Part shown: positions 1 through 40,640 of the stretch, piece after piece
Layout of the letters: every line of letters starts with the position of its first letter
Position numbering within the stretch: position 1 is the first letter of the stretch
Assembly: GCA_944385465.1 (NCBI GenBank)
Contig: CALWXH010000012.1
Span: forward strand, 1 to 40,640
Length of the DNA: 40,640 nucleotides
Direction: 5' to 3'
From: an uncultured Oscillospiraceae bacterium
Lineage (GTDB): Bacteria > Bacillota > Clostridia > Oscillospirales > Oscillospiraceae
Position numbers and translations under genes: made by a program
Notes under the pieces: model-generated
Seen by the model: the letters and a program-made list of their open reading frames with translations, nothing else
The model's database searches: none
Told to the model about the DNA's origin: nothing

Positions 1-2375
<2,375 letters not shown>

Positions 2376-2402
2376 GGCGATCTTCCTCAGTCAAATTACG
2401 TT

Positions 2403-2816
2403 TTAGATTTCCCGCTGCCGGGGATCCGGGCGCTCCCCCGGCCGGGGCGGCCGGGCGTGCGGTACCAGGTCCTCCCGCACCGCGCCCCACTTCCGGTAGT
2501 TTTCCCGGCCCTGGCGCAGGGTCATGCCCCCGTTCTCGTCGCTGGGGTCGTCCTCCCCCGGATCAAACACGTCGTTCTCCCACAGGCATACCGGGCAGAT
2601 GTAGGCCATGGCCTCCTCTCTGGGCGCCGGAAAGGTGCGACATCCGCAGCAGGGGCAGGGGTAGAGGCCCGCCGGCTCTTCCGGCTCCGGCTCAGCTTCC
2701 CGGGCCGGTTCCCGCTCCGGCCCCCAGGCCCTTCCGCCCGCCAGGAACACAAAGGAGCGGTCGTTGACGGCCTGGGGCAGGAACAGGTTTTTCTTCTTTT
2801 TCCCGCGTTCCGGCAT
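2403..2816 (-). CDS. CPCC family cysteine-rich protein
   Basis: A 137-residue protein with a central cysteine-rich module [11 protein letters not shown] followed about 20 residues later by [13 protein letters not shown], the arrangement of the CPCC (cysteine-rich CPCC) domain family, probably a small zinc-binding fold. The N-terminal 50 residues are charged and low complexity (KKKK, then a proline/glutamate-rich stretch); the C-terminus is basic and proline-rich. Molecular function is unknown for the family. It lies 18 bp downstream of the aldo/keto reductase and 27 bp upstream of uvrA, so it is an operon passenger between repair genes. Start ATG at 2816 is the first in frame; an internal start cannot be excluded. 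Confidence 0.8.
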
Positions 2817-2834
2817 CCCGCCGCCCCCCTTTCC

Positions 2835-3845
2835 TCAGTATCCGAACTCCGCCGCCACACCCTTGAGCATCTCCCGGATGGGCAGCTCATAGGGGCAGCG
2901 GCCCTCGCAGGCGCCGCACTCCACGCACTCCCCGGCGTGGTGGGCCATGCCCGCATACCGCGCCCTGGCCCAGTCCGCCAGGTCGTATTTCCGCAGATAG
3001 TTGACCATGAGGAAGTTGTTGGGAATGTCGATGCCCACGGTGCAGGGGGCGCAGTAGCCGCACCGGCGGCAGAACTGGCTGCCCAGCGCCCGGCGGACGG
3101 CGGCGCACCGCTCCAGCTCTTCAGGATTGAGGGGGGCGGTCAGCTCCACGGCGGCGTTGCGCTCCACCTCCTCCGGGCTTCCCATGCCGGGGATGGAGAT
3201 GTCAATGCACGCCGCCTGGGCCACATACCGCAGGGCCAGCTCCCAGTCGTCCAGATTGCCCCCGGCCAGGGGCTTCATAGCGATGGTGCCCATCCCCTTC
3301 TCCCGAGCCTGGCGCAGGACGTCCTCCCCCTGGTTCTCCACGATGTTGTAGGGGAACATCACCGTCTCGATCCGGTCGCTGTACTCCTTCACAATCTTGC
3401 CCAGAGCGTCCACACTGTGGGCGGTGGCCCCGATGTGGCCGATCTTCCCCTCCGCTTTGGCCTCCGCCAGGGCCCGGTAGGCCCCCTGGGGGCCGAACAC
3501 CTGGTCAAAGTCCTTCAAGGGCAGGTTGTGGAGCTGGTAGACGTCGATGTAGTCCGTGCGCAGGTTGCCCAGGCTGACGCCGATGTCCCGCTTCATGCTC
3601 TCGTAGTCTCGGGACATGGACTTGGTTGCCAGGATAAATTTGTCCCGCCGCCCCTCCAGGGCTGCCCCCAGGTACTCCTCGGACACGGTGTACCCCCGGG
3701 CGGTGTCGATGTAGTTCATGCCGAACTTCTCCAAGGCGTCCACCACCGCACAGGTGTTGGCGGCGTTGGAGCGCTGGATGGGGATGCCGCCGAAGGAGAC
3801 GGCGGCACACTTCAGGCCGGTGCGGCCCAGCTGCACGTATTCCAT
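2835..3845 (-). CDS. Aldo/keto reductase with C-terminal 4Fe-4S domain
   Basis: A 336-residue oxidoreductase. Residues 1-250 form an AKR barrel: NYIDTARGYTVSEEYLG holds the Asp and Tyr of the catalytic tetrad, ILATKS the Lys and GHIGATAHS the His-equivalent region. The C-terminus carries CRRCGYCAPCTVGIDIP and CVECGACEGRCPY, a ferredoxin-like cluster-binding pair typical of the Fe-S AKR subfamily in anaerobes. Substrate is unknown. I moved the start from an upstream in-frame ATG to 3845 because GGAGG lies at the right distance and the protein then begins MEYVQLGRTGLK, the family start. It follows the MmcQ/YjbR gene by 19 bp. Confidence 0.92.
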   Translation of the reverse strand: MEYVQLGRTGLKCAAVSFGGIPIQRSNAANTCAVVDALEKFGMNYIDTARGYTVSEEYLGAALEGRRDKFILATKSMSRDYESMKRDIGVSLGNLRTDYIDVYQLHNLPLKDFDQVFGPQGAYRALAEAKAEGKIGHIGATAHSVDALGKIVKEYSDRIETVMFPYNIVENQGEDVLRQAREKGMGTIAMKPLAGGNLDDWELALRYVAQAACIDISIPGMGSPEEVERNAAVELTAPLNPEELERCAAVRRALGSQFCRRCGYCAPCTVGIDIPNNFLMVNYLRKYDLADWARARYAGMAHHAGECVECGACEGRCPYELPIREMLKGVAAEFGY

Positions 3846-3864
3846 ATGATTTCCTCCCACTGTA

Positions 3865-4251
3865 TCAAAAATCCCGTTGTGTTTCCAGCTCCCGCTGGAC
3901 GTATTTGGGCAGCTTGGACACCACCAGCCGGTAGGACTGCTCACACAGGTCCCGGAGCACCCGGTCGGGCAGATCCCCGTCCAGCAGGGCGGCGAGCCAG
4001 TGGCGCTTGTCGCAGTAGAAGCCGGGCAGGATCTCCGGGTACTCCGCCTGGAACAGCTCAGACAGCCGGGGATCGCATTTCAGATTGACCAGCTCGTGGC
4101 CGCCGTAGACTTTATATTTGTCCTCCGGGGCGCAGACGGCGGCGAACTGCTTGCCCCGGACCTCGTAGAGAAACATCTTCCAGGCGGGGTGCCAGCGTTT
4201 CTCCGCCCCGGGGAACCCCAGCAGATGCTCGTCCAGCCACTCATACTTCAT
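3865..4251 (-). CDS. MmcQ/YjbR family protein
   Basis: A 128-residue protein of the MmcQ/YjbR (CyaY-like fold) family. Landmarks are the N-terminal LLGFPGAEKRWHPAWKMFLYEVRGKQFA segment (read in parts), YKVYGGHELVNLKCDP in the middle, and the GFYCDKRHWLAALLDGDLP stretch that is the usual family signature. Members are often described as possible DNA-binding proteins, but the biochemical role is not settled. The start ATG overlaps the stop of the upstream acetyltransferase by 4 bp (ATGA), which implies translational coupling. Confidence 0.9.
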   Translation of the reverse strand: MKYEWLDEHLLGFPGAEKRWHPAWKMFLYEVRGKQFAAVCAPEDKYKVYGGHELVNLKCDPRLSELFQAEYPEILPGFYCDKRHWLAALLDGDLPDRVLRDLCEQSYRLVVSKLPKYVQRELETQRDF

Positions 4252-4781
4252 CCGTCAGGTCCTCCCTTCCGCTCCCCCCACTGTCCGGCGGTGACGGCGT
4301 AGTGGTACATAGTCGCCGGGCGGCCCTGGCAGTCGGTGGCCGGCGTCTCGCCCAGCCCGGTCATGCCCAGCTTCTCCAGCAGCCGCCCCGCCCGGTCCGG
4401 GTCAATGGTCTCCCCCTCCACCCGGCGCAGCCCCAGGGTGTCAAAGGCGTAGTCCAGCAGGGCCCGGGAGATCTCACCGGCGTACCCCCTGCCCCACAGG
4501 TCCCGGCGGAGGAACCAGCCCAGCTCGTACACCCCGGGTTCGTCCAGGGGGCAGAACAGGACATAGCCCGCCAGGCATCCGGGCTTCTCCCGCTCCTCTA
4601 AGGCGTAGCCCACCGGGGGCTTTCGCCGGAGCAGGGAGCGTTCCAGAAAACTATCGCTCTCCTCCCGGGTCATGGGGAAGGAATACGCCATGGTCTCCCG
4701 GTCCCCCAGGATGGCAAACAGCCCGTCCCCGTCGGCCGGTGTGAAAGGCCGCAGGCGCAGCCGGGGCGTGGTCAGCTCCAT
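4248..4781 (-). CDS. GNAT family N-acetyltransferase (RimJ/RimL-like)
   Basis: A 177-residue acetyl-CoA-dependent acetyltransferase. It begins METLTTPRLRLRPF-like (MELTTPRLRLRPF), the typical RimJ/RimL-class opening, and has the GWFLRRDLWGRGYAGEI segment with the acetyl-CoA-binding R/Q-x-x-G-x-G/A-like loop, then ALLDYAFDTLGLRRVEGETIDPD. The substrate (protein N-terminus or small molecule) cannot be read. The ATG at 4781 is preferred over one 15 bp upstream because it lies one base after the ybaK stop codon (TGA-C-ATG). Its 3' end overlaps the MmcQ/YjbR start by 4 bp. Confidence 0.9.
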   Translation of the reverse strand: MELTTPRLRLRPFTPADGDGLFAILGDRETMAYSFPMTREESDSFLERSLLRRKPPVGYALEEREKPGCLAGYVLFCPLDEPGVYELGWFLRRDLWGRGYAGEISRALLDYAFDTLGLRRVEGETIDPDRAGRLLEKLGMTGLGETPATDCQGRPATMYHYAVTAGQWGERKGGPDG

Positions 4782-4782
4782 G

Positions 4783-5274
4783 TCAGCCCTCCACAATCAC
4801 GTCGGCGGCACCGGCCCCCACCAGCTCCATCAGGTCCGCCGGGGCCAGCTCCACCTGGAAGCCGACCTTGCCGGCGGAGACGTAGATGGCCTCCTGCCCC
4901 AGGGCGCTCTCATGGAACACCGTGGGGAACTGCTTCTTCATGCCCACCGGGGAGCAGCCCCCGTGGACGTAACCGGTGAGGGGGAGCAGTTCCTTGCTGG
5001 GCAGCATGGCAATGGACTTCTCCCCCACCGCCCGGGCCGCCTTCTTCAGGTCCAGGGTGGCCGTTACCGGGACGTCGAACACATAGTAGCCCCCGGAGGC
5101 CCCTTTCGTCACCAGGGTCTTGAACACCGCCGCCGGGTCGATGCCCAGGCTGTCTGCCACGCTCACCCCGTCGGGGGCCCCGTCCCCGCCGTGGGGATAG
5201 GTGTGGGGGACGTAGGGGATCTTCTTCTGGTCCAGCAGGCGCATCACATTGGTTTTTTCCTCTTTTTTTGCCAT
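4783..5274 (-). CDS. ybaK: YbaK/EbsC-type aminoacyl-tRNA deacylase
   Basis: A 163-residue YbaK family protein, which hydrolyses mischarged Cys-tRNA(Pro) in trans and so guards proline codons. Seen: PYVPHTYPHGGD near the start, VSVADSLGIDPAAVFKTLV, the conserved lysine segment FDVPVTATLDLKKAARAVG, and the hallmark GYVHGGCSPVGMKKQFP with the G-x-x-P-x-G core. The longer frame upstream is out of character; the ATG at 5274 giving MAKKEEKTN is taken as start and matches family length. It begins 2 bp after the transposase stop, so the transposase sits inside the operon. Confidence 0.92.
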   Translation of the reverse strand: MAKKEEKTNVMRLLDQKKIPYVPHTYPHGGDGAPDGVSVADSLGIDPAAVFKTLVTKGASGGYYVFDVPVTATLDLKKAARAVGEKSIAMLPSKELLPLTGYVHGGCSPVGMKKQFPTVFHESALGQEAIYVSAGKVGFQVELAPADLMELVGAGAADVIVEG

Positions 5275-5276
5275 GG

Positions 5277-5804
5277 TCACTCCTCGGTTCCTGTGTAGTA
5301 GCAGTCTTCCCGCCATCTGGCCGGGTTGGTGTCGATGTAATCCCACACGCGGCGGTAATCCGCGGCATTGCGGATGATATGGTCGTGGTAGCCGCGCTGC
5401 CAGATGGAATAGCCAATACGTTTGGTTACAATCTCCTTTAACATTTTTATAATTTGCGGAACGGACGTTTTTTTCGTAGGGGCGCACATTGTGCGCCCGT
5501 TGCTTTCCGGCCTGTGAATACATAAAAGGAGATGCACATGGTTTGGCATCACGACATACTTTTCGACAGTAACATTTTCATAATGCGTAGAAATTCCAAG
5601 AATAGCCTGTTCAGCTACTTGACCTGCAGGAGTCAACGGTGGAAAAACGGAGGCGGGCGCACAATGTGCGCCCCTACGCAATGAAGGGTCTTCCCTCAGA
5701 AGTGGAAGTCGGTCTACCACACAAAATGTCACGAAATAGCACCCCGGCCGGCTGTAATCATATCCGGTCAAGCGGTTCGGTTTTCGTTTGGGAAGAGAAC
5801 CCAT
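5277..5804 (-). CDS. REP-associated (IS200-like, Y1) tyrosine transposase
   Basis: A 175-residue single-domain HUH transposase. The metal-binding HUH motif is MPNHVHLLL (His89, His91); the candidate nucleophile is Tyr156 in RRVWDYIDTNP, after the conserved WQRGYHDHIIRN. Such RAYT proteins nick and join single-stranded DNA at REP-type hairpins. The ATG at 5804 has GAGGGG upstream and yields MGSLPKRKPNRL, the common start of the gut-Firmicutes group. Two segments, RRGAHCAP (44-50) and GRTMCAPT (103-110), are encoded by a 24-bp perfect inverted repeat that is itself palindromic. It lies between a duplicate uvrB 3' end and ybaK. It looks intact. Confidence 0.9.
   Translation of the reverse strand: MGSLPKRKPNRLTGYDYSRPGCYFVTFCVVDRLPLLREDPSLRRGAHCAPASVFPPLTPAGQVAEQAILGISTHYENVTVEKYVVMPNHVHLLLCIHRPESNGRTMCAPTKKTSVPQIIKMLKEIVTKRIGYSIWQRGYHDHIIRNAADYRRVWDYIDTNPARWREDCYYTGTEE
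5476..5678. repeat. Pair of inverted REP-like palindromes inside the transposase gene
   Basis: Positions 5476-5498 and 5655-5678 are reverse complements of each other (core GGGCGCACA-N-TGTGCGCCC, flanked on one side by CGTAG/CTACG). Each is a 19-nt palindrome, and together they frame ~155 bp in the middle of the coding region without breaking the frame. They look like REP sequences, the substrates of this transposase class, sitting within the gene itself. Confidence 0.75.
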
Positions 5805-5813
5805 AAAATTCCC

Positions 5814-5890
5814 CTCATTTCCCCCGCAATTCGATGATCTGATCCCGCAGGGCGGCGGCCAGCTCGAACTCCAGCATCTTGGCGGCCTCC
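5814..5890 (-). pseudogene. Duplicate 3' end of uvrB (24 codons plus stop)
   Basis: Read on the minus strand this stretch encodes [20 protein letters not shown] followed by LRGK and a stop, exactly the UvrB C-terminus, but with several synonymous differences from the true gene end at 6033-6109 (for example GCGGGATCAG against AGAGACCAG). It is separated from the real stop by a ~140-bp hairpin element. Synonymous-only divergence means either an old duplication kept under selection or import of a diverged copy. Confidence 0.85.
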
Positions 5891-6032
5891 CCACGGGCAG
5901 AGCCCGCGGGGGCCCCGTTTTTTTAACTCCTCGGCGGAAATGAATTCCGCCTGCGGCAATTCTCCGCTCCGCTACGAATTGACGCGCCGCCCGGCGCGCC
6001 CGCGCGGTGCGCGGGTAGAAGGAGGCCGCTCC
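5891..6032. repeat. Hairpin-rich intergenic element, copy at uvrB
   Basis: Between two copies of the uvrB end lie successive hairpins: 5894-5906 (CGGGC/GCCCG), HP1 5933-5951 (GGCGG, loop AAATGAATT, CCGCC), HP2 5957-5981 (CAATTC/GAATTG), HP3 5983-5998 (CGCGCC/GGCGCG), HP4 5999-6015 (CCCGCGC/GCGCGGG). The same order, with the same HP1 loop but different paired stem bases, is found at 26410-26545 and 15411-15525. Confidence 0.75.
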
Positions 6033-6034
6033 TC

Positions 6035-8008
6035 TCACTTCCCTCTCAACTCGATGATCTGGTCTCTTAAAGCGGCGGCCAGCTCGAACTCCAGCATCTT
6101 GGCGGCCTCCTTCATGGCCTTCTCCAGGCGGGCGATCTCGGCGGCCTTCTGCTGTTTCGTCATGGCCTTGACCTTGCCCTGGCGCTCGGCCGAGGCCACG
6201 TCCTCCGCCGTGGCGGAGATCTCCAGCAGGTCCCGCACCGACTTGACCACGGTTTTGGGGGTGATGCCGTGGGCTTTGTTATAGGCGTCCTGTTTCTCCC
6301 TTCTGCGCTCGGTCTCGTCCATGGCCCGGCGCATGGAGGGGGTGATGGTGTCCGCGTAGAGGATGACCATGCCGTCGGCGTTCCGGGCCGCCCGGCCGAT
6401 GGTCTGGATGAGGGAGGTCTCGCTTCTCAGGAAGCCCTCCTTGTCCGCGTCCAGGATGGCCACCAGGCTCACCTCGGGCAGGTCCAGGCCCTCCCGGAGC
6501 AGGTTGATGCCCACCAGCACGTGGAAGGTGCCCAGGCGCAGGTCCCGGATGATCTCCATGCGCTCCATGGCGTCGATGTCGTGGTGCATGTACCGCACCT
6601 TGATGCCCGCCCCCTGGAGGTAGGCGGTCAGGTCCTCGGCCATGCGCTTGGTGAGGGTGGTGACCAGCACCCGCTCGTTCCGGGCGGTGCGGGCGTTGAT
6701 CTCCCCGATCAGGTCGTCGATCTGCCCCTCCACCGGCCGGACCTCCACCCGGGGGTCCAGCAGGCCGGTGGGCCGGATGACCTGCTCCACGATCTGCCCC
6801 GACCGCTCCCGCTCGTACTCCCCGGGGGTGGCGGAGACATAGACCACCTGGTTGAGCCGCTTCTCGAACTCCTCGAACTTCAGCGGCCGGTTGTCGTAGG
6901 CACAGGGGAGCCGGAAACCGTAGTCCACCAGGGTGGTCTTCCGGGCCCGGTCCCCGTTGTACATGGCCCGCACCTGGGGCAGGGTGACGTGGCTCTCGTC
7001 GATGAACAGCACAAAGTCACGGGGGAAGTAGTCCAGCAGGGTGTGGGGGGGCGAGCCCACCGGCCGCCCCTCGATGACCCGGGAGTAGTTCTCGATGCCG
7101 GAGCAGTAGCCCAGCTCCTGCATCATCTCCACGTCGTACAGGGTGCGCTGTTTGATGCGCTGGGCCTCGATGAGCTTATTCTCTTTTTCAAAGAAGGCCA
7201 CCCGCTCCTCCAGCTCCCTGTAGATCTCCTGGATGGCGGCGTCCATCTTCTCCTTGGGGGTGACATAGTGGGTGGCCGGCCAGATGGGGATGTTGGTCAG
7301 CCGCCGGATGGGCACACCGGTGACCACGTTGATCTCGCTGATGCGGTCGATCTCGTCCCCGAAAAACTCGATGCGCAGGGCGGTGTCCTTCCAGTAGGCG
7401 GGCCACACCTCCACCGTGTCCCCCCGTACCCGGAACATGTTGCGCTCAAAGGCCACGTCGTTGCGCTCGTACCGGATGGCCACCAGCCGCTTCAAAAGCT
7501 CCGGGATGGGGATCTCCATTCCCACCCGCAGCGCCACCATCATGGAGGCAAAGTCCTCCGGCTCGCCCAGGCCATAGATGCAGGACACGGAGGACACCAC
7601 AATCACGTCCCGCCGCTCCAGCAGGGAGGCGGTGGCGGACAGGCGCAGCCGGTCGATCTCGTCGTTCACCGAGGAGTCCTTCTCAATGAAGGTGTCCGTG
7701 TGGGGGATATAGGCCTCCGGCTGATAGTAGTCGTAGTAGGAGACGAAGTACTCCACCGCGTTGTGGGGGAAGAACTCCCGGAACTCAGCGCACAGCTGGG
7801 CGGCCAGCGTCTTGTTGTGGGCCAGCACCAGGGTGGGGCGCTGCACCGCCTCGATGACCTTGGCCATGGTATAGGTCTTGCCTGAGCCGGTGACACCCAG
7901 CAGGGTCTGCTCGTCCAATCCCAGCTCAATGCCCCGGGCCAGGGCCTCAATGGCCTCCGGCTGGTCCCCGCTGGGGGTGTATTCGCTCACCACCTGAAAT
8001 TCCGGCAT
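6035..8008 (-). CDS. uvrB: UvrABC system protein B
   Basis: A 657-residue DNA helicase-like ATPase, the central subunit of nucleotide excision repair that verifies damage and recruits UvrC. Seen: Walker [12 protein letters not shown] at 38-48, the β-hairpin region [16 protein letters not shown] near 92-107, [17 protein letters not shown] as DEAD-type box, the helicase motif QTIGRAARN, and a C-terminal UVR domain ([14 protein letters not shown]...ALRDQIIEL). Normal length. The ATG at 8008 has GGGGAGG at good distance; an upstream in-frame ATG at 8038 lacks one. It heads the run ending in uvrA and is preceded by a LexA-box promoter, so SOS induction is expected. Confidence 0.98.
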
Positions 8009-8045
8009 ATCCCGCACCTCCCCGTGCGCTCTCCCCATATGGGAA

Positions 8046-8076
8046 GATGCCCGAAAGCCTCGTCCTTCCGGGCATC
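8046..8076 (-). other. Stem-loop in the uvrB leader
   Basis: On the minus strand GATGCCCG pairs with CGGGCATC across a 15-nt loop, between the mapped promoter and the uvrB ribosome binding site. It has no U-tract, so a stability or processing role is more likely than termination. Confidence 0.5.
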
Positions 8077-8097
8077 TCCGCCGCTTCTGTCAGTTCT

Positions 8098-8126
8098 ATT
8101 ATATTCGAACATACGTTTGCAGTCAA
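8098..8126 (-). promoter_or_regulatory. uvrB promoter with LexA (DinR) box
   Basis: Minus-strand TTGACT (8121-8126), a 17-bp spacer and TATAAT (8098-8103). The spacer holds CGAACATACGTTTGC (8106-8120), a match to the Bacillus-type LexA/DinR consensus CGAAC-N4-GTTYG. A repressor bound there would block RNA polymerase directly. It starts only 3 bp beyond the radC stop. Confidence 0.9.
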
Positions 8127-8129
8127 TCC

Positions 8130-8834
8130 TCATGTGCCGTCCAGATACCCGGAGGCAACCATGGAGACCATCTCATTGGCGGCCACCACAAAGTGGTCCA
8201 CCAGCTCCACGTGGACCTGGCGCAGCAGCTCCCGCAGCTCCCGGGTGGCGCGCACATCCGCCGAGGAGAACACCGCCACGCCGGACACATGGTTGTGGGC
8301 CAGGGCCACCCGGCTGGCGTTGCAGGCCAGCGCCGTCTCCACCACCTTCCGCTTGGCCACCCCCACCTGGTCCAGGATGCCCTCCCCCAGGGGGCGGCAG
8401 GCGATGAGCTTGCTCTTGGCGTCCAGGCACACCAGGTAGGCCACCTCGTTGCGGGCGCCGAAAAACAGGGGCAGGAGCAGCTGCTCATAGTCCCAGTCGG
8501 TGAGCACCTGGCCGGACACGTCGCTGGTCCGCTCCATATACCGGGCGGCCACCGCCGGGACCAGGCGCAGCAGGGCGGCGGTGTTGGCCCCCACCCCCTT
8601 CACCTCCAGCAGCTGCTCATAGGTGGCGTTGAACACCCCGGCCAGATCGCCGAACCGCTCCACCAGGGCGTGGGCCAGCGGGTTCACATCCCCCTGGGGG
8701 ATGGCGTAAAACAGCAGCAGCTCCAGCACCCGGTGGTCGGCCATGCCGTTCAGCCCCCGGGCCAGGAATTCCTCCTTGACCCGCTTCCGGTGGCCGGTGT
8801 GGATGGACGGCCCGTCCTTCTTATTTTGCCCCAT
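8130..8834 (-). CDS. radC: RadC family JAB-domain protein
   Basis: A 234-residue RadC homologue. N-terminal helix-hairpin-helix region (KGVGANTAALLRLVPAVAARY) is followed by the JAB/MPN metalloprotease-like domain with AHNHVSGVAVFSSAD, the JAMM motif His-x-His...Ser...Asp; the usual HNHPSG has Val in place of Pro here. RadC proteins are common in Firmicutes; a repair role was claimed early and later questioned, so function stays open. The start at 8834 overlaps the 3' end of pyrE by 14 bp, suggesting coupling. A GGAGG is present but about 16 nt away. Confidence 0.9.
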   Translation of the reverse strand: MGQNKKDGPSIHTGHRKRVKEEFLARGLNGMADHRVLELLLFYAIPQGDVNPLAHALVERFGDLAGVFNATYEQLLEVKGVGANTAALLRLVPAVAARYMERTSDVSGQVLTDWDYEQLLLPLFFGARNEVAYLVCLDAKSKLIACRPLGEGILDQVGVAKRKVVETALACNASRVALAHNHVSGVAVFSSADVRATRELRELLRQVHVELVDHFVVAANEMVSMVASGYLDGT

Positions 8835-9492
8835 AGGTGTTCAGGTAGGCCTCCATCCGCTCCCGCATGGCATCGTCAATGTAGACTTTCCCGTCCACCG
8901 GCTTGTTGTGGAGGGTGTCGATGATCTCCCGGATGGTGACGATGGGATAGACCTGGATGCCGTAGTCCTGGCGCAGCTCGTCCAGGGTGGTGCACTCCCG
9001 GGTGCCCCGCTCCATGCGGTCCACGCTGACAAACAGGGCTTTGATGTTCACCTTGGCCACGTGCTTGAACAGCTCGATGGACTCCCGCACGGCGGTGCCG
9101 GCGGTGACCACGTCCTCCACAATGGCGATGTCGTCCCCGTCCTGGGGCTTATAGCCCACCATGGTGCCCCCTTCGCCGTGGTCCTTGGCCTCCTTGCGGT
9201 TGAAGCAGTAGGGCAGGTCCCGGCCGTAGTCCCGGTACAGGGAGGAGGCGGCGGCCACCACCAGGGGGATCCCCTTGTAGGCGGGGCCGAACAGGGCGGT
9301 GATACCCTGGGGCATGTGCTCCTGGATGCAGGCGGCGTAGTAGTCCCCCAGGCGGGCGGCCTGGGCGCCGGTCTTGTAGTTGCCGGTGTTGACGAAATAG
9401 GGGGTCTTGCGCCCGGATTTGGTGGTGAAGTCCCCGAAGGTGAGCACGCCGGAGCGCACCATGAAGTGGATGAATTCTTCCTGATAAGTCAT
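8821..9492 (-). CDS. pyrE: Orotate phosphoribosyltransferase
   Basis: A 223-residue type I phosphoribosyltransferase that joins orotate and PRPP to orotidine 5'-phosphate in pyrimidine synthesis. Seen: the PRPP-binding motif DIAIVEDVVTAGTAVRES near 121-138, the catalytic-loop region CFNRKEAKDHGEGG, and the N-terminal TKSGRKTPYFVNTGNYKTG typical of PyrE. No other pyr genes are nearby, so it stands outside a pyr operon here, coupled instead to radC. It has its own promoter at 9535-9563. Confidence 0.96.
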   Translation of the reverse strand: MTYQEEFIHFMVRSGVLTFGDFTTKSGRKTPYFVNTGNYKTGAQAARLGDYYAACIQEHMPQGITALFGPAYKGIPLVVAAASSLYRDYGRDLPYCFNRKEAKDHGEGGTMVGYKPQDGDDIAIVEDVVTAGTAVRESIELFKHVAKVNIKALFVSVDRMERGTRECTTLDELRQDYGIQVYPIVTIREIIDTLHNKPVDGKVYIDDAMRERMEAYLNTYGAK

Positions 9493-9534
9493 ACCCTACA
9501 CTCCCTTTTCTGTTTTGGATGGGTGAATCATAAT

Positions 9535-9563
9535 ATTATACCATTCTTCCCAGCCCAGGACAA
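9535..9563 (-). promoter_or_regulatory. pyrE promoter
   Basis: Minus-strand TTGTCC (9558-9563), 17-bp spacer, TATAAT (9535-9540), about 40 bp upstream of the pyrE ATG. No attenuator or PyrR-binding fold is apparent in the short leader. Confidence 0.7.
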
Positions 9564-9607
9564 GGATTTCTTCCTCGTTTCCCCCGCTCCGGCCCAGGAA
9601 ATACACG

Positions 9608-9650
9608 AAAAAAAGGGGCGCGGCTTCTCCCGGTGGAAAAGCCGCGCCCC
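9608..9650 (-). terminator. Intrinsic terminator after the degV-like gene
   Basis: Minus-strand stem GGGGCGCGGCTT (9639-9650) with AAGCCGCGCCCC (9615-9626), then a run of seven T residues. It closes the udp-degV transcript. Confidence 0.9.
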
Positions 9651-9659
9651 GCCATTTCG

Positions 9660-10526
9660 TCAGATGCGCACAGTGCCCACGCCCAGGGCCCCGGGGCCGG
9701 TGTGGCTGGCAATGGAGAGGGTGAGGGGCTCGCCCTCGATCCGCTCCATCTCCGGGAAGGCCGCGTGGACCTCCTCCCGCCACTCCTCCCGCAGCGCGTC
9801 GGACACTTTGCTGTATGCCATTTTCACCACCAGGTGGCCGGTGTCCCACAGCGGCTTGAGCCGGCCCTCTACGTCGGCCCGCACCCGCTCCAGCATGAGC
9901 TTCCGGGCGGCTTTCATCCCCCGGACCTTGCCGATGGCGGTGAGCTTTTCCCCCCGGATCTCCATCACCGGCTTGATGTTCAGCATGGTGCCCGCAATGG
10001 CCTCCACCCCGGTGACCCGGCCGCCCTTGCGCAGGTACTTCAGCGTGTCCACCGAGACATAGATGCATCCGTCGTCCCCCTGCTCCTCCAGGGTCTCGCG
10101 GATGGCCCGGGCGTCCATCCCCGCCGCCACCATGGCCAGGGCGTCCAGCACCGAGTGGTGCTGGGTCACGGAGATGCGCCGGTTGTCCGCCACCTGTACC
10201 CGGCCGCCGTAACTCTCCGCCAGCATCTGGGCTGTGGCGCAGGAGGCGCTGAGCCCCGCGGACATGGGGATGTAGACCAGCTCGTCGCAGCGCTCCAGCA
10301 CCCGGTCCCAAACGGCCATCACATCCCCCGGCGCCGGTTGGGATGTGGCAATATCCGACCCGGACAGCTGCTTTTCATAAAACTGCTCCTGGGTCAGGTC
10401 CTCGCCCTCATAGTAAATCTTTCCGTCGATCAGCACCGGCATGGGCACCACGGCCACACCCAGCTTTCTGCCCTCTTCCACGGAGATTCCGCTGTTGCTG
10501 TCTGTCACAACGGCGACTCTTGGCAT
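9660..10526 (-). CDS. DegV family fatty-acid-binding protein
   Basis: A 288-residue DegV protein (EDD fold), a class that binds fatty acids and hands them to fatty acid kinase FakA in Firmicutes. Seen: VAVVTDSNSGISVEEG at the N-terminus, VVPMPVLIDGKIYYEGEDLT, TSQPAPGDVMAVWDR, VYIPMSAGLSASCATAQ, VSVDTLKYLRKGGRV and the C-terminal SHTGPGALGVG, all family signatures in order. The start at 10526 is set by MPRVAVVTDS with GGAGAGGAG upstream; the longer frame is an antisense artefact. It follows udp by ~54 bp and ends just before a strong terminator. No kinase partner is nearby. Confidence 0.93.
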   Translation of the reverse strand: MPRVAVVTDSNSGISVEEGRKLGVAVVPMPVLIDGKIYYEGEDLTQEQFYEKQLSGSDIATSQPAPGDVMAVWDRVLERCDELVYIPMSAGLSASCATAQMLAESYGGRVQVADNRRISVTQHHSVLDALAMVAAGMDARAIRETLEEQGDDGCIYVSVDTLKYLRKGGRVTGVEAIAGTMLNIKPVMEIRGEKLTAIGKVRGMKAARKLMLERVRADVEGRLKPLWDTGHLVVKMAYSKVSDALREEWREEVHAAFPEMERIEGEPLTLSIASHTGPGALGVGTVRI

Positions 10527-10579
10527 GTGTTGAACGGCTCCTCTCCTGTCTGCGCCCGGCCATGCGCCGGGCGCGCGTC

Positions 10580-11371
10580 CTACCCTTCTGCGGGCACTGT
10601 GTCTGTCTTGCGGCGGTCCCTCTGGATGAGCAGCTTCACCGCTTCGATCCCCGCCCGGACGGCGGCGTCCGTATCCTCGTCCTGGATCTGGTCCAGGCCG
10701 GCGGCGTTGCGCTCCTGGTTCCAGATCACGTGGAACACCGATCCACACCGCACCCCCCGGGCCGCGGCCACAGTGAACAGGGCGGCGGACTCCATCTCAG
10801 AGGCCAGCACCCCCAGGCGCTTCCACGCCTCCCACTTGCTCTGCAGCTCATAGGACACCGGCATGCGCTGGGGAGAATGCTGCCCATAGAAGGAGTCCTT
10901 GCACTGGACCACACCGGCGTGCCAGTCCCGCCCGGAGGCCCTGGCTGCGTCCACCAGGGCGGTGAGCACCTCAAAATCCGCCACCGCCGGGAACTCAATG
11001 GGGGCGTACTCCCGGCTGGTGCCCTCCATGCGCACCGCGCCGGTGGCCACCACCAGGTCGCCGCTCTTCACGTCCAGCCGGATGCCCCCGCAGGTTCCCA
11101 CCCGCACAAAGGTGTCCGCGCCGATGTTGGCCAGCTCCTCCATGGCAATGGCGGCGGAAGGGCCGCCGATGCCGGTGGACACCACGCTCACCGGCTCCCC
11201 CGCCAGGGTGCCCGTGTAGGTGACGAACTCCCGGTTGGCCGCCACCCGGACCGGATTGTCAAAATACCGGGCGATCTGCTCGCTGCGCCCCGGGTCTCCG
11301 GGGAGCAGGCAATAGCGCCCCACATCTCCGCCCTTGCAGGCAATGTGGAATTGCCGTTCTCCCGCGATCAT
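10580..11371 (-). CDS. udp: Nucleoside phosphorylase, probably uridine phosphorylase
   Basis: A 263-residue NP-I family phosphorylase that would split uridine (or a related nucleoside) with phosphate into base and ribose-1-phosphate. Seen: [16 protein letters not shown] (phosphate-binding GDPxR), [36 protein letters not shown] and [17 protein letters not shown], the EMEs substrate-ribose motif. Overall pattern fits uridine phosphorylase more than purine nucleoside phosphorylase, but specificity is inferred. The ATG at 11371 is chosen over an upstream one for its GGAGGG site. It is the first gene after a promoter at 11408-11436, followed by the degV-like gene. Confidence 0.88.
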
Positions 11372-11407
11372 CCCGTCACCCTCCCTCCACGGCACCTTAT
11401 GGTTGTC

Positions 11408-11436
11408 ATTATATCGGTTTTGGCCGGAAAAAGCAA
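11408..11436 (-). promoter_or_regulatory. udp-degV promoter
   Basis: Minus-strand TTGCTT (11431-11436), 17-bp spacer and TATAAT (11408-11413), 37 bp before the udp start and just after the sir2 stop. Confidence 0.75.
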
Positions 11437-11450
11437 GGGATATCCGCACT

Positions 11451-12179
11451 TCAGCCCTTTACGCGGACCGCCCCCAGCACGGCCCCGATGGGTTCGTGGA
11501 TCACCAGGTCCGCCCGGCCGTCGTACGGGGTGGCGTCCCGGTTGATGAGCACCAGCTTCTCCCCCCGGTAAAACCGCAGCAGACCCGCCGCCGGGTACAC
11601 CGTCAGCGAGGTGCCGCCCACAATGAGCATGTCCGCCCGGCTGATGGACAGTACGGCGGCCTCCACCGTCTCCTGGTCCAGCCCCTCTTCATAGAGCACC
11701 ACATCCGGCTTGACCATCCCGCCGCACACCGGGCATCTCGGAATCCCCTCCGACCGGAGGATGAACCCCTCGTCATAGCACCGGCGGCACTTCATGCAGT
11801 AGTTCCGGGCGGTGGCGCCGTGGAGCTCGTAGACTGTCTTGCTCCCCGCCTTCTGGTGCAGTCCGTCAATGTTCTGGGTGACCACCGCCTTCAGCTTGCC
11901 CGCCCGCTCCAGCTCGGCCAGTTTCAGGTGGGCCGGGTTGGGCTTTGCCTCCGGGCAGAGCATTTTGGCCCGGTAGAAGCGATAGAACTCCTCCGGGTTC
12001 CGCATGAAAAAGGTGTGGCTGAGAATGGTCTCCGGCGGGTAGTCGTACTGCTGGTGGTACAGCCCGTCCTGGCTGCGGAAGTCTTTTAGCCCCGACTCCG
12101 TGCTCACCCCGGCGCCGCCGAAAAACACAATGTTGCTGCTCTCGTCGATCCAGTTCTGAAGCTGTTCCTGCTGGGTCAT
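11451..12179 (-). CDS. cobB: Sir2 family NAD-dependent protein deacylase
   Basis: A 242-residue sirtuin that removes acyl groups from lysine using NAD+. Seen: [15 protein letters not shown] from residue 22, [12 protein letters not shown], the catalytic His in ELHGAT, a four-cysteine zinc site (CMKC and CPVC), then [25 protein letters not shown] and LVLINRD, all in normal order. Length is standard. Its start overlaps the nudix stop by 4 bp (ATGA), so the two are translationally coupled. In Firmicutes such enzymes act on acetylated metabolic enzymes; targets here cannot be read. Confidence 0.96.
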
Positions 12180-12676
12180 GGCCGTTCTTCCTCCTCTTCC
12201 ACATCCAGCGGCCGGCCGTCCAGTTCCGCCCGGATCAGCCGGTCCCCCGCGTACTCCAGCGTGAGCAGAAAAACAGGATGCTCCCGGGCCAGCAGATCCA
12301 GGAAGATCTTATCCCCTTCCCAGATGGGCAGCTGGAGCACCCGGTCCTTGCTCACCCATTCCAGTTCTCCCTCCGCGCAGGCGCTGTCCAGCTCTCCCTC
12401 CCAGCGGCGGGCGGTGAAGAGATACATGTATTCCCCTTCCCAGCCCCCGTCGGTGAGAAAGGTCACCACACCCCGGAAGCGGTAGTCGGTGAGGGTGAGG
12501 CCCGTCTCCTCCCGCACTTCCCGGAGCAGGCACTCATCCGGGCTCTCGTTCTCCTCGAACTTGCCCCCCACGCCGATCCACTTGTCCTGATTGACGTCAT
12601 GCTGCTTTTTCACTCGGTGGAGCATCAGATACTCCCCCCGGTCGTTTTCCAGGTAGCACAGGGTGGTGTTGCGCAC
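12176..12676 (-). CDS. NUDIX hydrolase (8-oxo-dGTP diphosphatase-like)
   Basis: A 166-residue NUDIX protein. The box runs from residue 38 to 60: GGKFEENESPDE then CLLREVREETGL, a full G-x5-E-x7-REUxEExGU match. The N-terminal CYLENDRGEYLMLHRVKKQ and the DKWIGVGGKFE lead-in resemble MutT-type 8-oxo-dGTP or nucleotide hydrolases, but substrate is inferred. I prefer a GTG start at 12676 because AGAGGAAG lies 8 nt upstream; a TTG at 12706 is possible but poorly placed. The C-terminus is strongly acidic (EEEEE). Coupled to sir2. Confidence 0.88.
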   Translation of the reverse strand: MRNTTLCYLENDRGEYLMLHRVKKQHDVNQDKWIGVGGKFEENESPDECLLREVREETGLTLTDYRFRGVVTFLTDGGWEGEYMYLFTARRWEGELDSACAEGELEWVSKDRVLQLPIWEGDKIFLDLLAREHPVFLLTLEYAGDRLIRAELDGRPLDVEEEEERP

Positions 12677-12712
12677 GGTTCTCTTCCTCTCTCCCCTTGG
12701 GGACAATATGGC

Positions 12713-12742
12713 ACAGGCCGCCGCAGAGCCGCGGCGGCCTGT
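12713..12742 (-). other. Intergenic stem-loop between ybaB and the nudix gene
   Basis: ACAGGCCGCCGC pairs perfectly with GCGGCGGCCTGT over a 6-nt loop. There is no T-tract on the minus strand, so it may slow or process the transcript rather than stop it. Confidence 0.5.
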
Positions 12743-12756
12743 CCGGACGTTTCCGC

Positions 12757-13101
12757 TCAGAAGGGCAGGTTCAGCCCGCCGGTGAGCTTGGACATCTGGC
12801 TGCTGGCGTCCTCCGCGGCCTTGCGCATGGCCTCGTTCACCGCCGCCACGATGAGATCCTGGAGCATCTCCACATCGTCGGGGTCCACTGCCTCCGGGTC
12901 GATGGTGACGCTGGTCAGCTCCTTCTTCCCGGACACCACCGCCGTCACCATGCCGCCGCCGGCACTGGCCTCATAGCTTTTGTTTTCCAGTTCCTCCTGG
13001 GCCTTCATCATATCCTGCTGCATCTTCTGCGCCTGGCGGATCATATTGTTCATGTTTCCGCCCATGCCGCCCATACCGCGGCTGTTAAATCCCTTTGCCA
13101 T
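12757..13101 (-). CDS. ybaB: YbaB/EbfC nucleoid-associated protein
   Basis: A 114-residue DNA-binding protein of the YbaB/EbfC family. A Gly/Met/Asn-rich N-terminus ([13 protein letters not shown]) leads to the helical [19 protein letters not shown], then the sheet with [20 protein letters not shown] and the C-terminal helix [16 protein letters not shown]. It lies 32 bp after dnaX, the classic dnaX-ybaB pairing found across bacteria, usually with recR next; recR is not in this spot. Confidence 0.95.
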
Positions 13102-13133
13102 AGCTGCTGTGTACCTCCTGTATCACTCTTTGG

Positions 13134-14849
13134 TCATTCCACAATCACGCTGTCCTCGTTGTCTGACAAAAACGCGTCCAGGGCGTCCAGCGGGCTTTCC
13201 TCCCCCGCCTGGTCCCCCTGTTCCGGGGGTTTCCCCGTCCGCACCGTCACCCGTGCCGGGCAGCCCATCACCTGCTGTGCCATCCGGCCCACCGCGGAGA
13301 CAATGGGCGGTTTGTCCACCAGGCTCCGGATGAAGTCGCTGTCCGCCCACAGCGTCAGCTCGTGGCCGTCCCAGCTGCCGCACACCATGGCGGGGTTTCC
13401 CAGAAACGAGAAGTCCGCCACACTCACAGCGCTTTTCAGCTGCTCCCGGAAGGCCGCCCAGCCGGGCCAGTTGCCGGCACGCGCCGGGGCCGCGATCGCA
13501 GCTTTTTCCGCCGGCGCCATCTCTTCCGCCGGCGTCCGGCTATCGGCGGGCACGGCCGGCTCGCTCTCCCGGCCCGCGGCCGGAGCTGCCGGCACAGGTT
13601 GCGCGGGCGCGATTGTCTCATGGGCCAGCGGTTCCCCGCGCTGCGTCTTCGGGGGCGGCTCCTTCCCCTCCGGCACAGACGGCGCCCCGGCGCTCTGGGC
13701 CGGAGCGGGAACGCCCTCCCGCTCCAGACGGGCCACCCGGGCGGCCAGGGCCACCGGGGACGGGTCCAGGGCCGGGTCGCACAGGGTGACCAGGCACAGC
13801 TCCATGTCCGTGCGCCGGTTGGCGGAGCGGTTCATCCCCGCCCCGGTCTCCTGAAGCGCCCGGAGCATCTGCACCAGCCGGGGAATCTCAAACTGGCGCT
13901 CCAGCCGCCGCATGGTGCCCTCATCATAGCCGCCGGTGGTCAGCGCCGCCCCGGTCTCCGGCGCGGTGCGCCGCACCAGCAGATCCCGCACCAGGGAAGC
14001 CAGCTCCCCCGCCAGCGCGGCCATATCCTTTCCGCCGGCATACAGCCGGTCCAGCCGTTCCAGGGCCTGGGCCCCGTCCGCCTGGGCCACCGCGTCCAGC
14101 AGCGCGGCGGTCTCCAGATTTCCCGCCAGGCCCAGTACGGCGCGCACCTGGTTTTCATCGATGACGCCGCCCTCGCCCGCGCACTGGTCCAGCAGGGACA
14201 GGGCGTCCCGCATGCCGCCGTCCGCCAGGCGGGCGATGAGCTGCGCCCCCTCCGCCGTCAGCTGGATGCCCTCCTGCTCCGCCACATACCGCAGCCGGGC
14301 GGCGATCTCATCGGCGTGGATCCGCTTGAAGGCGAATTGCTGGCACCTGCTCTTGATGGTGGCCGGCACCTTGTTGATCTCGGTGGTGGCCAGAATAAAC
14401 ATCAGGTGGGCGGGGGGCTCCTCCAGAATCTGGAGCAGGGCGTTGAACGCCTGCTGGGAGAGCATGTGGACCTCGTCCACAATGTACACCCGTTTTTTCA
14501 CCGTGGCCGGGGTGTACACCGCCTCATCCAGAATGGCGCGGATGTCATCCACCCGGTTGTTGGAGGCGGCGTCCAGCTCCAGCACGTCCAGGATGGAGCC
14601 ATTCTCGATCCCCTGACAGGCCGGGCACTGGTTGCAGGGATTCCCCTCCCTGGGCTGCTGGCAGTTCACCGCCCGGGCCAGGATCTTGGCGCAGGTCGTC
14701 TTTCCGGTTCCCCTGGTGCCGGTGAACAGATAGGCATGGGACAGCCGCCCCGTCTGCACCTGGCGTTTCAGGGTTTCGGTGATGTGCCGCTGTCCCACCA
14801 CATCATCAAAGGTGCGGGGGCGCCACTTGCGGTACAGAGCCTGGTACAT
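13134..14849 (-). CDS. dnaX: DNA polymerase III subunits gamma/tau
   Basis: A 571-residue clamp-loader ATPase. It starts MYQALYRKWRPRTFDDVVGQ; Walker A is GTRGTGKTT at 44-52, the zinc module includes the cysteines of EGNPCNQCPACQG near 68-80, Walker B and sensor region is YIVDEVHMLSQQAFNALL with SRCQQFAFKRI after it. Residues ~385-450 are a Pro/Ala-rich linker, then a C-terminal domain that would contact the polymerase. The ATG at 14849 has AGGAGG 8 nt upstream; the frame extends further but lacks homology. The gene begins directly after the SRP RNA terminator. No slippery frameshift heptamer stood out. Confidence 0.97.
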   Translation of the reverse strand: MYQALYRKWRPRTFDDVVGQRHITETLKRQVQTGRLSHAYLFTGTRGTGKTTCAKILARAVNCQQPREGNPCNQCPACQGIENGSILDVLELDAASNNRVDDIRAILDEAVYTPATVKKRVYIVDEVHMLSQQAFNALLQILEEPPAHLMFILATTEINKVPATIKSRCQQFAFKRIHADEIAARLRYVAEQEGIQLTAEGAQLIARLADGGMRDALSLLDQCAGEGGVIDENQVRAVLGLAGNLETAALLDAVAQADGAQALERLDRLYAGGKDMAALAGELASLVRDLLVRRTAPETGAALTTGGYDEGTMRRLERQFEIPRLVQMLRALQETGAGMNRSANRRTDMELCLVTLCDPALDPSPVALAARVARLEREGVPAPAQSAGAPSVPEGKEPPPKTQRGEPLAHETIAPAQPVPAAPAAGRESEPAVPADSRTPAEEMAPAEKAAIAAPARAGNWPGWAAFREQLKSAVSVADFSFLGNPAMVCGSWDGHELTLWADSDFIRSLVDKPPIVSAVGRMAQQVMGCPARVTVRTGKPPEQGDQAGEESPLDALDAFLSDNEDSVIVE

Positions 14850-14867
14850 TTCCGCTCGCCTCCTGAG

Positions 14868-14884
14868 AAAAAGTGCTTCAGCAC
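14868..14884 (-). terminator. Terminator of the SRP RNA
   Basis: Minus-strand GTGCT-GA-AGCAC followed by TTTTT, 19 bp before the dnaX start. Read-through would supply the dnaX message. Confidence 0.75.
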
Positions 14885-15189
14885 AGAACAAGGCCGCGCA
14901 CCGACCTTTGCAGACAGCATCCACCCGTTACCCATACAGCCGGCTCAGGATCGGCAGCCCCGCGGCACACGCGGCGGTCCGCTTAGTGCTGCTCGGTTCC
15001 CCGCCTGACACGGTTCACGGGACCACGTTGCGCGGGACCGATCCATCATCGCTGCTTATATGGGGCAGACGGCACATACTGCCTCCGGGGGCCGGGATTC
15101 ACTCCTGCTGTAGCGGATTGCAGGTACAGGGCACCGCTATCTCCCCAGCTAGCGCGGCCTTGTTCCGCGCTGAAGCACCGGAACAATCG
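14868..15189 (-). ncRNA. ffs: Signal recognition particle RNA (large, Firmicutes type)
   Basis: On the minus strand the conserved Alu-domain block GCTAGCTGGGGAGATAGCGG and TGCCCTGTACCTGCAATCCG appear near the 5' end, and the SRP54-binding hairpin GTCAGGCGGGGAACCGAGCA, with a GGAA tetraloop, near the middle. The 5' region (GTGCTTCAGCGCGGAACAAG) pairs with the 3' region (CTTGTTCTGTGCTGAAGCAC) to close the long rod. Length ~320 nt including the terminator is right for the Bacillus-type RNA. It is transcribed from a consensus-like promoter and ends immediately upstream of dnaX. Confidence 0.95.
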
Positions 15190-15195
15190 GATGTT

Positions 15196-15224
15196 ATTGT
15201 ATCACGTCCGCAGAAATTTATCAA
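15196..15224 (-). promoter_or_regulatory. SRP RNA promoter
   Basis: Minus-strand TTGATA (15219-15224), exactly 17 bp, TACAAT (15196-15201). The start of transcription is expected near 15189, where the RNA rod begins. Confidence 0.85.
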
Positions 15225-15247
15225 CAGAATTTTCCCGCTCTACCCTC

Positions 15248-15275
15248 TTTACAAATTAAATTTTTCTGCTATAAT
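15248..15275 (+). promoter_or_regulatory. tRNA-Ala promoter
   Basis: Plus-strand TTTACA (15248-15253), 16-bp spacer, TATAAT (15270-15275), about 21 bp before the tRNA 5' end; it diverges from the SRP RNA promoter. Confidence 0.75.
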
Positions 15276-15296
15276 GAGTAAGCATCTGAATTTCAT

Positions 15297-15372
15297 GGGC
15301 CTGTAGCTCAGCTGGGAGAGCGTTCGGTTCGCATCCGAGAGGTCGACGGTTCGATCCCGTTCAGGTCCACCA
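15297..15372 (+). tRNA. tRNA-Ala (anticodon CGC)
   Basis: A 76-nt cloverleaf. Acceptor GGGCCTG pairs with CAGGTCC and contains the G3-U70 wobble that identifies alanine tRNAs; D-stem GCTC/GAGC; anticodon stem TTCGG/CCGAG around loop TTCGCAT, giving anticodon CGC; T-loop GTTCGATCC; CCA is encoded. It reads alanine codon GCG, useful in this GC-rich genome. Confidence 0.95.
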
Positions 15373-15410
15373 TAAAAATAGCCACACCGAAAGGTGTGGC
15401 TATTTTTATG
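15371..15410 (+). terminator. Terminator after tRNA-Ala, also the edge of a direct repeat
   Basis: CATAAAAATAGCCACACC pairs perfectly with GGTGTGGCTATTTTTATG around GAAA; the T-run sits in the descending arm, so it can act on either strand. An identical hairpin is at 17522-17561. Confidence 0.85.
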
Positions 15411-15554
15411 GATGCCGGGGGAATTAAAATGCTCAGGGCAAATGAATTGCCCCTGCGCCAAGGTTTTGGGCCACAGGCCCAAAACGCTTGTACGGCGCAT
15501 CAGCGCCGCCCCACCCTGTGGGGCCCCACCTTCTCTTGGCATCTATACTGTTTC
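15371..15554 (+). repeat. ~183-bp direct repeat, copy 1 (hairpin element at tRNA-Ala)
   Basis: Begins in the tRNA CCA end and runs through the terminator hairpin, HP1 15434-15455 (loop AAATGAATT), HP2 15459-15490 (CAAG...CTTG with inner GGGCC/GGCCC), HP3 15493-15508 (CGGCGC/GCGCCG), HP4 15510-15523, to GGCATCTATACTGTTTC. Nearly identical to 17522-17705; differences are concentrated around HP3/HP4, for example ATCA against AAAA in the HP3 loop. Confidence 0.9.
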
Positions 15555-15986
15555 CGGGTTTTTTCTCCTCGAAATTTCACCGAGAATTCCATAGATGCAA
15601 ACCGCTGTTTCAGGGCAACTGGGGGGAATTGCCCCCCTTCTCCCCTGAGATTTGGGTGGGCATTCCCTGTTAGCGCCCTTTTTGAAACCAGCTTACTCAA
15701 AAAGGGCGCTATCTTTTTCAAAACAGAATACACAAAAGAATACACAAAGTTGTAGACGTCAATTTGTTGGTCGTGATGGGCCACCAGAACAGCGGTCCAG
15801 GCGGTGGCCAAATGACCTAGAGCTGTGGCAACCACTTTGTCCAAAGCACACAACAAAAAACCGTCCTACACCATAAAAAGTGCGGGACGATCTTTACGCA
15901 ATACTTTTAGATCTGTCAATTCATAAGGATTGGTGTTTCACGATTGTGCCTTTTTCTTTTGGTATCGAAGCATTTTGAGACATCCA
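15555..15986. other. Stretch without a convincing gene, left part of the AT-rich island
   Basis: Holds a GGGGGG-AATT-CCCCCC-type palindrome near 15621-15643 and a strong hairpin with T-run at 15671-15720. From 15720 to 15900 short open frames on both strands have no family resemblance; they may be the eroded end of a former mobile element. Base composition drops sharply here compared with the neighbouring genes. Confidence 0.5.
15671..15717 (+). terminator. Intrinsic terminator in the island
   Basis: TAGCGCCCTTTTTGA (15671-15685) pairs with TCAAAAAGGGCGCTA (15697-15711) and is followed by TCTTTTTC. The arms themselves contain T-runs, so it could also stop the leftward small-gene operon. Confidence 0.75.
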
Positions 15987-16208
15987 CTACCAAGCCAAGC
16001 GGCAACCCAAGCCAGCGTCATTGCCAGAGAGAAACCTCGGACGAAAAAAGAGAGATGGAACACAAAGTATTCCCATTGCCAAGCAAAACACAATGCCGGA
16101 CTTAGTTATACTTTTTTCTTTCCACCCATTCCAATATAGAATCGCTGCGCTCACTCCGCATGTCACGACTAACCCAAGAATATCCCACCAAAGCTTTCCG
16201 CCCATCAT
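15987..16208 (-). CDS. Small two-helix membrane protein
   Basis: A 73-residue protein not assigned to a family. Residues ~5-26 (WWDILGLVVTCGVSAAILYW) and ~38-55 (GIVFCLAMGILCVPSLFF) are hydrophobic and should span the membrane, separated by a short lysine-rich turn (WKEKSITKSG). The ATG at 16208 is chosen for GGGGGAG 6 nt upstream; it overlaps the end of the FAIM-like gene by 4 bp (ATGATG over the TGA). Last gene of a four-gene leftward AT-rich operon. Confidence 0.65.
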   Translation of the reverse strand: MMGGKLWWDILGLVVTCGVSAAILYWNGWKEKSITKSGIVFCLAMGILCVPSLFFRPRFLSGNDAGLGCRLAW

Positions 16209-16690
16209 CGCTTTCTCCCCCTGACAATATACACGAGGTTGAGTACCAGAATAACCAGCACGACCACCATCGTTCCATTCCAGCGGGACATGTCTCCTCC
16301 TTGCAGTGCAACAACCAAATACAGGATACAGGCCAAAGCCATAAGCAGCACCATCACCCACGAACAACGGCGCATATTCCGTGCATGGCGAGATATGGAT
16401 TCTTCATAGGACATGTCCAGAGCATTCTCGTAGCCTTCCTGTGTATTCAGAGATTTTCCGTCTACAAAAAACTCTAGTTTTTCGCTAGGCCAAACCACAA
16501 AGTGACAGGTCTTTCCCCACAGCTCCAGAGTTTCATCCAGGCCTCCCCGAGTAGCCTGAAAGCTCTTACGGTAGACAGTTTTTTCAAATTTATCGTCTAC
16601 CCATAAGACATACTTGTTATTCATCACCTGACAAAGGATTACATGAGCCACTCCATCCACAGTGGCGCTCCAGTTATGCTCTTTTGTCAT
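16205..16690 (-). CDS. FAIM1-like domain protein with C-terminal membrane anchor
   Basis: A 161-residue protein. Residues ~5-85 (NWSATVDGVAHVILCQ, NNKYVLWVDDKFEKTVYR, LWGKTCHFVVWPSEKLEFFV, DGKSLNTQEGYE) form alternating strands with the W-x-x-x-V-D-G and V-D-G-K-S-L pattern reminiscent of Fas apoptotic inhibitory molecule 1 (FAIM1) β-sandwich domains; this is recognition from memory, not a search. Two hydrophobic helices follow (VMVLLMALACILYLVVALQG and TMVVVLVILVLNLVYIV) with a basic tail. The start at 16690 has GAGG upstream. It overlaps the preceding small gene by 17 bp. Role unknown; a membrane-tethered binding module is a reasonable reading. Confidence 0.65.
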   Translation of the reverse strand: MTKEHNWSATVDGVAHVILCQVMNNKYVLWVDDKFEKTVYRKSFQATRGGLDETLELWGKTCHFVVWPSEKLEFFVDGKSLNTQEGYENALDMSYEESISRHARNMRRCSWVMVLLMALACILYLVVALQGGDMSRWNGTMVVVLVILVLNLVYIVRGRKR

Positions 16691-16982
16691 TCGTTGCCTC
16701 ACTCCCGTTGTCCGACCGCTTTGCAAAGTATAGCTTTCGAAACTTCAACACAGTCCCCACCAGGAGCAATAACCCCAGTGACAATAAAATGACCGAGGCC
16801 ACCGGTTCATCAGAACTCAGACCAAGTGCCAAATAAAATATCAAGGCAATCACAGCCCCAAAAAATAGGACCACCAATGCAATTAACGGATAGCGAATCC
16901 AACGACTCAGTTTCTTGTTCCCGCTGGTCTCTATGACCCCATCCACAATCAACTCCAAGAAAAACTCAAAAAGAATATCCAT
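16674..16982 (-). CDS. Small membrane protein
   Basis: A 102-residue protein of unknown family with two strong hydrophobic segments, IRYPLIALVVLFFGAVIALI and SVILLSLGLLLLVGTVL, an acidic amphipathic N-terminus (MDILFEFFLELIVDGVIE) and a charged tail (KRSDNGSEATNDKRA). Start ATG at 16982 with GGGGAG upstream. It overlaps the FAIM-like gene by 17 bp and follows the 65-residue gene by 24 bp, so the four are one transcript. Confidence 0.65.
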   Translation of the reverse strand: MDILFEFFLELIVDGVIETSGNKKLSRWIRYPLIALVVLFFGAVIALIFYLALGLSSDEPVASVILLSLGLLLLVGTVLKFRKLYFAKRSDNGSEATNDKRA

Positions 16983-17006
16983 GTTCTCTCCCCTATTGCT
17001 TCGGCA

Positions 17007-17204
17007 TCAAATGAAATCCAGCAGCGAACGGACAAACTTCCGCAGATCACGACTGGAAACGGCACAGGTAATCACCAGTAAGAGTCCCACAAGGAAAAGC
17101 CATAAGCCGGTATCAGGGCCAGCACCAGCAAACCCAAACCCTATGAGCAGCACACCAAAAACTGCGATTATCTTCATGATACGCTTGCCCAATGTCTTGC
17201 TCAT
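17007..17204 (-). CDS. Small two-helix membrane protein
   Basis: A 65-residue protein: basic start MSKTLGKRIMK, two hydrophobic helices (IIAVFGVLLIGFGFAGAG and GLWLFLVGLLLVITCAV) and a basic end (SRDLRKFVRSLLDFI). No family recognised. The ATG at 17204 has GGGGAGG upstream at a slightly long distance; the longer frame from 17273 has none. First gene of the AT-rich operon. Confidence 0.6.
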   Translation of the reverse strand: MSKTLGKRIMKIIAVFGVLLIGFGFAGAGPDTGLWLFLVGLLLVITCAVSSRDLRKFVRSLLDFI

Positions 17205-17256
17205 ACAATAATTCCTCCCCTTTGTCACTCTTCTGTACGTTGCTATGATACCACAT

Positions 17257-17390
17257 CTACCCACTACTGTCATCTATAATATAGATGGGGCCAATCTCGT
17301 TGCTTCTGCTTGGGTAATACCCTGTTTCTTTGTTGGAATCTATGAATAGTTTTCCCTCCTCCGTTCCAATAAAAATTCTGAATGCGTTCG
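17257..17390 (-). pseudogene. Possible gene fragment upstream of the small membrane genes
   Basis: The minus-strand frame reads FKELRGQTIPNAFRIFIGTE, then EGKLFIDSNKETGYYPSRSN and EIGPIYIIDDSSG before its stop, which looks like real protein sequence. The frame stays open to an ATG at 17502, but that part enters the edge of the repeat and has no ribosome binding site. A gene truncated by the repeat at 17500 is the likeliest reading. Family unknown. Confidence 0.35.
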
Positions 17391-17521
17391 GGATTGTCTG
17401 ACCCCGCAGTTCTTTGAAGGGAACAACAACTGGTAACATACTTTCAATAAATGATGATATTTGTACCAGATGGATACTCACCTTGATGTAATTTGGGTGC
17501 ATCTATACTGTTTGGATGACA

Positions 17522-17705
17522 CATAAAAATAGCCACACCGAAAGGTGTGGCTATTTTTATGGATGCCGGGGGAATTAAAATGCTCAGGGCAAATGAATTG
17601 CCCCTGCGCCAAGGTTTTGGGCCACAGGCCCAAAACGCTTGTACGGCGCAAAAGCGCCGCCCCGCCGTGCGGGGCCCCACATTCTCTTGGCATCTATACT
17701 GTTTC
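17522..17705 (+). repeat. ~183-bp direct repeat, copy 2
   Basis: Near-identical to 15371-15554, including the terminator hairpin and HP1-HP4. It is itself framed by GCATCTATACTGTTT at 17499-17513 and 17690-17704, which could be a short target duplication of the unit. The two copies enclose ~1.97 kb of AT-rich DNA. Confidence 0.9.
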
Positions 17706-17806
17706 GATGTTTCAAAAAGAAGGACACGCTGAAGGCAGTTGCCTTTTGTTTTGGGTTCCGCCGCCCGGAGGGCGGCTCCACCCTTCCCCACGGGGCCCCG
17801 ACAACA

Positions 17807-17846
17807 AAAACCCCGGCCCGGTTCCAAGGAACCGGGCCGGGGTTTT
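17807..17846 (-). terminator. Terminator of the liv operon
   Basis: AAAACCCCGGCCCGGTTCC and its perfect complement meet at an AA loop; on the minus strand the arm ends in GGTTTTTGTTG, 18 bp beyond the livM stop. Confidence 0.9.
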
Positions 17847-17863
17847 GATTGAGAATGGAGCAT

Positions 17864-18853
17864 TTACTCCTTGGAGAAGCGGCGCTGGGAGAGGATCTCG
17901 AAGTGCAGCTTCTTCTGCAGGGTGCCCAGGATGCCGTCGGGCAGGAACAGGATGATCAGGATGGCGATCAGGCCCAGGATGATGTTGGACCAGCCGGGGA
18001 AGTTGGCCAGCACCTCGTCCAGGGCGATGTACACCACAGTGCCCACAATGGGGCCGGCCATGGTGCCCACGCCGCCGATGATGACGATGAACACCAGGGA
18101 CACGGTCCAGCTGATGCCGAAGGCGTTGGTGGGATACACGCTGACGTTGTTCAGGTAGTACATGCCGCCGGCCAGGGCGCAGAACAGGCCCGCGATCACG
18201 AAGCAGATCAGCTTGGAGCGGAAGATGTTCACGCCCACGGAGGAGGCGGCGTCCGCGTCGTCACGCATGGCGGTCAGGCCCAGGCCCAGCTTGGAGTTGA
18301 GCAGGAAGTAGATCAGCACGATGGCCACCACGCACAGCACCAGGGACAGCACGAAGATGATGGTCTGGTCAGGCCGGCCGCGGACAAACATGCCGCCGCC
18401 CATGTTGACGAACTCCCAGCTGTTGAACCAGGTCTTCAGCGCCTCGGCGATGACCCAGGTGGCGATGGCGAAGTACATGCCCCGCATCCGGAACAGGATG
18501 AGGGAGAGGATCAGCGCCAGCACCGCGCCGATGGCGCCGCCCACGATCCAGCCCACCACATAGGACATGCCGTAGGTGGCGGTCATGATGGCCATGGAAT
18601 AGCCGGCCACGCCGATGAAGGACTGCTGGCCCAGGCTGGTCATGCCGGTGAAGCCGCTGAGCAGGTTCCACATACAGGCCATGGTGCAGTACAGGCACAT
18701 CTTGATGAGGATTCGCTGGGTGTTGCCGGAGCCGTCTGTCAGGCCCAGAACCGCCAGCACTGCCACGATGACAATGCCGATGATCAGCATGGGCAGGCCG
18801 CCCAGGACCCGGATGCGATGCTGACGGGTGGAGAGATTTTCTGCTTTTTTCAT
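17864..18853 (-). CDS. livM: Branched-chain amino acid-type ABC transporter permease LivM
   Basis: A 329-residue inner-membrane permease with about eight to ten hydrophobic helices. Family features are WNLLSGFTGMTSLGQQSFIG near the first third, RMRGMYFAIATWVIAEALKT, GLGLTAMRDDADAASSVGVN (the EAA-like cytoplasmic loop that meets the ATPase) and IIGGVGTMAGPIVGTVVYI. With LivH it forms the channel. The cargo is probably an amino acid or amide, but LivM-type systems also carry other small organic ligands. Last gene of the livK-G-F-H-M operon, 17 bp after livH, followed by a terminator. Confidence 0.93.
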   Translation of the reverse strand: MKKAENLSTRQHRIRVLGGLPMLIIGIVIVAVLAVLGLTDGSGNTQRILIKMCLYCTMACMWNLLSGFTGMTSLGQQSFIGVAGYSMAIMTATYGMSYVVGWIVGGAIGAVLALILSLILFRMRGMYFAIATWVIAEALKTWFNSWEFVNMGGGMFVRGRPDQTIIFVLSLVLCVVAIVLIYFLLNSKLGLGLTAMRDDADAASSVGVNIFRSKLICFVIAGLFCALAGGMYYLNNVSVYPTNAFGISWTVSLVFIVIIGGVGTMAGPIVGTVVYIALDEVLANFPGWSNIILGLIAILIILFLPDGILGTLQKKLHFEILSQRRFSKE

Positions 18854-18870
18854 TGTTCTTTCCCCCTCCC

Positions 18871-19710
18871 TTACTTAGAGAACAGGCCCTGGGGCCGGAC
18901 GATCAGCATGATGATCAGCACGATGTAGCTGGCCAGCAGGCCGTAGTTGGCGCCGCCGAAGGCCTGGGCCAGGCCGAACACCAGGCCGCCCACCAGGGCG
19001 CCGGGGATGGAGCCCATGCCGCCGATGACCACCACGCCGAAGGCCCGCAGCAGGTAGCTGCTGCCGGAGCTGGAGTAGAAGGTCCAGCGCATGCCGACGC
19101 ACAGGCCAGCCACAGCGGCGGTGGCCATGGCGATGCCCATGGCGATGGCATAGGACTTCTTGATGCTCACGCCCATGAGGGAGGCGGCCACGATGTCGTC
19201 AGAGGTGGCGCGGATGGCGCGGCCCATGTAGGTGCGGCGCAGGAACAGGGTGAGCACCAGGATGGTGACCAGGCTGATGACCAGCAGGATCAGGTCCAGC
19301 ACCGGGATGTACAGCCCGCCGGGCAGGGGGATGGTGCTGCTGTTGTAGGGCACGTTGGCCTTCTTGGCGTCCGCGCTGAAGAGCAGCAGCATGGCGTCCT
19401 GCAGGATGATGGACAGGCCGAAGGTGACCAGCAGGGCCGGTTCAGAGCCCTGCAGCATGACCCGGTTGATGAGCACGCTCTGCAGCACCACGCCGATGAC
19501 AAACATCAGGGGGATGGTGATGATCAGGGTGAGAATGGGGTCCACGCCCAAGGCATTGGCCAACAGGGTGGAGGCGTAGGCGCCGATGATGACGAACTCG
19601 CCGTGGGCCAGGTTGGTGAGCTTGACGATACCGAAGATGATGGTCATGCCCACGCCCAGGATGGCGAAGATGCCGCCCAGCATAATGCCGTTGATAATGG
19701 TTTGAATCAT
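18871..19710 (-). CDS. livH: Branched-chain amino acid-type ABC transporter permease LivH
   Basis: A 279-residue permease. It begins MIQTIINGIMLGGIFAILGV with GMTIIFGIVKLTNLAHGEFV, the hallmark LivH opening, has GRAIRATSDDIVAASLMGVS as coupling loop, and GVVVIGGMGSIPGALVGGLV near the end. Multiple hydrophobic helices run throughout. Located 15 bp after livF and 17 bp before livM. Partner of LivM; both ATPases LivG and LivF are present, so the transporter is complete. Confidence 0.95.
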   Translation of the reverse strand: MIQTIINGIMLGGIFAILGVGMTIIFGIVKLTNLAHGEFVIIGAYASTLLANALGVDPILTLIITIPLMFVIGVVLQSVLINRVMLQGSEPALLVTFGLSIILQDAMLLLFSADAKKANVPYNSSTIPLPGGLYIPVLDLILLVISLVTILVLTLFLRRTYMGRAIRATSDDIVAASLMGVSIKKSYAIAMGIAMATAAVAGLCVGMRWTFYSSSGSSYLLRAFGVVVIGGMGSIPGALVGGLVFGLAQAFGGANYGLLASYIVLIIMLIVRPQGLFSK

Positions 19711-19725
19711 GTCTCTCCCCCTCCT

Positions 19726-20439
19726 TTACAGGCCGAAATAGGCTTTCTTGATCTCTTCATCCGTCAGCTCCTTGGAGCTGCCGGAGAGGACCACCTTGCC
19801 CTTGAGCATGATGTGGCACAGCTGGGCGGTGCGGATGGCCCGCTGGGTATCTTGCTCCACCAGCACCACGGTCATGCCGCCGGCGCTGATCTCCTTGATC
19901 CGGGCATAGATGTCCTTGATGATGGTGGGGGCCAGGCCCAGGGAGATCTCGTCAAAGAGGACGCAGTCCGGATTGGTCATCAGCGCCCGGCCGATGGCCA
20001 CCATCTGGCGCTGGCCGCCGGACAGGCTGCCGGACAGGTCGTTGCGCTTCTGCTTGAGCACGGGGAAGAGCTCGTACACCCGCTCCAGGGACTCCTTCAG
20101 CTTGCCCCGGGCGGACTTGGGATAGCTGCCCATAATGAGGTTGTCTTCCACCGTCATGCGGATGAAGCAGCGGCTGCCCTGGGGCACCAGGGACAAGCCC
20201 CGGGTGACCAGCTTTTCCGCGGGCATGCCGGTGATGTCCTCACCCTTGAAGTACACCTTGCCGGCGGTGGGCTTGTGCACCCCGGCGATGGTGTCCATCA
20301 GGGTGGACTTGCCGGCGCCGTTGGCGCCGATGACGGAGACGATCATACCCTGGGGCACATCCAGGGTGGCGGACTCCACGGCGATAAAGTCGCCGTATTT
20401 GGCCTGGACGCCTTCTACCTTCAGGATCGGTTCACTCAT
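19726..20439 (-). CDS. livF: ABC transporter ATP-binding protein LivF
   Basis: A 237-residue ABC ATPase: Walker A GANGAGKST (residues ~36-44), Q-loop region with LVPQGSRCFIRMTVEDNL, signature SGSLSGGQRQMVAIGRAL, Walker B CVLFDEISLGL and the switch His replaced by the LVEQDTQRAI segment typical of LivF. It overlaps livG by 8 bp. One of the two nucleotide-binding subunits that power the LivHM channel. Confidence 0.95.
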   Translation of the reverse strand: MSEPILKVEGVQAKYGDFIAVESATLDVPQGMIVSVIGANGAGKSTLMDTIAGVHKPTAGKVYFKGEDITGMPAEKLVTRGLSLVPQGSRCFIRMTVEDNLIMGSYPKSARGKLKESLERVYELFPVLKQKRNDLSGSLSGGQRQMVAIGRALMTNPDCVLFDEISLGLAPTIIKDIYARIKEISAGGMTVVLVEQDTQRAIRTAQLCHIMLKGKVVLSGSSKELTDEEIKKAYFGL

Positions 20440-21160
20440 CTTCTTCCACCCCCAGATAAACGTCTTCCACCAGCTTGGAGTTCATGACCTCCACAGGGTT
20501 GCCCACGATGAGGTTGTGGCCCTCGGCCATGCACATCAGGGTGTCGGTGGATTCCACCATGGTCTGGATGACGTGCTCGATCCAGATGATGGAGTAGCCG
20601 GCGGCCTTCAGGTTGGCCACCATCTTCATCACGTCCTGGACCTCGGCCTCGGTCAGGCCGGCGGCCACCTCGTCCAGCAGCAGCAGCTTGGGCTCGGTGC
20701 CCAGGGCCCGGGCGATCTCCATGCGCTTGCGGTCCAGCAGGGTGAGCTCGCCGGCGCGGATCTCCCGCTTGTCGTACAGCTCGGTGAGCTTCAGGGCGTC
20801 CAGGGCGATCCGGGCGCCGTCCTTCTCGCTGTGGCCGGCGCCGTGGACGGCGGCCACCAGCACGTTTTCAAAAACGCTCATCCCCTCAAAGGGCCGGGGC
20901 ACCTGGTAGGTGCGGCCGATGCCCATGCGGCAGCGGGTGCTGGCGTTTACTTTCGTCACATTGTGTCCATCGAAGGTGATCGTGCCCTGGGTGGGGATGA
21001 TCAGTCCGATGAGGGCGTTGAACATGGTGGTCTTGCCGCAGCCGTTGGGGCCGATGACGCCATAGACTTCGCCCTTCTTGACCTCAAAGGTCAGGTCGTT
21101 GAGGATCTGTACCCGGCCGTAGCCGGCGTTCACATTCTGAAAAGACAGTATGGTTTCCAT
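20432..21160 (-). CDS. livG: ABC transporter ATP-binding protein LivG
   Basis: A 242-residue ABC ATPase of the LivG class: Walker A GPNGCGKTT (~37-45), the LivG-specific GIGRTYQVPRPFEGMSVFEN, Walker B LLLLDEVAAGLTEAE and IIWIEHVIQTM with the switch His. The signature loop reads AGELTLLDRKRMEIARAL, without the usual GG/GQ of LSGGQ, a feature I have noted in some LivG-like proteins. It sits 98 bp downstream of the binding-protein gene, behind a very stable hairpin, and overlaps livF by 8 bp. Confidence 0.94.
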   Translation of the reverse strand: METILSFQNVNAGYGRVQILNDLTFEVKKGEVYGVIGPNGCGKTTMFNALIGLIIPTQGTITFDGHNVTKVNASTRCRMGIGRTYQVPRPFEGMSVFENVLVAAVHGAGHSEKDGARIALDALKLTELYDKREIRAGELTLLDRKRMEIARALGTEPKLLLLDEVAAGLTEAEVQDVMKMVANLKAAGYSIIWIEHVIQTMVESTDTLMCMAEGHNLIVGNPVEVMNSKLVEDVYLGVEEDE

Positions 21161-21190
21161 GATTCCCTCCCATATCTGAGGAACCTGTTT

Positions 21191-21221
21191 CCGGGCGGGG
21201 CGCCGTGGGCGCCCCGCCCGG
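21191..21221 (-). other. Stable hairpin between livK and livG
   Basis: CCGGGCGGGGCGCC pairs perfectly with GGCGCCCCGCCCGG over a 3-nt loop. There is no T-run on the minus strand. Such hairpins after binding-protein genes usually protect the 5' message from decay so that more binding protein is made than ATPase. Confidence 0.7.
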
Positions 21222-21258
21222 TGTTCAGGTCAAGTCTTGGTCGCAGATGGTCTGTGTT

Positions 21259-22581
21259 TTACTTCTGAGTGGCGTTGCCTTCCACGTAAGAACCGGTGGT
21301 GGAAATCTGATCGTACACAGTGTTGTCGATGATGACCAGCTTGTAGCCGCCCTCACCGTCAGACTGCCACTGGCCGCCGGAAATCACGGTGTCGGAGTAG
21401 GTCAGGCCGTTCATCTCCTGATCGTACTTGATGGGGCCGACGATGGTCTCCACGTCCAGGGACTTCATGGCCTCCACCACGGCGGCCTTGTCGGTGGTGC
21501 CGGCGGTCTTGAATGCGTGGACAGCCAGCTCCAGAGCGGCGTAGGCATAGCCGGCGGGCTGGGGCATGCTGCGCCCGTCGTTGCCCTCGGAGTAGGCGGC
21601 GCCCAGATCAGCGCAGTTCACGCCGGTCAGGGCGGACACCCAGGGATAGGTGGAATCCCACCACACCTCGGTCATGATGCCTTCCACGTTGTCGCCCAGG
21701 GCGGCGATGTCGCCGGGCAGCAGGCAGCACTTACCCATGGTGATGCAGCCCACTTCCACGCCGGCGGAGATCACCTGGGTGAACAGGTCGCTGAAGTTGG
21801 GGGGGGTGTTGGTGCCGGCCAGGATGTCGATGCCCTCGCTCTTGAACTTGTTCACGATGTTGGTGAAGTCGGTGGTGTCGGGGGGATACTGCTCGGGATC
21901 CACCAGGGTGTAGTCCTCGTCCACCCGCTTGGCGAACACAGTGTGCCAGGCGGTGCCGTCAGCGTCGTTGGCGAAGGCCAGGCCCACCTTGGTGTCCTTG
22001 GAGGGGGGATAGCCGGCGGCAGTCCACAGAGCGCGGTACTGCTCATACACCTTCTCGATGGTCCAGAAGGCGTGGACGGTCCACTGGGCGTCCGCAGTCA
22101 GGGCGCCGGCCACGGCGTCCACGGGGGCCTGGATGGCGATGCAGGGCACGCCGAAGGCCTCAGCGGTGTTCACCACGGGGATGACGGTCTCGGGGGTCTG
22201 GATGGCGATGAGCATGTCCACCTGGTCCTGCTGCACCAGCTTCTGCGCCATCTCGGTGCAGGTGCCGGAGTCAGAACCGGAGTCATAGTAGACGACCTGG
22301 ATGTTCTTGGTGGCGCCGTCCACCTCAATGCCGCCCATGGTCTCGTTCACATAGGTCTCGATCTGCTCGATGACCCACTTGGCGCCTTCGCCGTTGCCGG
22401 CCAGAGCGCCGGTCTCGGGGTTGACGTAGCCGATCTTGATGGTCTCGCCGGTGGAACCGCCGCCGCCGTTGCCGCCGTTGCCGCCGTTGCCGCCGTTGCC
22501 GCTGTTGTTGTTACAGCCAGCCAGCAGGCCCAGGCACATGACGCCGGCCAGCGCCAGAGCAAGGATGCCTTTCTTCTTCAT
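21259..22581 (-). CDS. livK: Branched-chain amino acid-type ABC transporter substrate-binding lipoprotein
   Basis: A 440-residue periplasmic-binding lipoprotein. MKKKGILALALAGVMCLGLL then AGC gives a signal peptide with lipobox (lipidated Cys near 23). A Gly/Asn-rich linker of (GGN)n follows, then a type I binding fold: IKIGYVNPETGALAGNGEG, DSGTCTEMAQKL, GLAFANDADGTAWHTVF, GMTEVWWD-like ITEVWWD region and PAGYAYAALELAVHAF. Aromatic/acidic motifs are shared with the sensor lipoprotein at 24835-26127 (CLLPGDIAALGDNVEGIMTE against CLFSSDVAALGELADGLITE). The ATG at 22581 has GGAG 8 nt upstream. First gene of the liv operon. Ligand not readable. Confidence 0.94.
   Translation of the reverse strand: MKKKGILALALAGVMCLGLLAGCNNNSGNGGNGGNGGNGGGGSTGETIKIGYVNPETGALAGNGEGAKWVIEQIETYVNETMGGIEVDGATKNIQVVYYDSGSDSGTCTEMAQKLVQQDQVDMLIAIQTPETVIPVVNTAEAFGVPCIAIQAPVDAVAGALTADAQWTVHAFWTIEKVYEQYRALWTAAGYPPSKDTKVGLAFANDADGTAWHTVFAKRVDEDYTLVDPEQYPPDTTDFTNIVNKFKSEGIDILAGTNTPPNFSDLFTQVISAGVEVGCITMGKCCLLPGDIAALGDNVEGIMTEVWWDSTYPWVSALTGVNCADLGAAYSEGNDGRSMPQPAGYAYAALELAVHAFKTAGTTDKAAVVEAMKSLDVETIVGPIKYDQEMNGLTYSDTVISGGQWQSDGEGGYKLVIIDNTVYDQISTTGSYVEGNATQK
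22463..22498 (-). repeat. 9-bp tandem repeat in the livK linker
   Basis: Four consecutive CCGCCGTTG units (plus-strand reading) encode Gly-Gly-Asn repeats right after the lipidated cysteine. Slippage would change linker length without harming the frame. Confidence 0.85.
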
Positions 22582-22638
22582 CTTTTCTTCTCCTTTCAAA
22601 AATTCCTGTTTTCCGCCCCGTTTCCCAGGGGCGGCTCA

Positions 22639-22664
22639 GTAAAAAACCCCGGGTTTGTCGGGGT
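22639..22664 (-). other. Hairpin with T-run in the liv leader
   Basis: On the minus strand ACCCCG pairs with CGGGGT over ACAAACC and TTTTT follows, between the proposed promoter and livK. It looks like a small terminator or attenuator but lies very close to the expected transcript start, so its role is uncertain. Confidence 0.4.
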
Positions 22665-22671
22665 CAAGGGC

Positions 22672-22725
22672 ATTTTACCAAAACAACCTTAAAGAATCCT
22701 TAACTTCCCCCTTACCTAACCTTAA
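22672..22725 (-). promoter_or_regulatory. liv promoter with OmpR-type direct repeats
   Basis: Minus-strand TAAAAT (22672-22677) is a plausible -10; no good -35 is present. Instead TTAAGG boxes (plus-strand CCTTAA) start at 22687, 22698 and 22720, that is 11 and 22 bp apart, with a degenerate CCTTAC at 22710. Direct repeats at one helical turn overlapping the -35 are typical of activators of the OmpR/PhoB family, such as the regulator encoded next door. Confidence 0.65.
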
Positions 22726-22796
22726 AGTCACCGGGAATGTTGCGTGTAGAGTGGAGAAAATCAGCCCCTGTTTTTGGGCAGTCCGCACAATCAAAC

Positions 22797-22829
22797 GGCC
22801 CGTCCATGCCGCAATGGCATAGACGGGCC
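22797..22829 (-). terminator. Terminator-like hairpin after the histidine kinase gene
   Basis: GGCCCGTCCATGCC pairs with GGCATAGACGGGCC over a 5-nt loop (one mismatch). On the minus strand only a weak GTTTGATT follows. Confidence 0.6.
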
Positions 22830-22842
22830 TGACATTTGGCTA

Positions 22843-24153
22843 TCAATGGTCCGACGGCGCCCCCCGCTGCCGCAGGGGCAGGGAGACGGTGAACACCGTG
22901 CCCTTGGGCCGGTTGTGCTCGGCGGTGATGCGCCCGCCGTGGCGCTGGGTGATGAGGCTGGCGATGTACAGCCCCAGGCCGCTGCCGTCGGCCTTGCCCT
23001 GGTGGCGCTCCTCCCGGTAGAACCGGGTGAAGATCTTGTCCATGGCCTCGTCGCTGATGCCGATGCCCGAGTCGGACACGGCCAGCACCGCCCGGTTGTC
23101 CTCCGCCCGGGCACTCACCCGGATCATGCCGCCGGGCTCGGTGTACTTGATGGCGTTTTCCAGCAGGATGGCCAGCAGCTCGGTGAGCAGCTGCCGGTCG
23201 GCGGTGAGGGTGAGGCGGGGCTGGAGGCGGGTCTCCAGGGTGGTGCCCATGGCCTCCGCCTGGTAGCGGAAGGGCTCGATGAAGTCGTTCACCAGCTCTT
23301 CCAGGTCCACCTGCTCCAGCCGCAGGTGCATTTCCGAGGCCTGCAGCTGCACCATCTCCAGCAGGTTGGAGGTCATCTTCCGCAGGCGGCTGCTCTCGGA
23401 CAGGGAGTTCATGATCAGGTCGCTGCGCTCGATGATCTTCTTCCCCGGCGTCTCCAGCAGCAGCTCCAGGGAGCTGTGGATGACGGCCAGAGGGGAGCGC
23501 AGCTCATGGGAGGCGTAGCTGATGAACTCATCCTGCTGGGACCAGGCCTCCGTGACGCCCCGCACCAGGGATTTGCTCAGATACCACCCCGCCACCAGCA
23601 CCAGCAGCATGGCCGCCGCGGTGCACATGAGCAGCACGTCCCGGATGATGGCCAGGGAGGCCTCCACATCGGTGGCGTCAGAGGCCAGCTGGACATAGTA
23701 GTCCCCGCCGGAGGCGTCGGTTACCCGCATGGTGTGGGTGCGGTAAAAGAGGGTGGCGCCGTTGCGCTGCACCCGCTCGGTGCGGGTGCGGCCGCTGTCC
23801 CGGGGGGAAAAATCGATGTTGAGCATGTAGTCGAAGGAGGCCAGGTACTGGGAGTTGAGGATGTTCCCCCCCTCGTCCCGCACCAGCAGGAAGATGCGGT
23901 AGGTGATGACGTAGGCGCCCCCCTCGTGGTAGACGATGTTGCGCCCTTCCAGGAAGTTGGCCAGCGCGCCGTCGGGGTCCCGGTCGATCATCTCCTCCGC
24001 CTCGTCCATCTGCCCGTCCATCTCCTCATACAAGGCGCTGGCGGAGATGGAGTACACGATCAGGTCGAAGATGGAGAACAGCAGCAGGAACACCACAAAG
24101 AGGATGCCCATGTACTGCAGCCGCCGCTTCAGCAGAAAATTCTTTCTATCCAT
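22843..24153 (-). CDS. Sensor histidine kinase
   Basis: A 436-residue membrane kinase. Helix 1 is ~15-37 (MGILFVVFLLLFSIFDLIVY), an extracytoplasmic domain spans ~38-168, helix 2 is ~171-193 (DVLLMCTAAAMLLVLVAGWY). Then the phosphoacceptor His216 in ISYASHELRSPLAV, N box LLENAIKY (Asn333), G1 DSGIGIS (Asp361), F box FTRFYR and G2 GSGLGLYIAS. Only ~23 residues separate helix 2 from His216, too few for a HAMP domain. Start overlaps the regulator gene by 8 bp. The gene order lipoprotein-regulator-kinase suggests that the ligand-bound lipoprotein touches the sensor domain. Confidence 0.94.
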   Translation of the reverse strand: MDRKNFLLKRRLQYMGILFVVFLLLFSIFDLIVYSISASALYEEMDGQMDEAEEMIDRDPDGALANFLEGRNIVYHEGGAYVITYRIFLLVRDEGGNILNSQYLASFDYMLNIDFSPRDSGRTRTERVQRNGATLFYRTHTMRVTDASGGDYYVQLASDATDVEASLAIIRDVLLMCTAAAMLLVLVAGWYLSKSLVRGVTEAWSQQDEFISYASHELRSPLAVIHSSLELLLETPGKKIIERSDLIMNSLSESSRLRKMTSNLLEMVQLQASEMHLRLEQVDLEELVNDFIEPFRYQAEAMGTTLETRLQPRLTLTADRQLLTELLAILLENAIKYTEPGGMIRVSARAEDNRAVLAVSDSGIGISDEAMDKIFTRFYREERHQGKADGSGLGLYIASLITQRHGGRITAEHNRPKGTVFTVSLPLRQRGAPSDH

Positions 24154-24838
24154 ACAGTTCGCTGTCGTCGGTGAGGATGTAGCCGATCCCCCGCACGGTC
24201 TTCAGGTACTTCTCATAATCGTACTGGCGCAAGGCCTTGCGGATCTGGCTGGCGTACACCTCCACCACGGAGAACTCTGTGGTGGAGTAAAAGCCCCACA
24301 CCCGCTGAAACAGCCGCTCCTTGTGGACGATGACGTTCTGGTTTTCCACCAGGCACAGGAGAAAGTCGAACTGCTTGCCGTGCAGGTCCAGCTTCCCCTC
24401 CCCGATCCGGGCGGTGCGGGTGTTGGTGTTCATCACCAGGTCCAGGAAGGTAAAGGAGGATTCCGGCGGGGCCAGGTCCCGCCGGGCCCTGCGCACCAGG
24501 GCCTCCAGCCGGGCCTGGAAAATATCCAGGTCAAAGGGCTTGGCCAGGTAGTCGTCCGCCCCGGTGCGCAGGGCCTTGACCTGGTCCGCCGACTGCCCCA
24601 GGGCGGTGAGCATGAGCACCGGGGTGGCGTTTCCCGCCGCCCGCAGCTGTTCCAGCACCTCGTAGCCGTTGAGCTTGGGCATCATCACATCCAGGATGAC
24701 CACGTCAAAACTCTCCCGGAACAGGCGGCGCAGCCCCTCTTCCCCGTCAAAGGCCTGGGTCATGTCAAACCGGTGCTTCAGGCTCTCGCAGATGTTGTTG
24801 GAAAGGATCTTGTCGTCCTCAATAATCAATGCCTTCAT
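24146..24838 (-). CDS. OmpR/PhoB family response regulator
   Basis: A 230-residue regulator. Receiver domain 1-118: acidic pair at 8-9 (IIEDD), phosphoacceptor Asp50 in VVILDVMMPK, Thr78 in LMLTALG and Lys100 in YLAKPF. Winged-helix DNA-binding domain ~128-225 with LHGKQFDFLLCLVENQNVIV, LFQRVWGFYSTTEFSVVEVY and VRGIGYILTDD. The ATG at 24838 overlaps the lipoprotein stop by 4 bp. It is the natural candidate to bind the 11-bp direct repeats in front of livK; autoregulation is possible but I saw no matching repeat at 26200. Confidence 0.95.
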   Translation of the reverse strand: MKALIIEDDKILSNNICESLKHRFDMTQAFDGEEGLRRLFRESFDVVILDVMMPKLNGYEVLEQLRAAGNATPVLMLTALGQSADQVKALRTGADDYLAKPFDLDIFQARLEALVRRARRDLAPPESSFTFLDLVMNTNTRTARIGEGKLDLHGKQFDFLLCLVENQNVIVHKERLFQRVWGFYSTTEFSVVEVYASQIRKALRQYDYEKYLKTVRGIGYILTDDSELYG

Positions 24839-26127
24839 GAGCCGCCTCCTGTGCCTGCGTCCGATCCCGGAAGCAGAATGATATCCGCGGTGATCTCCAT
24901 TGCGGGGATGAGATAGTTGCCCACGATTTCCTGCCGGAAGGTGCCGTCTTCCTCCCGCACCCACTGCCCGGCCACGCAGGACATGAGGGCCACATGCTCG
25001 TCGTTGAAGGCCACGTGCCCCACCACGGTGTCCAGGTCGGTGGCGGCGGCAGCCTGATTGACGGCGTCCAGCTCCAGGGAGCCCGCCCGCTTCAGAATGT
25101 CCCAGAGGATTTCCACATTGGCGTGCTTGTACCCCACCGTGGGGGGCACCATGGACAGCCCGGGGTACTGCTCCAGATAGTCCTGGGCCAGCTGGGCGCT
25201 GCTCCAGCCGGTGATGGAGGAGGAGTAGGGGAACTCGGCGCTCCACCACACCTCGGTGATGAGGCCGTCGGCCAGCTCGCCCAACGCCGCCACATCGGAG
25301 GAGAACAGGCAGGACTTGGCCACGGTACACATCTTGGGCCGGTACTGGGTGGCGGTACACTGCCGCCAGAACGTGGAGAAATCATTGGTCTTCATCACGC
25401 CCAGGATGATATCGCACTGGGCCTGGGCAAAGGTGTCGATGATGGCGCTGTAGTCGTCCATGTCCAGGGAGTACCGCCCCGGGTCCACAACGGTGTAGCC
25501 CTTGGCCTCGGCAAAATCGGTGATGAAGGTGGTGATCTCCACCCCCTCGGAGTCGTTGGCGGTGAGCAGGCCGATGGTCTTGTTGGTGTCCACCTTCTCC
25601 CAGGCGTCCAGGAAGCAGAGCATCTCCCGCTCGTTGTCGAAAAAGGTGTGCCAGGAGCTCTGATAGGGCCCGCCCATGGCCCAGGCGGAGGCGGGGGCGT
25701 CCACAGAGATACAGGGGATCTGGGCCCGCTCACAGGCGGCGGAGACCGGCGAGACCGTGTCGGCGGTGTGGGAGACGATCATGACGTCGATCCCGGCCTG
25801 AATCAGCTCCTGGGCGGCCTCTTCCGCCCCGGTGACCGTGGAGCCGGAGTCCCGGTAGATCAGCTCCATCCGGCACCGGCGGCCATCCAGCACCACCCCG
25901 CCCTGGCTGTTGATGGCGTCAATCGCGGTCTGCTCCACGTAAGGGGTGCCGCTCCCGAAGGAGGACAGCGTCCCGGTCATGGGGACGACACGGCCCACCA
26001 GCACGGTGTCGTCAAAAATCCAGTTGCCCTGGGCATCCTGCCCCGAGGGCGTCACCGACGCCGCCGGCTGGGTACACCCGGTCAGCAAGCACGCACACAG
26101 GGCAAGGACAAGTACACGCAGCCGCAC
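24835..26127 (-). CDS. Extracytoplasmic ligand-binding lipoprotein of a sensor operon
   Basis: A 430-residue LivK-type binding protein. A GTG start at 26127 is chosen because AGGAGG lies 7 nt upstream; the product then opens with RLRVLVLALCACLLTGC, a lipoprotein signal with its Cys near 18. Type I binding fold: VLVGRVVPMTGTLSSFGSGT, YRDSGSTVTGAEEAAQELI, GLLTANDSEGVEITTFITDF, and LITEVWWSAEFPYSSSITGW. No permease or ATPase lies in its operon; regulator and kinase genes follow with 4- and 8-bp overlaps. It is therefore more likely a ligand sensor than a transport subunit. It resembles the livK product nearby, so both may bind the same or related ligands. Confidence 0.9.
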   Translation of the reverse strand: MRLRVLVLALCACLLTGCTQPAASVTPSGQDAQGNWIFDDTVLVGRVVPMTGTLSSFGSGTPYVEQTAIDAINSQGGVVLDGRRCRMELIYRDSGSTVTGAEEAAQELIQAGIDVMIVSHTADTVSPVSAACERAQIPCISVDAPASAWAMGGPYQSSWHTFFDNEREMLCFLDAWEKVDTNKTIGLLTANDSEGVEITTFITDFAEAKGYTVVDPGRYSLDMDDYSAIIDTFAQAQCDIILGVMKTNDFSTFWRQCTATQYRPKMCTVAKSCLFSSDVAALGELADGLITEVWWSAEFPYSSSITGWSSAQLAQDYLEQYPGLSMVPPTVGYKHANVEILWDILKRAGSLELDAVNQAAAATDLDTVVGHVAFNDEHVALMSCVAGQWVREEDGTFRQEIVGNYLIPAMEITADIILLPGSDAGTGGGS

Positions 26128-26195
26128 GCAGGCACCTCCTCCATCCAGGCCGGGCTCTCCGGACCGCGGCAGTTTTATGCGGGAATATATCAAAA

Positions 26196-26224
26196 ATTAT
26201 AACCTACCGGGGGAAATTTTGCAA
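26196..26224 (-). promoter_or_regulatory. Promoter of the lipoprotein-regulator-kinase operon
   Basis: Minus-strand TTGCAA (26219-26224), 17-bp spacer, TATAAT (26196-26201), about 70 bp before the GTG start. Confidence 0.75.
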
Positions 26225-26270
26225 GCAAAAGCAACAGCCGGCCGCAGGGGGAATCTGCGGCCGGCTGTTG
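26222..26270 (-). terminator. Terminator downstream of ychF
   Basis: CAACAGCCGGCCGCAG (26232-26247) pairs perfectly with CTGCGGCCGGCTGTTG (26255-26270); the minus strand continues CTTTTGCTTGC. The T-run overlaps the next operon's -35. Confidence 0.75.
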
Positions 26271-26314
26271 AAACCTTCAGCGGGTTGTCCCCAGAAATGC
26301 GTCGTTTCCTCTGG

Positions 26315-26409
26315 ACGCGCCGGAGGTGCGAAGGCGCTTGCGCGCCCCACCGTCCAGGACGGCGTGAAACTCACACGTTGAACCGGAAGAGGATAATGTC
26401 CCCGTCCTG
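26315..26409 (-). pseudogene. Duplicate 3' end of ychF
   Basis: Direct repeat of 26514-26609 at a 200-bp offset. On the minus strand it encodes [12 protein letters not shown] and a stop, the exact YchF C-terminus, with synonymous changes (ATCCTCTTCCGG against ATTCTTTTCCGG). It also repeats ~55 bp of the hairpin element that follows the stop. Confidence 0.85.
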
Positions 26410-26545
26410 TGTTCCCCGTCGGGCGGGCCCGCCGGGGGCCCCGGATTCATCCAGGCCGGGGCGAAGTGAATCCGCCCCGGCCCAAGGTTTTTGCCCGTGG
26501 CAAAAACGCTTGCACGCGCCGGAGGCGCGAAGGCGCTTGTGCGCC
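26410..26545. repeat. Hairpin-rich intergenic element, copy at ychF
   Basis: HP1 26454-26482 (GGCCGGGGCG, loop AAGTGAATC, CGCCCCGGCC), HP2 26483-26512 (CAAG...CTTG with inner TTTTTGCC/GGCAAAAA), HP3 26515-26529 (CGCGCC/GGCGCG), HP4 26532-26545 (GGCGC/GCGCC). Order and HP1 loop match the copies at uvrB and tRNA-Ala; stem bases differ in a paired way. Confidence 0.75.
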
Positions 26546-26547
26546 CC

Positions 26548-26616
26548 CACCGTCCAGGACGGCGCGGAACTCACACGTTGAACCGGAAAAGAATAATATC
26601 GCCGTCCTGGACGGTG
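26548..26616. repeat. 15-bp inverted repeat across the ychF stop codon
   Basis: CACCGTCCAGGACGG (26548-26562, outside) is the reverse complement of 26602-26616, inside the ychF codons for the YTVQDGD segment. Each arm contains a 13-nt palindrome. The outer arm is repeated at 26348-26362. Confidence 0.8.
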
Positions 26617-27668
26617 TAGTCCTTGCCCTCGGAGCGGATGAGGCCCTTCTCCCGGGCGGCGGCCATGGAGCCGCAAGCCTTCAGGTCGTCAAAGGCCACC
26701 GTCTCCGCCCGGATGAAGCCCCGCTCGAAGTCGGAGTGGATCTTGCCCGCGGCCTGGGGGGCCTTGGTGCCCCGGGTAATGGTCCAGGCCCGGCACTCGT
26801 CCTCCCCGGCGGTGAGGAAGGAGATGAGCCCCAGCAGGGTGTAGCTGGCCTGGATCAGCCGGTCCAGGCCGGACTGGGCAATGCCCAGATCCTCCAGGAA
26901 CAGGGCCTTCTCGTCGGCGGGCAGCTCGGCGATCTCCGCCTCTAACTTGGCGCACACCGGAATGACCTGGGCCCCCTCGGCGGCGGCCCGGCCGGCCACC
27001 TGGTTGTAGTACTCCACCCCGGCGGGGTCGGCAAAGCCGTCCTCGTCCAGGTTGGCGGCGTAGATCACCGGCTTGAGGGACAACAGCTCGCTGGTGGCGA
27101 TGAGGGCGGCGTCCTCCTCGTCCACCTGGTCCAGATAGGTGCGGGCGGACTGGCCGTCGTTGAGCCAGGCCTTGAGCCCCTCAAACACCTGCGCCTCGTG
27201 GAGGAATTTCTTGTCCGCCTTGGCGGCCTTCTGGGCCTTGTCGATGCGCCGGTCCACCATCTCCACGTCGGCCATGATCAGCTCCAGGTCGATGATGTCC
27301 ATGTCCCGGATGGGGTCGGTGGACCCCTCCACGTGGATGACATTCTCGTCGTCAAAGCAGCGCACCACGTGGACGATGGCGGCGCACTCCCGGATGTTGG
27401 CCAAAAACTTGTTGCCCAGGCCCTCCCCGTGGCTGGCCCCCTTCACCAGGCCGGCGATGTCTACGAACTCCACCACGGCGGGGGTGGTCTTCTTGGGCTT
27501 GTAGAAGTCGCTGAGCCAGTCCAGCCGGCTGTCGGGCACGGCCACCACGCCCACGTTGGGGTCGATGGTGCAGAAGGGGTAGTTGGCGCTCTCCGCGCCG
27601 GCGTTGGTGATGGCGTTGAACAGAGTGGACTTCCCCACATTCGGAAGTCCCACGATACCCAATTTCAT
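26571..27668 (-). CDS. ychF: Redox-regulated ATPase YchF (Obg family)
   Basis: A 365-residue OBG-type NTPase of the YchF/Ola1 group, which prefers ATP over GTP and associates with ribosomes. Seen: P-loop GLPNVGKST from residue 7, the G2/G3 region [18 protein letters not shown] and [20 protein letters not shown], and the C-terminal TGS domain [20 protein letters not shown] with [12 protein letters not shown]. The ATG at 27668 gives the family start [13 protein letters not shown]. Single gene with its own promoter. Its last codons are duplicated downstream with a hairpin element between. Confidence 0.97.
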
Positions 27669-27710
27669 GAAAAGACGTCCTTTCGTCGTGTAAACTTTCT
27701 CAGGCTCATC

Positions 27711-27739
27711 ATTATATCGGAGAATATAAAAAAATACAA
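27711..27739 (-). promoter_or_regulatory. ychF promoter
   Basis: Minus-strand TTGTAT (27734-27739), 17 bp, TATAAT (27711-27716), 43 bp before the ATG. Confidence 0.8.
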
Positions 27740-27751
27740 GTCCGTCAGGTC

Positions 27752-27780
27752 TTTTCACCGGCAAAAATCTGTACTATAAT
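27752..27780 (+). promoter_or_regulatory. Malic enzyme promoter
   Basis: Plus-strand TTTTCA (27752-27757), 17 bp, TATAAT (27775-27780), divergent from the ychF promoter 12 bp away. Confidence 0.75.
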
Positions 27781-27826
27781 AATCCTGTCAATTGATAAAC
27801 TTACCTTTCAAAAGGAGCTGACAGAC

Positions 27827-28999
<1,173 letters not shown>

Positions 29000-29014
29000 G
29001 GGTAAAAACGCAGA

Positions 29015-29054
29015 AAAACACCGGCCCTGACAGTGCTGTCAGGGCCGGTGTTTT
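29015..29054 (+). terminator. Bidirectional terminator between malic enzyme and dut
   Basis: CACCGGCCCTGACAG pairs with CTGTCAGGGCCGGTG; T-runs flank both sides (TTTT on plus, TTTTT on minus), serving the convergent genes. Confidence 0.9.
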
Positions 29055-29072
29055 CATTCCCGCAAAGCGGAT

Positions 29073-29519
29073 TTACCGGGTCCCGGTGGAGCCGAAGCCG
29101 CCGGCGCCCCGGTCGGTGTCATCCAGCTCCTCCACCGCCTGGAACTGGGCGGTGAGGTAGGGGGCGATCACCAGCTGGGCGATGCGGTCACCGCACTCCA
29201 CGGTGCGCACCTCGCCGCTGTGGTTGTGCAGGGACACCATCAGCTCCCCCCGGTAGTCCGCGTCGATGACCCCCACCTTGTTGGCGGGGGCCAGCCCCTG
29301 CTTGGTGGCCAGGCCCGAGCGGGCGTACACCAGCCCCACATAGCCCCTGGGAATGGCCAGGGCCAGGCCGGTGTGGATGAGGACGGTCTGGCCGGGGGCA
29401 ATGGCCACCGGGCCGTCGGTGAGGGCGTACAGGTCGGCGCCGGCGGCGTCGGCGGAGCCGTAGGCGGGCAGCTTGGCCCGGGGGTCCAGCTGTTTTACGG
29501 ACACTGGTGCGGTGAGCAT
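29073..29519 (-). CDS. dut: dUTP diphosphatase (dUTPase)
   Basis: A 148-residue trimeric dUTPase that keeps uracil out of DNA and supplies dUMP. All five motifs are present: AGADLYAL (1), ARSGLATKQGL (2), GVIDADYRGELMV (3, catalytic Asp), GDRIAQLVIAP (4) and the flexible C-terminal RGAGGFGSTGTR (5). The ATG at 29519 has GGAGG 7 nt upstream and overlaps the 3' end of the kinase gene by 25 bp. It is last in nrdD-nrdG-kinase-dut, a deoxynucleotide supply cluster. Confidence 0.97.
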   Translation of the reverse strand: MLTAPVSVKQLDPRAKLPAYGSADAAGADLYALTDGPVAIAPGQTVLIHTGLALAIPRGYVGLVYARSGLATKQGLAPANKVGVIDADYRGELMVSLHNHSGEVRTVECGDRIAQLVIAPYLTAQFQAVEELDDTDRGAGGFGSTGTR

Positions 29520-30043
29520 AGCAATTCCTCCAGTTCAAGGACAGATGTGGGATAGTGTTGTTCCATCAGCAGATAGGGGCAGGCATGGGCCTGGCAGCCG
29601 GCCAGCAGCCGCCCGTTGTCCCGGAGCAGCTCCTCCCGGGTACAGGTGTCGTTCAGCCGCCGCTCGATGTCATGGGCGTGGGCCAGGATGTCTGAAAACC
29701 GGTTCAAAATATAGTCCCGGCTGAAAATCAGCCACACCGCCCGGATCTGCGCCAGATACTCCGGCGGGAAGTCCTCCCGCCAGGAAAAGGGAAGGTAGCA
29801 CCCCTCCACAATGAGGTTCTGCCCGTTTTCCACGGCGGTCTTGATCATCTCCCGGATCACCGGCCAGAGAAAGGCGGTCATCTCCTCATCAGGGGACTGG
29901 GGCGACAGCGGGCACAGCCCGGTGCGGATGAGTCCCATTTTCACGTGATCCATGGAGAGATAGGGCCAGCCCCGCTGTTCCATCAGCCGCTGGGTCCACA
30001 GGGTCTTGCCCGCGTGGGTGCCGCCGGAAATGAGATAGATCAT
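29495..30043 (-). CDS. P-loop kinase-like protein
   Basis: A 182-residue protein with Walker A GGTHAGKTLW (7-16) and an adenylate-kinase-like layout: SMDHVKMGLIRTG, a helical middle with WPVIREMIKTAVENGQNLIV then EGCYLPFSW, and RAVWLIFSRDYILNRFSDIL followed by a charged C-terminal part. It resembles small kinases of the AAA_33/zeta-toxin-like group; substrate is unknown. The start at 30043 begins MIYLISGGTHAGK, 8 bp after the nrdG stop. Its place between nrdG and dut suggests, but does not prove, a nucleotide-related role. Confidence 0.8.
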   Translation of the reverse strand: MIYLISGGTHAGKTLWTQRLMEQRGWPYLSMDHVKMGLIRTGLCPLSPQSPDEEMTAFLWPVIREMIKTAVENGQNLIVEGCYLPFSWREDFPPEYLAQIRAVWLIFSRDYILNRFSDILAHAHDIERRLNDTCTREELLRDNGRLLAGCQAHACPYLLMEQHYPTSVLELEELLCSPHQCP

Positions 30044-30051
30044 GGCGCCCC

Positions 30052-30600
30052 CTATTTCGTGATGGCCTCGATGGTCATGGCCCCGTCCCACAACACCACG
30101 CTGCGGGCGGCCAGGGAGCGGGGCAGGTCGATGATGCGCTGGTTGGCGCTGCCCCGGAAGCGCAGGGACAGGTCCTTCCGGGCCTGGATGAACTCCCCGT
30201 CCACCAGCACGTCCATCAGGGAGAGCATCTCGTCGGTACACTCGCACCGGGCCCGGCTGGGCTGCCACAGCTCCCCGTCCAGGGTGTAGCCGGAGTAGCA
30301 CCACACCGTCTTGTCCGGCAGCTGCGCCCGCACCCGGCGCAGCAGGGGCAGCAGGGCGCGCTGGTTGGCCGGCTCGAAGGGCTCGCCCCCCAGCAAGGAC
30401 AGTCCCTTGATGTGGGCCGGGGCCAGGGCGGCCAGGATCCGGTCCTCCTCCCCCCGGGTGAAGGGCTGGCCGTAGCCGAAGTCCCAGGCCTCCTGGTTGA
30501 AGCAGCCGGGACAGCGGTGGGTGCAGCCGGACACGAACAGGGACACCCGCACCCCGGGGCCGTTGGCCACGTCGGCCCACTTGATGGTGGCATAGTTCAT
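30052..30600 (-). CDS. nrdG: Anaerobic ribonucleotide reductase activating protein
   Basis: A 182-residue radical SAM activase that installs the glycyl radical on NrdD. The cluster motif is SGCTHRCPGCFN (CxxxCxxC, ~25-32), preceded by NGPGVRVSLF and followed by the SAM-binding SLLGGEPFEP. Length is slightly above the usual ~155-180. Starts 108 bp after nrdD behind a palindromic intergenic repeat. The ribosome binding site GGAG lies in the loop of an AT-rich hairpin at 30601-30619. Confidence 0.95.
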   Translation of the reverse strand: MNYATIKWADVANGPGVRVSLFVSGCTHRCPGCFNQEAWDFGYGQPFTRGEEDRILAALAPAHIKGLSLLGGEPFEPANQRALLPLLRRVRAQLPDKTVWCYSGYTLDGELWQPSRARCECTDEMLSLMDVLVDGEFIQARKDLSLRFRGSANQRIIDLPRSLAARSVVLWDGAMTIEAITK

Positions 30601-30619
30601 AAAAACACTCCGTGTTTTT
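30601..30619 (-). promoter_or_regulatory. Hairpin presenting the nrdG ribosome binding site
   Basis: On the minus strand AAAAACAC and GTGTTTTT pair, leaving GGA in the loop; GGAG is the only Shine-Dalgarno candidate, 7 nt before the ATG. The fold is weak (AT-rich), so it could act as a thermolabile or ribosome-opened gate. Confidence 0.45.
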
Positions 30620-30621
30620 AA

Positions 30622-30698
30622 AATTAGGAGTTAGGAATGAGAAATTAGGAATTGAGGGTCCCTCTGAAAGGGAAATTCCTCATTCCTAATTTCTAATT
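30622..30698. repeat. Palindromic MITE-like repeat between nrdD and nrdG
   Basis: AATTAGGAGTTAGGAATGAG (30622-30641) matches the reverse complement of 30679-30698 at 18 of 20 positions, with more AATTAGGAATT repeats inside. The AT-rich composition contrasts with both genes. Confidence 0.75.
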
Positions 30699-30708
30699 AA
30701 AATTGGAC

Positions 30709-32832
<2,124 letters not shown>

Positions 32833-32908
32833 GGGGGCTTCCTCCTCGCGTATGGGATATCTTTTCTGTATCTGACTGCCGGCCCGGGGCCGGCTCACGT
32901 GCCCACCC

Positions 32909-32938
32909 ATCATACCACAGGCAGGTGCTGCTTGTCCA
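32909..32938 (-). promoter_or_regulatory. nrdD promoter candidate
   Basis: Minus-strand TGGACA (32933-32938), 18-bp spacer, TATGAT (32909-32914), ~77 bp before the ATG. Confidence 0.55.
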
Positions 32939-32987
32939 CAGAAACTTTCCAAAATGTTGTGATGATTTTCCTGCATTTTTTGTTGCG

Positions 32988-33003
32988 GCACTATATCTTG
33001 TGT
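32988..33003. promoter_or_regulatory. NrdR-like box upstream of nrdD
   Basis: GCACTATATCTTGTGT (minus ACACAAGATATAGTGC) matches the NrdR consensus ACACWATATATWGTGT at most positions. A weaker half-similar site, CCAAAATGTTGTGA, lies at 32949-32962, 41 bp away rather than the usual ~31. NrdR represses reductase genes when dATP is high. Confidence 0.6.
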
Positions 33004-33140
33004 CACTTCTCATCCTGTTCTTCCAACGTTTTCCCCCGTGAGGCAGGGACGCGGGGGGCCGGGACGGCATAGACTGGAATGCACCAAGGCGGCCCTGCCG
33101 GGTTCCCTGGCCGGGCCGCACTATGAAAGGAGTGTGCTTC

Positions 33141-34028
33141 ATGAACTACGCCAATTGGGACTGCCCCGGCTGCGGCGGCGCCATCTCCGCGGAGGAGTTT
33201 GCCGCCGCCTGCGGGGCGGGTTCCGTTTCCTGCCCCGGCGGCACTTCCGCCTGCGGCTGCGGGAGCCAGAGCGCCTGCGGCTGTGAGAAATCCACCTGCC
33301 CGCCCGGCGCCCCCATGATCTGCTGGTGCCGGCCCGCCTGCCCCAAGCCGGAAGTTCCTCAGCTGGACGAGGGCTGCTGCTGTAAGGCCAGCTACCGGGC
33401 CGCCCTCCAGCTGCTGTGCGACAGCCAGATCGCCTCCCTGGTGGACTTTGACGGGGCGGCCTTCATCACCGCTACCTATACCGCCGGCGCCCCCCTCACC
33501 ACCGCCGCCCCGGAGACTACCCCCGCCGACAACCTCTCCACCCTGAGCGGCAGCTTCCTGCGGCTGTCCAGCTGCAACTGCGACCTGCTGGACATCTCCG
33601 CCGCCCTGTACTATCCTCCCACTACCTCCACCGGGGTGACCGCTACCCAGGTCTCCCTGTGCGAGCTGGCCGGCATCGCCCTCCAGGTGGCCCCGGGCAC
33701 CGCCGAGGGTGACATCACCGCCCCCGAGGCCACCACCCGGAACTACCGCTGCCTGAAGCAGCTGCTCAGCCAACGGCTCAGCCCCTGCAACAGCCGGTGT
33801 GGGGAGTGCTCCTGCAAGTGCAACTGCGACGACTGCTGCTGCACCGCCGGCATTCTGTCCCTGCTGTCCGACAACAACCTGAGCCGGAAGGTCACCCTGG
33901 CCGCAGGCCAGCTCATCCTCCAGGGGGTCACCCTGTTGGGCACCCTGGGCAACGTGCTGGTACTGGCCAACGACAGCGACCAGCGCATCTACTTCGTGTG
34001 CGCGGCCAAGGTGCAGTTCCTGGGCTGA
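33141..34028 (+). CDS. Cysteine-rich hypothetical protein
   Basis: A 295-residue protein with 30 cysteines. The N-terminal ~85 residues hold CPGCGG, CACGCGSQSACGC-like pairs, CWCRPACPKP and a CCC triplet; a middle region (~90-210) is Thr/Ala/Leu-rich and poor in Cys; a second cluster near 220-235 reads CNSRCGECSCKCNCDDCCC; the C-terminal ~60 residues are hydrophobic β-like (VTLAAGQLILQGVTLLGTLG). No signal peptide. I do not recognise the family; spore-coat or metal-binding roles are possible guesses. Start ATG at 33141 has AAAGGAG 8 nt upstream, better than the ATG at 33123. It diverges from nrdD and has its own terminator. Confidence 0.8.
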   Translation: MNYANWDCPGCGGAISAEEFAAACGAGSVSCPGGTSACGCGSQSACGCEKSTCPPGAPMICWCRPACPKPEVPQLDEGCCCKASYRAALQLLCDSQIASLVDFDGAAFITATYTAGAPLTTAAPETTPADNLSTLSGSFLRLSSCNCDLLDISAALYYPPTTSTGVTATQVSLCELAGIALQVAPGTAEGDITAPEATTRNYRCLKQLLSQRLSPCNSRCGECSCKCNCDDCCCTAGILSLLSDNNLSRKVTLAAGQLILQGVTLLGTLGNVLVLANDSDQRIYFVCAAKVQFLG

Positions 34029-34046
34029 CATCACGCTTCCCCCAAA

Positions 34047-34080
34047 ACCAGAGGGCCCGGCATCGCTGGGCCCTCTGGTT
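34047..34080 (+). terminator. Terminator after the Cys-rich gene
   Basis: CCAGAGGGCCC pairs with GGGCCCTCTGG over a 9-nt loop, followed by a short TTTA. The minus side continues TTTTGGGGG, also weak. Confidence 0.7.
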
Positions 34081-34082
34081 TA

Positions 34083-34121
34083 GAACATTTGTTTGACTTC
34101 TTGCCCGGATTAGGATATACT
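34083..34121 (+). promoter_or_regulatory. dinB promoter with LexA box
   Basis: TTGACT (34093-34098), 17 bp, TATACT (34116-34121). GAACATTTGTTT (34083-34094), a GAAC-N4-GTTT LexA/DinR site, overlaps the -35. Both LexA sites in this window sit on TTGACT promoters. Confidence 0.9.
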
Positions 34122-34141
34122 GTGGGCAAGGAGGTGCGGGT

Positions 34142-35368
34142 ATGGACCGGGTTATTTTTCACTGTGACTGCAACAGCTTCTACGCCTCGGTGGAACTGCT
34201 CTCCCACCCGGACCTGCGGGCAAAGCCGGTGGCGGTGTGCGGCGATCCCCAGAGCCGCCACGGCATCATTCTGGCCAAGAACGAACCGGCCAAAGCCTGC
34301 GGGGTCAAAACCGCCGAAACCATCTGGCAGGCCCGGCGCAAGTGTCCGGATCTGATTCTGCTCCCCGCCCACCACCACCTGTACCGGGAGTATTCCCGGC
34401 GGGTAAACGCCATCTATGAGCGGTTCACCGACCTGGTGGAGCCCTTCGGCATTGACGAGAGCTGGCTGGACGTCACCGGCACCCTCCATCTCTTCGGCTC
34501 GGACGCCGTCGCCCTGGCCGACCGGATCCGGGACACGATGCGCTCGGAGCTGGGCCTCACCGTGTCGGTGGGAGTCTCCTTCAACAAGGTCTTTGCCAAA
34601 CTGGGCAGCGACTACAAGAAGCCGGACGCCACCACCCTCATCACCACGGAAAATTTCCGGCACATTGTCTGGCCCCTCCCCGTCACCGACCTGCTCTTTG
34701 TGGGGCGGGCGGCCGCCAGGGTGATGGAGCAATACGGCATTCATACCATCGGCCAGCTGGCCGCCTTTGACCGGGACGCGCTGGTCCGGCTGCTGGGCAA
34801 AACGGGCGGGCAGCTGTGGAACTATGCCAACGGCCTGGAAAACGACCCGGTGGCCCCCGCGGGGCAGTACACGCCCCCCAAATCCGTGGGCAACGGCCTC
34901 ACCTTCCCCCGCAACCTCACCACCCGGGAGGAGGTGCGGCAGGGCCTGGCTCTGCTGTGCGACCAGGTGGCGGTGCGCCTGCGCCGTCACCACCTGAAGG
35001 CGGGCACGGTGCAGCTCACCATCCGGGACCCGGAGTTCAAGGACATCTGCCGGCAGCAGCCTCTGGACGCCCCCACCTGCACCGCTCGGGAACTCCACCG
35101 GGCGGCGGTGGGCATTGTGGCGCGGGCCTGGCGCCCCAACGCCCCCATCCGAGCCCTCACCGTCACCGCTCACAATCTGATCCCGGAAGCGGAGTGCGCT
35201 GAGCAGCAGACCCTGTTTGACCTCCAGGCGCCCCGCCGCCGGGACAAGGTGGAGAAGCTGGAGCGGGCCATGGACGCCATCCGCCACAAATACGGCCGGG
35301 ACGCCCTGACCACCGGAGGGCTGACCACGCCTTCCAGGGAGGACGAGGAGGACAACGTCCCCTTCTAA
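34142..35368 (+). CDS. dinB: DNA polymerase IV (Y family)
   Basis: A 408-residue translesion polymerase. Catalytic metal ligands are Asp9 in FHCDCNSFYASVE and Asp105/Glu106 in PFGIDESWLDVT; SVGVSFNKVFAKLGSDYKKP is the palm signature, followed by the thumb helix-hairpin-helix (GIHTIGQLAAFDRDAL) and the little-finger domain. QQTLFDL near 359-365 is a β-clamp-binding motif. RBS AGGAGG 7 nt before the ATG. Unlike some DinB proteins it starts directly at the catalytic domain. SOS control is expected from the LexA box. Confidence 0.96.
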   Translation: MDRVIFHCDCNSFYASVELLSHPDLRAKPVAVCGDPQSRHGIILAKNEPAKACGVKTAETIWQARRKCPDLILLPAHHHLYREYSRRVNAIYERFTDLVEPFGIDESWLDVTGTLHLFGSDAVALADRIRDTMRSELGLTVSVGVSFNKVFAKLGSDYKKPDATTLITTENFRHIVWPLPVTDLLFVGRAAARVMEQYGIHTIGQLAAFDRDALVRLLGKTGGQLWNYANGLENDPVAPAGQYTPPKSVGNGLTFPRNLTTREEVRQGLALLCDQVAVRLRRHHLKAGTVQLTIRDPEFKDICRQQPLDAPTCTARELHRAAVGIVARAWRPNAPIRALTVTAHNLIPEAECAEQQTLFDLQAPRRRDKVEKLERAMDAIRHKYGRDALTTGGLTTPSREDEEDNVPF

Positions 35369-35670
35369 GCGCAGACGTTCCGGCGCGGCTCAGGAAGGGC
35401 GAGTTTCTTTCGCCGGCGGGTGCCAGGTCTCATCCCGGCGGGCATTTGGGGTCCCCGCCGAAACCCAGCGTCAGCGGATAATTGGGGGCCCCCACAAAAG
35501 CAGAGCTTTTGTGGGGAAAGGAGCCGCAGCGAAATGGATGAGCTTTCGCCAGAGGCGGAAGCGAAGGATATGGAGCTTGTGGCGACGCGGGGAGAGGAGG
35601 CGCAAGGGAGTGAAGAGCAGTTTTCGCCGCCCTTGGGCGGAAACGAAGTAAAACGGACTTTGCGACGGCG
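35369..35670. other. Non-coding repeat-rich stretch after dinB
   Basis: No convincing gene. Contains a GGCGGGCATTTGGGGTCCCC block at ~35438 that recurs at ~38436, a hairpin CCCCACAAAAG/CTTTTGTGGGG at ~35494-35517, and further G/C-rich palindromes. It forms the outer left part of the first repeat island. Confidence 0.6.
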
Positions 35671-36272
35671 AGGTTTCGCCCGGAAGGGCGACCTACTTTC
35701 TGCACGCGCAGAAAGTAGGCAAAGACGCGCTTAGGGGGTGAGCCTCCGGTTCGGCTGCGGCCCCCAAGAGGCGGGGCCTTGCTCACAGTCGCCCCACCCC
35801 CTAAGACCCCCCAAAAGGGCTACGGGGGCGTCAGTAGAAGTGCAGCGTTCTCTTTCCGGCGTGGCGAAACCCGCGGTTGCGCCGGTTCCCTCGACGCCCT
35901 CCGGGCTCGTGCATTCGTATGCTTGGGCTGCCGCACCCCACCGGGGCGCCTGGTACGGCAGGGCCCTACGGCCGCTGCGATAGAGGCGCAGGCCCGCAAG
36001 CTTGAACACCAAGACCAGGTGCCCGTAGGCGGCGTAGAAGTGCGGCAAGTCAGCTGCGCAAAAGGCCAGAGGCCGCCGTACGTCGCTGGGAGTGTCAGCA
36101 GGCGCACGCCGGAAATAGAACACTGCACCTGTTTTACTCCCCCGTAAACCGGGGGTTCTTAGGGGGACAAATCCTGGAGGACGCCCTTAGTCCGATGGAT
36201 TTGTCCCCCTATGCGGGCTTTTGCCTACTTTTCTCCCGCGAGAAAAGTAGGTCGCCCTTCCGGTCGAAACCT
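35671..36272 (+). mobile_element. MITE-like unit with terminal inverted repeats, copy 1
   Basis: The left end 35671-35738 and right end 36205-36272 are inverted repeats: AGGTTTCGCCCGGAAGGGCG, then an inner hairpin CTACTTTCT/AGAAAGTAG, then GCTTAGGGGG. Between them lie a GC-rich module (35739-35805) and the conserved core. No transposase gene is inside; movement would need an enzyme in trans. A perfect 14-bp hairpin (36161-36174 with 36197-36210) joins core to right end. Confidence 0.7.
35850..36166 (+). ncRNA. Candidate structured RNA, core copy 1
   Basis: Aligns end to end with 38662-38981, from CTCTTTCCGGCGT to GGTTCTTAGGGGG, although no reading frame is conserved. Stem A: CTGCCG/CGGCAG around CCCC-ACC-GGGG. 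Stem B: GGCGC with GTGCC. Also GGCC-AGA-GGCC, GCTG-N7-CAGC, and a 3' hairpin CCCCG-TAAAC-CGGGG. See copy 2 for the compensatory changes. Family not recognised; promoter not found. Confidence 0.55.
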
Positions 36273-36333
36273 AGGACGCACTGTCGGTGCGGGACCCGAC
36301 AAGTCGAAAGATTTGCCGGAACCTGCCGGCAAC

Positions 36334-36361
36334 AGGGACGCACCATCCGTGGTGCGTCCCT
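36334..36361. other. Hairpin at the sfsA 3' end
   Basis: AGGGACGCACC pairs with GGTGCGTCCCT over a short loop, overlapping the sfsA stop codon. No clear T-run on the minus strand. Confidence 0.5.
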
Positions 36362-37085
36362 AATCTCTGGGGGTGCAGCCCCCAAGCGTCCCGCGGGGAT
36401 CCTCCAGGGCCACGGGCACCAGCCCGTCGATCTCCAGCCGCCCCGGCTCCACCCGGCAGTCCAGGGCCAGCACCCGCACCCCCGCCCGGGCCGCCTCCCG
36501 CAGGGCGGCGCCGAAGTCCGGGTGGGTGCGCTCGTTGGGGGCAAACAGGCGGCAGCCCTTCATCTGGAGCACGATGCACACCGTGTTCCGGTAGCCCTCC
36601 CCCTGGGCGGCGGCCAGCTCCCGCAGGTGCTTCACCCCCCGGAGGGTGGGGGCGTCGGGGAAGAGGGCCAGCCCGTCCTCCTCCAGGGTGCAGCCCTTCA
36701 CCTCCACAAAGCCCTTCTCCCCGGCGGCGTCCTCCCAATAGAAGTCGAAGCGGGAGGCGCCCCAGGTTTTCTCCGGCCGCAGCAGGGTGAGCCCCTCCCG
36801 GAAGCCCCCCGCCCGGGCCCACTCTTCAAACACCCGGTTGGGGGCCTGGGCGTCCATGTTGATGAGCAGCCCGTCCTTGTCCACGGCGATGAGGTCAAAC
36901 CGGGTCTTGCGGGCGGGGTTTGCGCTCTCCTCCAGGTAGACCCTGCGGCCGGGCAGCAGCAGCTCCCGGCACCGGCCGGTATTCTTCACGTGGACGGTCT
37001 CCTCCCGCCCGTCCAGCTCCACCCGGGCGATAAACCGGTTGGGGCGGGCCAGGAAGCGGGCGGGGCGGACAGCGCGGTACTCCAT
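36360..37085 (-). CDS. sfsA: SfsA family DNA/RNA nuclease
   Basis: A 241-residue SfsA protein (sugar fermentation stimulation protein A), reported to bind DNA and, in the wider family, to have nuclease activity. Seen: FLARPNRFIARVEL and HVKNTGRCRELLLPG in the N-terminal OB-like part, then the PD-(D/E)XK-like core RFDFYWED...GFVEVKGCTLEEDGLALFPD-type segment and TLRGVKHLRELAAAQGEGYR. The ATG at 37085 (MEYRAVRPARFL) has GGAG upstream; an in-frame ATG at 37115 lacks one. The stop lies in a hairpin at 36334-36361. The gene is enclosed by the two repeat islands. Confidence 0.93.
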   Translation of the reverse strand: MEYRAVRPARFLARPNRFIARVELDGREETVHVKNTGRCRELLLPGRRVYLEESANPARKTRFDLIAVDKDGLLINMDAQAPNRVFEEWARAGGFREGLTLLRPEKTWGASRFDFYWEDAAGEKGFVEVKGCTLEEDGLALFPDAPTLRGVKHLRELAAAQGEGYRNTVCIVLQMKGCRLFAPNERTHPDFGAALREAARAGVRVLALDCRVEPGRLEIDGLVPVALEDPRGTLGGCTPRD

Positions 37086-37162
37086 GGGGATCATCTCCGT
37101 CAGTCTGATTTGCACGTACCACTATATCCCGCCCCGTCCCCCTTGGCAAGGGGAAATTTTCT

Positions 37163-37191
37163 TTGCCTTTTCCGGCGAAGTCTGTCATAAT
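37163..37191 (+). promoter_or_regulatory. Promoter of the DUF1643 gene
   Basis: TTGCCT (37163-37168), 17 bp, CATAAT (37186-37191), 36 bp before the ATG. Confidence 0.6.
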
Positions 37192-37227
37192 GGGGTATCG
37201 GACACACCCTGAAGGAGGTCATCCCCC

Positions 37228-37845
37228 ATGCACATTCCGGAAGCGCCCACCAGCCAGCTGGAGCTGGTCCCCTTTGAAACCGCCCTGGCCGCCGCCCTCC
37301 GGCCCAGCCCGGACTACGACTGCGCCCGCTGGCTGTACGTCCCCAACACCTACGGGGAGTACCGGTACATTCTGGGCACCCGGGGGCACAGCCCCCTGAT
37401 CTGCGTGGGCATCAACCCGTCCACCGCCGCCCCGGACGACCTGGACAACACCCTGAAATCGGTGGAGCGGGTGGCCCTGCACAACGGCTTTGACAGCTTC
37501 CTCATGTTCAATGTCTACGCCCAGCGGGCCACCAACCCCGACGACATGGAGCAGACGTACAACCCCGCCCTCCACCGGGAGAATATGGCCGCCTTCGACT
37601 ACGCCCTCTCCCTGGACCGGACGGGCAGCCCGGCGGTGTGGGCCGCCTGGGGCACCATCATCGAGAAGCGCCCCTATCTGCCCGGCTGCGTCCGGGACAT
37701 GATCCAGCTGGGCAAGGCCCGGGGCGCCCGGTGGTACACCGCCGGCCGGCGCTCCAAAAAAGGGCACCCCCACCACCCCCTGTACCTGCGGAAGGACAGC
37801 GTGCTGGAGCCCTTTGACGTGGAGGGATATCTGGATCAGCTCTGA
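37228..37845 (+). CDS. DUF1643 domain-containing protein
   Basis: A 205-residue protein of the DUF1643 family. The signature is present: an early YILGTRGHSPLICVGINPST, AAPDDLDNTLKSVERVALHN, GFDSFLMFNVYAQRATNPDD, and a later AVWAAWGTIIEKRPYL. The function of the family is not established. The ATG at 37228 has AAGGAGGT 8 nt upstream. It diverges from sfsA and lies between the two repeat islands. Confidence 0.9.
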   Translation: MHIPEAPTSQLELVPFETALAAALRPSPDYDCARWLYVPNTYGEYRYILGTRGHSPLICVGINPSTAAPDDLDNTLKSVERVALHNGFDSFLMFNVYAQRATNPDDMEQTYNPALHRENMAAFDYALSLDRTGSPAVWAAWGTIIEKRPYLPGCVRDMIQLGKARGARWYTAGRRSKKGHPHHPLYLRKDSVLEPFDVEGYLDQL

Positions 37846-37863
37846 CCCCGGAGAAAAACACCA

Positions 37864-37897
37864 AGCCCCCAGCCGTCCTACATCGCGGCTGGGGGCT
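37864..37897. terminator. Hairpin after the DUF1643 gene
   Basis: AGCCCCCAGCCG pairs perfectly with CGGCTGGGGGCT over 10 nt. The T-run is on the minus side (GGTGTTTTTC), so it serves the leftward unit at 38172-38236 better than the DUF1643 gene. Confidence 0.65.
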
Positions 37898-37986
37898 CAC
37901 TGCTGCTTCGGGTTGTCCAATGGCTGATACCTTACCTTTCTCTGGTGTAACTGCGGTTGGCTTGGATTGACTGACTCACTGTTTCT

Positions 37987-38180
37987 TCAAACGTTTGGAG
38001 CATCGCTGACATTCGGTTTCTGATCTCTACCTGCGTATTTTCTTGTTGTTCCGCTTGTGTTGTTCAGGTCCCTGTCATGTGTCCGTTTCTTTACAAGTGT
38101 GTTTGGAACAGGCTGAGGCATTCTCTCCATCCGCGCTTCCCACAGTGAAAGCATTGGGATGTTTCCGTACCTTAGTACAT
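37987..38180 (-). pseudogene. Degenerate small gene behind a strong promoter
   Basis: A good ribosome binding site (AAAGGAGAAGG) precedes ATG at 38180, but the frame is M-Y-stop (38172-38180). The same frame continues after the stop as ETSQCFHCGKRGWRECLSLF, which looks like a small zinc-ribbon peptide. Other frames hold a 55-codon frame (37987-38154) without a binding site and a short EQQENTQVEIRNRMSAMLQT-like stretch farther on. I read this as an eroded small gene or a leader peptide with a nonsense codon; nothing matches a family I know. Confidence 0.4.
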
Positions 38181-38207
38181 TGGAATCACCTTCTCCTTTC
38201 TGGCTAT

Positions 38208-38236
38208 ATCATACTATAATCTTCGGGATTTGTCCA
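38208..38236 (-). promoter_or_regulatory. Promoter of the degenerate small gene
   Basis: Minus-strand TGGACA (38231-38236), 17 bp, TATGAT (38208-38213): close to consensus and well spaced, although what it drives appears broken. Confidence 0.7.
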
Positions 38237-38276
38237 GTACTTTTTATGGGATTTTTCTAAAAAATTTTGATTCCGG

Positions 38277-38661
38277 GTTTCGCCCGGAAGGGCGAGTTTC
38301 TTTCTGTTTCTGCCAAAGGGCAAGGGATTCCGCCGCCTGCGGGCGGCGGGGCGCTTGGGAGTTCTTCCCCCAAACTCCTGGGACTCTCGCCGGAAAGTTC
38401 CGGCAAGCCCTACAGTTTGTCGGGTCCCGCCCCGGCGGGCATTTGGGGCCTCCGCCGAAGCCCAGCGAAGCGGTTTCGGCCCCCGGGCCGAGTTCCTTTC
38501 GGCGCCGCCCGAAAGGAACCAAAGGGCAAAGAATTCCGCCGCCTGCGGGCGGCGGGACGCTCCGCTGGGGTGACTTTTCTCACGCAAGAAAAGTCACCAA
38601 AAGTGCACCCAAGGGGGAGCGCCCCCTTGGGTATCCCCCCGCTCAGTTGGACTGCGCTCCT
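38277..38661. repeat. Left part of the second repeat island
   Basis: Holds several related hairpin modules: one beginning GGTTTCGCCCGGAAGGGCGA at ~38275 (compare 35671), GCCGCCTGCGGGCGGC palindromes at ~38333 and ~38538, an inverted-repeat end at 38471-38530 (hairpin TTCCTTTCGG/CCGAAAGGAA), GTGACTTTTCT/AGAAAAGTCAC at ~38571-38597 and AAGGGGGAGCGCCCCCTT. No gene. Confidence 0.7.
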
Positions 38662-39106
38662 CTCTTTCCGGCGTCCTGAACCCGTAGTTGCGCCGGTTCC
38701 CCCGGCGCCCTCCGGGCTTGTGCATCCGTATGCTTCGGTATCCACACCCCATCGGGGCGCCTGGCTGGGTTAGGCCCTCCGGCATGGTGCGCCGTTAGAG
38801 GTGCAGGCCCGCAGGCTCAAACACCAAGGGTAGGCGCCCACAGGCGGGGAACAGGGTGACAGGTCATCTACGCAAAAGGCCGGAGGCCGCCGTGCGTCGC
38901 TGGGAGTGTCAGCAGGAGGACGCCGGTCAATAGGAACTGGCACCAGTTTTGCTCTCCCGTAAACCGGGGGTTCTTAGGGGGTGGGCCGACTGTGAGCAAG
39001 GCCCCGCCCTTGGGGGCCGAAGTCGAACTGGAGGCACACCCCCTAAGCGGGCTTTTGGTTCCTTTTGGCCCGTGCCAAAAGGAACTCGGCCCTCAGGCCG
39101 AAACCT
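38471..39106 (+). mobile_element. MITE-like unit with terminal inverted repeats, copy 2
   Basis: Left end 38471-38530 and right end 39039-39106 are inverted repeats (GGTTTCGGCC, hairpin of GTTCCTTT-type arms, AACCAAA). The right module 38982-39052 is the reverse complement of the left module of copy 1 (35728-35805), so modules have been exchanged or inverted between copies. Core orientation is the same as in copy 1. Confidence 0.7.
38662..38981 (+). ncRNA. Candidate structured RNA, core copy 2
   Basis: Homologous to 35850-36166. Stem A is ATCCA/TGGGT here against TGCCG/CGGCA in copy 1: the outer pair T-A becomes A-T, G-C becomes T-G, and the inner G-C becomes A-T, while the CCCC/GGGG hairpin inside is kept. 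Stem B is GGTGC/GCGCC here against GGCGC/GTGCC. G-U pairs in both stems would be A-C on the other strand, so the plus strand is likely the RNA strand. The 3' hairpin with loop GTAAAC is shared. Confidence 0.55.
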
Positions 39107-39164
39107 GAGACGCACTCGCCGGTGCGGGAACCGGCAATCCGTAGGGTTTGCCGGCACCCTCCAA

Positions 39165-39199
39165 CAAAAAGAAAAGCGCCGCCCGGCGGGCGGCGCTTT
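39165..39199 (-). terminator. Terminator of ftsH
   Basis: Minus-strand GCGCCGCCCG pairs with CGGGCGGCGC, flanked by AAA/TTT, and runs into TTTTCTTTTT, 11 bp beyond the ftsH stop. Confidence 0.9.
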
Positions 39200-39209
39200 G
39201 GGGTGCGTG

Positions 39210-40640
<1,431 letters not shown>

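Follow-up and report, generated by a model that had tools for sequence, protein, structure and literature searches.

Hairpin elements between duplicated gene ends in Oscillospiraceae: a possible protein-free mobile element that picks its target by base pairing

A small, non-coding, multi-copy hairpin element is dispersed through genomes of Oscillospiraceae, common gut bacteria, where it sits inside the ends of housekeeping genes and leaves their reading frames complete. Its main feature, seen in roughly half the copies studied, is a duplication of the gene end around the hairpins, often accompanied by an inverted copy of the break-point sequence. To judge from their sequences, the copies may be a protein-free mobile element that picks its target by base pairing. 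The window analysed here is a stretch of 40,640 nucleotides from an uncultured Oscillospiraceae bacterium (CALWXH010000012.1). The original prediction placed four copies in it, and all four are present at those places with the hairpins as described (Table 1); the gene-end duplications of copies 1 and 4 and the inverted break-point copy had been missed.

The layout is gene body, T, E1, rcT, HP4-HP3-HP2-HP1-HP0, T' and E2, where T is the sequence around the break, rcT its inverted copy of 9-20 nt directly before the first hairpin, E1 the end joined to the gene and E2 an orphan end. HP0 is an additional hairpin that had not been spelled out before; it has the form GGGGCCCC...GGGG, or is a terminator in the tRNA copies. 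Viewed from the E2 side, HP0 resembles a terminator in several copies. The nucleotides at its junction are short and variable. Between HP3 and HP2, GTAC stands in 20 of 22 aligned copies, with GTCC and GTCA in the remaining two; GTAG is found in this alignment only inside HP2, in two rows. In the copies read, the inserts are about 140 bp long and consist of hairpins alone, without an ORF.

Table 1. Coordinates of the elements and associated genes in the window
Feature	Position	Strand	Remark
RAYT-like Y1 transposase gene, beside copy 1	5277-5804	-	Only PF01797 match in genome; start codon by eye
E2, orphan copy of uvrB 3' end	5810-5890	-	86% identical to E1
Copy 1, hairpin part, uvrB 3' end	5890-6017	-	Model match, 52.4 bits
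Hairpins of copy 1	HP4 5999-6015, HP3 5983-5998, HP2 5957-5981, HP1 5933-5951, HP0 5890-5916	-	Limits by eye
rcT of copy 1 (uvrB 6102-6113 inverted)	6018-6029	-	Limits from sequence
E1, working uvrB 3' end including stop codon	6030-6110	-	Direct repeat with 5810-5890
T in uvrB, break-point sequence complementary to rcT	6102-6113	-	Spans duplication end 6110/6111
uvrB, host gene of copy 1	6035-8038	-	
Copy 2	15371-15561	-	Model match 15427-15530, 97.5 bits
Copy 3	17522-17712	-	Model match 17578-17681, 98.8 bits
E2, orphan copy of ychF 3' end	26345-26409	-	91% identical to E1
Copy 4, hairpins at ychF 3' end	26410-26544	-	Model match, 54.3 bits
E1, working ychF 3' end and downstream bases	26545-26609	-	Direct repeat with 26345-26409
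rcT of copy 4 (ychF 26600-26613 inverted)	26551-26564	-	Row L001
T in ychF, break-point sequence	26600-26613	-	Spans 26609/26610
ychF, host gene of copy 4	26571-27764	-	

While all four copies belong to the family, they are not four independent cases, copies 2 and 3 being near-duplicates (95% identical over 191 bp). A tRNA gene (15297-15369) with its terminator precedes copy 2, the terminator standing in for HP0; at copy 3, GCATCTATACTGTTT occurs at 17499-17513 and again at 17690-17704. A 2-kb composite element between these two copies was considered and rejected, as similar spacing in G024 and G001 is that of two tRNA genes with one copy each. At uvrB, the 10 coding differences counted between E1 and E2 are all synonymous (row W1), and at ychF, a further rcT lies behind E2, along with an HP4/HP3 remnant (26312-26346).

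The existence of the hairpin family is confirmed, and the claim that paired changes reflect selection on folding holds, double changes being far above chance. In 22 aligned copies, 93.4% of cells are paired, and 52 are double-changed versus 18.4 after shuffling and 6-16 in slid structures. Among 130 model-fitted matches, whose alignment is biased towards the structure, 97.3% of cells are paired, double changes occur in 27 of 28 pairs, and 635 double-changed cells compare with 181 after shuffling and with 45-78 in slid structures. HP3 could also form a long pairing with bases after HP2, but this alternative showed no covariation by eye and was discarded. The covariance-model search that had been proposed did return further copies, with 39 matches in the genome (E ≤ 0.1), the weakest at 26 bits; of a separate set of 118 stretches, the model was run on all but 18 (L271-L288). 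Within the genus, 32 of 37 genomes had matches, as did 1 of 23 outside it, with copy numbers of 30 in G035 and 65 in G042. No already described repeat family emerged from Rfam, where the window and four loci gave no match above a family's cut-off: the whole window at the curated cut-off had no match to the elements, and L018, L003, L025 and L001, searched up to E 0.5, gave a single overlapping match, to mir-1789, which at 23.9 bits stays below the cut-off of 88. Among the matches listed in a literature search that mostly covered sources other than subscription journals, no description of the family is apparent. Selected folding, the dispersed multi-copy family and the lack of an Rfam match survive from the earlier interpretation; a partnership with RAYT is not supported.

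The duplication was assessed in 112 copies, after 6 of the 130 matches at contig ends (leaving 124) and 12 with less than 150 nt of flank had been set aside. The hairpins lie between two gene-end copies in 51 of the 112 (repeat score at least 20), the second repeat copy beginning directly behind HP0, at 26-61 nt from HP1; the typical repeat is absent in the other 61. Of the 51 repeats, 45 score above 32.0; for mismatched pairs, this value is the 99th percentile and 53.0 the maximum. Repeats measure between 28 bp (L031) and 154 bp (L004), with a single one of 20 bp (L017). Six copies of G042 were read without the typical repeat, and three of them score 26-44 for repeats elsewhere. The host genes, which include uvrB, ychF, mutS, lepA, ileS, asnS and groEL, are mutually unrelated.

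Like the anatomy of the copies and their selected hairpins, the complementarity of T and rcT at the break is shown by the sequences. T/rcT scores of at least 9 were obtained at 54 of 80 loci versus 21 of 955 mismatched controls, with 26 loci below 9; the 80 loci are partly dependent, as tandem copies are included and three pairs are near-identical records. The break falls inside T at 41 of 55 loci scoring at least 8 (median -4 to +9). By a lenient pattern used without a control, a GGGGCC-like hairpin start lies within 5 nt of the rcT end at 38 of the 54 loci and farther away at 6, and was not found at 10. At uvrB, rcT tracks third-position changes of T, the pairs being GAAAGAGGCGGC/GCCGCCTCTTTC in G006 and G020, GAAAGAAGCGGC/GCCGCTTCTTTC in G011 and GAAGGAGGCC/GGCCTCCTTC in G000. 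No common core was seen by eye at the crossover, and the 54 T sequences differ between genes.

The side on which the gene lies is fixed. Of 76 loci, the reading frame crosses the HP4-side boundary at 73 (59 on that side alone and 14 on both), crosses the HP0 side alone at none and crosses neither at 3, counts that stand without a random-position control; 5' ends are hit at 20 of these loci and 3' ends at 53. Both gene ends are under coding constraint: of the changes that separate E1 from E2, 239 are synonymous and 88 are not, i.e., 27% nonsynonymous versus 71% expected without constraint (again 76 of the 80 loci, with slightly different filters).

Insertion polymorphism, which had been suggested as a check, is found between species, the same gene being filled in some and without a visible element in others. 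Among 21 genomes, uvrB is full in 7, a remnant in 2 and without element in 12, states assigned by hand and set on a tree without support values; G038 was dropped (no T found), and G009 (no match) and G018 (fragment) were left out. An AP-endonuclease-like gene has the element in 2 of 17 genomes and none in 15 (17 of 19 genomes were used, no T being found in G018 and G020). Between G006 and G020, the hairpins at uvrB are 97% identical and E1 79%, and the gene itself is 86% identical over its final 300 nt and 88.7% over 1500 nt. Mean X and E are 0.896 and 0.833 for the 6 uvrB pairs with the element versus 0.878 and 0.868 for the 15 without, and some element-free pairs drop too (G001-G010, X 0.890, E 0.727), which bears on faster evolution of E1. 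The idea that the elements of one gene always form one lineage was rejected, only 16 of 51 same-gene pairs exceeding the 97th percentile of different-gene pairs.

The reading that we prefer, tentatively and at somewhat under an even chance, is that the hairpin unit is a non-coding integrative element that brings its own gene end and uses rcT as a guide, as in IS200/IS605. The unit would measure about 200-230 bp, in the order t2, gene end E1, (terminator), rcT, HP4-HP3-HP2-HP1-HP0, GGGG and a few nucleotides, and would enter at t1|t2, within a gene and close to either its 5' or its 3' end. The E1 that it carries would then serve as the gene's working end, and E2, the native one, would be left behind HP0. 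At the foot of the first hairpin, rcT would pair with T (t1t2), thereby choosing the target and marking the left cut like the IS200/IS605 guide; the substrate would be single-stranded DNA, and the enzyme would be provided in trans. A guide acting on single-stranded DNA is the leading idea, suggested by rcT and not by RAYT; movement, the guide role, the single-stranded state and the arrival of E1 rather than E2 with the unit are what we infer.

The tandem units at L095, L099 and L032, to be expected if a single site is used repeatedly, count for an integrative unit, and so does the uvrB pair of G006 and G020, with its nearly identical hairpins but more divergent gene end. That the same uvrB pair shares hairpins and not E1 argues against the unit moving whole. 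Local duplication fits the young copies L089, L090, L092 and L077, in which E1 is identical to E2, equally well, and the presence of rcT also behind E2 in L089 and L071 indicates that rcT can predate a duplication. Also counting against an integrative unit are the 26 loci scoring below 9, the 61 copies without the typical repeat and the want of an enzyme that tracks the element: three families were checked (Y1_Tnp, RVT_1 and tyrosine recombinase) and none does so, tyrosine recombinases being present in 9 of 9 genomes tested and hence not discriminating.

IS200/IS605 elements are not known to duplicate their target on insertion; the hairpin loci have direct repeats, but these fit an element-borne gene end. 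The elements (IS608, ISDra2) and their transposase-less relatives resemble the unit: as described in PMC5934647, hairpins lie close to the ends, a guide on the 5' side of the hairpin base pairs with the cut site, and the target stays in the left flank; in IS608, the retained target is required for excision, a tetranucleotide is recognised naturally and longer pairing has been engineered. This guide feature is present at the 54 high-scoring loci and lacking at 26. Unlike in IS200/IS605, no Y1 transposase tracks the family (PF01797, E 0.001), the complementarity across the cut extends over 9-20 nt rather than 4, a host gene end lies between cut and guide, and the target varies by gene. Mobile endonuclease ORFs of fungal mitochondria also make hybrid genes (Allomyces atp6; Glomus atp6, atp9, cox2 and nad3), in which, according to PMC3630166, the protein is kept and the DNA differs, the atp6 ends being 63.5% identical in DNA and 91% in protein. 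These ORFs bring a working end and leave the native end orphan, and the hairpin loci likewise show a working and an orphan end. The mitochondrial ORFs carry an endonuclease gene, whereas the bacterial elements have no ORF, possess hairpins and rcT, and hit 5' ends as well.

Tyrosine-recombinase integrative elements can restore a gene end with one that they carry, and accrete in tandem at one site. The hairpin unit would share both traits, but is only about 200 bp long, without a recombinase gene or a common core seen. MITEs are small, non-coding and multi-copy, with terminal inverted repeats and a short fixed target duplication. The hairpin elements match the former description, but show no terminal inverted repeats (the ends differ by eye) and have repeats of 20-154 bp.

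If the guide reading is true, a natural short DNA element would choose long arbitrary targets by base pairing. A further proposal, which we consider rather unlikely, is that of a protein-free self-guided element with a piece of host gene as left end, a 9-20 nt inverted target copy as guide and a host enzyme, allowing for gene-specific lines of elements that home to the same site across species; this would amount to a new class of nucleic-acid-guided mobile element. Gene ends in Oscillospiraceae genomes may in any event differ in history from the gene body, affecting annotation and trees.

Host replication offers a doubtful account: a stalled fork would copy the gene end, snap back (turning T into rcT), jump to another hairpin element and return to T', producing a long target duplication, with alleles spread by homologous recombination and no dedicated enzyme. 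It agrees with rcT as an inverted copy of local sequence, with the identical ends of young copies and with the lack of a tracking enzyme among the three families, and recombination between lineages would account for the synonymous E1/E2 differences and the mixed uvrB tracts. It sits poorly with the recurrence of one architecture at many loci, with the one-sided position of the gene body (73 of 76 loci, and no locus with the other side alone), and with L186, L104 and L234, where one gene has the same T beside cores that resemble each other no better than cores from different genes do.

It is distinctly improbable that T/rcT and the hairpins form a gene-tied cis element that affects termination, stability or replication through the gene's transcript or its DNA, with duplication as a by-product. 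The fixed side, the pairing of T and rcT maintained in orthologues, the terminator-like HP0 and the tRNA genes within 300 nt, found on the HP0 side in 4 of 107 copies and on the other side in none, would suit such a role; occurrence at both 5' and 3' gene ends, absence from many relatives at the same gene, unrelated host genes and tandem arrays would not.

Target-primed reverse transcription of the hairpin RNA would yield long, variable target duplications, in line with the range of repeat lengths, the variable HP0 junctions and one RVT_1 match in G003. We regard it as very unlikely and reject a reverse transcriptase as the enzyme: RVT_1 has no match in G000, G006, G035 and G042, whereas the element-free G012 and G015 have 4 and 2, and the identical coding repeats of L092, followed by different terminators, are impossible from one duplication.

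Mobilisation by RAYT, in the way proposed for TnpA-REP and REPs, is scarcely credible and was rejected on co-occurrence and a separate GTAG pair: within the genus, Y1_Tnp is found in 9 of 32 element-bearing versus 4 of 5 element-free genomes, with no match in G003, G035 and G042 (PF01797, E 0.001, a profile threshold that misses diverged or decayed RAYTs). A RAYT-type gene does adjoin copy 1, as originally noted, and the GTAC between HP3 and HP2 recalls the GTAG of REPs; like REP/BIME with RAYT, the elements are dispersed small hairpin repeats in a genome with one RAYT. They differ in having GTAC and not GTAG beside the hairpin, a gene-end duplication and no RAYT link, and the GTAG-type pair found inside the RAYT gene has a sequence other than that of the hairpin elements. 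In G022, where PF01797 gives no match, a decayed RAYT is readable after uvrB.

The hairpin elements constitute a large family in which pairing is under selection. All four hairpin copies of the original prediction were recovered where it had placed them, and an alignment of 22 copies, all from the source genome, gave four hairpins per element, of which HP1, the hairpin with the AARTGAATY loop, is the best conserved. In this alignment 93.4% of the cells are paired, and double-changed cells number 52 against 18.4 in shuffles; in a second alignment, of 130 matches fitted to the structure, they number 635 against 181. The selected folding that had been predicted is thus borne out in both alignments. 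No Rfam family matched at its cut-off, either in the window or at four loci scanned with a lax threshold.

The covariance search proposed along with the prediction returned many further copies: the 2.1-Mb source genome has 39 matches (E up to 0.1), and 33 of the 60 relatives searched have at least one with E up to 0.01. Within the genus, 32 of 37 genomes (source genome counted) carry matches, compared with one of 23 others. In a collection holding one genome per species, a 29-base HP1 pattern matched at least 118 stretches, and the carriers among the 80 matches listed include Flavonifractor, Pseudoflavonifractor, Intestinimonas, Oscillibacter, Dysosmobacter, other Oscillospiraceae, Clostridia and uncultured bacteria. 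The pattern is also present on five viral contigs. The single genome with matches outside the genus (G042) belongs to another family of the same order and has 65. In the copies read there (L158-L162), a gene-end repeat stood in the typical place in 0 of 6, and some adjoin tRNA-like sequence or terminators.

The element is often associated with a duplicated gene end. Copy 1 is flanked on both sides by the last 81 bp of uvrB and copy 4 by the last 65 bp of ychF; the same duplication occurs at mutS, lepA, ileS, asnS, yhbY and groEL, all named by curated models, and at an AP-endonuclease-like gene. In lepA, elements with duplicated gene ends sit at both the 5' and the 3' end (L024 and L029; contig C53). 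Read in one orientation, the order is X - T - E1 - rcT - HP4 - HP3 - HP2 - HP1 - HP0 - T' - E2, where X is the gene body, E1 the gene end joined to it, E2 the orphan gene end, T the sequence surrounding the intragenic break point, T' its second copy and rcT an inverted copy of T. A typical repeat (score of at least 20) was found in 51 of 112 flanked copies, its second copy beginning 26-61 nt past HP1, directly behind HP0; the other 61 lack one. Of these repeats, 45 score above 32.0, the 99th percentile of a mismatched-pair control in which any position was accepted (control maximum 53.0). As raw counts without a random-position control, 73 of 76 loci have the reading frame of the gene running across the boundary on the HP4 side, 14 of them with a frame across the far boundary as well; in none of the 76 is the HP0 side alone crossed. 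Codon-position GC assigned 53 loci to gene 3' ends and 20 to 5' ends. Of 107 copies, 4 have a tRNA on the HP0 side at a distance of up to 300 nt, and none has one on the other side. Further putative host-gene names read from the sequence are infB, rpsI, miaA and typA; the one of these loci put to a model search (L034) had no match. At the 5' end of a putative translational GTPase gene (the candidate typA), a tandem pair of copies was seen (L011), the second ending inside HP2.

Directly before HP4, rcT repeats in inverted form the bases around the intragenic break point. T and rcT score at least 9 in 54 of 80 loci (flanked-copy loci, source genome and relatives, with some tandem copies and three near-identical record pairs) compared with 21 of 955 mismatched controls. 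Among 55 loci scoring at least 8, the break falls within T in 41 (median -4 to +9). In 38 of 54 loci a GGGGCC-like start is no more than 5 nt from rcT; in 6 it is farther away, and in the remaining 10 none was found. Synonymous changes in T among uvrB orthologues are mirrored by rcT, so that the two are either kept complementary or were made so at each insertion.

In IS608, as described in PMC5934647, the cut site pairs with a guide located 5' of the hairpin base; the left flank retains the target, which excision requires. Similarly, rcT lies at the foot of HP4 and is complementary to the break point kept in the left flank; the differences from IS608 are the 9-20 nt of complementarity, which extend to both sides of the cut, and the captured gene end. 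For the gene end, the closest parallel comes from fungal mitochondria, where a mobile endonuclease ORF supplies another C-terminus and the native C-terminus is left behind as an orphan (PMC3630166). Combining this parallel with the guide logic of IS608, we propose that the hairpin element is an integrative non-coding unit, which rcT would guide into a gene by pairing with the break point, with a putative enzyme supplied in trans.

Local duplication would also explain why E1 and E2 are identical in some young copies (L089, L090, L092, L077); in L092 the coding repeats are identical and the terminators behind them differ. Across 76 loci, the differences between E1 and E2 comprise 239 synonymous and 88 nonsynonymous changes, compared with a nonsynonymous share of 71% expected without constraint. 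As an orphan arising by local duplication ought to have decayed, both ends were, judging from these sequences, probably coding over most of the period after their separation. Such constraint suits the transfer between lineages of a unit that brings its own gene end, or repeated excision. Of the 21 genomes compared at uvrB, 7 have the element and 2 have remnants; it was not seen in the other 12. One filled genome (G020) has tree neighbours without the element; relative to G006, its hairpins are 97% identical, the gene end 86% and E1 only 79%, and the E1 figure counts against the unit moving whole. The AP-endonuclease-like gene is filled in 2 of 17 genomes. Elements at one gene sometimes form a single lineage, 16 of 51 same-gene pairs exceeding the 97th percentile of different-gene pairs; in other cases their similarity does not go beyond that between elements of different genes. 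Even such elements may use the same T (L186, L104, L234).

As for candidate enzymes, the genome's only Y1_Tnp match does adjoin copy 1, as originally noted, but the suggested role of this RAYT as driver was not supported by co-occurrence in the genus, where Y1_Tnp is present in 9 of the 32 genomes that bear the element and in 4 of the 5 that do not. RAYT therefore does not seem to be the mover, given also that its gene has its own GTAG pair, GTAG being described as a hallmark of REP sequences (PMC8266576). The inverted pair GTAGGGGCGCACATTGTGCGCCC within the RAYT frame resembles a pair on contig C96; these probably belong to a small REP family of the RAYT itself, with the pattern giving 6 hits against 5 in a reversed-pattern control. 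A reverse transcriptase seems an unlikely mover, since RVT_1 had no match in G000, G006, G035 and G042; one match occurred in G003.

Elsewhere in the window, an ORF between two repeat sets matched no Pfam or NCBIfam family, and one small ORF between copies 2 and 3 has a weak DUF2207_C match, below the cut-off.

Coordinates of features in the window and of the related pair on contig C96
Feature	Position	Strand	Remark
RAYT gene (Y1_Tnp, PF01797)	5277-5804	minus	beside copy 1
Inverted pair GTAGGGGCGCACATTGTGCGCCC	5476-5498 and 5655-5677		within RAYT frame
Similar pair, contig C96	869-891 and 921-943		
Bacterial large SRP RNA	14894-15157	minus	near tRNA of copy 2
Several small ORFs	15562-17521		between copies 2 and 3
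Two repeat sets (D5, D12, D14-D18)	35421-38981		about 2.8 kb apart
ORF	36195-37190		between the repeat sets
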